Origin: Siphonodentalium dalli
Taxonomy: Eukaryota > Mollusca > Scaphopoda > Gadilida > Siphonodentaliidae
Reading direction: 5' to 3'
Assembly (NCBI GenBank): GCA_032622095.1
Contig: CP136065.1
Span: 242,957,530 to 243,021,529, forward strand
DNA: 64,000 nt
Part shown: piece by piece, positions 1 through 64,000 of the stretch
Numbering within the stretch: position 1 is the stretch's first letter
Layout: each line of letters begins with the position of its first letter
Made by a program: the position numbers and the translations under genes
Notes under the pieces: model-generated
Told to the model about the DNA's origin: nothing
The model's input: only the letters and a program-made list of their open reading frames with translations
Database searches by the model: none

Positions 1-1030
1 TGATATTATTGACAGAATGCGTCTAAATAACGGAATATTACGACGGAACGAACCGCCTGCACCGGCGGTATATTTTTCAGATAAACTTTTGCTCTTCATT
101 CGAAAATGTGCAACTCCCGAGGCCAGAACATTTGCGAAATATGTTTATTGACACGTAACCTTCCAACATTTACCAAAATTATGTAGTGCCTCAAAAGTTG
201 CAGAGCAATGACAGCTTAGGATTTTCATCCCATGGTCTAAACATAACACAGAATGGCGAGGGTGGTTTGGACTATATAAAGAGCGTTTAGTATTATCGCC
301 ATATAAAAAGAGTGTTCAGTGTTAGTAAAAGTTATACAGTTGGTGGGAAATCAATCCATAGACTCGGCCATTACATTGTAGAATTTATAATTAGCCAGTT
401 CAACGCACACGTTCCAGCCGGTGCTATACACATGACAAGGACCACCCCTGGTTAAGCATCTGATTTTATATAAAGAATGACGGTCGGTCGAAAATAAAAC
501 ATGTGGCTCGCGCAGTATAGGTTCTTGCAACTAATGGAGGGGCAACAGCCAAATACTATTTATTTCAACCCACGTTATAATGTGCTATGTAAACAATCAC
601 AAGAACGGCAAGAAAAATCGCAATGCTACGATATCACACACAGCAAAGTGTGCAGTCAAACGGGAAACCAAGATGGTCACGGTAGTTTGAAGTATTAAAG
701 ATATTTATTATTATCGCCGTAGAAAAAAGAGCGTTTTTACGCATAAAGACACGTATGGAGAAGATCGGGTCTATTTGCTATTCGGTGATCGGAATATTAT
801 TTGTTCGTGTATGAAGGGAATTAGACACGACCTATATTTATTTTAACCCTCGTACCAACGTATGGTATGAACATGACACGAACGACAAAGGAGTTATCTG
901 AATGTTACCATAGCACAACCAACCTTATACATAGGAAACAAGACGACCGTGGTGGGTGTTACGGGTATGTTAAAGATCGTTTATTCTTGGCGGCGTGAAA
1001 AGGAGCGTTTCGATGCGCACAATGACGGCG
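1..1030. repeat. Diverged repeat block with ~280-bp units
   Basis: Three loosely similar segments (about 280-480, 540-760 and 800-1020) share the order 'Phe/His-rich AT stretch, ACG-rich centre, TATTATCGCC, AAAGAGCGTTT'. The AAAGAGCGTTT motif recurs in the TTAA-flanked element at 47.5-48.5 kb, so this block is probably an old relative. The 65-codon ORF at 501-698 lies inside a unit and shows no family signature. No gene is supported. Confidence 0.4.
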
Positions 1031-1667
1031 TTTAACTGTTGTTCAGATCATTGTTGAGGATAGGACTTAACAAACCCCCCAAGCTTGTTGCCCAGTCCTC
1101 TTTTTAACATTTAATAATTATATGTAATCTCTGTGTATTTTTGTAATTTTGTTCTTTTTAGTTAAAATAATATATTGTTTAGACTAGATCTGGCGGTTAT
1201 CACCCGGATACTTTCCTTTCCATCAGCATCATGAGCAGTGACGAAGGAACACTTTATCATCAATGGCCACCCTTCCCGTCCCCTGCGTCCGAAGTAGTAG
1301 CACAGGTAAAACAATTTGGCTTCCAACATAACTTCAGGTGAACAATCACTATTTCCAAAGTTTGTTAATGCCCCCCTCCTCGATGATCGGCTTGTGTTTT
1401 GATTTACAGTTATTTGATTTAAAGATCTTACATCTTGCTGTGAATGTTGTTAGATGTAGTGAATTCCTTATCCTTAATCATGTCGAAAGGACGGTTTAGC
1501 GGCGACTGTGATATATACATGTGCAATGCTGCCCTGGTTCCTATGTAAATGTAAATATCGCATGTTTGTTGCCAAACAAGGGGTCACATGACCGATCACC
1601 TGACTGCCACGAAATATGAGAACATTAAAAATATATATCATTCCTATGGACTCAATTCTAAGCGAGA
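1031..1667. other. Intergenic, nothing recognised
   Basis: AT-rich sequence with no long reading frame, no recognisable RNA gene and no clear repeat. Confidence 0.5.
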
Positions 1668-1914
1668 AAATAAATATTAGTGTAGTGCTTACTTACCATG
1701 GATGTTTAAAATAAATATTAGTGTAGTGCTTACTTACCATGGATGTTTAAAATAAATATTAGTGTAGTGCTTACTTGCCATGGATGTTTAAAATAAATAT
1801 TAGTGTAGTGCTTACTTACCATGGATGTTTAAAATAAATATTAGTGTAGTGCTTACTTACCATGGATGTTTAAAATAAATATTAGTGTAGTGCTTACTTA
1901 CCATGGATGTTTAA
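1668..1914. repeat. 41-bp minisatellite, 6 copies
   Basis: Six head-to-tail copies of a 41-bp unit containing AGTGTAGTGCTTACTTACC. They are nearly identical; one copy has TTGCC for TTACC. The near-identity points to recent expansion. Confidence 0.95.
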
Positions 1915-2052
1915 AATTCGCATACAACACGTCTTCAGTCCTTGTTAACGAACAAAACATACCAAATAAATCGATGTTTGTTTTCGTCAGCGAAGGACGT
2001 TTGGATCAAACTACCGCTAAAATCGCAGACTCTTTTACAAATCACTTAACGT

Positions 2053-2283
2053 GTTTGGCGGAACTGTAGAAATTGTCATTACTGTGACCAGTAATTTTAT
2101 GGAATATAGTTCTGGCTTAAATTTACCAGAATTTGGTTACGTAAAATTACGGATATTTTTTAACACTGTAAAGTGTGCAATTTTCGATCAATTCGATGCA
2201 TGTTTTAATGAGTTTAACAGCGTCGTGAAAAACACTGAGGTGGTGCGTCACCACTCGGTTCACCTGTAATTTGTAAACTGTGT
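2053..2283. repeat. Dispersed repeat, copy A
   Basis: About 230 bp, aligned in direct orientation to 3938-4173 at roughly 75-80% identity by eye. Shared blocks include GGAATATAGTTCTGGC and CTGAGGTGGTGC. This copy keeps a 72-codon open frame (2051-2269) that the second copy lacks, so coding is not supported. Confidence 0.7.
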
Positions 2284-3937
2284 TTTGGACGCTGGCAAAA
2301 TTTTATTACTATAACATATATAGGTTTAATTTGACCTGGGGATTCTTACTATATAGGTCCTATTCGTCTCAGATGTCATAAAAGGGCACGAACAAGTAAT
2401 TTAATTAAACAATTAATTATATACCAAAAATGGATGCAATCTTGTCAGTGAAAATTGAAACACGGATAAGTTGACCCGCGAATTATCATGGGATATATGC
2501 CGTTGACCTCAAACGACTTTAATGGGCAAATATAAGCAATAAAGAGTGTTCCGTAAATAAAAAAAAAAAAATTAAATAATATTTTTTTATTATTTAAATA
2601 TGTTTTATTTGCGTTCTAACTGTTATGAAAATATGTAAATGCGCAATGTTTGATAAATGAAGGTTCTAAAAGGTGTTGCTTATTATATCCAAGGCTGGAT
2701 TAATCATAATTATATTATATTAGTATTTATTATTGTGTGTATACCTGTCAAACACAGATATCATGGCCATGTACTATGCTAAAAAGAGTGGTTATTGTCA
2801 ACTTAAAAAATAGATGTAACGTTATCCGGAGAGTCACACAATAGGTGTTGTTTACCACCCATGATTATTAATTTTATTTCAAATGACTTGAAGGGCCACA
2901 CATAGTTACAATCATAATTATAATGAAGTTATCTAAGTCACTAATATAATATGTACATTATTCTTCTCTTCAGAAACTTATACAGGTTAACATTGAACGA
3001 GAAGTGTGCAAAACAATTTGGGCACAACATATGTATGGTACAAACTACACATACCGTGGTGTAACTGAACTTACGAGAACGTTTGTGCACGCGTGAGTGG
3101 TTCAATGACATCTGGAAACTACAAGTACTGTTTAGAGCTATTGTATATTGCACCATCATAAATATATTCTTGTCCTTCCTGGTGTTAGTTGGTGCCAAAC
3201 AAAATAAAAAATGGTCAATAGGACCTGGCGGAGACATGCATTCACATTTAATGTAACAAGATATACTGACATTTAAGAGACGGAGATATTCAGATGCTTG
3301 TGAAGACTTGGATGCAAGAGGATCACTTCATGACAAGCTTTTACAAAATCATGGCAACTGCGATGCGCTCTCTGAAATTTTCAGTTGAGATGTATGTGTT
3401 GCTTAATTAAGTGTTCACGGATATTCCAAATGTACCATTATGCAATATTTGTTATTTCATATATGGATAGAGGAATATGGTCACTGTTGTCTTATCAGAT
3501 TTACTAAATGTGACTTTTCTACATAATATTCACATGTTACTATAAAGGTTGTTGAACTCCTCCCCTAATAGTTGCATATCCATTTCACACAATACATCTA
3601 CATGTATCTGTCGAAAGTTGAAATTACAACACTGCATTTAAATTTGAAATTAGTAGGTTTAGATTTGCAGTTTGCACCCATTAACCTTATATTAATAACC
3701 ACAAAACCATTCGGTTCAGCTAATATATTAACAGAGTGGCCCTAATAAATTGATGGTCTGGCTATAAACTTATAAATGGACAGACCGTGACAATTCAGTT
3801 TTTCTGAAAACTGGTTAACCAAGTACCCATTTAGTTCCACTTTTCAATATCCCCATAATACTGTGATATCGTAAAAAATACGGTTTAGCTCGTTAAAATA
3901 CGAATCTGGAAAATACAGAGTATCCGCATTTATACGG
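2284..3937. other. AT-rich intergenic stretch
   Basis: Mostly low-complexity AT sequence, including A12 at about 2559 and an adjacent AT palindrome. One weak coding hint: after a good acceptor (CTTCTCTTCAG, ending 2971) the + strand stays open to a TGA near 3117. No family was recognised and no partner exon was seen, so it is not called as a gene. Confidence 0.45.
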
Positions 3938-4173
3938 AGGAACTGTAGCAATTTTCATTACGATGACCTGTAATTTCATGGAATATAGTTCTGGCATAAA
4001 TTTATCAGAATTTTATTACGTACAATAACGGATATTTGTTTTAACATTGTAATGAGTGCAAGTTTCGATCAATTCGCGGCATGTTGTTTTTAATATGAGC
4101 TCCACAGCATCATGACAAAAACTGAGGTGGTGCTTCACCTCTTGGTTCACCTGTAATCTGTAAACAGTGTTTG
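3938..4173. repeat. Dispersed repeat, copy B
   Basis: Second copy of the repeat at 2053-2283, with small indels that close the reading frame. Confidence 0.7.
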
Positions 4174-4507
4174 TGCACGGAGTCAAGACTCAAGGTGTTC
4201 ACTGTATATACTACGTGATACTACAAACTGCTAGACGTATTATATCATAAAGGGTACATCTGAGAATGTGAACTCGAATTCAAACATGATAGCAGATGCA
4301 ACAGCCACTTTTGAATCTTTTGATTTGTGGACACTTCTTACCCCAGATCTCTGGCAATATGGTCATATGGCAAGTGATTAAATAATAATTACATACTGTT
4401 CAATTCAATTTATTTTCTGTTCATCGATACATACATGTAGATATTACAGAGTAGTGAGAGTGCAAGACATATATGACATCAACATATTAAATTAAGACAT
4501 ATATATA

Positions 4508-4768
4508 GTAATGCCCTAAGTAATCGACTCCTTAACCACAGCAGAATTATGGGTAACTTTTCAGGATTTAGTCGGAAATATGACTTGTTGCCATTCATCA
4601 GAAAGCTCTCAGTAAGAGCATTCTGATTGATTGATACTTTATTCTCATGATTACAAATGAATATTGAGATATACAGATGAATGGCAACAAGCCATATTTC
4701 CGACTAAATCCTGAAAAGTTACACATAATTCTGCTGTGGTTAAGGAGTAGATTACTTAGGGCATTACT
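4508..4768. repeat. Foldback element, unit 1
   Basis: Inverted arms of about 110 bp starting AGTAATGCCCTAAGTAATCG and ending with the complement. The loop contains an extra ~65-bp insertion (about 4620-4680) that unit 2 lacks. A lone half copy lies at 39.5 kb, so this is a mobile palindromic repeat. Confidence 0.8.
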
Positions 4769-5580
4769 GTATATAACAATAAATTTCACACGAGTAATAC
4801 ATGAGTGTTTAGATTGTTTTCCGATGTCCGTTCCGGTGATGATTTCAGGTACAGTTCCGTAAGATTGTAAGCATTCGGTCTTCTGTAGAAATAGGGTTTC
4901 AAATAGATCGATCTGAGTGCATTTAATTCTATTCACCTCAGGATAACGTGATACTCGTCGCCTAGTTCTTTATATATATCATCGTTCACATAGGTTCATA
5001 TTGGACCTAAATATTGACATTGTTGTTTTTTCTATTTATTTATTTATTTTTAAATCGATTATTTTAAACTAACGCCGTAAAACATAAGCCATCACACCAA
5101 ATTTGAGACAGACAGACATATCCTACTCTTTTATATATGTAAATTATATCATACCAATCGTTATAAGGGAGTCATGTATTCATTATATCCATGGATTATT
5201 TAAAAAAACCTTTACAATACAAATTATACAAAACAAAGCATAATATGCAGGTCCTGCATTTGGGCATTGAAATAACGTTTCCCCAATAAGAAAGGTATGG
5301 ATATTGATCCTAACATTAATTCGTTACATTCTTAATTACCCATATATAACACGGATGAGGTGTTCTTTATATTCAGTGTACATTTCAGGAACCATTATTC
5401 TAGTTTTACGAAATACTTCAAATGATCATGTCCCCATAAGTCATTATTTCCATAACGGTTTTTTCTCGTATATATCAATACAGCCCCTTGTTCTCGGGGA
5501 AAATTCGCACATTATCTGCAGCTGCAACATATCCTCGCGTAAATACGAACTTAACCCTTTATCCAACAGAAGGGCCCTGT

Positions 5581-5649
5581 GCCAATGCATTCTCTTATAT
5601 ATGCGAGTCGACCATAGGTCGCCTCGCATATATAAGAGAATGCATTGGC
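5581..5649. repeat. 69-nt hairpin, forward form
   Basis: Near-perfect inverted repeat with 33-nt arms around a 3-nt loop (ATA). One fixed T-C mismatch lies next to the loop (GAGTCGACC opposite GGTCGCCTC). The arm carries GCATTCTCTTATATATGCGA. Confidence 0.95.
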
Positions 5650-5729
5650 TTAACACATACAAAATTATAAAATTGTTAAAGAATGTAAGAAAAAATGGTA
5701 AAAAGTGTTTAAAAAAGATTTGTTTTTAG

Positions 5730-5798
5730 GCCAATGCATTCTCTTATATATGCGAGGCGACCTATGGTCGACTCGCATATATAAGAGAATGCATTGGC
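5730..5798. repeat. 69-nt hairpin, reverse form
   Basis: Same hairpin in inverted orientation (loop TAT, with the mismatch on the opposite arm), making 5581-5798 a larger inverted structure. Confidence 0.95.
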
Positions 5799-6687
5799 AC
5801 ATGGCATAACTGTAACTATCACAATGTCGTCAAGGAGCCGGTTCCAATGCTATCCATATTTGTATGGTTCTATTGAGACAGACCGAAGATATTTTAGGCT
5901 GTTGAAGCTTTATTTGGCCGGTTTTGGCCGGTTTGTTGGGTAAAGGGTTAATCGGCCTATAATGTGAAATAGGTTCATAAAGTGATTATTTCATTCTGAA
6001 ATAAGCAGATAATGGACTAATAGCCGTTATTTCGTTGTATGGCGCGGGCCACAGTCAAAACACATGTTAAAGAGTGTATGAACAGTCGTGAATTGGCTTA
6101 TTTGTGTCATTGTCCGTACATGATCTGTTTAGAATCGTCTCATTATGGTTCGATAATGTGACTAAAACGCTTACCTTTTCAACACATTATCGATTCAAAA
6201 TGATGCGATTCTAAGCAGATTATTTACATGAAACAAGATTAATTTCAAGAAGCTAATCTTCGGTTTTTCGGGAGAACATGCTTCAAATTCCAACTTCCCC
6301 TATAGCATTGGCCGTTGCTTTAGACTTGCGTGGAATTTTCTCTTGTTTTCAATGGCTTTTCTGTCGGTATGTCATCGCATTTTTCCATTCTACGTGTAAT
6401 TTTGGGGACTTCTTCAATAATTCAATTTTCAAGTGTTTGGGGAAATTTTAACTCAAGTTGGTGTATTGTGTTTCGCCCAAATACCGGTTGTATTCGGTAC
6501 TGGTACATGTGTTATACATTTCCTACCCCAGATCTCTGGCAATATGGGCATATGGCAAGTGATTAAATAATAACTACATACTGTTCAATTCAATTTATTT
6601 TCTGTTCATCGATACATATATATTACAGAGTAGTGAGAGTGCAAGACATAATATGACATCAACATATTAAATTAAGACATATATATA

Positions 6688-6898
6688 GTAATGCCCTAAG
6701 TAATCGACACCTTAACCACAGCAGAATTATGCGTAACTTTTCAGGATTTAGTCGGAAATATGGGTTGTTGCCATTCATCAGAAAGCTCTCAGTAAGAGCT
6801 TTCCGATGAATGGCAACAAGCCATATTTCCGACTAAATCCTGAAAATTTACCCATAATTCTGCTGTGGTTAATTAGTAGATTAATTAGGGCATTACTG
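6688..6898. repeat. Foldback element, unit 2
   Basis: The cleanest copy of the foldback: arms of about 100 bp meeting at AGAGCTTTCC/GGAAAGCTCT with almost no loop. Confidence 0.8.
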
Positions 6899-7672
6899 TA
6901 TATAACAATAAATTTCACACCAGTAATACATGAGTGTTTAGATTGTTTTCCGATGTCCGTTCCGGTGATGATTTCAGGTACAGTTCCGTAAGATTGTAAG
7001 CATTCGGTCTTCTGTAGAAATAGTGTTTCAAATAGATCGATCTGAGTGCATTTAATTTTATTCACTTCAGGATAACGTGATACTCGTCGCCTAGTTCTTT
7101 ATATATCATCGTTCACATAGGTTTATATTGGACCTAAATATTGACGTTGTTTTTTGTATTTATTTATTTATTTTAAAATCGATTTTTTTAAACTAACGCC
7201 GTAAAACATAACCCATCACACCAAATTTGACAGACAGACAGACACATCCTACTCTTTTATATATGTAAATTACCTCACACCAATCGTACTAAGGGAGTCA
7301 TGTGTTCATTATATCAATGGATTATTAAAAAAAAACCTTTACAATACAAATTATACAAAACAAAGCATGCAGGTCCTGCGTTTGGGAATTGAAATAACGT
7401 TTTCCCAATAAGAAAGGTATGGATATTGATCCTAACATTAATTCGGTACATTCTTAATTACCCATATATAACACGGATGAGGTGTTCTTTATATTCAGTG
7501 TACATTTCAGGAACCATTATTCTAGTTTTACGAAATACTTCAAATGATCATGTCCCCATAAGTCATTATTTCCATAACGGTTTTTTCTCGTATATATCAA
7601 TACAGCCCCTTGTTCTCGGGGAAAATTCGCACATTATCTGCAGCTGCAACATATCCTCGCATAAATACGAAC

Positions 7673-8061
7673 TTAACCCTTTACCCAAAAGAAGGGCCCT
7701 GTACCAATGCATTCTCTTATATATGCGAGTCGACCATAGGTCACCTCGCATATATAAGAGAATGCATTGGCTTAACACATTAAAAATTATAAAATTGTTA
7801 AAGAATGTAAGAAAAAATGGTAAAAAGTGTTTAAAAAAGATTTGTTTTTAGGCCAATGCATTCTCTTATATATGCGAGGCGACCTATGGTCGACTCGCAT
7901 ATATAAGAGAATGCATTGGCACATGGCATAACTAACTATCACAATGTGGTCAAGGGGCCGGTTCCAATGCTATCCATATTTGTATGGTTCTATTGAGACA
8001 GACCGAAGATATTTTAGGCTGTTGAAGCTTTATTTGGCCGGTTTGTTGGGTAAAGGGTTAA
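7673..8061. mobile_element. Double-hairpin TTAA MITE, copy 2
   Basis: A 389-bp copy with TTAA ends, and hairpins at 7703-7771 and 7852-7920. The short GGCCGGTTTT repeat near the 3' end is one unit shorter than in copy 1. Confidence 0.9.
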
Positions 8062-8635
8062 TCGACCTATAATGTGAAATAGGTTCATAAAGTGATTATT
8101 TCATTCTGAAATAAGCAGATAATGGACTAATAGCCGTTATTTCGTTTTATGGCGCGGGCCACAGTCAAAACACATGTTAAAGAGAGTATGAACAGTCGTG
8201 AATTGGCTTATTTGTGTCATTGTCCGTACATGATCTGTTTAGAATCGTCTCATTATGGTTCGATAATGTGACTAAAACGCTTACCTTTTCAACACATTAT
8301 CGATTCAAAATGATGCGATTCTAAGCAGATTATTTACATGAAACAAGATTAATTTCAAGAAGCTAATCTTCGGGTTTTCGGGAGAACATGCTTCAAATTC
8401 CAACTTCCCCTATAGCATTGGCCGTTGCTTTAGACTTGCGTGGAATTCTATCTTGTTTTCAATGGCTTTTCTGTCGGTATGTCATCGCATTTTTCCATTC
8501 TACGTGTAATTTTGGGGACTTCTTCAATAATTCAATTTTCAAGTGTTTGGGGAAATTTTAACTCAAGTTGGTGTATTGTGTTTCGCCCAAATACCGGTTG
8601 TATTCGGTACTGGTACATGTGTTATACATTTCCTA

Positions 8636-10517
8636 CCCCAGATCTCTGGCAATATGGTCATATGGCAAGTGATTAAATAATAACTACATACTGTTCAATT
8701 CAATTTATTTTCTGTTCATCGATACATATATATTACAGAGTAGTGAGAGTGCAAGACATATATGACATCAACATATTAAATTAAGACATATATATAGTAA
8801 TGCCCTAAGTAATCGACTCCTTAACCACAGCAGAATTATGCGTAACTTTTCAGGATTTAGTGGGAAATATGGATTGTTGCCATTCATCAGAAAGCTCTCA
8901 GTAAGAGCTTTCCGATTATTGGCAACAAGCCATATTTCCTTCAGGATAACGTGATACTCGTCGCGTAGTTCTTTATATATCATCGTTCACATAGGTTTAT
9001 ATTGGACCTAAATATTGACGTTGTTTTTTCTATTTATTTATTTATTTTTAAATCGATTATTTTAAACTAACGCCGTAAAACATAACCCATCACACCAAAT
9101 TTGAGACAGACAGACATATCCTACTCTTTTATATATGTAAATTATATCATACCAATCGTACTAAGGGAGTCATGTATTCATTATATCCATGGATTATTTT
9201 TTTTAAACCTTTACAATACAAATTATACAAAACAAAGCATAATATGCAGGTCCTGCATTTGGGCATTGAAATAACGTTTTCCCAATAAGAAAGGTATGGA
9301 TATTGATCCTAACATTAATTCGGTACATTCTTAATTACACATATATAAAACGGATGAGGTGTTCTTTATATTCAGTGTACATTTCAGGAACCATTATTCT
9401 AGTTTACGAAACACTTCAAATGATCATGTCCCCATAAGTCAGTATTTCCATAACGGTTTTTTCTCGTATATATCAATACAGCCCCCTGTTCTCTGGAAAA
9501 ACTCGCACATTATCTGCAGCTGCAACATATCCTCGCGTAAATACGAATATAATCGACATATAATGTGAAATAGGTTCATAATGTGATTATTTAACCCTTT
9601 ACCCAACAGAACGGCTCTGTGCCAATGCATTCTCTTATATATGCGAGTCGACCATAGGTCGCCTCGCATATATAACAGAATGCATTGGCTTAACACATTA
9701 AAAATTATAAAATTGTTAAAGAATGTAAGAAAAAATGGTAAAAAGTGTTAAAAAAAGATTTTTATTTAGGCCAATTCATTCTCTTATATATGCGAGGCGA
9801 CCTATGGTCGACTCGCATATATAAGAGAATGCAATGGCACAGGGCATAACTGTAACAATCACAATGTGGTCAATGAGCCGGTTCAAATGATATCCATATT
9901 TGTATGGTTTTATTGAGACAGACCCAAGATAATTTAGGCTGTTGCAGCTTTATTTGGCCGTTTTTGGCCGGTTTGTTGGGTAAAGGGTTAATTGTAAAAT
10001 AAGAAGATAATGGACTAATAGCCGTTATTTCGTTTTATGGCGCGGGCCACAGTCAAAACACATGTTAAAGAGAGTATGAACAGTCGTGAATTGGCTTATT
10101 TGTGTCATTGTCCGTACATGATCTGTTTAGAATCGTCTCATTATGGTTCGATAATGTGACTAAAACGCTTACCTTTTCAACACATTATCGATTCAAAATG
10201 ATGCGATTCTAAGCAGATTATTTACATGAAACAAGATTTATTTCAAGAAGCTAATCTTCGGTTTTTCGGGAGAACATGCTTCAAATTCCAACTTCCCCTA
10301 TAGCATTGGCCGTTGCTTTAGACTTGCGTGGAATTCTATCTTGTTTTCAATGGCTTTTCTGTCGGTATGTCATCGCATTTTTCCATTCTACGTGTAATTT
10401 TGGGGACTTCTTCAATAATTCAATTTTCAAGTGTTTGGGGAAATTTTAACTCAAGTTGGTGTATTGTGTTTCGCCCAAATACCTGTTGTATTCGGTATTG
10501 GTACATGTGTTATACTG
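8636..10517. repeat. 2.1-kb tandem unit 3 (truncated)
   Basis: Third unit. It lacks about 240 bp, including half of the foldback (junction near 8938), and diverges from the others after GTGTTATAC near 10515. Its double-hairpin MITE sits at a different position from that in units 1 and 2, so it is an independent insertion. Confidence 0.85.
9591..9991. mobile_element. Double-hairpin TTAA MITE, copy 3
   Basis: A 401-bp copy inserted at GTGATTATTTAA, a site that is empty in units 1 and 2. Hairpins lie at 9621-9689 (one stem change, AACAG) and 9770-9838 (two stem changes). The flanking TTAA on both sides supports the target duplication. Confidence 0.9.
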
Positions 10518-10670
10518 GGTGTAAATATGTTATACGATTTACCAGTACATATCTGTACGATACTAATGAAATATGTTGATACTAACATTCATGTTTTACA
10601 CTTATTGTTATATATACATGATTATCAAATAAATTTCTTTGAATCTTGAATGAATCTTGAGAACAGTTAA

Positions 10671-10774
10671 TCATGGACATTTCACAACATCAGTTGGTCC
10701 AGAGCCAGAACAATAGCATACACAACCATCTCCCCTGTTTGACTGATATCCCGAGGCGCAGTTTGGGCAACCGG
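10671..10774 (-). CDS. Astacin exon 5: Cys-rich C-terminal tail
   Basis: Follows acceptor CTCGTTTCAG (AG at 10776-10775) and runs to TGA at 10673-10671. Joined in phase 1 to exon 4, it adds 34 residues with six Cys, including GCPNCASGY and GCVCYC, then stops. It sits outside the protease core and may be a small disulfide-bonded domain. I cannot name it. No AATAAA was seen just downstream on this strand. Confidence 0.72.
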
Positions 10775-11284
10775 CTGAAACGAGATAGCAACCGAAAATC
10801 ATGGACCTGAGCATTCTGGAGCGTACATGAACATCACAGCCCTGAGGATTCTGGCATATGCGTACATGCACCCGATCGGAATGTTTGTTTTTGTGTCAAC
10901 TAAAATATGCGGCCATTAACGTTAATAGTGTATCATTTCAAACACCAATGTATGACTTTGGGTAATATTAAGCGATAACATTAACAATCGTAATTTCCGG
11001 TAGCTCTGTTCTGTTCACGCCTCGGATTCTACTTCGCAGATTTACCCCAATGGTGAAGTATATAATTATTTCGTTGGCGAGCATAACTATTTAAAAACTA
11101 TGTTTTGGCATTTTGAACAGGAAATTGGATGCACTTGTGAAATGAAATGAGTGTCAATGCTACTGTAGCTCAACTTGGAGCGTTACTATTTTTATGCTGA
11201 TCAGTAAATAGAACAATGAAGAAGGAACGTCAAAATGATTCAGTAAATGGATTGTATTGTGTAAATGAAATTCTTTCATTTCAA

Positions 11285-12480
11285 CATTTCTCCAATAATA
11301 TGGACTGCAGGGTGTGCCGATGGATTCGAATGTGATATCCATCATGGCTGCATGCCGTCATGTTCTTTTTAAAACTGATTTCACTCAATGAACCTTATGG
11401 AGTTCGGATGAGAGATGTGTGTGGGCCATATTATTTTAGTAATGAAAAGAGTAACATCCAAGATGGCCGCTGGCGACCATGTTTTGACGAAATTCGGAAA
11501 ATATCGTTGGCGCCCATCTAGAGGTCACACCGAATATCCGTTTGAAGTTTTGTGATGATCGAATGAGGGATGTGGCCTGTAGGTTGTGCCAAATGTGTTA
11601 TTGTAAAGAGTAAAATCCTAGATGGCCGCTGGTAGCCATATTTTGTTAACGAATTTCGGGGGAAATCGACGGCTGCCATCGCGAGGCCACCCTGAAAATG
11701 CATATTAAGTTTGGTGATCTGACGAGTGATGTGGTATGTAGGGTATGCCATGGGATTTAGTCACACAAAGAGTAAAATACAAGGTGGCTGCCGGTTGCTG
11801 CCGGTGGCTATGTATTTCAACAAAAATCATTAAAATTCGGTAGCTCCTAATCACGACTCTACATTTACAAAACATGTCTTCGATATGAGGGGGCTGCAGA
11901 GTCGATGGATTCAAATATGAAATCCAAGATGGCAACTGGTGGCCATTTTTCTTTAAGGAATTTCAAAAATAATCGACGTCTCCCATCTAGATGTTACCCC
12001 GAAAATCCGTATGAAGTTTGGTGATGATCGGACGAGGGACGTTGTCTGTATGGTGTGCCGAAGGATTTAGCAATGAAAATAGTAAAATCCGAGATGGCTG
12101 CTAGCGGCCATATTTTAACGAATGTCGGAAATAATCGATGGCTCCAATCTAGAGGTCACCCGGAAGATCTATGAAGTTTGATGGCAATCAGCTGATATGA
12201 GGGCGTTCCAAAGGATTTAGTAATTGAACGAGTAAAATTCACGATGGCGGCCATGTCTTGGAGAAAATCTAGAGGTGATCCGATACATACCCTTACATTT
12301 TCAAAAAAGTTCTGCAATAAATGCAGGGTGTGCCGATGGATTAAAATTTGAAATCCGAAATGGCTGCTAGTGGCATGTTTTTAATAAAACAATCGATGGC
12401 TTCCATCTAGAGGTCACCCCGAATATCCATATGAAGTTTGGTTGGTGATGGTCGGATTAGAGATGCGGCCTGTAGTGTGA
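11285..12480. repeat. ~160-bp degenerate tandem array in astacin intron 4
   Basis: About seven diverged units spaced 117-164 bp. Each has a GATGGC(C/T)GCTGG core, then ATCGATGGC, CATCTAGAGGTCACC and GAAGTTTGGTGATGATCGG. It is ordinary intronic repeat. The core resembles the YY1-type AAGATGGCGGC motif found in other repeats of the window. Confidence 0.8.
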
Positions 12481-14415
12481 GCCAAAGGAAATTGTTGACG
12501 GACGCCAACCAATAGCTCAAGCTTGACTTCGTCGAGTTGAGCTAGAAACAAAAATACCAATATACGCACCAGATACTAAGTTAAGAGCCAATGAACAGAG
12601 TAGTTTGTGATCTTAGCTTCGAAATAAGTTGCTTTTAACTAACGTAAACAAATCGACCATTTGTGTCAAACAAGACAGATCATTTAGTCGTCAAGATGAG
12701 TCATGCTGTGCACTGACCTAAATACACTTGAATACACGAGAACACCCTGGACAATACAGAGATTTGATAAACCAGTCTCGAGACAGGATAGTCCGAACTC
12801 ACGAGGGCCGGAATTATCTCGGTCTGTATCATCAGATGTACACATCGAGTTTGCATCGTTTGGGTGGAAGGTACAATTTTTCACATGGATTTCTTTTATG
12901 CAATAAGCTTTTTATGGAAAATAATTCTCCTTGTCAATTAAGGGGATACTATAGTTTTGTCAAGATGGCCACAGCGAATGCCACCCTACCTCCAGATGAC
13001 CAACAATTACTAATCAGCCATATAATGAATAAACTTCAAATTGTTCAATTATTCTTAGTAAAAAACAAAGATATTGCCATCAGCTGAGAAATTTTAGCTG
13101 TTATAATTTATACACACATTTGTCTCCAAGCTCCAAAGTCAAAATGGTCCTACAAGTGTCTGGCTAGACAAAGTAAACACCATTTTGAGAAGAAACAAGA
13201 ACTTCCCCAGATGTCCAGCTTATGAATATAATACTGTCATCCTGGATAATGAGGTGTCCTCCATTTGCATTGTTTACATTCAAAGGAACTGTTTGTCTTG
13301 GTATAATTTGCTGCATAAATGACAGTGGTTGTGGGGCGTAACATACACGTATAAGATACAATTGGTAAACATGACTGGTAGTGCGGTACTATACATGAAC
13401 ACAATATACTGGTATAGCAACAGTTACGTATCAAGTCAGAATAATGATGAAAATGGCGAACTAACTGATCTACTGAAGAAGGCATAGTTCTCTGAACCAG
13501 TGTGATTTAAGAAGACATATATATATATAAGAACCACTCTGCTGTATATTTTGTACCAGTACCACTCAAAACGAAATTGTTTTATAAGAATATTGACCTC
13601 GGTGCCTAACTCATAAAATAACGAACAATAATAAAACAAAATCGTATTATCGCGAACATTATTTGTCGGCAGCAGCTACGCATGGGGCGGCAATGCTTAC
13701 AACATAAGATACAACCCCATTCGGCAACATGGTTCCGAATGAAATCGACCAGTATAGACAAACGCATGTCCGATCAAACTTCTGATTATGCCCATAAATA
13801 TATATGGGTTATAAGCTATATCTCAATTAATTCACCTTCAAATATCACAAAACGTAGTTATCTGCAACATGTTTTTATTGCAGTGCACCTCAAATAGATA
13901 TGACCGGAAGTGGACTCATGCATGTAGTCCGCCGTAACATAAGACCTTTTCGCGAAATACGTATGTCCCTAGTTATAAATTTATTTTTATATAGCTATTC
14001 AATATTCTGATGCATGTCATTTTTCTATTTTATGTGATTTGCGTAATCAATCGACATCTTTTAATCTGGCTTTCGACTATATCAGCTATTGTAAAAAAAA
14101 TACATCGAGTATCTGCTGTAAACAGCACCAACCTTCATATATCGAGTGTAATTAAGCAATGAAATTAATTCCAACCACTTACACAAACTGTAAGCATCGA
14201 TTTCACATCCTACAGTTTGCTGATTGAAGGATCGATTTGCTTTCGTGGTCGATTTCCATGTACCTGCCACGAGTTATGAGTAATGCAACACTAACAATAG
14301 AATGTGTTTACAATAGAAATATGGCGACTGGCTAGCTAGAAAAAACTGACACGTTTAATCGACGTTTTTCAAACGATACCAGGAACAATAATCTAAATCA
14401 TTGCTCCCTGGCTCT
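12481..14415. other. Intronic sequence without confirmed gene
   Basis: Begins with a GACGGACGCCAACC stretch of a kind common in mollusc intergenic repeats. Two frames look mildly protein-like: a + frame starting at a good Kozak site, CAAGATGGCC (about 12964-13087), and a minus frame at 13164-13361. Neither has a family match, and both lie inside an astacin intron, so I leave them uncalled. Confidence 0.45.
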
Positions 14416-14673
14416 TAATGGTATGTCACTGATGATAATGGGCTGCATATTAATAATGGTATGTCACTGATGATAATGGGCTGCATATTAATAATGGTAT
14501 ATCACTAATCATAATGGGCTGCATATTAATAATGGTATGTCACTGAACATAATGGGCTGCATATTAATAATGGTATGTCACTGATCATAATGGGCTGTAA
14601 TAATGGTATGTCACTGATCATATTGGGCTGCATATTAATAATGGTATGTCACTGATCATAATGGGCTGCATAT
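14416..14673. repeat. 38-bp minisatellite, ~7 copies
   Basis: Tandem units containing AATGGTATGTCACTGATCAT followed by AATGGGCTGCATATT. One unit has a short deletion. Lies in astacin intron 4. Confidence 0.95.
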
Positions 14674-15025
14674 TGGTACATTTGAAGTTATAGCTTTGTA
14701 TATTTGAACGCCAAAAACAAGGCCAGAATTTTGCTGATATAGTCGAAGTTTCAAAGTCGCTTTTCTGGCACAAGCGGCGTTTTAGCACACATCTATTGGT
14801 GCCACTCCCTTTAGAAAGATATGCTCAATATATTATCTATATGGTGTTATATCTGTTTCTGTCTGCTTTTTGGAAATAAATGCCAGTTTTCAGCCCGTTC
14901 ATAGAAATTTTTCAAGAAACAGACGTTTCCATCCCCTAAAACGGATATCGGTGAGTACAGTATTAACTTTATAGGGTTGGATTTGGTGATTTCGTAGTAC
15001 ACATGTCAAGCAAGCCATGCATAAT

Positions 15026-15104
15026 GAGGTCCACAGAGGGTGAATTTGGTTATGCTAGCCGCTATGCGGGATAGTGTCACTAAATTCACCCTCTGAGGAC
15101 CTAA
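15026..15104. repeat. Short inverted repeat
   Basis: Arms GGTCCACAGAGGGTGAATTT and AAATTCACCCTCTGAGGACC flank a ~35-bp loop. No coding content. Confidence 0.7.
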
Positions 15105-15202
15105 TTCTGCAAATGACAGACACATTAAACTGAGGCTTGATACCAAGAGAAGGGTATCCTTACTCCGCGACGTGTGACCACACATTTCACGTTGAATGTA
15201 AT

Positions 15203-15450
15203 GTTGATAGTTCGTACCCACGTTGATCATATAACGTGTGTTTGATAGCTCGTACCCACGTTGATCATATAACGTGTGTTTGATAGCTCGTATCCACGTT
15301 GATCATATAACGTGTGTTTGATAGCTCGTACCCACGTTGATCATATAACGTGTGTTTGATAGCTCGTATCCACGTTGATCATATAACTGTGTTTGATAGC
15401 TCGTACACACGTTGATCATATGACGTATGCGTGATAGTTCGTACCCACGT
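15203..15450. repeat. 38-bp minisatellite, ~6.5 copies
   Basis: Tandem units with GTTGATCATATAACGTGTGT then TTGATAGCTCGTACCCAC, with scattered substitutions. In astacin intron 4. Confidence 0.95.
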
Positions 15451-15747
15451 TAAGCAGACTTTGCCATCGCCTTAACATCGTTTTCAGAATCAAATAATCC
15501 AATATGAACCTATGTGAAAATGATAGGTAGATTATGAACATATCTGCGAGAGGATATGTTGGTCAGTCCGTGTGAGAAACAGAAACAGTTGTACACTGGC
15601 TATTACATCTTCATGTTGTGTCAGAGTATTATGGCAGGTATGTTTATGTGTTTCGTGTTTCATAGACTAACAATGACCCTATACTACACAATTACTTCAA
15701 ATGGGTCATGTCCATTTAAAAAGACGCTAGAGACAACAACCACTTAC

Positions 15748-15874
15748 CATCACACTTATACATCGTGTTGATTATCTTCGCATCCTGGAAGCTGCGGGTG
15801 TTACTCTTTCCTATGGTATTTTGGAAATTAGAATCCTTCGTTACGATTGTATCCCAGCCGTTGGTGCTGAAATA
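15748..15874 (-). CDS. Astacin exon 4: end of catalytic domain
   Basis: Acceptor CATCTCACAG, then YFSTNGWDTIV, DAKIINTMYKC and D, with donor GTAAGT after phase 1. The order FSxNGxxTIV...DAKxxNxMYxC is the normal C-terminal subdomain of astacins, and the final Cys normally pairs within the domain. It joins exon 3 in phase 0, giving ..MHYGRY-YFSTNG.., as expected. Confidence 0.88.
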
Positions 15875-15954
15875 CTGTGAGATGGAACACATATGATTAA
15901 AGATACGGTAAACGGTGGCGGAGGATATTGCTGCTAAAATAGTCACATCCGTTA

Positions 15955-16110
15955 AACTGCCATAAACAGAAAGAATATTACATCATAGACAAATTTTGTT
16001 CTTATACCAATCATAAATATCGAGGATATCGCATGTTGTTGTCATGTTAGTCCTGTGTGTTATCTACATAAAACGACATGTTATGTAAACAAACAATATG
16101 TAAATAGAAT
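15955..16110. repeat. Dispersed repeat shared with 48.0-48.13 kb
   Basis: Contains TGCCATAAACAGAAAGAAT and ACAAATTTTGTTCTTATACC, which recur at about 48015-48130 inside a TTAA-flanked element. This is a fragment of that family in astacin intron 3-4 territory. Confidence 0.7.
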
Positions 16111-18308
16111 GCGATAATCAAAACACTCAACACCGGGGAGACACCAACAATGAACATTTGTTAGAAGTGCCACCAAGCTGTTTATAGCATAGAGTTTACG
16201 TCTCTATAATCTTCGCCTCTCAAAAAGTTGTTTGGTGGATAGTATCGCATTCACATTATCATTATAGTATACTATTAGTAAATTATTGGGGAAATTTTCA
16301 CAATTTGGTAACTGCATGATTTTTTCTAAATTATAACCTATAACGAAGGCCATCGTGCATTTAAAGTGTTTTAATATCTATGTCTTAATGTTTGATTCAC
16401 ATACATGTGGAATTAGAGGCCTTTCAAAACAATCATTATTATATTACATAATTCTTCTGATGCTCATTTATTAATCTGCATAATACGTAAATTAGATAGA
16501 CTTTGTTCTTATTTCTATTGATAATAACTCTCCAGTGATATTTTGCGTGTTGAAACCATTGTTATATAAATATTACGGTCACCGTGAAAGTAATTTTGTC
16601 AACAAAGATCGCCAAATTCAATTCCAAATCAAATGATTTAGTTGTAAATCTGTGTTTTCTGGAATATTTGTCATTGTTCTGACTTTTATAATGTCGATTT
16701 CCAAGATTTGATCAGAATTTGCTCAGCTATTTGATCATAGAGTGGCTGGCGCTGTAACAATAATGCATATATAACATACATTTAGTTTTTAACATGCGAA
16801 ACACTGGATTATCAATACTAAAAATAATATAATAGACTACATATTTGTCCATGGCATTCCCAGTGACGATGGTTGTAGTCACGTTTTATGATATGTCCCA
16901 TTGCGAAGGGTGCTCATATACTATGTTGAGGAACTGCGTGATCCTGTGCATTCTACTGAATGCTAATCATATTGAACAATTCGGAAGAAATGATCAATTA
17001 TCGTAGTAGATGCAACAAATAATAAAAAGCAAGAGGAAATGTGTTATATCTGAACAAACATTGAACAGACCAAACATTACAATATTAGATCCTACAATGG
17101 AAATTGTCCAAATGAGGGACTGGGTTGTCAAGATAAAAACAGCATAACGCTCATTACTATCATGTCTTGCCATATCTTGCATGTATGTCGAACTGGAAAT
17201 TACATTATTGGTGTTATACGCTTCACTACATATGTAAATGTAAATAGTTAAGTGTGTAGCACCAAGAACGTAATTTCCAGGTCGACTTACATGGCATGAA
17301 TGTCAAGGGCCGACATATATGCTATTGTCGAGCATTGTCGTTTGCATTGGTGCATAAACCAGGTGTGGTACACATAATGCCGACGTCCGGATCGATCATT
17401 CGTCATCCGTCCGTCCGTCGGAGTGTCCAAACGTGCGTCCATATGGGGCGTTCTTCTGTCCGTAGATATTTGCTATCCGATTCGATAAGTTGTGTATTTT
17501 GTATCGAATCGTGTTCATATGTTATTTGCATGTCTACGATGACACACCGGTCACTCTACAGTTGTTGGTGTTGAACGGTTGGTAGGTTTAGAATTTATTA
17601 ACAAATATGTTTTCGGGTTATGTTATGATTAGGAAATGATATATGGAGCCACTCACATATTTCCTGTCTTATACTACATTTCTATGCTTATGGATTTTAA
17701 TTAAATTGTAAACCGCCTATTGAATATGTATATATCATTAGCGTCGATGTCCTATTTTGTGTTTATCAGGTTATTAGTTTGAGCACGTTTAACCCCTTGC
17801 TATCTGATTTGATCAATATTTGTTACTGATTGTGTTTATATATCATGGTACAGTATATGATACACCCCTAACCTGAATAGTGAGTGTCATTTGGTTGATT
17901 TACTTAAAAATATTAACCTCGTCCACCAATTCCGTTGTCGCAATGTGATAACTAAATATTGCCCCCCATCACTCATAATCACATCCAGTTTCACCTGTTT
18001 CGATTGATATCAAATGGTTGGTTTTGAAAATATTAACCCTACCTTTAACCATGACATGATCACAAGCTATCCAGTCGCTCATAACTATCCAAGTAAATGA
18101 TGATATTCCAATAATCTCCACATTATGTGTATACTGAACAGGTGTATTATTACGTTCTAGATCGCTGATTGTGAGTAGTTATGGTTGAATGTATAGGGTA
18201 GGCATCTGCGTCATCGATGCTTATCGTATACCACGAAATGCCACTTCGGGTACTTGCATCAAGTTTAGCGCTAAAACATTTGTTATATTTACTATATCTA
18301 ATACTTAC
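16111..18308. other. Astacin intron 3, no further feature
   Basis: AT-rich intron sequence (intron 15875-18308). The only notable piece is a CGTCCGTCCGTC stretch near 17405. Short open frames here (such as 17296-17574 on +) have no support. Confidence 0.5.
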
Positions 18309-18513
18309 ATATCTTCCATAATGCATGACGCTGGAGTAGTCATATGTTGTACCATAGTCGGATACAACTGAAGCGCTGTACGTATAAAACTGGTCTGCGT
18401 TTGTTGGTTCAACGTTCCCGTAATTTATTGTGACAAAAGTCGTCTCGATCTGGACTACACTGTTCATGGATCAATCCGAGTGCATGACCCAATTCATGCA
18501 CGATGAGTTTTTT
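18309..18513 (-). CDS. Astacin exon 3: HExxH zinc site and Met-turn, frameshifted
   Basis: After acceptor TTAATACAG it reads KKLIVHELGHALGLIHEQ, the complete HExxHxxGxxHE zinc-binding signature, then a DRDDF stretch. The family continues with V-x-I/x-Y. Here VTINYGNV follows only in the next frame, implying one extra T in the run at 18435-18438. The second frame carries the Met-turn DYSSVMHYGRY and ends at donor GTAAGTAT (GT at 18308-18307). Both halves are otherwise well conserved. Confidence 0.9.
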
Positions 18514-18599
18514 CTGTATTAAAAAGAGTCATAACATAATGTGCTGACATGTGCATGTATATAATATAATTCATGGAATGACACCGTTTCAAAGGGCGC

Positions 18600-19135
18600 C
18601 CGTAACATTGTGTTCAAAACCAACATATCCTCACGCAAAATGATCTCGTATATCTCAATACAGCATGTTCTCCCGAAAACCTGCAACATCCTCGCGCAAA
18701 TACGCACATAATCGACCTATAATACGAAATAGGTTAATAATGTGATTACTTAATTCTGAAATAAATAAATAATGGAGTCATGTCTTATTTCGTTTTATGG
18801 CGCGGGCCACATTGAAAATACATGTTAAAGAACGTACACCCGAAACGTTTTGAGTTGGCTTATTTGTGTCATTGTCCGCACATATTATGCTTAGACTCGC
18901 CTCATTATGAGTTATCATATAACTAAAATGCTCTAATTTTTAGCACATTATCGACTCAAAATTAAGCGATTCTAAGTAGATTATCTACCTAAAACAAGTT
19001 CTATTATAAGCAGATAATGTGCGGGTTCATAAAAATGTGATTACTTGATTCTAAAATAAGTAGATAATGGAGTCATGTCTCATTTCGTTTTATGGCGCGG
19101 GCCACATTGAAAATACATGTTAAAGAGCTGATAAA
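18600..19135. repeat. Dispersed repeat with GGCGCGGGCC motif
   Basis: Matches the 3' part of the 2.1-kb units (such as 5960-6250) and 54430-54785. Shared pieces are TTTCGTTTTATGGCGCGGGC, TTGGCTTATTTGTGTCATTG and an imperfect hairpin around GCCTCATTATGAGT/ACTCAAAAT. A partial second copy follows at about 19000-19130. No coding signal. Confidence 0.8.
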
Positions 19136-19358
19136 ACTGCCTAACGACCATTTATTTCCATTATGGTCCATTCAACGAGCATCATAAATTTCATATGCGA
19201 GTAATATGAATTTCATACTCTATGTATCATATGACCAGAATTGAGTTAATGTTCAAGTGAAGTAATAATACCTTGAAATGCTAATAATATGTTTTTTTAG
19301 TGTAACCATTGCGCTGCATTTCGGCTAAAACATTACAATAATATCATGCAATATAACA

Positions 19359-19980
19359 TTAAAGGGGTACTGTACACAGAGATAGGCAATTTTTTTATTT
19401 ACTACCATTGACATAACTTTCAAGTTAGATTGTGTTCGTGTTATATGAGTTTTGTATAAACCTAATTTAGCGACGAAAATATTGATCTTGGAAATAAAAA
19501 TATTACGATTTCAAACTACGCGCCATGTTTTTGACCTTCACCGGAGAAGACGCGGGTTGCAGGATGAATCGGAAGTTCAATTGATGCCTGCAATCTCTTC
19601 CATCGAACAATCACACCCCCTATACAAATACTTGACGCTTTATGAATCTTGTTTCTTCTCTTTTTTCCAAATTGGTTATTGCGGGACTTCCTTTTGCATG
19701 TAACATGTTTTGTTCGCAACTCAATAATGTTCGTCGTAAACGGCCGTCGATAAACGACACCCAACATGTGAGATTTCAAGAACGGTAACTCGTAATGGCA
19801 TACTTCAGCCATAAATTCATTTATATTAAATAATTCAAATTGACTTTTATGATAGCCTGTTAACGGAACGTTTTCAGTAGACATCGTCGACTCAAATACG
19901 TTATTTTAAAATATAATATTGATATTAGATCGCAATCGTTACCGGGAATTTATTGAAATTGGCGTACAGTACCCCTTTAA
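19359..19980. mobile_element. TTAA-flanked element with 13-bp TIRs
   Basis: 622 bp bounded by TTAA, with terminal inverted repeats AGGGGTACTGTAC and GTACAGTACCCCT. A 122-codon frame on the minus strand (19516-19884) fills much of the interior but shows no transposase signature. I treat the element as a non-autonomous MITE within astacin intron 2. Confidence 0.8.
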
Positions 19981-21291
19981 CTCCGTAGAAATTCTTCTTT
20001 TTGAGAACGCCGAACTGACTGGTACTGAGAATATTGATACTTGAAATGCTGTACATTCTCCAAAAGAAGATTCAGATCGAGTTGATGTAATTTAGCAATT
20101 GCTCTATGGCATAGTACTCTTAGAACCTACTTGAAATTAATTTGATCACACATAAGACGTAATATAGGAACCACATTAATAAACACATATACAAATGGAC
20201 TTAATTGGTAACGCTCGGTATTATCCACCGCTTTTGAGCAACGGAGGCACGAACGCTGATGCATAAGAGACGGTCATTATTTTTTTGTCCAGGCTGAAAA
20301 AATGACAAAATGCGAATCATGTCAAAACATCCGATTTTGAGAATGTCGATATATGGCTATTAATACCTTTTCGTTTTAAAATGTTTACAAATAATACTCT
20401 AAATCTTTAAGGTATTTGTCAAATATTTAGAGATGAATATTGTGATAATGTGGTTGTGGTTGCTTCATTTCGTCTTACGTACGATCCTATTATACACTAT
20501 GTTATATTTTGGACCTTGTTGCACATGTGATACATGATGTATGCCCCTGTAAAGCCACTGACGGAGTGGAAAATTGTTGGTGAATAACACCACTCTCATC
20601 ATTGTTATGAAAGTGGTTTTATTCACCGACAAAGGGGACTCGTATCCACTGAGTCAACTCGTAACCTCTAGCATTGTCGACTCGTAACCTACATAGTGAT
20701 TTCGTACCCTCCGCTTTTATTTAGACCACAAAACCAAAATGCCAACCAGATATTTACATGACACCATCCAAACACGTGGATACAAGCCGGACCAGTATAT
20801 CAAAATCGGTGAACTTTCTTAGTCGTCTATGTTTTGTTTAAGCATGGATTTATGACCAAAGGGATTGCATAGCAAGCGCTAGTCACTCCGAATATCCGAA
20901 TATCCCTGGTATAATTATACTCTGAAAACATTGGAGACGAACGAACAAAATGTATATGCATACATATTAAGAACCAATTGAGAAAATAAATGGCGATTAT
21001 GGAATGGAATTATTTCCACTCCTTCAGTAAATGATCAGTTTGACGCAGATAATGTGTGGATTTTCGGCTGGGGTGTCAGCATGATGTAATTTTCTGTATC
21101 ACACTGACCATAACTTTAGAACTATAACTGATCTTGTACACTACACAAATCTATTTTAGTTGCATTCCCTGTATTCCTGCATAATGTATGAATGTCTGTA
21201 TATAAACCCTCCCACGGGTTGTGCTATGTATTATACGGTTTATCAGTGGCATGTTGAAGAGTTATTGTAGTCATTGTATGATTGTACTCAC
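19981..21291. other. Astacin intron 2, remainder
   Basis: No gene. An imperfect inverted repeat lies around 20579-20630 (GTGAATAACACCACT against AGTGGTTTTATTCAC). Confidence 0.5.
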
Positions 21292-21361
21292 GGATACACA
21301 ACCACCGCGCTGTAGAGACATATCCTGACTCCCATTAATCTTTCCTATATACGACCAGCAC
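21292..21361 (-). CDS. Astacin exon 2: CWSYIG segment
   Basis: A 70-nt micro-exon between acceptor ATTATTCAG and donor GTGAGT. It completes a Gly codon from exon 1 and then encodes CWSYIGKINGSQ and RGGCVS, matching the astacin C-x-S-x-[VI]-G-x-x-x-G-x-Q block with its disulfide Cys. Its length (1 mod 3) is exactly what links the phase-2 donor of exon 1 to the phase-0 start of exon 3. Confidence 0.87.
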
Positions 21362-22242
21362 CTGAATAATAAACAGAACGGGCTGATTGGTCCCAACCGG
21401 TCACGTGATATAATAATGTGTAGCAGAGTAAGTTACAACACGACGTATGCGTATATACTGCTTGAGGCAAACTTCTTTAAATATTATGAGCATGTATTCG
21501 ATATTAGCATTTATGATTAACAGGGGCATGACTAGGGGTCTCAGTTTGGGAATTTACCCCTTCGTCCGGGATTCCCGTTTGCGGCTGGAAATTTTCAAAT
21601 CGTGTCCCAGAGTTTCCAACGGTTGCCACCTAATCTGTAGATGGGATATTCCTATATGATGGTTATATCAATACAAACGTTAAGAGTTTCAAATAGTTTA
21701 CTGATGGTGTAAATGTTTTACTGTTGTCATAGCGGCTAAAACGACGTTAATCCCTCAATCAATAAAGGTCTAGTCTATAGTGAGGTAAAATTACTTGTCC
21801 TCGGACACCCCATGACAAGTTCGGTCATGTCTGGATTTTGATCCGCAGAGACAAATGACGTTTGTACGTCATGACGCCGTATGTGATTTCATTTAGCTAA
21901 CAAATGAAACTGATCTAATATGAACATATGCAGGACCTATTCATAACAACTTATGCGTATAAATAAATACTTTAGTTTTCCATTGTCACATATCGGAAGT
22001 TGTGAAGTAGCAAATTCGTTTCATTGCTGATTTCGCGCTTTTTTGAAACAACTTCCGGAAGTCACGTGATGTTTTCACTAAAAAGTATCGCCCAAAATTG
22101 CAGCTACACGGTATGCTGTAAATTATGTGTGACGTCACAAGTACTTACGCCCACATGTTACAATATATGCGACTGAGCCCGGCGCTGCATGGGTCGTTAT
22201 CAGTGAAATAAGCACATGCCATGTCTTTAACCATGAACTCAC

Positions 22243-22360
22243 CCCAATTCAGATATAATGTTGAGATAGTCTGTCTCGCTGCTTCGCGGCACAAATTGGA
22301 TGCACGTGACAGACTCCCAGTCGGCCATTGATGCAGCGATTACTGCTTTGTCAGCAGCGT
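22243..22360 (-). CDS. Astacin exon 1 of those visible: N-terminal catalytic part
   Basis: Acceptor CGTCACATAG, then DAADKAVIAASM, WESVTCIQFVPR and SSETDYLNI, with donor GGG/GTGAGT at phase 2. This is the N-terminal half of the astacin domain: helix A, then the T/S-C-I-x-F-x-P-R block and D-Y-I/L-x-I. The exon needs an upstream partner ending in phase 1, which I could not find, so the 5' end of the gene is missing or undetected. Confidence 0.87.
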
Positions 22361-23135
22361 CTATGTGACGAGAGAATGTGGTAATGACATGACATGGACA
22401 AGTCGACAATATACAGAACAAAAGTCCACATTTCCGTCGGCTGAGTAACTTAATGTTTTATGCCGCAAACTTGATTTTAATATTTGACGGTTTTCATACA
22501 AATGTTTCTTTTTTGTCGTAGGTTGTGTTCATTTGATCCGAATTATTGAAAAACTAATAAATTTGAATTTTCAATGTTCTTTCCTTAAATTCTGCTTGCT
22601 ATTAGCTGAAACGTGTTTGGAGATTTGGACAATTTTCTGATTATTTTATTGTCAATCCTATGATGTTTTTTTAGTTTGCAAACACATATAAATACTAAAA
22701 CCCACATCGCGTCATTTTCTGTCTTATTTTAACCCAATCATTCCGATATAAATAAAATGTTGACATCTAGAAGTAAGAAAGCACTCTTTCCAACAAATCG
22801 CTGGCGTTCCGCATATTTCGGTTTCCATTGATTATTACTGAAAGTTGGAGATATAACACTATATCACTGAACTTTATTTGACCACGTAGTACAAAACAAA
22901 TAAATTTGTTGGTACAGCGGAGAGAGAACAATATAGCACTGACAAAAACATGTGTTTTGGAGATGGAACATATTTCCATGTATCTCATTCAGATTTGGTA
23001 TTACGTTAGACACGATATCTTGTGATTTTCGTACAGCACCGAAGGAACCATGCCAACATCTTAATCACTCGCCAAAATGGAATTAGAACACTCAGCCCAT
23101 GTTGTGTAGTTTTGGCAATTTCCATTTTACTTTAA
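22361..23135. other. Upstream of visible astacin exons
   Basis: AT-rich. No convincing W-P-x-G-x-VPY exon or signal-peptide exon was found on the minus strand. Confidence 0.45.
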
Positions 23136-23813
23136 AGGGACACAAGGCACTCGCAGTGGTTAATTATGTAAATATTATAAAAGTCAAAACATATCACTAT
23201 TAAGAAAAACATGAAGAAATTTATAAAGTGTTTTCTTAAATTAACTATTGAAATTTACACAATAACGAAACTTCGCGTATTGAAACCACTGTTGTGTAAA
23301 CAGTTAGTCATCAACAAACATAGTTAATCGCATAGTATGTTTAAATATGTTAGTCTAAATAGTAATTAAAGAAAATAATTTAATGCTTTGACCTTGTACA
23401 ATGTTTCCTGTTGAGTATTGCATAAGCATATCTTATTGAACAAATTGCATATCGATCGCTAAAGGCACCGTAATATGTACAGAATAATGGTTTCTAAATA
23501 CGAAATCTAGTCATTAGATAGCTAATAATAATGAAAATTACAACATAAAAATCGATTTATTTTAAATGTACTTGTTGGTGATAGTTGTTTTACAGACTGT
23601 TATACATTTTATCTTAGTTCACACGAACCTCTGGTTCTTTCAAAGATGTATTCAGGCTTCCAAACCTCCAGTTACAACAACAACATAAAATATGTAAATT
23701 AATATCGCGTTTTCGTTGAAAGCAACATGAGATATAAAGTAGACGTATACACATACATGCATATTTTTTATTGAAAATTAAACACAATCATGTATGCTGT
23801 CCCTCTAAAATTA
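23136..23813. mobile_element. Probable MITE abutting the satellite array
   Basis: Starts TTTAAAGGGACACAAGG. It ends in a sequence (GCTGTCCCTCTAAA) that resembles the complement of the start, TGTCCCTTTAAA. The interior is AT-rich and non-coding. The right terminus is the same sequence as the monomer of the adjoining array. Confidence 0.5.
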
Positions 23814-24905
23814 AACACAATCATGTATGGTGTCCCTCTAAAACAATCATGTATGGTGTCCCTCTAAAACAATCATGTATGGTGTCCCTCTAAATCATGT
23901 AGGGTGTCCCTCTAAATCATGTATGGTGTCCCTCTAAATCATGTATGGTGTCCCTCTAAATCATGTATGGTGTCCATCTAAATCATGTATGGTGTCCCTC
24001 TAAATCATGTGTGGTGTCCCTCTAAAACAATCATGTATGGTGTCCCTCTAAAACAATCATGTATGGTGTCCCTCTAAACAATCATGTATGGTGTCCCTCT
24101 AAAACAATCATGTATGGTGTCCCTCTAACTCATGTATGGTGTCCCTCTAAATAATGTATGGTGTCCCTCTAAATCATGTATGGTGTCCCTCTAAATCATG
24201 TATGGTGCCCCCCTAATCATGTATGGTGTCCATCTAAATCATGCATGGTGTCCCTCTAAATTGTGTATGGTGTCTCTCTAAATCATGTATGGTGTCCCTC
24301 TAAAACAATCATGTATGGTGTCCCCCTAAAACAATCATGTATGGTGTCCCTCTAAAACAATCATGTATGGTGTCCCTCTAAAACAATCATGTATGGTGTC
24401 CCTCTAAAACAATCATGTATGGTGTCCCTCTAAATCATGTATGGTGTCCCTCTAAATCATGTATGGCGTCCCTCCAAATCATGTATGGTGTCCCTCTATA
24501 TCATGTATGGTGTCCCTCTAAAGCATATATGGTGTCCCTCTAAATCATGTATGGTGTCCCTCTAAATCATGTATGGTGTCCCTCTAAAACAATCATGTAT
24601 GGTGTCCCTCTAAAACAATCATGCATGGTGTCCCTCTAAAACAATCACGTATGGTGTCCCTTTAAAACAATCATGTATGGTGTCCATCTAAAACAATCAT
24701 GTATGGTGTCCCTCTAAAACAATCATGTATGGTGTCCCTCTAAAACAATCATGTATGGTGTCCCTCTAAAACAATAATGTATGGTGTCCCTCTAAAACAA
24801 TCATGTATGGTGTCCCTCTAAAACAATCATGTATGGTGTCCCTCTAAATCAATCATGTATGGTGTCCCTCTAAATCAATCATGTATGGTTTCCCTCTAAA
24901 ACAAA
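23785..24905. repeat. 21-26-bp satellite array, about 45-50 copies
   Basis: Monomer ATCATGTATGGTGTCCCTCTA plus AAACA of variable length (short and long variants occur in blocks). About 1.1 kb long with substitutions in many copies. No spacer/repeat alternation, so it is not CRISPR-like. Confidence 0.95.
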
Positions 24906-26116
24906 GAAGTGGAATGACATAAATGAAGATAAAATATCAATATCAAACACATAGCACATTTCATGTACCAATTCTTATTCCAAATATGTTATTTTATAAA
25001 CTCGAATCTCAATAAAAAGAATAATAGGTTTCGCAACAAACAAAATAGCATTGAGCCCTAAATGCATCTAAGCATATTGTATTCGTATACAATATTATAC
25101 AACATGGATCAGGTCAATTTATTTCAACTTAATTAGCCCCTCTCCATAATACACGAATATACAACCCAGTGTTTAAACTGAATTAAGAAGGCCCCTTTCG
25201 TGAATTTTCAAAGTAACAATTTGTAGGAAAAAATCATTACCCCTTAAAACCAATGTATGCTACAGATGTATGCTATAGTAATATAACAAGTCATTACCTG
25301 CACAGTATGAGAGATATGTTCGAATTATGAAAACAACGTGGTTTAAAAAATAAATGTGCATGTAGATCGATAGACAGTTTGACAGAAATATTAAAAAACA
25401 CACACTGCATTATCTAGACAATGAACTCAACTAGGGTGCGCTCAGTCTATTATCTGAAATCTTTGCTGTTTGCGAGAAAATATATAAAACATTTTTCATT
25501 TCATATTTTAAGTTCTTTTGGCAGCCATTTGCAGAATTATTTGTTAGGATGAATCGCCATAAAACAATATAGTGTCTGAAAAGATAAATCAGTATTGAGT
25601 ATATGTCTGTCAGATTATTGAAAACGTGGTTGAAAAATATATATGTTGTTTTATGTTGTTTTGGTACCCGGTAACAATAGTCCTGCAAATGGCTGCCAAA
25701 ACTAACATGAAATGATAAATGTTTTGTTTATTTTCTCGCAGACAGTCATTGTTTCATATGGTGTATATACACATTTTATACAACAAGAAATATCAGGTAA
25801 GTCAAAACAAATTTAAAACATAACTAATCAGTCGGTCAACTTTCAGAATGGGGTGGGGCTTCCCACCGCGGTAGCACACACCTTATACACAGTGGGGTAA
25901 AACTCAACATCTATGGGTAGACCGGAATTACTTTTATCACATAATTTGGCCATAAAAGCAGATTCATAATTATCTGTAATAGACACGTTTAATATCAGCG
26001 CGTGCGATGACGTCACGGCGTTCTTCAAACAACTTGCGATTGCTGTAGTTTATGATTGTTGTTTTCGATGAATATTTCGCGTTGCTTCGGGTTTATTTGA
26101 TCATGTGATAAAATGT
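24906..26116. other. Intergenic, nothing firm
   Basis: AT-rich. One CRE-like TGACGTCA at about 26009 is isolated. No gene. Confidence 0.5.
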
Positions 26117-26256
26117 ATCTCACATTCGTCCTATTTTATACGTAATTTATCAACCTCGTCCTCTAAATTCTATTTGAGCCTCGGTAAACCTCGGCTCAAA
26201 TCGAATTTAGTGAACTCGGTTGATAAATTCCGTATAAAATAGAAACTCATGTGAGA
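26117..26256. repeat. Foldback repeat
   Basis: Nearly palindromic. ATCTCACATTCG and CTATTTTATACGTAATTTAT on the left pair with ATAAATTCCGTATAAAATAG and ATGTGAGAT on the right, around TTTGAGCC...GGCTCAAA. Arms about 60 bp. Likely a cruciform-forming MITE. Confidence 0.85.
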
Positions 26257-26309
26257 TCCTCTATATATAAACGTTCTGCAGCGGGATCGTAACATTACTA
26301 CGGTGGGTT

Positions 26310-26560
26310 GTATGAGATGGATGCCAGCCCTTTAAAATAATTCCCGGTCTCATTCCTAAAGTCCTAATCACCCATCGAGGAGTCTCCTTTATCTCATCGG
26401 GCTCCAGACAGGAAGCAGAACTGTGGGTGTGAATCCCGGAAATAGGATCACATTAGCTGATAACTATTAAGCCTTAATCTTTGCCTTCATTCTTATATAA
26501 ATTATCAATTATAAATGTTGTTACAATGGGGGTTCGTCCGTGAAGGTTCGCTGATAAGTT
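26310..26560 (+). mobile_element. Possible LTR 3' end with tRNA-Pro-like primer-binding site
   Basis: An AT-rich terminus TTGTTACA is followed by TGGGGGTTCGTCCGTGAA, which closely resembles a proline-tRNA primer-binding site. A diverged copy of this ~230 bp lies at 27520-27745. This suggests an old LTR retrotransposon. No reverse transcriptase is visible. Confidence 0.4.
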
Positions 26561-26625
26561 TTTCCTTACTGGCAGTTGTGTCGGCCCGGAACAGACCAGG
26601 AATTGACACCGTGAAGTGATTTAAA

Positions 26626-26835
26626 GTGAACTATGAATATAGGATCATAGTCTCAGACAACACTATGGAGGAGGTATTCGTACACTTCAAGTCCCTTCAG
26701 CGAAACAACCACAGAAGTTATCTACCCAGCTTGGGCGATGGTAAATCGGTTGAGCTAATTATGGTCCGGAGATCTATGGGCCTAATAACAGTTGATGTGA
26801 CCAGACCGGGGGATCAGGAAGTAAAAGGGAAATAG
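26626..26835 (+). CDS. Short unrecognised ORF after the putative PBS
   Basis: A 69-codon frame starts 80 bp after the putative primer-binding site. It could be a gag remnant by position only. No motif supports that, so confidence is low. Confidence 0.2.
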   Translation: MNYEYRIIVSDNTMEEVFVHFKSLQRNNHRSYLPSLGDGKSVELIMVRRSMGLITVDVTRPGDQEVKGK

Positions 26836-27213
26836 TTTCGAGCCATACAGAATATAGTTTCGGTTTAGTAGACAGGTAAGAAGGATAACAGTTACGAATG
26901 TTATGAGTTTCGGGCGAGCCAGCTATTAGTCGGATATGCATGACCTGTCGCATGATAACTGATCGACCATGTCCATGATGTCCGTGCTTTGTGGTATGTC
27001 TAGTACACTGACAGTTAGTGGCGGTATGACAGCAGAAGCAGACATGTTGGTGTTGGATGTACATGTAAGATCCTTTTTCGTAGTTTCGGATGGAACATTC
27101 TTCTGAATGTTGTCTCTGAACTACGCATCGCATATGAAGAACGATGGTGTCAAGCAGATGTGATGTCGGTCCTCGAATGAACTTTGTTGAGGCTGGAATG
27201 ACTGATTGTTTGT

Positions 27214-27370
27214 GTCCTGGATAAATACATTCAGTCCTAAGGTTGGGGATGTGTGTCAGGGTGGATTTATTGCCGGATGAGTACATTCGGAATTAAGGTT
27301 GGGGGAGTGTGACTGGGGTAGATTTAGTGCCGGATTATTGCATTCAGTCTTAAGGTTGGGGAAGTGTGAC
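27214..27370. repeat. ~60-bp tandem repeat, ~2.5 copies
   Basis: Units share CATTC(A/G)G..TTAAGGTTGGGG, GTGTG and GATTTA..GCCGGAT. Confidence 0.75.
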
Positions 27371-27519
27371 ATGTATCTATTGTTTTCCTCCACAGTGGCC
27401 ATGACTGTATATTGCCTCTCTTATTTTCATCCTACCATAATGTGCGGCTCTGCAGCTTAAATCACTCTATGTTGTGATATACATGTACAACTATTATCGT
27501 CATCAAACATTTACGACAC

Positions 27520-27745
27520 CACCATTGTTGCATTAGCCTGGGGATTATGACTTCAGGTTTGTAGTATTCATCTAGGAGTCAACTTTATCTCATGGCTCCA
27601 CCCAAAAAGTCTGAACACTTTTATTGGTAGGTGTGAATCTCAGAAAGCTGATCACGATAGCTGCAGAATTTTAAACATTTATGCGGGCCATATTTCCGAT
27701 ATATCTTATCAATTAGAAATGGTCTTGTTCTTCGTCTGAGAAAGC
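27520..27745 (+). repeat. Diverged second copy of the 26.3-kb LTR-like segment
   Basis: Shares GGAGTC..CTTTATCTCAT, GGTGTGAATC, TATCAATTA and AAATG in the same order as 26310-26545. The primer-binding-site-like part is degraded. Confidence 0.4.
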
Positions 27746-28202
27746 TCCAGGGATCATTCAGAACACGGAGAAACATCAACCAAATCATATTGACCCCCAG
27801 TCAGTCCAACGCGGTTACACGGGTAATACCCACTTTTGCTTTTAAAGCCAATAACATAAGTATAGAGAGTAAAGCCATTGAGTTAATCTGCTGGTGTAAA
27901 TAAGCTAACTTATAAATAAACGGTTTGTAACCATACCATGCGCGTAACCGCCGTCTACACAGTTAGTTCGTTTCGAGTTGAAATTTTTAGTTTTGCAAAG
28001 AATTATGGTAGAATACCGAACTAAACATCGATTACTGTAGACAGGGTGGATCAACGTGGCATTATATTCTCTAATGCGACGTAGCCAGATCTAAACCTAG
28101 CGATTTACTTACCAAACACTGAAGATATAACATATGGGACTTTCTTGTCGGTCCATCTGTAAGTTTCGATACTAACGCCACTTCTTTTAGTGCGTGTCCT
28201 GT

Positions 28203-29345
28203 AACGAGGTAAATCACTGCAGACACATTGTATGTATATATATAGTACACGTCTACTGTTGTAAAGATGTATAATCACTGCATGTTTATAGATAGTACAC
28301 GTCTAATGTTGTAAAGATGTATAATCACTGCATGTATATAGATAGTACACGTCTACTGTTGTAAAGATGTATAATCACTGAATAATCATTGCATGGATAT
28401 CGATATTACACGTCTACTGTTGTAAAGATGTATAATCACTGCATAATCATTGCATGTGTACACATATGACAGGTCTACTGTCGCCACGAGGTATGATCAC
28501 TGTAGAATCAGTGTATGTATACATATATGACAGGTCTGTACTGTCTTAAGAATGTATAAACACTGCAAAAATCATTACGTATATACATATAGGCGTCAAC
28601 TTTGGTAATCAATTTAGAATCATTGCATGTGTACATATAGGACATGTCTATCACAACGACATATTCTCAATGTAGAATCATTGCATATATACATATATGA
28701 CAGGCCTACTGTCGTAATAATGTATAGTCACCGTCGAATCATTTCATTCAAATAAATATGACATGTCTACTATCGCAACAGTGTTTAATTACTGTACATA
28801 ATCATTGAATGTGCATGTATACATATACGACTAATCTACTGTCGTAAATAGGTATAAGCACTGCAAAATCATTACATGTATACATATATAACATGTCTAC
28901 TGTTGTAATGAGGTATATCGACTGCATAATCATTGTTTTATACAGATAGGACACGTTTACTCTCGTAACGAGGTATACCCTCTGCAACTATTTATGGACT
29001 CGTCTACTCACAATATAATCACAGTATATGCGTGTATACATATAAGACTTGTCTGCTCTCGTAAATATGTATAAGCACTACATAATCATTGCATTACAGA
29101 TAGGAGAAGTATCTTATCATAACGGGGCATTATAACTGCATATATTTGCGGACATGTCTACTGTCGTAACGAGGTATACTCTCTGCATATAAGTATGGAC
29201 TCGTCCAGTGTCGTAACGAGGTACAATCACTGCACATATTTATGGACAAGTTTCCTGTCGTAATGAAGTACAATCACTGCATTTATTTATGAACATGTCC
29301 ACTGTCGTAACGAGATAAAATCACTGCACGTATGTATGGACATGT
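28203..29345. repeat. ~60-80-bp degenerate minisatellite
   Basis: About 15 units carry GTATACATATA, GACATGTCTACTGTCGTAA and AATCACTGCA in varying length. Open frames in it are accidental. Confidence 0.9.
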
Positions 29346-29391
29346 CTGCTCCCGTTCATTGTACATTGTTACCGACGATCATACTCGGAAA

Positions 29392-29839
29392 TGTGACCCG
29401 CCATATCAAATCCATTTTTTTTACCCTGTGCCAATGCATTCTGTTATATATGCGAGTCGACCATAGGTCGCCTCGCATATATAAGAGAATGCATTGGCCT
29501 AACAATTTTTTATCATTTTTTTTAAAATAAATGTTTCTTACAATTTTTAGGACATAAAATAAAACAAACATCCTTTACCCTGCAGGGAGCCCCACACATA
29601 TATAGAAGCATATAGAAGAGTGTCGTCTGCTCATGCTTGTATGTGGCTCTGTATGGGTGAAATTATAAAATTGTTAAAGAATACAAGAACAAATTATTAA
29701 AATTGTAAAAAATTGTTAGGCCGATGCATTCTCTTATATATGCGAGGCGACCTAAGGTCGACTCGCATATATAAGAGCATGTATTGGCACAGGCTAAAAA
29801 AATCCCGACTTACGACTGGATTTGATATGGCGGGTTACA
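29392..29839. mobile_element. Hairpin-bearing MITE, second family, copy 1
   Basis: 448 bp with termini TGTGACCCGCCATATCAAAT and its complement ending GGGTTACA. It carries the 69-nt hairpin twice (29430-29498 and 29720-29788), but its ends are unrelated to the TTAACCC MITEs. The left TIR is shortened relative to the 44-kb copy. Confidence 0.88.
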
Positions 29840-32001
29840 AATGGACCGGGGGTACAAAATCTGCCGACACAGGGTTGAACAAAATAATTTCCGCTACCTG
29901 ACCACCCACTACCCACTATAAGCCCATTGTTTATTATTCCCGTGTCAACTTTGTGGGACCTCCCACAAATTAGTAAATGAATCAGAATAGTATGAACAAA
30001 ATATACGTATCAAGTTAACAACCTGGTTCTCTCTAGCAATTACTATTTAGCATATTCGAACATATTAATTGATAATTGATATCCATATGCCCTGTATTTC
30101 TCATAACCTCTTACGTATACTAGGTTAATATTAATATTAATGGAATAGTAATAGCATGATCGAAAGAAAATTCATAAAGAAAAACAGTTCCCATAGGTAT
30201 CTGCTTCCAATATTGTTTGCCAACATTGAAATACTTCTGATTGAATATATAAATATATACATAGTGATTTCATCTTAGGCATGTAGCATTCACCTCAATT
30301 CAAATGGTGGATGTGCACACTGTTCAAGTTTGTTGGCACATGCACTCCATGTGGCATCCTAATGGACTGGACAGTATGTCGGTGATTGGTTGATTGCTTA
30401 TGTGTGACATACAATCCTGTACACAATAATTTGCAAATATTTTAATAATTGTCTACTGTTGACACGCAGAGGTCACATTATGTTATTCAAAATGGGTTTA
30501 TGTTTTATATATGTAGCCATACATAGGACTGCTTGTAAACTTTGCTTAATGAGTTTCAACAGGTCTAGTTATAGTTATAACTTCATCAACTTAAGACAGA
30601 CATTTGCGATTTATTGGAATTGTAATGCATTGCCCGTACATATGCGTGTATGTACCATGGGATGTGACCACGCACAGAAGTGCAAGGTAATTACCATGCC
30701 GACGTGACATCTTCAAATGCGGGTATGTCTATAGCATGGGTCACTCCCTGAAATATGTCAACTAATGAAGGCAATGTGAGAAACAAATGCTGAGACTTAC
30801 CATTGTCTGCATTAATAGCACCAATCTAGCACGAATAAGCATTAAATATAGCCATTAGTGTGTAAACCAAGATGGGTGCTAAGGTCACGTGACCTCTATG
30901 GTGGCGGTGTGCATGGCTCTGAAATTGCGATGCCTTCGTCTAATCATATATGAAGTTTCAACAAACTATTCGAAGCGTTACTTGAGATACAATATACATA
31001 CCGTATATGGTATACTTGGCAATGGGGAATGCGCCTGTGGTGCTGTGTGGCAGCGAAAGAGATAACAAATAAGCCAACTCAATATCTACATATCTGGGCT
31101 ACATGTACCGGTAAAATATCATGAGCGTCCAACCTGGTGATGCTTACATTGTTCTCTAGTCACTAATATTCTCATATCATAATCAGAACAGGTAATCACA
31201 ATACAAAGCTAAGTAATATAATTCCAATAGATTAATTAATCTTTGATAAATTTGTTGATTGGATAAAAATGCATCACATATTTGTCCGACCTCGAATCAC
31301 TCATCCACCCGTCCCTGTTTCTGCATACCCCCCCCTGAATGGGCGCGTATTATAGTGCGTTCCACGCAAAATACAGGTTGGTCTCATAAAGAAATACTCC
31401 AAGAATATATAGATATATCCATTACATTGATACTCTATACTGGCAGAGTGTAATAGTATTTAACGAAATTAAATTTATTTAACGAGAGCAAATATTTGTG
31501 CGTGTGTAACACCGGTAGTGTAAATTTAAGCTTTGTGTTATACCAAAATACATAATTCATCACGAACGACACCATCCATTCCGAATTCCTTCATTATATA
31601 ACCGATCGACAACTGATTTCCATAATCCAATTGCGACCTACCATACCATAGCAACCACCCGCTTCCGCGTTATTAGCACCAACTATTCACTCTTTTGAAA
31701 CTTTGATTTACAGGTAATGATAATGTATATGTACTATATTATTTATATACTCCACGCATGTTATATTGCTTGTCCTCGTCTGCCTCTATTTATGTTTGAC
31801 TGTCTGTCATATATATTATAGTAATGTCATTGTGTGGTTTGTCTTCAGTGTATGTATTTCCATGGTATTAATTGCATGTTTGAGTGTTTAGTTCCTGGAC
31901 GTTATGTGAAAACAACATGTTTTAAATATAATTAGCGCACTGACTATACTAAGTATAATACACATCTATAATTCTAAGTGTTATTATTGACTTGGTGTCC
32001 A
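29840..32001. other. Intergenic; contains a 55-bp duplicated block
   Basis: No gene recognised. 30074-30128 is identical to 34926-34980 (contains TCATAACCTCTTACGTATAC). The 82-codon and 64-codon + frames at 30459-30707 and 31259-31453 show no family features. Confidence 0.5.
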
Positions 32002-32285
32002 GGAACAAGAAGTTGAATACGAGTCAAAATGCATGGGATGCCCGATATATTGATTACAGGACAAACTACTCTGATTGGACGGTTAAGTCATGTGATACTC
32101 ATGCTGATGCCTATATGAATTCGCATAGGAGAACGCGGCTGCCTAATGAGAATTTGTTCACGCTAACTGAAGCAAGCACATTTGAAGCAATGGACACTCA
32201 TATTGAATCTCACATATACAATTTCGGAGGAAGTGTATGGCGCTGTTCCAATATAATGGAAGATCCGTTCTGTATCAATATTTAA
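32002..32285 (+). CDS. Possible terminal exon, unknown protein
   Basis: An acceptor-like GGTGTCCAG is followed by about 94 open codons ending TTTAA. The composition looks protein-like, with WDARYIDYR, DWTVKSCDTHADAYMNSHRR, EASTFEAM and SHIYNFGGSVW. I do not recognise the family. A related fragment (EASSFEAM) recurs at about 32488-32520, so the segment was locally duplicated. No start codon or polyadenylation signal supports a full gene. Confidence 0.35.
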
Positions 32286-33585
32286 ACCCATGTTCAGAAT
32301 AACACCCTTCTCAACTCTCGGTGAAATGGGCTCCATTTGAATGTCCCCGTACCCGGGATGGTTAGTTCTTGGATACCATCATCGCTTTCTGGGCTGGACG
32401 ATGATGGCGCGGGTTCTTACCCCGACATGTGCGGAAATTGGTACCGATTTCAAACATGATCTGAGATCAATTTCAATAAGAATTGAAATGAAACGAAGCA
32501 AGCTCGTTTGAAGCAATGAACAGTCAGACGTGCCATAAATCTGACATAATCTACCGGAGAGGCTGCACATGCACACACACTCGTTGAAAAGATTGGGATC
32601 CAAAATTGAGTAACAATTAAAACCCGAAATCCGAGATTACACAATAAATAAACAAACAATTGCTTACCCCTGATTCTTTCCATTTCTCCTCTCTTTGAGT
32701 TTAGCTGCTTGTATTGCAGTAAGTTTTATGTCAAGTTCGGTTATGTCGTCGGGCTGAATTGCGTGACCATTCGCGTGTTTCATTCCTGGAGACAAAAACA
32801 TCAATTGTTCAAATGAGCTGGGATGCAAACTAATTCAGTTCATAAAAAGTGAAAAATATTTGCAAAACATTGTCATTTTCTCTGATCACTACCGGGACTA
32901 GTGTCCCAATGGAGCCGGCATCAATTAAACGAATAACGTGTCCAGGTGGAAGAAAATAAAAAATCGCTATCAAGGACCCGTATTTATGGAGGTTTCGGCA
33001 GTTGGTTGTAAGTCCATAATATTGGTTATATGGTCAAACCAATATGGTCAGGGACCTGACTAGGGGTCTCCGTCGGGGGGGGGGGGGGTCTATAACTAAC
33101 AAAATACTGGTCGGAATATCAAGCAATTATAACAATTTTAAACCGTTTGTGATGTAAAATGCCCAACTAGTGTGCCAGGCGTGACAATCCGATTGTTGAC
33201 CAAATATGGGGGGTGAGACACCCCGGTAACCCAACTAGTCGCAACACACCGATTTATCTTTTAGCCTATACAGTTTTATACTAGGCGGAATCTGGTGGAC
33301 TGAGGTCCACTTCTGAAGAATCAATCATATTCCATATTGTTCATTTGTGGGAATTTTGTCAAACCTATGATCTTAGCGAATTTAAGCTGCCATCTTGTTG
33401 GCCATATCTGAACTGTTTATTAAATGTTGAGCTGAAATTGATAAAGGTACATCCAGAAAACATAACAAGGGTGATAATCGTTGTTTCTATATTTTTTCAA
33501 CTCCATGACGTTAAAAGTCATTTCATTTTGACAAATTAGGCCATTTTGAATACCATCTATGTTTTTCCAGATTTCTCAAATTCCC
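32286..33585. other. Intergenic
   Basis: Contains a diverged copy of part of the preceding ORF (about 32480-32530) and a G14 run at 33075-33088. No gene. Confidence 0.5.
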
Positions 33586-33588
33586 CAA

Positions 33589-36006
33589 TAGTCCAGTGCA
33601 TTTATGAGAAAATAGGGCTGAACCTCTAAATAATTGCAACACAAAATATTTTGTTTTATTTTGGTTGGGAGCATCATAGAGTATACTCAGTTAAAAATCA
33701 ACAAAAATCTGAACATGCGAAATGGCCTTTTTGAGGCAAAAAGTGGCGAAAATGATGAAAGTTGTGAAAAATGGAGATTAACATTTTTTGTTAATAACTC
33801 TTGATGTAAACATACAATTGTTATATTTTCACAATGATAAACTGTGGTACAGTTGTATCCAATATTTTGTATGATTTTATTCTATAAATATTGATTAAAT
33901 ATTCGAAATTTGGGTCAAAAAGTTTAAATATTTGCCAAAATTCAGTGAAAACTGGAAGTCTACAATAACTCTTGATGCAGTTGTAAAATTGTCATAACTG
34001 GGCTTGGAACTATTGTTATATAGTTATATCCACAATTGTGGGGTTTTTTCATGTTGTTACTACAAGCAAATAATCTAAATATTTTAGGGTGAAAAGATGT
34101 AAAAATGACAAGAAATCAGAGAAAAATGGAATTTCACATTACATGTTTATGCATTAGAAAATTGCCATAGTTGGACTTGGACTGTTGTCAGTCAGTTATA
34201 TATGGGATTTTCCATCAATTTTGGGCCAGGTTGTGGTATCAATGACACTAAGTTGTCCATATCTTGTGGCAAAATAGTGAAAAAAGAGAAAAAATATAGA
34301 AATTTATTTTAAATATATAGAATTTTGAAAAAATAATAAGTCTGGATAGATCGTTCTGATTTTCAGTCTAGGCCTCCATAAGTCTATTAACCAATTATAA
34401 ACAACATACTAAAAATCTAAAAGGATCAAGAAAGGCGAAATTGATAAATTTTGTGAAATAAATTTATTAAAATTTGGTAAAATACCTATTTTATAGCTTT
34501 TCAAGGATGTTTATAAAAAACTTCATTTCACATGTCCTTCCATTTATAGATCCATTTTGTTGAGTACACAATCCTGATTACAGAACAGAAAACATTTTCC
34601 AGATACGTTGAGAATTTTTCGAGTTATGTGCCTCCAAAATTGGGAGTTTGTCTAATTTCGGAGCCTCAATTTCTGAAGAATTAGCTAAACTCCATATTTT
34701 AGGGTCTAGTATTTTAAAAACTTGAGAACAATGAAGGGATATCTTACTACTGTATTAGTTGCCTCACTATATTGTGCACAAAAAATGATTTCTTTATGCA
34801 TCTATGACCGAGAAGACAAAAACATTCACAAAATGTGTGTTCCATTGTATGGACTTAGCCAAATTTGCCTTGTGACACAGAACTGGTGTGATGAAATACC
34901 ATATTTGAGGTCATACAACCCAATAAATTGATATCCATATGCCCTGTATTTCTCATAACCTCTTACGTATACTAGGTTAAATACACTGTGCTGTAATTGC
35001 TAAACACATATGTGCCATAATCAACTTATGGCCCTATGAATCCTTTGTTTTGACTCTTTTCCAAAAAATGCCATTTTGGACTGTTTTGTGGTGTTTTTGT
35101 CCATTTTAAAGGTGTTTTGTGTGCACAAATAGTAAACAACAATGAATACAATTAGTGTTTAATGTGTAAAATCATTTGAACGTTCCTCCTAAAACACTTA
35201 GTGTTGGAAAAAATATGATTACATTGGTTATGCCAATCAACATTCTCTGGATTTCACATATTTTTCAAGAAAATCTTCCAGTCATTGGCGACAAAGGGTT
35301 GTTTTATTCCAGTTTGTGCAGATTATTCTTGCATGGTAAACAGTTTAGTACTTTAATAATTCTTAGATGTTTATTTAGAACTTTATCAGCATGTTATATA
35401 GAACCAGCCCGAAATAATGATTCACCATTTCGCCATTGAGTTACAACAAAAAGGATCGTAGCTCGAAATATGAACATCAAAACAGGAAGCAGTTTACTCT
35501 GTATGAAAGAGTAAGGTATGTAGGAGCTGGTGATGTTAAAGTTTTATGCATCAAGGTCCATATTTTCTAGATTTTGTCAAGGAATCCCTTCATTTTTCTT
35601 TATTTTTTTAAATACAAGACCATAAAAAATGGATTTTAACTAATTTTGAGAAATTGAGCCTCCGAAATTAGACGAACTCCAAATTTTGGAGGCACATAAC
35701 TAAAAAAATACTGAACGTATCTAGGAAAGGTTTTCTGTTCTGTAATCAGGGTTGTGCACTCTACAAAATGGATATATAAATGGAAGGAGATGTGAAAGGA
35801 AGTATTTTATAAACATCCTTAAAAAGCTATAAAATGAGTATTTTACCAAATTTTTACAAATTTATTTCACAAAATTCATCAATTTCACATTTCTTGATTC
35901 TTGTTGATTTTTAGTATATTATTTGTGATGGGTTAAAGTACTTATTCCCACTGAGAAACTTTGTGTTGCAATTATTTTGAGGTGAAACCATAAATGCACT
36001 GGACTA
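33589..36006. mobile_element. TAG..CTA palindromic transposon A (non-autonomous)
   Basis: 2418 bp. Both ends read TAGTCCAGTGCATTTATG inward, and the 3-bp duplication CAA flanks it (33586-33588 and 36007-36009). Long inverted arms of about 1 kb pair, for example, TATTTTATAGCTTTTCAAGG (near 34490) with its counterpart near 35830. No transposase. The end sequence and duplication length match the three other elements described below. Confidence 0.85.
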
Positions 36007-36009
36007 CAA

Positions 36010-37053
36010 GGCTGATTCCGGGTCAGCTGGTAGAATCTTCTTATGCATCTATTATTGAGAAGATAAAAGTATTCTTAAACAAAATAGGTGTTCCATTGTA
36101 TGAACTTAGCTACATTTGCCTGTGGCACCGCATTGGTTGATAAAATGCCATATTTTAGGTAATGTAAATGAAATTATGTTTTTATTAACATTAGTGAAAA
36201 ACCATCAATTGAGTATTTTACCAACTTTTCACAAATTGACTTCACAAAATTAACCGATTTCCCATTTGTTAATCTTGTTTCTTTTGTATTTCTAATATGT
36301 TCTTTATAATGGTTTAATGTACTTATTCCTGTTGAGAAACATTGTGTTGCTATTAGTTTGAGGTTTGGCATTTTTCCTCATAATTGCACTAGATAAATAA
36401 GAATTTATCATAATCCGTAATATCTAAAAACATAGGTAAAGAATTGGCGAACTGTGTGATTATTTGTCGTTCAAATCTTGGAATGAAGTTCATGTCATCA
36501 CAAAATTATACTCGTGTTCAACCTGCTTCGTTGAGAACCGCGTAAAAATCAAACCTACTATATATAGGGTATTTTTTCACAACCGGTTACCAACAGTGTA
36601 GTCATTCACCTGGGTTAGAGTCGATGACCCCCTGCATTTCCTGGTCAATCGACTTTCTCCTCCCTGGTCGCCCGTTTGCAAATTGGAAACCACATACCAC
36701 CACAACCACAAGTACCACCTGTAACACAGTAATGAATGTTACAATCCTTCATATTCAACCAGCTTTGCATTCTACAAAAAATAGATAACCGTCTATGTCG
36801 GAACCATGATACATATTACGTCACTCCGGATGAAAGTATCTTCTCTGTCTGGTACACCCGTGCATTGTAGGTCTACTGGCCGTGTTAGAGGTCGTGATTG
36901 TGATGTTATTGGCGGCAAACTTTGTTGTAATAGGGGATAACCATGCTCGCATTAACACTCATCGGGCCAACTAACTACTAAATTACCGAAGTTCGAAAAA
37001 CTGATATTTTACCGAGATTCGCCAGTATTGATTACTAAAATTCAGAGAATACC
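36010..37053. other. Intergenic with partial copy of element A arm
   Basis: About 36180-36390 is a diverged direct copy of the right arm of element A (GAGTATTTTACCAA, TACTTATTCC..GAGAAAC). The rest shows nothing. Confidence 0.55.
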
Positions 37054-38829
37054 TACTAGACTGGTGCGAGTCAAGAACAATCTAAAAAATTTTGCTGTCA
37101 AACTTTTCAGAATGTTTTTGGATAGAATGATCATTACTCTTCAAAATACGAAAATGGGCCACCTTGAAAATGTCCTTGAATCCAAGATGGCTGCCAAAAT
37201 CCAAGATGGCCGCCATAAGGCCAATTTTCCTATCTTGTATCACATTGATGGTGCTGAATTTAGGTTTTATCAGCATGAAACCTTAATATATGCATGACCA
37301 AACTGTTGTCAGATAATAGCTTGATAAAAACACTAACAATCCAACCATATTGATGATTTTGATCCAAAATGGCCGCCAAAATCCAAAATGGCCTCCATAT
37401 TAGGCCAATTTCCTATCATGTGTAATGTTGCTGGGACTGAAAGTTAGTCTTGTCAGCACGAAACATTGACGTATGTACATAATCATTATTCTTCGATGAT
37501 CAATTAATCAAAAAAACTAATATATTAACCACATTAATGATGAATTTATTTCAAAATGGCCGCCAAAATCCAAAATGGCTGCCATAAAGCCAATTTTCCT
37601 ATCTTGTATCACATTGATGGTGCTGAGTTTAGGTTTTATCAGCATGGAACCTTAATATATGCATGACTAAACTGTTGTCAGATGATAACTTGATAAAAAC
37701 ACTAACAAGACAACCATATTGATGATGATTTTGATCCAAAATGGCCACTACAATCCAAAATGGCCACCATAAGGTCAATTTTTCTATCATGTGTAATGTT
37801 GTTGGGACTCATAGTCTTATCAGCATAAAAAATTGATGTGTGTACGTCTTAATTATTCTTAGATGATGAATTAATAATAAAAAAACTAATATAATAACCA
37901 CCATTAATGATGAATGTTATTTCAAAATGGCCACCAAACTCCAAAATGGCCACCATAACAGGCCATAAGGCCAATTTTCCTATCATTGTTGCTGGGTCGG
38001 AAAGTTAGTCTTATCAGCATGACACATTGATGTATGTACGTCTTAATTGTTCTTAGATGATGAATTAATAAATGATACTAATAAATTAACCACATTAATG
38101 ATGAATGTTAGTTCAAAATGGCCACCAAGATCCAAAATGGCCACCATAAGGCCAATTTTCCTGTCATTTGTAATGTTGCTGTGACTGAAAGTTAGTCTTA
38201 GCAGCATGAAACATTGATGTGTGTATGTATGTCTTAATTGTTCTTACATGATGAATTAATAACAAAACTAAAAAGTTGACCACAATGATAATGAATGTTA
38301 TTTCAAAATGGCCACCAAAATCCAAAATGGCCGCAATTTGTTTAATTTTCCTATCATGTGTAAATGCTGGGACTGAAAGTTGGCCTTGTCAGCATGAAAC
38401 CTTGATGTATGTATGTCTTAAGAGTTCTTAGATGGTGGATTAATATAAAAAACCTAATAAAATGACCACATTGATAATAAATATTATTTCGAAATAGCCG
38501 CCAAAATCCAAAATGGTCGCTATATATTCAATATTCCTAAAAATTTATGTATGTATGTCTTAATTGTTCTTAAATTATTAATTAATACAAAAAATTGATC
38601 AAATTAATAATGAATTTTATTTCAAAATGGCTGCAAAAATCCAAAATGATGAATTAATAAAAACAACTAATAAATTGACCACATTAAGGATTGATGTTAT
38701 TTCAAAATGGCTGCCAAAATCCAAAACCGTTAACGGACACCATAATTATGGTAAATTTTCCTATCATGTGTTATGTTGTTGGAACTGAACTTTAGTCTTA
38801 TCAGCATGAACTATTGATGTATGTATGTC

Positions 38830-39361
38830 TTAACGATGGTCTATCTCTTCATATAACAAGTTTTATATAGTTTCATGGGTATAAAATAATAAATATGAAT
38901 ATAACACATCTGTTCGGAAATGTCTAGAACTATCAATTGATTTTGATTTTATTTGTAATAATTTGTTATGCGATGATTAAATGGGACATACATTTGTTAC
39001 TATTTTTAAACAGACCGCTCAGACGATATCAGGTAGCGATTATTCGAGTTTACCCATTGCCCCGAACGTCAAATGTCCCACATTGATTGTTTGTTGTATT
39101 CCATATCAATAAGCGATAATGAGTCTAATTAACGTTTATTTATGACAAAATTAAATAAATACCATTTCTGGTCTCTGTTAACAGTAACTATTGGTGGTTA
39201 GATAAACGATCACACATGTTTATTATCAGTTTATACCAGAACATGATCAAAATATAATCAATATTAATCGATAGAAGAGTGGATCTTCAATACATATATA
39301 ATATATATTATACCATTGAAACTATATACCACGTGTTTACAAATATATAGACCATCTTTAA
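38830..39361. mobile_element. Nested TTAA element inside transposon B
   Basis: Terminal repeats CGATGGTCTAT and ATAGACCATCT (524 bp between TTAA copies at 38830-38833 and 39358-39361). The pre-insertion site GTCTTAATTGTTCTTAG is preserved intact in sister 185-bp units, for example at about 38040. Confidence 0.88.
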
Positions 39362-39512
39362 TTGTTCTTAGACAACGAGTTAATAAAATGAAAGTGTCAA
39401 TGACACTGTAGCTCAACGCGGAGAGGGGATAATGTCATATCTTACAGTCAATGGAGCGATAAGGAATGTGGAAAGTTTAAATGTTTAAGTTACTAGTATA
39501 CTAGTTTAGTCG

Positions 39513-39640
39513 CCAAGAGCTTTCCGATGAATGGCAACAAGCCATATGGCAACAAGCCATATATCCGACTAAATCCTGAAAAGTTAACCATAATTCTGCT
39601 GTGGTTAAGAGGTCGATTAATTAGAGCATTACTGTATGAG
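39513..39640. repeat. Half copy of the 4.5-kb foldback element
   Basis: Contains AGAGCTTTCCGATGAATGGC and the rest of one arm of the foldback seen in the 2.1-kb units, with a small internal duplication (GCAACAAGCCATAT). Confidence 0.85.
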
Positions 39641-41618
39641 TGGCCATCAATGATGTATTTTTTTTACGATTACATGGGTTTTCAATCACAAATGCAGCAA
39701 TGACGTAGCCATATGGTGGCCAACTTGAATTATGGTGCCCATTTTGAAATAACTTTCATTATTAATATGGCCAGTTTATCAGTTTTTTTTACTGATTCAT
39801 AATCCAAAAACAATTAAGACATACATCCATCAAAGTGGCATGCTGATAAGATTAATTTTCAGTTCCAGCAACATTACACTTGTTAGAAAAAATTGACCAC
39901 ATGGTTCCCATTTGGGATATTGGTGGCCATTTTAAAATAATATTCATTATTAATGCGGTCATTTGATTATGTTTTATTAAATTAAATTCATCATCTGAGA
40001 ACAATTTATAGACATACAAAATTGGCATTATGGTGGCCCTTTTGAATTTTAGCAGTCATTTTGAAATAACATTCATCCGTTTTTTGTCAATTTATTAGTT
40101 TTTTTTTATCAATTCATCATCTAAGAACAATGAAGACATACATACATCAATGTTTCATGCTGCTAAGACTAACTTTCAGTCCCAGCAACATAACACATGA
40201 TAGGACAATTGACCATATGGCGTCAGTTTTAGATTTTGGCTGCCATTTTGAAATAACATTCATCCTCAGTTTTTTTTTCAGTTCATCATCTAATAACAAT
40301 TTAGACATACAACATCAATGTTTCACTCTGATAAGACTGACTTCCAGTCGCAACAACATTTCACAGGATTGAAAAAAATTGGCCATATGGCGGCCATTTG
40401 GACTTTGGCGGCCATTTTGAAATAACATCAATCCTTAATGTGGTCAATTTATTAGTTATTTTATTATTTTATCATTTAAGAAAAATTAAAACATACATAC
40501 ATCAATGTTTCATGCCGCTAAGACTAACATTCAGTCCCAGCAACATAACAAATGATAGGAAAATAAAATTTATCATATGGCATCCATTTTGGAATTTGTC
40601 GGCCATTTTGAAATAACATTCATCCCTTTTCTGGTCAATTTATTACTTGTTTTCATTAATTCATCATCTAAGAACTATTAATACATACATACTTACATCA
40701 ATGTTTCATGTTGCTAAGACTAATTTCAGTTGCAGAAACATTACATATGATTGAAAAATTGACCATATGGTGGCCATTTTGTATTTTGGTGGCCATTTTG
40801 AAATAACATCCAACCTTAATTTGGTCAAGTTATTAGTTATTTTATTAACTGATCATTTAAGAACAATTAATACATACATACATAAATGTTTTATGCTGAT
40901 AAGACTAACTTTCAGTCCCAGCAACATTACACATGATAGGGAAATTGGTCTTATGGCGGCCATTTTGGATCAAAATCATCATCAATATGGTTGGTTTGTT
41001 AGTGTTTTTATCAAGACATCACCTGACAACAGTTTAGTCATGCATATATCAAGGTTTCATGGTGATAAAACTAAACTTCAAGACCATCAATGCGACACAT
41101 GATAAGAAAATTGGCATTTTGGCGGCCATTTTGGATTTTGGCGGCCATCTTGGATTCAAGGACATTTTCAAGGTGGCCCATTTTTTTATTTTGAATTGTA
41201 ATGATCATTCTATGCAAAAACGTTCTCAAAAGTTTGACACTAAATTTTTTTAGATTTTCTCTGGAATGCCCCTGTCTATACAGTGTTTGTGTTAATACTG
41301 AAATATCTTATGAGAGTCTGGAAAGTAATATAGAATTTTCACGAAATTAGATATTTCTTTCCAGACACGAATGAGATGTTACAGGTATTCAAACAAAAAC
41401 TGTGGGTATTTTTTATTATATTCACCTTATTAATGCTCAAAGTTGCTGAATTATGCGGCATTTTCACTTTTAATTGTACAACAAATTGAAGAATACTCTG
41501 AAAGAAACAACTAGTTGACCCAAATTTTTAAAAAGCTACAGTGAAATAACCAAATTATTTCACTGTGGATTCTAAGAGGTATACGACCATCTACATTTCC
41601 TGTAATTCCCTCTATTTT

Positions 41619-42125
41619 ATACCTTACTCATATTTATATTCGCGCAGTACTATTTTTCGCCCGCCCATTGGTGTGTGAATTTAAAACTGAGCGAAAAATA
41701 GTATGATTCCAAAGTTTAATATAAACCACAGTTCACAGGAGACACAAGAGGGCTATGTTGCTGATTTTAGATATAGTATGATAGTTTGAATAGACAATTA
41801 CGCCTATACATGTATGTATATATTTACATTCGGTCAACCGATATCAAGACCATTGCTCACAATGCCAAGTGACAAATCGTGGTCACATAGACATTTTTGA
41901 AATACTTGTATAAGAAATACTAATATTCCAGGTTGCCACAAAATTATGATGTATATATAGTTACTAGTTTATTGCTTGCACAATGTAAATCCGCCGCGAT
42001 GGTAATAGTACATAAATATTTTTATCAGTTTTGAATTCGCGCATCTATGTGCGCGAATTTAAAGTGCGCGCATTCAAAACTGAACGAAAAATGGTACTGC
42101 GCGAATATAAATACGAGTAAGGTAT
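41619..42125. mobile_element. MITE with ATACCTTACT termini
   Basis: Left arm ATACCTTACTCATATTTATA then TTCGCGCAGTACTATTTTTCG. The right end carries the complement, ending CGAGTAAGGTAT. About 507 bp, with a GC-richer inner palindrome (CGCGCAT..GTGCGCG). No coding. Confidence 0.8.
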
Positions 42126-42793
42126 TCAACCAGTTTATGGTTGATACTAATTTGTATCACGTAAAGGCATATATAAGTATACATACTCGACCGGTCAGTA
42201 AAAACAGGTCGTGGTGTTGATGATCATTTTGATGATACTGCTATTTGAACTTTAAAACTTGATACCATATAACCAGACATGAAGTCAAACAAGTTGTAGA
42301 CGAAAACAATCGTCCACATTATGAGGGCGATAGCCGCTCAAACTGGTGACACACGCACAAGTAAAATCGTTGTATTATACCCCACGCTTCACGCACAGAC
42401 AACGGTCGCGCGTTACACATCAGGCGTAAATAACCAGGGCGACGCGAATGCCCCACGCATGAACACATACCCCACACAAGGACATACACCCGAAACAGAC
42501 ACCGACACCCTATGTATAGGATAATGGCTGAAAACTCTACAACATTTTAGCGAACGGATCGACCGAGATCGAGGGCCGAGATAGTTCCATTCGCCAAAAG
42601 AATGGACAGTTTGAAGCCATTATGCGACTTAAAACTTGACCGAGTACAAAGCGTTAGCTCGGATCACAATGGTTTAACCCGGAAGTGGATCAAGACTCCT
42701 GAATTGTGCCATGCGGTCTATCATATCCATCCGCTATATAAATATTATGTAAACAACGCTTCGGGTTTTGTGTTTTCTTCGTGTCGATCTGTT
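42126..42793. other. Intergenic
   Basis: Two frames (42321-42524 and 42602-42799) lie here without family features. No gene is supported. Confidence 0.45.
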
Positions 42794-43307
42794 GGATGAG
42801 GAAATGTTCGATGCACGGTGAGCATAAGCTTCCATGTTTCAATTGTGTGTATTCTGCTCACAGTTGAGCGCATGGTGATGAATTTATATGTTTTCAACCT
42901 TCCATTGATACAGATATCTCAGGAAGTTAAATCTCCATCCATAACTTAATTTGCTAATTTGCTTCATTTAAATAGGTGCAGCCACATTTACGTGTAATAT
43001 ATACGGGAAAAGTCACGTGATTCGTTGTATTAGATAATATATGTTACACTGGATGAGGAAATGTTCGATGCACGGTGAGCATAAGCTTCCATGTTTCAAT
43101 TGTGTGTATTCTGCTCACAGTTGAGCGCATGGTGATGAATTTATATGTTTTCAACCTTCCATTGATACAGATATCTCAGGAAGTTAAATCTCCATCCATA
43201 ACTTAATTTGCTAATTTGCTTCATTTAAATAGGTGCAGCCACATTTACGTGTAATATATACGGGAAAAGTCACGTGATTCGTTGTATTAGATAATATATG
43301 TTACACT
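42794..43307. repeat. 257-bp perfect tandem duplication
   Basis: Copies 42794-43050 and 43051-43307 appear identical by eye. They start GGATGAGGAAATGTTCGATG and end TATGTTACACT. A very recent duplication or an assembly artefact. Confidence 0.95.
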
Positions 43308-43757
43308 AGTGCTGTTTAATCTTTCAAGATACTATATATTATACTAGTTTGTATACTTCTTTCAGAAGAACGCCTCCTGGTTTTAAAAAGAAAATTATTT
43401 CGCTACCAAAGTTAATATATGTGTGAATGTTACTTACGAGTAGAGGCATTGTTTAATGATTGCCTTTAGTATGGCACTTCCCTGTCCCATTATCGGCTAA
43501 CACGATCACGGTGTTATGACGTTGGTTTAGTTTGGTTGGTGATGTCGAAATAGTACTAAATATTAATTTTCTTGCATTAAATGCCAATAGTATGCTTGGA
43601 TTTCGTTAAAACGTGTTTGGTGATAGAACATGTTGTGGACAAAAGTGCACTTGTGTGTCAGAGCTATATTAGCTTTTTCGTATTTCAGTCACATGTTGGT
43701 GACAATATTAAAATGAAGGATGTATTAGTGGCTAAAATCGAACAATATTGCCACTCT

Positions 43758-43910
43758 TTAAGAGGGAGGTAAAGTGGAAATTTTATTATTTTTCTCCCAC
43801 AGGGTTTCCATGAACAAATATATTTTTAATTTGTTGGTCATTTAAAAAAAAAATACATGGTTTTCAACCGGTTCCCACTTCTGGATTGTGCCACTTTACC
43901 TCCATCTTAA
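43758..43910. mobile_element. 153-bp TTAA MITE
   Basis: TTAA followed by GAGGGAGGTAAAGTGG. The right end is CCACTTTACCTCCATC followed by TTAA. Interior AT-rich. Confidence 0.8.
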
Positions 43911-43935
43911 AGAAATGTAAGAATTTTTTTTTTAG

Positions 43936-44004
43936 GCCAATGCATTCTCTTATATATGCGAGGCGACCTATGGTCGACTCGCATATATAAGAGAATGCAT
44001 TGGC
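43936..44004. repeat. Solitary 69-nt hairpin (reverse form)
   Basis: The hairpin module occurs once here, preceded by AAAGAAATGTAAGAA, which resembles the inter-hairpin spacer of the MITEs. This looks like half of a double-hairpin element; the partner is missing. Confidence 0.9.
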
Positions 44005-44078
44005 ACAGGGCATAAATGTTGCATGGACTTAGTTTGAAAATAGAACATAGCTGGCTGACTACTGACCTCGGGCACATA

Positions 44079-44538
44079 TGTGACCCGCCATATCAAATCC
44101 AGTCGTAAGTCGGGATTTGTTTACCCTGTGCCTATGCAATCTCTTATATATGCGAGTCGACCATCGGTCGCCTCGCATATATAAGAGAATGCATTGGCCT
44201 AACAATTTTTTATCAATTTTTTAAAATAAATGTTTCTTACAATTTTTAGGACATAAAATATAAAACATCCATTACCCTGCAGGGAGCCCCACACATATAT
44301 TGAAGCATATATAAGAGTGTCGTTTGTTCATGATTGTCTGGGGCTCTGTATGGGTGAAATTATAAAATTGTTAAAGAATACAAGAAAAAAATATTAAAAT
44401 TGTAACAAATTGTTAGGCCAATGCATTCTCTTATATATGCGATGCGACCTATGATCGACTCGCATATATAAGAGAATACATTGGCACAAGGTAAAAAACA
44501 ATCCCGACTTACGACTGGATTTGATATGGCGGGTCACA
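44079..44538. mobile_element. Hairpin-bearing MITE, second family, copy 2
   Basis: 460 bp with TIRs of over 40 bp starting TGTGACCCGCCATATCAAAT, flanked by TA on both sides (mariner-like duplication). Hairpins at 44130-44198 and 44417-44485 with a few stem changes. Contains the CCTGCAGGGAGCCCCACACA block also present in the 29.4-kb copy. Confidence 0.9.
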
Positions 44539-44832
44539 TATAATGATAGTATGTTAAGGGCGAAGTTTGAAGATTTATTAATCTCTCTATTATCGTTCGA
44601 TTTGGATGTTTGTTTTATTCTTGCTCATGTTTTTGTTTTTTCACTTCCATAAATTCAAATACCGTTCCATTTATTTCAGGTTCGAATTATATTTTACTCT
44701 GAACTTAAAACAAGCATTTATTCAATAATTATATCTGTAATCAATAGCAAAATACCTGCCCCCATTTAATTCCACTATATATGACCCATATAGTGCATAC
44801 AAACTATATCCACTTGACTATAAACCCAAATC

Positions 44833-45312
44833 ATGGATATTCATTGCTTCATGTTTTATGCCATTATGGCAAATATTAAAAGGGGATATCGATCTGATAA
44901 CCAAAGGACTGACACGAAAACCAAACCGGCTCACTGGACTGACTCAAAAACCAAACCGGCTCCCTGGATTGACTCGAAAACCAAACCGGCTTCCTGGACT
45001 GACTCGAAAACCAAACCGGCTCCCTGGACTGACACGAACACCACACCGGCTCCCTGGACTGACACGAACACCACACCGGCTCCCTGGACTGACACGAACA
45101 CCAAACCGGCTCCCTGGATTGACTCGAAAACCAAACCGGCTTCCTGGACTGACTCGAAAACCAAACCGGCTCCCTGGACTGACACGAACACCACACCGGC
45201 TCCCTGTACTGACACGAACACCAAACCGGCTCCCTGGACTGACAGAAACAAACCAAAATCAGCCGACCACAGTGTCCCCCGAAAACGTGGTAAGTCGACG
45301 CCGCTTTGTTAA
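44833..45312 (+). CDS. 159-codon repeat ORF (10-residue period), doubtful
   Basis: An open frame that translates a 30-bp minisatellite into (D-S/T-K/N-T-K/T-P-A-P/S-W-T/I) repeats. It starts at ATG 44833 with unique N-terminal residues (DIHCFMFYAIMANIKRGYRS). The unit is a multiple of three, so a second + frame and two minus frames are also open, which weakens the coding claim. A GTAAGT donor lies at 45291. Possibly an exon of a repetitive secreted protein; more likely chance. Confidence 0.25.
   Translation: MDIHCFMFYAIMANIKRGYRSDNQRTDTKTKPAHWTDSKTKPAPWIDSKTKPASWTDSKTKPAPWTDTNTTPAPWTDTNTTPAPWTDTNTKPAPWIDSKTKPASWTDSKTKPAPWTDTNTTPAPCTDTNTKPAPWTDRNKPKSADHSVPRKRGKSTPLC
44899..45246. repeat. 30-bp minisatellite, ~11.5 copies
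   Basis: Unit GACTCGAAAACCAAACCGGC plus TCCCTGGACT, with GACACGAACACCACACCGGC variants arranged in a higher-order pattern. Confidence 0.95.
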
Positions 45313-45439
45313 AGAAATTTAAAACAATGTTGAAATGTTCTATGTCGAAAGGGTTAATAATTCCGTAAAGAAATAATGGTTCCGTCATCTATATACATGT
45401 TGCACATCTCCAATATGTGGGTAACAATACTCTGAAGTT

Positions 45440-46025
45440 TCAAATATCTACGATTAAAACTGTAGGAGGAGTCGATTAAACCACGAAGGTACCATCATAC
45501 AGAAAATTATAAAAAAAAAGAAATTCAAAGTCGAAAGGCCCATAACTCGGGGAAAAATCATCGGATTCGAACTTTACCTGTATTTTGATATCAGTGACTC
45601 ACATAAAAACGGAATATTCAATTGAACAGTCCAAACTGGAGTTATCATCCGGAAACCAAAGAAAAAAGAAGGAAATTGAAATTTCTAAGTCTAAAACAGT
45701 CCATAACTGTAGGAAAAATCATCGGATGAAACTCAAATTCGAACTCATGTATCTTGATATGACTGATCCACATAAAAACGTTATTTGCAATTAAAGGATC
45801 CAAACTTGAGTAAAATAACTCCATAGAAGAACATCGGATCAAACCCAGAATTGGAGAGTACATGTATTCTTGGTTGAGACACCTACATACCAAGTTTCAA
45901 TCAAATCGGATGATCATTACTGGAGTTATAACTCCGGACGGACGGACCGACGCACGGCTAGACGCATGGACGGACGGAGCTCATTACAATAGTCCCCTAA
46001 AAATAAATGTTTCGGGGGACAATAT
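45440..46025. repeat. Dispersed repeat, ~130-bp internal units
   Basis: Three diverged units with CCATAACT..GGAAAAATCATCGGAT and CACATAAAAACG, then GGACGGACGGACCGACGCAC and a GTCCCCTAAAAAT...TTTCGGGGGAC stem. I recall such sequences as common in mollusc intergenic DNA. Non-coding. Confidence 0.65.
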
Positions 46026-46291
46026 AGTTCACTGGTAACTGATAATCTTTCTGCTATTTACGGGTCAACATGAATAGTTAGGATAGTTGAGCGGCTGATT
46101 ATTGTTCCGTTATAGAAATGTTTAAACACGTGGTAAAGGTATACGGATATTATAGGGTAACCGATTTCAGCCTTGAAATTCACTCAGCTTCAATCAAGGT
46201 TGTTGTTTTTGTTATAGTTTACATAGACTATAAATAGTTTTGTTGTGGGCTGAGACCCTCAGTCAGTCGAATTACCGATGGTCGTTATGGT

Positions 46292-46732
46292 GCAACACTT
46301 ACTACCATAGGCTGTATGCAACACTTACTACCATAGGCTGTATGCAACACTTACTACCATAGGCTGTATGCAACACTTACTACCATAGGCTGTAGGCAAC
46401 ACTTACTACCATAGGCTGTATGCAACACTTACTACCATAGGCTGTATGCAACATTACTACCATAGGCTGTATGCAACACTTAATGGCATGCACTGTATGC
46501 AACACTTACTACCATAGGCTGTATGCAACACTTAATGGCATGCACTGTATGCAACACTTACCACCATAGGCTGTATGCAACATTACTACCATAGGCTGTA
46601 TGTAACACTTAATGGCATGCACTTTATGCAACAGTTACTACCATAGGCTGTATGCAACACTTAATCGCATGCACTGTATGCAACACTTAATGGCATGCAC
46701 TGTATGCAACACTTACTGTCATAGGATGAATG
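46292..46732. repeat. 26-bp minisatellite, ~17 copies, two variants
   Basis: Variant 1 is CAACACTTACTACCATAGGC plus TGTATG. Variant 2 has CAACACTTAATGGCATGCAC. The variants interleave, so amplification involved mixed units. Confidence 0.95.
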
Positions 46733-47457
46733 CACATCTTGAATCTGTATCTTGCCGTTCACTCAGCTCTGATCAAGGCTGTAAAGAGATTATATACATT
46801 CCTAGGATATATTGACGAAAATCTCACCTCTAAATTGCAAACATCAATGATAAAAATAAAGATAACCAATACAATTTAATATATAACTAATGTTAAGAGA
46901 GTACTTCTTTCCTAACACTGTCTGACTACCTTTGAACTGTTCATCAATCCACAGTCATCTAAAATATGGGTTGTCGATTTATGGTCATGCCGACACGGAA
47001 CATATTATTTCAAACAACCGAAAAAAGCCATCCGAAAAATGCTAAGCAAATCGTACAGGAGTCAAACAGAGCCCATCTTTCTGATAGAAAATCATTCTGA
47101 CACTTCATGACCGATTTCCATTACAAGCGGCTATATTTGTATTCGACTGGTTAAAATGAAATCTTCCGAAATCATTTGATACATTTGAAACACTACCAAT
47201 ATTCGACAGGCTGAAATAATTAACTTCGAGAACGGCTTTAACTTATTTATTGTGCAAACACGCGTCCACATGCGGGTTGGCTGTCAGCTACTAAGCACGT
47301 CGGGTCGCGCGAATCAATTCATTGTAACTATTTTCTGCAGGATATGCGATATTAGCCGACAGATACAAAAATACTACATTGTTTATGATATAAACAACTC
47401 AATCTGTATGCAAATATTAAAAAAATATATTTCTGATCATATGTGCATGCGTTTACC
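46733..47457. other. Intergenic, nothing recognised
   Basis: No gene or clear repeat. Confidence 0.5.
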
Positions 47458-48481
47458 TTAAAGGCACGTGACGCCTTAGTTGTCGAAAATATTCATTTTT
47501 GTTCTAATCACCGTAAACAGAAAAACATTAAAACGCATACAGTTTCGTTCATATATACCATGACCATCACGTAAACAGCATGTTATCATAAAGACCTACT
47601 ATAGTTTACCTAAGCAAGAGTCTGATTGTGTTACATAAGACAGCACAATGCTACTGGCTAATCACACACAAATGGCATAAACGCTCTTTATTAGTTCCAT
47701 ATCAGGAATTCACCAACAAAGAACGCTCTTTATGTTTACTATCATAATATAAACAAACACCAGAAAAGTAACTTTTTATGCTTTTGTTTACATAACAATG
47801 GTCAAACATTCGACAATAACATACTGTTTATGCGATATTTCTTTTTTGTATACGGACAAAGTCTGTCTACATTTTGATGTTCTTTCTGTTTGTGGCGGTT
47901 TTTGACGGGTGGAAATATTTTCACAGGATACCCACCGCCAAGGCCAACCGTACCTTTAAAGATACGGGCGGTGTTTGCGGCGGGTATGTAGCTAAAATAT
48001 TCACCTTCGTCAAAACTGCCATAAACAGAAAGAATTTTTAAAATATAGACAAATTTTGTTCTTATACCAATCGGAAATATGGCATAAACAGTATGTTATT
48101 GTCAAATGTATTTCATTTGTTATGTAAACAAAAGCAAAAAACGTTACAGAACCTGGCTTTTGTTTAGATCCGGATATGGTAACATAAAGAGCGTTATTTG
48201 TTACTGTGTTCCTGATATGGAAATAATAAAGAGCGTTTATATAATTTGTGTGTGATTAACCAATATAATTACGCCGTTATGTAAACAGAAGCAAAATATT
48301 TGTAACACGAGCAGGCTCTTTGTTTATGTACACCACCGTACGTCTTGACGACAATATACTATTTACGTGCTGATTATGTTTGGCATATGAACAAAACTAT
48401 ATATTTTTTAATATTCCTTCTGTCGATGGCGCTTTGAACAAATATGAATATTTCTGCAACGAATGCCGCCCGTGCCTTTAA
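47458..48481. mobile_element. TTAA-flanked element, apparently a head-to-tail dimer
   Basis: Outer ends are TTAAAGGCACG and CGTGCCTTTAA. A third TTAA junction in the middle (47956-47959, GTACCTTTAAAGATACGGGCGG) has terminus-like sequence on both sides, so this may be two ~510-bp copies sharing one TTAA. AAAGAGCGTT motifs form an inner inverted pair (about 47680-47750 and 48180-48235). Fragments recur at 15955-16110. Confidence 0.65.
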
Positions 48482-48958
48482 GGAGTTTGTGATAACTTGC
48501 TGTTATTTAAATTGTACTGAAAGTTGGCAGTTAATAACATTTTATTGAAACGAAATAGGTCGAAAATATGTGACTTTAAACGACAATGACATTTAGTGAT
48601 TTGCTAAAATAGAAAAGTTGTCATTGGAAGAGATGTATTAGGGAATGGACATACATCAGGTTTAATTGAAATGGCAACTATTTTATTTCTCTCATTAAAC
48701 CGAACAAGTGGACAATTGCGTAGACAGTATAATTAATAGGACATAAAAGGTGTAACCCCAAATCCAACCTACACCAGAGAGATGTGCAGACGAGGGGATT
48801 GATACAATACGTTTATTCCTACATATCTCGAAGAACAGTAACTTGTAACATTGTTCTGTAAATAAAAGTATTAGATGATAATGTTGCATTGTGTTTGTGG
48901 CTACATGGACTATATGCAAGCGGAATAAATCTAAACCAATGGCGCTATGATAGCCTAA

Positions 48959-49358
48959 TTAACCCTTTACCCAACAAACCGGCCAAAACCGGCCAAATAA
49001 AGCTTCAACAGCCTAAAATATCTTCGGTCTGTCTCATTAGAACCATACACATATGGATATCATTGGAACCGGCTCCTTGACCACATTGTGATAGTTACAG
49101 TTATGCCCTGTGCCAATGCATTCTCTTATATATGCGAGTCGACCATAGGTCGCCTCGCATATATAAGAGAATGCATTGGCCTAAAAAAAATCTTTTTTTA
49201 ACACTTTTTACCATTTTTTCTTACATTCTTTAACAATTTTATAATTTTTAATGTGTTAAGCCAATGCATTCTCTTATATATGCGAGGCGACCTATGGTCG
49301 ACTCGCATATATAAGAGAATGCATTGGCACAGGGCCCTTCTGTTGGGTAAAGGGTTAA
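48959..49358. mobile_element. Double-hairpin TTAA MITE, copy 4
   Basis: A 400-bp intact copy: TTAACCCTTTACCCAACA at the left, TGTTGGGTAAAGGGTTAA at the right, in the opposite orientation to the copies in the 2.1-kb units. Both hairpins (49112-49180 and 49260-49328) are unmutated, making this the best reference copy. Confidence 0.93.
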
Positions 49359-49613
49359 TATCTTGAATCGTCACACTGGGTCACATTCCAGTAGCCAATA
49401 ATATGCACTATCTTAAACTTTATTTTCTTAGAATCGCTTTAATACATATGTACTATGACCTATATGTAGTAGTTATACAAGCTGATTATATATATTATGT
49501 ATATATATATATTACCAACATGTATAAACGCGTATACATTGTAAAGCCTGGATGCTGGAACAAGTGAACTGATAAACATCCGCTTCAAGGACAATTATAT
49601 ACCTCACTAGTGT
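49359..49613. other. Short AT-rich spacer
   Basis: Nothing recognised between the MITE and transposon C. Confidence 0.5.
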
Positions 49614-49616
49614 ATA

Positions 49617-52600
49617 TAGTCTGGTGGATAAACTTTTAGGATCAACCTAGAAAAAATTCGGACTAAGTTGGTTTTTATACCATTTTGAAGAGGAAGCTCT
49701 CCTCTATAATATATCCAAAATCCGCTAAAATCCGCTTTGAGCATTTTTTGTAATTCAAGATGGCGTCCAAGATGGCTGCCATTTTCCTATAAGTCAGCTT
49801 GATGCAATTATAGTGAGAACAACTTGTCATATGTATACACATGTATACATTTTTGTGAGGCTATGACATAACGCCATCTTTATGTGCCATAATTGGAACT
49901 CCCCATCCAAGATGGCCGCCGAAATGGCGACCGGAAGTTGATTTTTTACGTTTTTAACTAATACTTTTAAGATAAGTTTCTGTGGTTTGGAACTGGTTAA
50001 GAATTGTGACTTTATTTTGTATACAGCATATTAACTGACCATTGGAGCAATGCAATATGCTGATCGTGGGGTCCACACCCCTCCGATCACTCAAACATTC
50101 GATTTTACAAAACGCGGTATAACATTTCACAAAAGATCCCCTTTGGGATTCTGGTCATATTTCACCAATAAGTGGGAAGAACTGTGCAATGTAAGTGATG
50201 GATTCTATATCTTATTGATATTCGAACTCAATGGTACCAAAATTGTCAGTTTGGCTCAAAATGGCTGTCAAAATGGCCGCCAACATATGGAAAATGGTAA
50301 TTATTATCCCAGCGTGCCATGCAACCGCTTACAAGTTGTGGTGATGTACACAAATGACTATTCTGTCTTATATACATTGAATACCAACATTTCTTATGCA
50401 CCTTGATTAATTGTTACTATTTACTATTCTGAAATTACCAGATTTATGGGATTTTTCTATCACAAACAGCATCAACCTCGGCAAAAAAAAAATAACTTTT
50501 CATGTTTGGACCATTTTTTTCAAGTAAAATGGAACTATCTTTAGTATCAAATGTTCTTTTTATTTTGATATGCCTTAAATATGGCATAGTGTGGTGTTTT
50601 AGACAATATTACTCAAGATGACTTGCGAAATGGCAACCAAATTTGGTAAAAAGTTTATATTCCGAACATTATTCTCTGATGTTCCGAAATATTAGCAAAT
50701 TGTGACTCACTTGGTTATTAAACATGCTACTTAATCAACTGACAACTTAATCTTATATTATGGTTGTCCCAGCACCTTATGAGGCACGACAAATTCATTT
50801 TAAGGGATGCAGTATGGATTTTGCCGAACACCTCTTTTGGGATTCTGTCCATGTTTTTTAACGGAAACAGACAGAATGTTGTAACTGAACTGAAAGGTAT
50901 CATATTATGTGGCTACTCTGACTCATTAGCATACAAATTTATTAACTAATAAACTATTGTCAGGAAAACCGTTTTCTTCACATTGCATATAAAACGCAAT
51001 TAATGTGGAGAACACTCTGATATTACATCAATCGATTAACATATATCCTTGAGTTATTGTGGAAAGCGATAGTCAAACAAAAGTGCACCAGTACAAATCA
51101 CACATGAGCATGCAGTCACTCCATATATACATGAACACACGTAAATGGCCATGTATAGACATACACATCACCCATTACCATCCATACAGCCACAATTGGG
51201 TTTACCCATGCACCAACGCATGGCCCTATAGCCGTGACTAACCATGCAGACACACCAGGTATACTCCAACACCTCGCATGACCTCTATACATATTCGCTA
51301 CATACATGGATACAAAGTAACCTCTTGTATACCCTTTCGCCTAACCATAGGCCATACAGTCACTCCATGTATATGTATTTGTTACATGCATAGCTATACA
51401 GCCACTAAAGATATACATATACACCTCACCGATGACCATACAGTCACTCCATACCTGTTCGCTACATCCATGATCATACATCACTTCTTGTATACCTATT
51501 TACCTCACCAGTGGTCATAGAGTCTCACTCCCTGTATATATACATATTTGCGACACCCGAGGCCATATAGCCACTCAAGATATACATATACACCCAACCC
51601 AAAACCATAGTCACTCCATGTATATACATATAGACCTCACAAAAGTGGCCTTACAGCCCTTCTAGATATATCAATGTCTCATACCGCGCGTACGGCCATT
51701 CATACACTCCAGACTTGCACATACACCTGATCCATGGCAATTCAGCCTCTTGCTGTATACGGATAAACCACATTCGTGATCATAGTCACTCCTTGTATAT
51801 CAATTCACCCAACCATTAATTTTGCCATACTGTCAATCCCTATATACATATGTACATATTGGCCGTGCCATGGCCATGTGGTCACTCATGATACACATAT
51901 ATACACCTCACCCATGACCACAGCATCACTCCAGGTGTATATATAGATACCTCATCAATGGCCACAGCATCTAGCTATACCAATACCCCGAACACACGGC
52001 CATTCGTACTTCAGACTTGCATATAGAGCTCAATCGTGACAATTTAGCCACTCGCTGTATACATATACACCCTCTCCATGAGCATTCAGCTATTCACTGT
52101 ATACGCGTACACACCAACAATGACAATACAATAGGCCATACACATAAACATAGACATCCCACCCATCGCCATGAGGTCACTCTTTATATACACTAGCCGC
52201 CAATGGACATCAAAGTGTACTCCAGGTATGCATATACACTTCAACAATGACCGTGCAGTCATTCCATGTACACATATACACATTGCCCATAACCATACAA
52301 CCACACCTTATTTATACATACAGCCATCCATTACCATAAATCCAACATATGTATACATATACACCCACCCATGACAATACAGCCACCCGATGTACATATG
52401 TACAGCCCACCCCTGACCACACAGTTACTCCATATATACATACAGGACAGTGTAGCTGCTATCGTTATGATCATACACCACTTCAATGACCAGACAGCCA
52501 CTCACTCTAAACATGTTCACCTGACACATCAACATACTGCTACTCCTTATATACCTATACCTCACTATGGACATCCCATCCATGACCATATGGTCACACA

Positions 52601-53982
52601 TTGTATAACTATTCATATGATTCATGGATACAATAACTCCATGTATACCTACTCACATCGCCTATGACCATACAGTCAACAGACATACACACTGTATTAA
52701 GTTGATCAATGTTGATGCTAATGTGCCAGAATACCCACATAATATGATCCCTTTCAGTTCCGTATCCACGTTCTGCCCATTTCCGTTCAAACACAAGGAA
52801 GCTTTTGGCAAAATCCATATTGCATTCCTCAAAATGTACTTGTCATGACTCGTAGGATACCGGGACCATCAGAATAGAACACTTAGTTGATTAAGTAGCA
52901 TGTGAGTCACCATTGATTATGCATACATATACACCACGTATATACACATATGTATATGTATATAATAATGTTTACCAAAAATGTTGCCATTTTGGAAGCC
53001 ATCTTGAGTAATTTTGTCTAAAATAAATAATTGTGACACATGTAACACATATCAAAACAATAAACATCTTTGATACCAAACATAGTTCCATTTTACTTTT
53101 AAAAAAATGGCTCAAACCTGAACATCGATTTTTTGCTGATTTTGATATCCGGTTTGTGACAGAAAATTTCGAATAATTCTTGTAATTTCAGTGGCTAAAA
53201 TAGTAATACATACCCAATGTGCATCATAAATGTTAGTACTCAAGCTATATAAGACAGAATAGCTAATTGTGTGCATCACCACAACTTGTTTCATGGCATC
53301 GCTGGGATAATAATTAGCATTTTCCATATTGTGGTGGCCATTTTGGCAGCCATTTTGAGCCAAAGTGACAATTTTAGTACCATTGAGTTCGAATATCAAT
53401 AAGATATAGAATGCATAACTTACATTACACAGTTATTCCCAGTTTTTGGTGAAATGTGATTAGAATCTCGGGGATATTTTGTGAAATGTTATACCGCGTT
53501 TTGTAAAATCGAATTTGTTTGAGTGATCGGAATGGGTGTGGACCCCACGAACAGCATATTTCATTGCTCCAATGGTCAGTTAACATGCTATATACAAAAT
53601 AAAGTCACAATTCTCAACCAGTTCCAAATCACAGGAACTTATCTTAAAGATATTAGTAAAAAAAAACGTACAAATTCCACTTTCGGTCGCCATTTTGGCG
53701 GCCATCTTGGACGGGGAGTTCCAATTTTGCACATAAAGGTGGCGTTATGTCTTAGCTTCATAAACATGTATACATGTGTATACATATGACAAGATTTTCT
53801 CACTATAATTGCATCAAGCTGACTTATAGGAAAATGGCAGCCATCTTGAATTACAAAAAATGCTCAAAACGGATTTTAGCGGATTTTGGATATGTTATAG
53901 AGGATATATTCCTCTTCAAAATGGTATACAAACCAACTTAGTCCAAATTTTTTCTAGGTCAAACCTTTTATCGACCAGACTA
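49617..53982. mobile_element. TAG..CTA palindromic transposon C carrying a satellite core
   Basis: 4366 bp with ends TAGTCTGGTGGATAAA and TAGTCTGGTCGATAAA (read inward) and duplication ATA (49614-49616 and 53983-53985). Inverted arms of over 1 kb (49617-about 50980 and about 52890-53982) carry AAGATGGC motifs. The core is a tandem array (see 51080-52840). Non-autonomous. Confidence 0.87.
51080..52840. repeat. ~45-bp degenerate satellite inside transposon C
   Basis: Repeats of the type CATACAGTCACTCCATGTATATACATATACACCTCACCCATGACCA, here diverged and in one orientation. ORFs running through it on both strands are accidental. Confidence 0.85.
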
Positions 53983-54009
53983 ATATGTGAGATTCAAAAC
54001 GCTTTAATA

Positions 54010-54250
54010 CATTCATGTTTGATGTGTATAATTGGTCATTTGGCCAATTTGACATATTGACTACATATACACTTCCCATTTAGGCAAACTGTCAAATTCA
54101 GGGCAGTGAATTTCAGTCATCTGGTCAAATGACTGAACATTTTAGGCATTTGGCCAAATGACTGGCGGTCACAGACATTTCACCAAATAACTGAAAATTT
54201 TAGGCATTTGGCCAAATGACTGATTTGACATATTGACTGTAACATATATA
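54010..54250. repeat. Short repeat cluster around CATTTGGCCAAATGACTG
   Basis: Three or more copies of the palindromic CATTTGGCCAAATGACTG, bracketed by TTTGACATATTGACT repeated near 54050 and 54225. Confidence 0.7.
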
Positions 54251-54429
54251 CTACACTGTGTTGTCGCTTTCAAATGGCTGGTTAAAACGTGTAACAAAAA
54301 ACTTCTGCCTGGAAAATTTCCCTCATGCTATCGGAAATGCTATAATTTTGTTTTGCCTTAGTCGTGATTGTGGTGAGATTATTGCGAAATCCAGGACCCC
54401 CGATGGACCGTACGCGCATACAAGTACAT

Positions 54430-54785
54430 GTATGTCAACATATCCTCGCACAAAATCGACATATAATGTGAAATAGGTACATGTGATTATTCGATTCTGA
54501 AATAAGCAGAAAATGGAGTTATGTCCGTTATTTCGTTTTATGGCGCGGGCCACAGCGAAAGCACACGATAGAGAGCGTACACCTAAAAGGTCGTGAGTTA
54601 GCTTATATGTGTCAGTGTGCGCACATAATCTGCTTAGAATCGCCTCATTATGAGTCGATGATGTGACTAATTAATAAATCGCTCTCATTTATAGCACATT
54701 ATCGACTCAAAATGAGGCGATTCTTAGCAGAATATCAAACTAAAACACGTTCTATTGTAAGCAGATAATGTGCGAATTTTCGGGA
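54430..54785. repeat. Dispersed repeat with GGCGCGGGCC motif
   Basis: Third locus of the repeat seen at 18600-19135 and in the 2.1-kb units. Includes the hairpin GAATCGCCTCATTATGAGTC / GACTCAAAATGAGGCGATTC. Confidence 0.8.
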
Positions 54786-55219
54786 AAACAGGCTGTTTAT
54801 GTATACATTTATGTAACAACGTTTGTGATGCATTTACCGGGAACTATAACGCCCCGTTCACGGATACAAGGACATATAATCACAAATATGAAATCATGTT
54901 TTTTCTAAATAAGTTACTAAACGTACAGTATGCTCTGAGTTTGAATGTATCTATCTACTGGTCTACACTGATATTTAATGTATCTATCTACTGGTCTACA
55001 CTGATATTTAATGTATCTATCTACTGGTCTACACTGATATTTAATGTATCTATCTACTGGTCTACACTGTTATTTAATGTATCTATCTACTGGTCTACAC
55101 TGATATTTAATGTATCTATCTACTGGTCTACACTAATATTTAATGTATCTATCTACTGGTCTACACTGATATTGCTGAAAACTGATGTGGGCACCGTGGA
55201 AAACACTTTTTTATTTTAA
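54770..55219 (+). CDS. 149-codon repeat ORF (11-residue period), doubtful
   Basis: An open frame that reads the 33-bp minisatellite as FNVSIYWSTLI repeats. The unit length is a multiple of three, so openness is expected by chance once one unit is open. The N-terminal part overlaps a dispersed repeat. Not supported as a gene. Confidence 0.12.
   Translation: MRIFGKTGCLCIHLCNNVCDAFTGNYNAPFTDTRTYNHKYEIMFFLNKLLNVQYALSLNVSIYWSTLIFNVSIYWSTLIFNVSIYWSTLIFNVSIYWSTLLFNVSIYWSTLIFNVSIYWSTLIFNVSIYWSTLILLKTDVGTVENTFLF
54944..55173. repeat. 33-bp minisatellite, 7 copies
   Basis: Near-identical units AATGTATCTATCTACTGGTC plus TACACTGATATTT. Confidence 0.95.
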
Positions 55220-55559
55220 GGACAGATAATCCAGTGTTCTGGGCTGTAATATTTTATTGCTTTAGTTACCTTTATATTGATATTTGAAAACTGCCACGGG
55301 ACAGACTGGTCTAGACATTATTAGTGCGGTTTCCACTACCGGAGTCCAAGACAGGGGTACCTCTACTGTATGACCAGGATACGTATATCCTCTGCCAATA
55401 TTTCATGGTATCACAAAAGGCGTCAACAAGTCAATTGGCTATATTAGTATTTACAACATAAGTCATGGAACTGATAGTGTACCCCTACAACCCCCCTCAC
55501 AAAAATTAACTTCACCCACCCATTTCTTCCTTATTATGTCCCTCAACTTTTAAGCAATG
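55220..55559. other. Intergenic
   Basis: Nothing recognised. Confidence 0.5.
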
Positions 55560-56115
55560 TTAACAAGATAATATAGTGGCCGTCTAGACACCAGACAAAA
55601 TGTTGTCAAACATGGCCGCCGTTTTTTTAAAGGGGCACTAAGTCAATTTGATGTAAATTATAGTGAGCAAATCATGTCAAATGTATACAAATGTATATAT
55701 GTTTGTGATGCTATGATATAATACAACCCTTTTTTGGGGGCAAAATTGGAACTTAATGTACAAGATGGTCACCAAAGTGGTACCCGGCATTGGACAATTT
55801 GACGTGTATTCACTAATAAATTCTAGATCAGTTTCTGCTGTTTGGAACTGACTGAGAATTGTGACTTTAGTTTATATTTTCATGTTAACTGATCATTGGA
55901 GCAATGCGGTATGCCACTCATGGCTGCCAAAATGGCGGCCAACCTATGGAAAATTGTAGATATTGCCCCAACGTGCCCTGCAATCGCTTACAATATGTCG
56001 TTGTTGAATAAAATCGACTACTATGCCTTATATACTTTGAAAACTAACATACTAAGATTGCTGATGCGCAAAGTTGTAATCGGCAAATATTACTTTGCAG
56101 GTTTGGGCCATTCTT
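55560..56115. mobile_element. Diverged fragment of transposon C family
   Basis: Aligns with the left arm of transposon C (about 49760-50400): TTGATG.AATTATAGTGAG, ACATGTATACA-like stretch, GGAACTG..GAGAATTGTGACTTTA, TTAACTGA(C/T)CATTGGAGCAATGC. An internal deletion and no clear terminus. Confidence 0.75.
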
Positions 56116-56334
56116 AGCTCAACTTTACTTTGAGGGACCCTGTAGGCTGATACATTAAATGAGTCTCTTAGGCCTTCTTCAGTTGATATTATTCAGACAA
56201 AATCACATGATGGCATTCAGATAAACATACAAATAACAATGGCGGATATTTTACAACGATGGTAAAGGTCTTTCGTCAGAGAACGTCAACTAACACAAAG
56301 CAACGCAATCGCAGCATTGACATCCAAAAGTTGG
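56116..56334. other. Intergenic
   Basis: Nothing recognised. Confidence 0.45.
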
Positions 56335-56713
56335 CGCCATTTCCCCTAGCGTTGAAAACGCGACCAGTCCAGGTTTTCAACTTTGCTATCCATCTGTCTT
56401 CACGTATCAGTCTCAGCTGTTTGTTCCCATTAACCTTTCTAAAACCGATACCATTATGTTGTCAATGGAATGTCCGGGTTGATTAAAATTAAAATGCCCA
56501 TAGGCCGGCTTATCATCGTGAAGTCGAATATCGCTCAGATGTTCAACAATTGTCTCTCTGTCTCACCAACGTACACAGCGGATCCACATATCAAACAACT
56601 TATACAATATATCACATTTCTGGTTTCTACATACTTTATATTCTGCATTCCGTGTCGTATTTTTAACTTCATCCAAACTCACAATTGTGCAAGTGGCACA
56701 CGAATCCGTACAT
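56335..56713 (-). pseudogene. Penelope-like element GIY-YIG endonuclease fragment
   Basis: On the minus strand, in successive frames, it reads DSCATCTIV, NVIYCISCLICGSAVYVGET, then EHLSDIRLHDDKP..GHFNFNQPGHS and LIREDRWIAKLKTW. The order NVIY.ISC..CG..YVGET.R....EH...I......HFN..HS......RE..WI..L is the C-terminal GIY-YIG endonuclease of Penelope-like retroelements, which nicks target DNA for insertion. At least three frame changes break it, so it is dead. The reverse transcriptase part is absent. Confidence 0.75.
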
Positions 56714-56934
56714 AACCGGGTTTAGGGGAGATAACCAGGAAGCATATGGATATTCTATATGAATCAGACCGGATGCAGACGTTTTTTTTCCGAGCCGCCT
56801 TTAATCTCATACAGGAGACAGTAGTTTGGGAGATATTCTGGATCATCGTAAAACGAGTAGATCTGTGTCGATGCCGTCAGTTATGTACGGATTCGTGTGC
56901 CACTTGCACAATTATTAGTTTCGATGAAGTTAAA
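56663..56934. repeat. Inverted pair of Penelope fragments
   Basis: Arms 56663-56713 and 56882-56934 are inverted copies sharing GTACGGATTCGTGTGCCACT and TGCACAATT. The + strand arm also reads DSCATCTII, so two fragments of the same element lie head to head. Confidence 0.75.
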
Positions 56935-57154
56935 TGGAATTAATTCTGGAAAATTATTCGCAGGCCTTATCATTTTCATTCAAAAATGTTAATTTTGCAG
57001 TATTGTCGCTAGCTATTGCAATGGCAACAACATATGTGCTATATACTAAATTTAGCGAATCAACCTGAAAAATATAATACTAATATTAACCCAACACCTC
57101 TGTCACAAGGCTAAGTGTTTCCAAACCGCGGCCTTTTCCCAAATATGTCATGTC

Positions 57155-57168
57155 GTTGCCATGGAAAC
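57155..57168. promoter_or_regulatory. RFX X-box-like motif
   Basis: GTTGCCATGGAAAC matches the palindromic RFX site. No neighbouring gene start is known, so function is speculative. Confidence 0.25.
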
Positions 57169-57487
57169 CAGAAAGTATACTGAACCATGACCGCAGCCTG
57201 GGCACCCCCTCCAAAATTGCTTACCATATCCCATTGTACATATCGGCAAAGTTTCATGCTTTTATGCGGTCTGTCACGATTTTGCAAAGTTTTGACCCTA
57301 AGCTATGATCCGAGTATGCAACAGCGGGTGGGGACTCGCATATTAGCCAGGGTGCTTGTTTACGGCGCATTCCAATGTGACCAATTAGCGACGCTTCTAT
57401 GAGTATAGAAACATACACATAATGTGTAATAAATATAAAAGACAATTACAAAATCGCTGACAGAGTCACGATGCACGTGGCCCCGAC

Positions 57488-57499
57488 TGACGTCACGTG
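57488..57499. promoter_or_regulatory. CRE overlapping E-box
   Basis: TGACGTCACGTG combines a full CREB site with CACGTG. An isolated motif, speculative. Confidence 0.25.
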
Positions 57500-58070
57500 C
57501 AGTAACTGCAGCTGAATCAATGATGAGGGGGATATACCATGTATATTTCTATACTTCAAAGACAGCAAACGATCAATTAATCTGCAACTGACATGCACTC
57601 AATTGGAATGATTATTTGTGGTCTTGAATCTTCGCTACATATCATATTCAAACATAGAAATGATTTGGATATAAAATCAACTACGTCATCTACGCCCATT
57701 CGATCACATTGTTTTACAGTCACCATAATTGAGGTCACGCAGTTTGTACGCATGTATCATCGAATCATCGGCTTTACAGTTTACCTCTCCAAAACAAAGC
57801 GATAAGTTATCGATTCTTTTTTGTAAGATGGAACCTTACACTCATTGTTCAAAAATACATTCAAGCGACCAATTGTCAACTACAATTTGCGTGGTTTTAT
57901 ATTTATCTTTGCTTGAAGTGCTTGTTTGGAAGTGTTTTTATTATATTGAAAATAAATGATTGGTCAATCGATTTTCTAAATCCACATTGTTATATACTTC
58001 CAGCCGTAAGATCAATCTCATTTTCGTCCCACATTGTACATACAACTCTTATAAATCCAAACAGCCACAT

Positions 58071-61000
58071 TAGTCAGGCAGTTTGGTGAAATAATTGTGG
58101 GTTTTTGGCCACAAGCATGAAATTTTCACCAATGATAGAGTTTGACGTAGTGAAAATAATTAGCTATGGGGCCACTTGAAACAAATCCAATATGGCCGCC
58201 AATTTCAAGATGGCCGCCACTACATAATAATTTTCTTATGAATTACGGTACAACTTGTGTGTTTCGTCTTACAGCCATGAGCTGCGATGTATTTTATGTG
58301 GGAAGAGGAACTCTACCATGGATAATCGATTGACACTTTAAAATCCAAGATGGCCGCCATTTTCAAGATGGCCACCACTCTAACAATTTTCTGATGCATT
58401 GCTGTATTCCTTCTGTTTTTTGTCACACAGCATTGAGTTGTGAGTTATGTAGATTTAATTGACACTTACAAAATCCAACATGGCCGCCATTCTATGCCTA
58501 ATCACGTTCACAGTCTCCACTGCAACCACACAGGCTGGTACATTTAAGTTCTGCTTTTGCACATTTGCAGCGTCCACGGCATCCATTCTCCAGTTTACAG
58601 CCACATTTGATCAACTGCTGAATTGCCTTCGATGCTTCTGGGAGCATTGTCCAATACGGTTGCCATTGTCCATTAGCTGATCTGGCCCATCCCCATTCAG
58701 CAGGAGATGGCAATGTAGGATTTGGTGTTAGCGTCTGTCCCCAACAATAACCGGCCTGGTATGCTACCCGTTTGTTTGTGCTCTAGCAGGGCTCCATACG
58801 TTGGTTTGCTAATGTCGATATCAGAGTTGCACACGACCCCATGTCCTCGTGTCGAGATCACTTGCTTGTCTCCAACTTCTAAACCTGTACACAGTTCAGC
58901 AAGGAACCGGAACAGCTCTGCCTTATTTTCTTCATTCCTAAGGAAGGCACTCCAGTTTCAGGGAATCCTGTTTTGAGGAAAATTCAACGCGTCTTCGCAC
59001 ACCTTTCACTCGTTAGCTTCTCGTCATTGATTTGAGGATGTCATGGATGTATTCATCCCGGACAATGTCAAGCCGTTTGCTCACATCATGCAGTTGTGAT
59101 GTTATATGTTTCAAAAACACGTTTTCTCCATATTCTTGAAATGTTTTGCAAGCTCCTGATTTCAACAAGTTAACAGCAACAGCGCCATCAAGAAGTAGAA
59201 CTTCAACGTGGTGTCGGACATCAGGACTCGTTACCGAGGATTCAAGAATGGTGGCTAGATCGGGTTTCGTTCCAGAACGCATCTGGCCATACTGAGCCAA
59301 TGCTGGTGGTGATGGGTGATTCTCGTGCCGAAAGAAGTCGTCTAGATTGCAACCACGAACTTGGCAGGAAATGTATAACTGAGAGAAGAGAGCACAACTC
59401 TTCTTGCGTGCGTTAATCTGCTGCTTATCATGGGATAAGATCCGTTCTGGCGGACAGTGGAAGAGCGGCAATTTGTTATGACGTATCGGCTCGAATAATG
59501 ACTTGTGTCTCTTGCCAATTCGATCATTCACAAGACTTGCAAAGTTGTCCTTTCCGACATGTTGTACTTTACGTATGGCATATATCACTCGCTGGTCAAC
59601 GATATCTCTAGTGTCCAACACCAACAGATCCAGACTGTCTTCATCGAACGGATTACCCATTGTTTCTACAACGGTGACTAGGTCCAACACCTGCTTTTCG
59701 AATGTACTCTGAATGCTTTTGAACTGTTCATGATGATGAAGATCTGATGCTTTTGCATGATCTTCTTCCATTACGGCTTCAAATTCAGCAATGAGTCTGG
59801 TTATTTCTGGTCCCGCAACCATCCATCGACGTAATTCAGATGTATTTTCAGTCAGCCCTATTGCTCCACCATCTCCTTTCACACATTTATTGTTCTGCTC
59901 GTGAGCCTGATCTATCGGAATCCTAGAAAAAGCTCTGCTTGATTTATGCACTACAAAGTTCCCATTTTCGAATTCCTCTGCCAGATGAGGATGTTTCGTT
60001 CCAAGGCTAACCATGTCACGCAGGTGAACTGGTATCCAGCGCGAATAGTGATGATGGTCCAAGGCAAAACACCACGGAATGATCTTCGTCAGAGCGTCCT
60101 TGTACAGTTGGAAATTTCCCTCGCGTAGTGACTGTACAAACGTCAAAACGTCCAATTCAAAGTCCAGTGTTATTGACCAGTAGTGAAACTGAGGATTCGC
60201 TTGTGATCGCTCGACTTTCCATTTATCAAGTGTCGATTGGTCAGCCCCTTCTAGAAGACTGGATGTGTATGACGAATAGCTCTTCTTCATGAATATGTAC
60301 AAAGCACATACTGTCACTTGATGAGCATGTAACGTTCGTGAAACACGCGCAGCCTTGATGAAAGAATCTGCTGTTCCAGATGATGCTATGTTTGCGTCAG
60401 TAATAGCTGCTGTCCACCCACTACCATCGATCCAGTCACCAAGGGTCTTCAGTGCAGCCATCTCTATGTGGAGTCCTCCAAACATGATCAGCAATTTGTC
60501 TTCTCTGTGGGTTTGAGGAAAATTCCACTGGATGATTTTAGCAACTGCAAATAACGGTTGGTCGCAAGCGATGACTGGTACCTGTCCTGGATTAAGGAAG
60601 TCCACAGAATCTTTGATAATGTCCATGGCATGCTTTATCATTGCAGGTGACTTCGAATCATCATCAAACAGTGGCAACAAGACAGATATGTCAATCGGAG
60701 AATTGATATCAGTGGGTTGTATTTTGCTAGCATGGAATGCTGCCCAAGATACTTCCATGTCCTGTTCACTGTCTGTAGAGCTGTTCTCACACACGTCATA
60801 CACATGATTGAGCCCCATACGTACTGCTGCTGAATTGTTGTCGTAAACGTGTCTGATTCACTGATGAAAGGTCCGGGTAACTGGACACTGCAGGTTCTTT
60901 TTCACGAAGGACAACTGGTGCAACAGTTGTATAACCATCTGGTAAAGGCGATATTGTCTTCCTTCTGTTGACATCATTTGGATTGATAACGATCGCATCT

Positions 61001-62953
61001 CGTTCATGCCCAGCAAAATGAGCACTTGGATGCTGGAATAGCGATATTCTGGTCCCATGTAGTGACCCCGTAGCTGTTGTTGAACTGGGATTATGGTCAA
61101 TATTGTGGCACCTGTGGTAAATAAACCACATCGGAGCTTCCGAGGACACACAAGTTGATCTTTCTCAAATTGGTCGCAAACACTATTGCCCACATCTGTA
61201 GATTATCTGTAGTAACCTCTCATATGAAATTGACAAGCCCAATTGATGCATTTTCTCAACGATACCTCGCTTTCGTGTCATCGCATGTAACAGGAGTCCA
61301 ATATAGATTGGTAGTGGCGGTTCTCGTTTTGTGGAGTGGAATGTTGCAGTTGATCCTTTACGGCGACGAATAGAGGTATTATAACAAATTATATGTGCCA
61401 GAGTTAGTACAGCCTGAGGTGCAGTACTATTGCTTGATTGACTTGCAATATTTGGACCATCTAAGACCATGGCCACCAGTGTAGATAGTGATTGTGGAAC
61501 TGACAATTCCTGACACATGCTTCCAAATTCACCACTGAATTGAGATTCACTTTTTCGATTGATGTCTCTACGGATGATGTTTGCAGCTTTGGCCAGAATA
61601 ATGGCTTCATCATCATTGTTTGTATTATAGGCCTTGTTCAGGGCAAGCGCAATGTCGTCTTGGAATGCAGGTAGACATCCGGTCCCCTCTTGTGTGCTTG
61701 CATGTCTGGAAACTGTGCTAGAATTCTATTTTTCAATTCTGTGCTGTGTATACGACCAGCGACACTTACTCCAAGCTGCTCCAAACGTGCAAGGTACATT
61801 TTGACAAGGTCAGCTAGTTTTAGCACTAGAGGCTGATCACTGCCGCAGTCTTCTCTGCCTTCAGTTATATAAGAGACCAACCCAGCATGCACAATACCAT
61901 GAATTTGTCTCTCTCCTTCATAATTGACATCTGGCATAACTGCTTTATCTGCCTTTTTGTACAAGGTGCTGAGGCAGTTGATATGGTAGAGTGCATCTTG
62001 CGCCACCATATCTCCTGAACTGAGTTTCCCTAGCAACAGCGTATCTTCTAGAATCCGAGCACAGTTTCTAACTCGTTGGTCCAAACCGAATGTCGATACT
62101 TTACGCATTCCTCCCTTGTCTACACCAGTACCACAGAAGAAACATATATGTACATCATCTGATCCCATGACCGATGAGTCACAACTGCGTCTTGTGGCTT
62201 TGTTGGTATTCAGATCATCATCATCATTGGATTGTCTCTTGCGTGCTCGTTGCAATTTAGTATTTTTGAAGCGATCGTTACAGTTTTTGTGCCATTTTGC
62301 TTGATGCTCTTTGAAGATATCTGTCAATGAACTGTCTGCTGCTAACTTCAATAACGTTTCTGGTACCAGTATTGAATCCGATGTGCAACTAAGTTGCTGG
62401 AAACCTTCTATACTTTTGTCAAAAGTCTCGTACCCAACACCGATATCTACATCTGATCGCTTGCTGTTCGCTGGACATTGAAGCTTTTCATTTGTCATTA
62501 GTTGACACACAACACACTTTTCCCAGTCAAACTGGTCCGACGAATCACTTGCCATACTCGTATTTCAAAGTCCTGAAAGATACAAAAGAAAAAGTTGATT
62601 AGCTCATGTTGAACAACTTTTTGGGTGTGTAACGAATGGCGGCCATCTTGAAAATGCCGGCCATCTTGGATTTTAAAGTGTCAATCGATTACCCGTGGTA
62701 GAGTTCCTCTTCCCACATAAAATACATCACAGCTCATGGCTGTAATACGAAACACACAAGTTGTACAGTAATTCATAAGAAAATTCTTATGTAGTGGCGG
62801 CCATCTTGAAATTGGCGGCCATATTGGATTTTTTTCAAGTGGCCCCATAGCTAATTTTTTTCACTAAGTCAAACTCTATCATTGGTGAAAATTTCATGCT
62901 TGTGGCCAAAAACCCACAATTCACCCCAAAATATTCACCAAACTGCCTTACTA
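58071..62953. mobile_element. TAG..CTA transposon D with coding region (Academ-like)
   Basis: 4883 bp with ends TAGTCAGGCAGTTTGGTG and TAGTAAGGCAGTTTGGTG (read inward), flanked by CAT on both sides (58068-58070 and 62954-62956). Terminal inverted repeats of about 310 bp (58071-58380 and 62633-62953) carry CAAGATGGCCGCC twice each. A partial third copy of the inner TIR segment lies at 58454-58492. The minus strand between the TIRs is one long decayed gene. As I recall, Academ transposons have 3-4-bp duplications and a Cys-rich transposase with an XPG-type nuclease; this element fits. Confidence 0.85.
58498..62555 (-). pseudogene. Decayed transposon protein (transposase; XPG-like part deleted)
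   Basis: One former intronless gene read through successive frames: 62555 to ~61670 (two Cys clusters, CVVCQLM and CFFCGTGVDKGG), ~61668-61190 (DDEAIILAKAANIIRRD, LGLSISYERLL), ~61193-61105, ~61110-60818 (NIDHNPSSTTA, ISLFQHPS), then 601 intact codons 60818-59013 (VPVIACDQPLFAVAKI, GGLHIEMAALKTLGDW, ASSGTADSFIKA, LDHHHYSRWIPVH, IPIDQAHEQNNK, ELRRWMVAGPEI). The Asp/Glu in CDQPL, LDHHHY and AHEQ are candidate catalytic residues. The C-terminus (to 58498) has PSPAEWGW and a Cys-rich end (CGCKLENGCRGRCKC). Defects: at least six frame changes, an in-frame TGA (58960-58958), and a deletion of about 200 residues at ~58808 where relatives carry E-A-D, D-T-D and G-C-D motifs, the pattern of an XPG-type nuclease. 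Family recall is from memory. Confidence 0.85.
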
Positions 62954-63287
62954 CATACAATAGTATAAGTTGAGACTTTCAGTACCGGTACCGGTACCAC
63001 ACACAGAACCGCCCCAATACCGATAAGTCTGGAACAGTCGGTACTGTGAGAAGCCTGATCGTAAGTATCACACCCTGCAGGTAGATAGATAGCTGCGTCC
63101 CGCCTAATTCGGAATTTAAAAGGGTTAATATATCCACGTAAGCCGTAGCTAGCAACTTGCCTGATGCAGAGGGGTGTTCACTGCAGATAGACAGATTTAT
63201 TGACAGATACGCCCACTCGAGGCCGATGTCAAAGCAATTACATAAATAAAATGTGATTATAATTATAGCAACATAAAATTATTAATT

Positions 63288-63572
63288 TCAAATGTTTGGT
63301 GATTTATACCGTTTATGTAGAAAGAGTTGGACCATGTTGCAGATGATATTGCATGTTTTGGGTTCATCATTTCTCAAGATGATTAAGAATTTATGTTGGT
63401 CAGCCATATTATTAAAGGTCTGAATATTGTCGCTTATTTTCGCAAATAAACGTTTTCTTAGATTTATATAAATGGGGCATTGCCCAATGAAGTGTTCTTC
63501 GGTTTCTACCTCCATTCCACAATGTTTGCAAATTCTCTCATCAGCGGGGACTTTAGGTTGTTTGTGTCTGGC
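63288..63572 (-). pseudogene. LINE-type retrotransposon C-terminal fragment
   Basis: Reads RICKHCGMEVETEEHFIGQC then a Leu/Lys-rich tail to a stop at 63288. The C-x2-C-x(~12)-H-x(3-4)-C knuckle preceded by basic residues is typical of the extreme C-terminus of non-LTR retrotransposon ORF2 proteins. The frame closes just upstream (TAA next to codon 63572), and no reverse transcriptase is present in the window, so this is a truncated remnant. Confidence 0.65.
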
Positions 63573-63593
63573 TTACTCAATTTCTAAACTTTG
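63543..63593. repeat. 51-bp direct repeat, copy 1
   Basis: The segment with GACTTTAGGTTGTTTGTGTC and CTTACTCAATTTCTAAAC recurs at 63767-63817, about 224 bp away. It overlaps the LINE remnant. Confidence 0.85.
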
Positions 63594-63766
63594 TTTTTAT
63601 GTGTAACCAATCAGGTAAGTGGGTGTCAGACCAGGTAACACGAGTTCCAGGGTAAGCAACACCAAACCTAGCACACCAGAATGACAGAAAACAAGTCAAA
63701 GTGAAGCACTGGCAGGTAGACCATAAATGGCCTATTTGTTAGTCAACATAGGTTTTAGTAAGACTT

Positions 63767-63817
63767 TAGCGGGGACTTTAGGTTGTTTGTGTCTGGCTTA
63801 CTCAATTTCTAAACTTT
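63767..63817. repeat. 51-bp direct repeat, copy 2
   Basis: Second copy. The remaining sequence to 64000 holds an 81-codon + frame with no family features. Confidence 0.85.
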
Positions 63818-64000
63818 GGCTGCTGATCCGAAGCTTTGTGAAAGACAATCTAACGGCGAAATTTTTTAACGAGGTTCAAATATGGTTCTGTCTGGTATTT
63901 TATTATCGCAACTTGTTTTTACCTGATGGTTTATCGTCGATGAATATATCTCGTCTGAAACAGCATACATGATCAATTTGTACGTTATCACATGTTTTGC

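What the first reader, a model, noticed from the sequence alone, without database searches (positions are those of the whole stretch)
33586..62956. Four large elements share TAG..CTA ends and perfect 3-bp target duplications
Elements A (33589-36006), B (37057-41278), C (49617-53982) and D (58071-62953) have different interiors. Their termini nevertheless read TAGTCCAG, TAGACTGG/TAGACAGG, TAGTCTGG and TAGTCAGG/TAGTAAGG, and each is flanked by an exact 3-bp duplication (CAA, TAC, ATA, CAT). Chance agreement at all four is very unlikely. I infer one transposition system with one coding member (D) and three palindromic non-autonomous families. It is probably Academ-like; if not, it is a less described superfamily.
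Basis: partly seen in the sequence, partly recalled or inferred. Interest (0 to 1): 0.85.

Follow-up and report, generated by a model that had tools for sequence, protein, structure and literature searches.

The report
TAG-ended transposons with 3-bp target duplications
Four different mobile DNA elements in one large genome share the same end letters and the same 3-base insertion footprint, and three of them also carry matching regulatory-looking sites near both ends, so they appear to be moved by one kind of cut-and-paste enzyme whose genes still have uninterrupted copies.

Summary
Of 53 non-duplicate insertions with both flanks read (A 10, B 18, C 19, D 6), 50 have an exact 3-bp duplication directly outside TAG...CTA and none has 4 bp; mismatched flanks agree over 3 bp in 5.1%. 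Insertions into tandem arrays show empty sites with the triplet once. D holds broken pieces of a ~1,520-aa protein; related genes with stop-free frames of 1,507-1,534 aa exist, and two such families end ...CTA at their right boundary. B, C and D, largely unrelated in sequence, carry an inward-pointing CAAGATGGC (the YY1 consensus) near all 52 ends examined, and so does the right end of the stop-free L059/L060 family at the same distances; A has none in 20 ends. A carries remnants of a second, related gene. So: one superfamily, at least two transposase lineages; the window's D is defective. TSD length fits AcademX, but no Academ sequence was available and the suspected nuclease domain matched no library: membership likely, not shown. 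AcademH's longer TSD does not fit.

The parts
33589..36006 (.). Element A (2418 bp), ends TAGTCCAGTGCATTTATG; TSD CAA at 33586-33588 and 36007-36009
37057..41278 (.). Element B (4222 bp), ~1.3 kb inverted arms with ~186-bp tandem repeats; TSD TAC at 37054-37056 and 41279-41281
49617..53982 (.). Element C (4366 bp), ~1.35 kb inverted arms; TSD ATA at 49614-49616 and 53983-53985; 2075 end candidates in the genome
58071..62953 (-). Element D (4883 bp), ~300-bp terminal inverted repeats; TSD CAT at 58068-58070 and 62954-62956; coding strand minus
61668..62540 (-). D coding piece, matches residues 25-305 of the relative in L057 (Cys/His-rich N-terminus)
60886..61689 (-). D coding piece, matches residues 299-567, another frame
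59022..61202 (-). D coding piece, matches residues 462-1178; includes the 614-aa open frame 59013-60857 with presumed catalytic acidic motifs
58820..58972 (-). D coding piece, matches residues 1194-1244; 525 nt present in sister copies are absent near 58805
58501..58770 (-). D coding piece, matches residues 1436-1523 (Cys-rich C-terminus)
37187..37214 (+). B left subterminal ATGGCNGCC sites (element positions 131 and 150, both within CAAGATGGC); a further site at 313
41121..41148 (-). B right subterminal sites (131 and 150 from the right end, the first within CAAGATGGC); a further site at 316
49772..49780 (+). C left subterminal site (position 156; a second at 296), within CAAGATGGC
53836..53844 (-). 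C right subterminal site (139 from the right end; a second at 278), within CAAGATGGC
58192..58218 (+). D left subterminal sites (122, within CAATATGGC, and 140, within CAAGATGGC; a further one at 280)
62796..62822 (-). D right subterminal sites (132, within CAATATGGC, and 150, within CAAGATGGC, from the right end; a further one at 308)

Best explanation
A, B, C and D are members of one superfamily of DDE cut-and-paste DNA transposons, most likely the AcademX branch of Academ. Shown: the element begins TAG and ends CTA, nearly every insertion examined duplicates exactly 3 bp, and empty sites have the triplet once. Shown: B, C and D have the same subterminal plan, an ATGGCNGCC site at 112-164 bp from every end examined and mostly a second at 270-317 bp, with at least one inward-pointing CAAGATGGC; the right end of a stop-free coding family (L059/L060) has TAG and the same two sites at 151 and 322. 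Shown: A copies carry remnants of a second, related gene. Inferred: a transposase of this lineage (~1,500 aa: Cys/His-rich N-terminus, catalytic domain, nuclease-like domain, Cys-rich C-terminus), made by stop-free relatives, pairs the two ends, cuts at TAG/CTA and joins them to target DNA with a 3-bp stagger, preferring A/T-rich triplets between a C-rich and a G-rich side. B and C are non-autonomous passengers of that lineage, A of the second lineage. Inferred: the subterminal sites are transposase-binding sites, or sites for the host factor YY1 as described for the ProtoRAG transposon of lancelet, or both.
For: TSD 50 of 53, 4 bp 0 of 53. Empty sites: 17 of 26 array matches that span the joined flanks are ungapped within 12 bp of the junction; A in L027 is 98-99% identical and ungapped in 4 of 4. 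Target: over 47 insertions, C at the three positions outside the TSD in 32, 34 and 32 of 94 cases against 18.4% background. Subterminal ATGGCNGCC 100-330 bp from the end in 52 of 52 ends of B (2), C (38), D (12), A 0 of 20; 8 such sites in 48 kb of window outside the elements; CAAGATGGC inward in 52 of 52, outward in 0 of 52, second site in 40 of 52. L059 and L060, with frames of 1,507 and 1,509 aa, show the sites at 151 and 322 from their TAG end. Of 12 non-D genomic matches to the D subterminal stretch, 5 lie within 5 kb of the coding motif DN.DHNPSS and a sixth within 5 kb of a D-like protein match; 0.004 expected. That motif is at 115 genomic places, reversed control 0. Seven of the listed protein matches lie in stop-free frames of 1,507-1,534 aa. 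Right boundaries of two such families, set by where sister copies diverge, read ...CTA. A remnants: 10 of 20 A loci match the relatives' C-terminus at E <= 0.05 (best 1.4e-5), 0 of 20 C loci; 126 reversed or shuffled queries gave 3 short matches, E 0.008-0.042. The 159-aa A remnant has 2880 genomic candidates, and one of the 150 scored lies in a 1,532-aa stop-free frame.
Against: No Academ reference sequence was on hand, so homology to Academ transposase is untested. Pfam, NCBIfam and the PDB gave no significant match to the protein, so neither a DDE fold nor a nuclease is confirmed; the structure model was useless (pLDDT 37). No stop-free copy with the ends of A, B, C or D was seen. The left ends of the stop-free relatives were not determined, so their TSD is unknown. 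L057/L058, closer to D in protein than L059/L060, have no such sites in the 400 bp inside their right end. Three pairs lack the TSD (L026, L074/075, L098/099). 9 of the 26 array matches have a gap near the junction, and those of L046 and L051 are only 68-76% identical. The target preference is clear in C, modest in A, weak in B and D. The window's own A shows no coding remnant. No exact DN.DHNPSS motif is listed near the 1,532-aa frame that matches the A remnant, so the A-type catalytic core is unseen. Copies of one family are not independent: for the subterminal sites the independent units are three families plus L059/L060.
Confidence: 0.78

Rival explanations
1. The elements belong to a DDE lineage that is not Academ: a related but undescribed superfamily, with TAG...CTA ends, 3-bp duplications, a ~1,500-aa protein and paired YY1-like subterminal sites.
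For: No library match for the protein; none of the passages read gives TAG termini for Academ.
Against: A 3-bp TSD and an encoded nuclease are what PMC10045372 links with AcademX; Academ elements average 5,565 bp in bivalves (PMC10294476, passages), close to the D copies (4.8-5.6 kb). Absence from Pfam says little.
Confidence: 0.2
2. The four families use unrelated transposases; the shared TAG and 3 bp are coincidence or convergence, and the subterminal motif is only a host YY1 or promoter site picked up independently.
For: Beyond the first bases the inverted repeats of the families are unrelated apart from the motif stretch; CAAGATGGC is the YY1 consensus (PMC7481187, passages), which also occurs in the TIRs of an unrelated transposon.
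Against: Same first bases, same TSD length, same subterminal positions and orientation in B, C, D and at the right end of the coding L059/L060 family; D-like genes lie beside the D stretch elsewhere; A carries remnants of a related gene.
Confidence: 0.1
3. They are EnSpm/CACTA or PIF/Harbinger elements, which also make 3-bp duplications.
For: TSD length (2 or 3 bp typical of Harbinger, PMC3627910 passage; CACTA lengths recalled).
Against: Ends are TAG, not CACT; the duplicated triplets vary, 20 kinds among 39, not a fixed TWA (that preference is recalled); no Pfam family at all matches the 1,523-aa relative at E <= 1.
Confidence: 0.04
4. The duplicated triplet is part of the element and the real footprint is the dinucleotide TA (Tc1/mariner-like reading, TA before G...C).
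For: TA stands at both ends of the four elements and of the paired copies listed.
Against: Empty sites in tandem arrays contain the triplet once and no added TA (L027, L038 and one L055 match).
Confidence: 0.01

Closest known systems
AcademX branch of the Academ superfamily
   Same: 3-bp TSD (3 or 4 bp stated in PMC10045372); large protein with a nuclease-like part; element length similar to bivalve Academ (PMC10294476)
   Different: No sequence comparison was possible; nuclease identity not confirmed; TAG...CTA ends and paired YY1-like subterminal sites are not described in the passages read
AcademH (Academ with helicase)
   Same: Perhaps the same superfamily
   Different: AcademH makes 9-10 bp TSDs (PMC10045372); here 3 bp; no helicase match
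ProtoRAG of lancelet (PMC7481187, passages read)
   Same: YY1 consensus GCCATCTTG inside the terminal inverted repeats
   Different: RAG-like transposase (paper); only the regulatory feature is shared, likely convergent
EnSpm/CACTA
   Same: 3-bp duplications (recalled)
   Different: TAG instead of CACT ends; no profile match

Membership tests
Academ, AcademX branch | Target site duplication of 3 or 4 bp (PMC10045372) | tested here: met
   50 of 53 exact 3 bp, 0 of 53 exact 4 bp
Academ, AcademX branch | DDE transposase homologous to Academ transposases | not testable with these tools
   No Academ sequence or profile on hand; Pfam, NCBIfam and PDB without significant match; Kojima 2020 and Yuan & Wessler 2011 not held
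Academ, AcademX branch | Nuclease encoded in the element (XPG type: recalled) | tested here: inconclusive
   Conserved HEEAD, DTD and GCD motifs resemble XPG motifs (recalled) by eye, but no significant library match
AcademH | 9-10 bp TSD and helicase | tested here: not met
   3-bp TSD; no helicase match
EnSpm/CACTA | CACT termini (recalled) | tested here: not met
   Ends are TAG...CTA
PIF/Harbinger | Harbinger-type transposase | tested here: not met
   No Pfam family at E <= 1 for the 1,523-aa relative
   Subterminal ATGGCNGCC in 52 of 52 ends of B, C, D, in 0 of 20 ends of A; the terminal TAG and the TSD are shared by all four

The most novel reading that the evidence does not exclude
A separate, recently mobile DDE superfamily defined by TAG...CTA ends, a strict 3-bp duplication and an A/T-rich target between C and G sides. 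In its main lineage two YY1-type sites at fixed distances from each end serve as the end-pairing code shared by coding elements and by otherwise unrelated non-autonomous families, so that a host zinc-finger protein gates transposition as in ProtoRAG.
Probability: 0.18. Interest if true: 0.72.

Novelty: new variant of a known kind. Interest (0 to 1): 0.5.

Why it matters
It turns a visual pattern into a defined transposon group: boundaries, insertion footprint, target preference, stop-free coding relatives, and a subterminal code shared by families with unrelated inverted repeats. That lets non-autonomous families be assigned to a transposase lineage without overall sequence similarity, and it offers a test of whether YY1 control of transposon ends (shown for ProtoRAG, PMC7481187) arose again in another superfamily.

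Tried and rejected
Profile searches of the D pieces and of one stop-free relative in Pfam and NCBIfam: only insignificant names. PDB by sequence and by profile: nothing significant. Structure of the 614-aa piece: pLDDT 37, not used for a fold search. Relatives in viral contigs (one scan) and phage records: none. A programmed frameshift in D was considered and dropped: breaks in the copies lie partly at different places (one near residue 281 is shared by L010, L012 and L013). A link with zinc-finger gene arrays was considered when L059 ended beside one and dropped: the C2H2 pattern was found in one of five loci. The TA-duplication reading was rejected by the empty sites. The left ends of the stop-free relatives were sought by DNA search and not determined. 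Not checked: whether the A-type partner has the D-type catalytic core. The first paper search matched 'academic' and was useless. Several papers that hold 'Academ' with TIR and TSD were seen only in listings and not opened.

Post hoc points: re-pairing of A ends after the first result; the subterminal motif and the target preference were noticed first and then counted in copies of the same families; three protein places were added by eye to the 100 listed motif places (without them 5 of 12 remain), the motif list stops before C9, and three weak matches inside D copies were left out.
Full report
What is there. The window lies at C5:242957530-243021529 of a 2.23-Gb genome in 9 contigs; the species is not given.

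Is it more than chance? Over 53 non-duplicate insertions (the window's four included) the flanks agree over exactly 3 bp in 50 (A 9/10, B 16/18, C 19/19, D 6/6) and over 4 bp in none; flanks of different insertions agree over 3 bp in 5.1%. Dropped before the count: two duplicates (L017, L030) and the loci in which only one outer end was found (9 of 20 A, 2 of 20 C, 3 of 8 D); B hits beyond the 17 pairs were not examined. Several copies sit in tandem arrays whose other units are uninterrupted: of 26 matches spanning the joined flanks, 17 are ungapped within 12 bp of the junction, among them 4 of 4 for A in L027 (98-99% identical) and one for C in L038 (94.7%); 9 have gaps there, and the L046 and L051 matches are only 68-76% identical. 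Where the match is good the triplet occurs once, so it is a true duplication and TAG and CTA belong to the element. The duplicated triplet is mostly A/T, and the three bases beyond it are enriched for C on the left and G on the right (32, 34 and 32 of 94 against 18.4%): clear for C, modest for A, weak for B and D.

The coding member. D encodes, on the minus strand, pieces of a large protein in several frames. Its 614-aa piece finds 2174 candidate places, 72 scored, the listed matches at 34-100% identity; seven of them lie in stop-free frames of 1,507-1,534 aa. The relative in L057 is a single 1,523-aa frame from its first ATG. Against it the window's D covers residues 25-1178, 1194-1244 and 1436-1523 in several frames and lacks 525 nt that at least three other D copies have; L009 appears to lack them too. 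The seven D copies compared (window, L009, L010, L011, L012, L013, L015) are each broken; L014 and L016 were not assessed. Across L010, L057, L058, L059, L060 and L061 the protein keeps a DN.DHNPSS motif, an xxDxP motif and a DxxHEQ motif (DxxHAQ in L010), which I read as the catalytic acidic residues; then HEEAD, DTD and GCD motifs that resemble an XPG-type nuclease by eye (XPG motifs recalled); and a Cys-rich end. In the D copies L010 and L013 the GCD motif is changed. None of these assignments is confirmed by a library match. The motif DN.DHNPSS occurs at 115 places in the genome, the reversed control at none. For two stop-free families, one pair of copies each, the point where the copies diverge on the right is ...CTA, so the TAG rule extends to them at one end; their left ends were not determined.

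Which elements go together? Outside the first bases A-D share little: a short stretch between B and D and a 20-nt match of B and C. That stretch is built around ATGGCNGCC. It sits at the same distances from every end examined: B 2 of 2 ends, C 38 of 38, D 12 of 12, at 112-164 bp; a second site at 270-317 bp is present in 40 of 52 ends (B 2, C 27, D 11); A 0 of 20. Each of the 52 ends has an inward-pointing CAAGATGGC and none has an outward one. The right end of the stop-free L059/L060 family (TAGTGTAGG...) has the same two sites at 151 and 322, same orientation; C shares a 29-nt, 93% match with it there. The right end of L057/L058 has none. Elsewhere, of 12 non-D matches to the D stretch, 5 lie within 5 kb of the coding motif and a sixth within 5 kb of a D-like protein match, 0.004 expected. 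I infer that B, C and D are served by one transposase lineage, to which L059/L060 belongs. CAAGATGGC is the YY1 consensus, and YY1 binds such a site in the TIRs of the lancelet transposon ProtoRAG, suppresses its transposition and promotes rejoining after excision (PMC7481187; passages, including part of the abstract). So the sites may be host-factor sites rather than transposase sites, or both; the data do not decide.

A belongs to another lineage. Ten of 20 A loci match the Cys-rich C-terminus of the relatives at E <= 0.05 (best 1.4e-5); no C locus of 20 does, the window's A, B and C do not, and 126 reversed or shuffled queries gave 3 short matches. L018 keeps a 159-aa stop-free stretch with that part behind an upstream part. 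This remnant has 2880 candidate places, 150 scored; one match (60% over residues 61-157) lies in a stop-free frame of 1,532 aa on C2. No exact DN.DHNPSS motif is listed near that place, so its catalytic core remains unseen.

Known kinds. PMC10045372 (passages) states that AcademX makes 3 or 4 bp and AcademH 9 or 10 bp duplications and relates this to the helicase and nuclease they encode; PMC10294476 (passages) gives a mean of 5,565 bp for bivalve Academ. The primary description (Kojima 2020) and Yuan & Wessler 2011 are not held. The fit to AcademX is good, but the defining test, sequence homology of the transposase, could not be made. In the listings and passages seen I found nothing giving TAG termini or YY1 sites for Academ (searches; passages 25, 28, 35-37, 97-100); that is a statement about this library and about what was opened.

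Verdict.

Noticed in passing
33439-36159: Element A with its flanks is present a second time about 228 kb upstream (L017) with the same target duplication: a segmental duplication rather than a second insertion.
   Followed up: partly
L019:1412, L021:2641, L025:2356 and other A loci: 12 of 20 A loci hold an internal end-like repeat, 74-84% identical, mostly flanked by CTAT and about 1.2-1.6 kb from one end: A looks composite or nested.
   Followed up: partly
L013:5294-5833: One D copy has its terminal repeat twice in tandem at one end.
   Followed up: no
L059:7357-7640: A stop-free relative abuts a C2H2 zinc-finger array on its right side; the same pattern was not found in L057, L058, L060 or L061.
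   Followed up: partly
44741-45388: A 30-bp tandem repeat (11.5 copies) coincides with long open frames on both strands; probably only because the period is a multiple of three.
   Followed up: no
C9:181503754-181514819 of the genome: By coordinates, two relatives of the L060 family lie head to tail, at most 240 bp apart.
   Followed up: no
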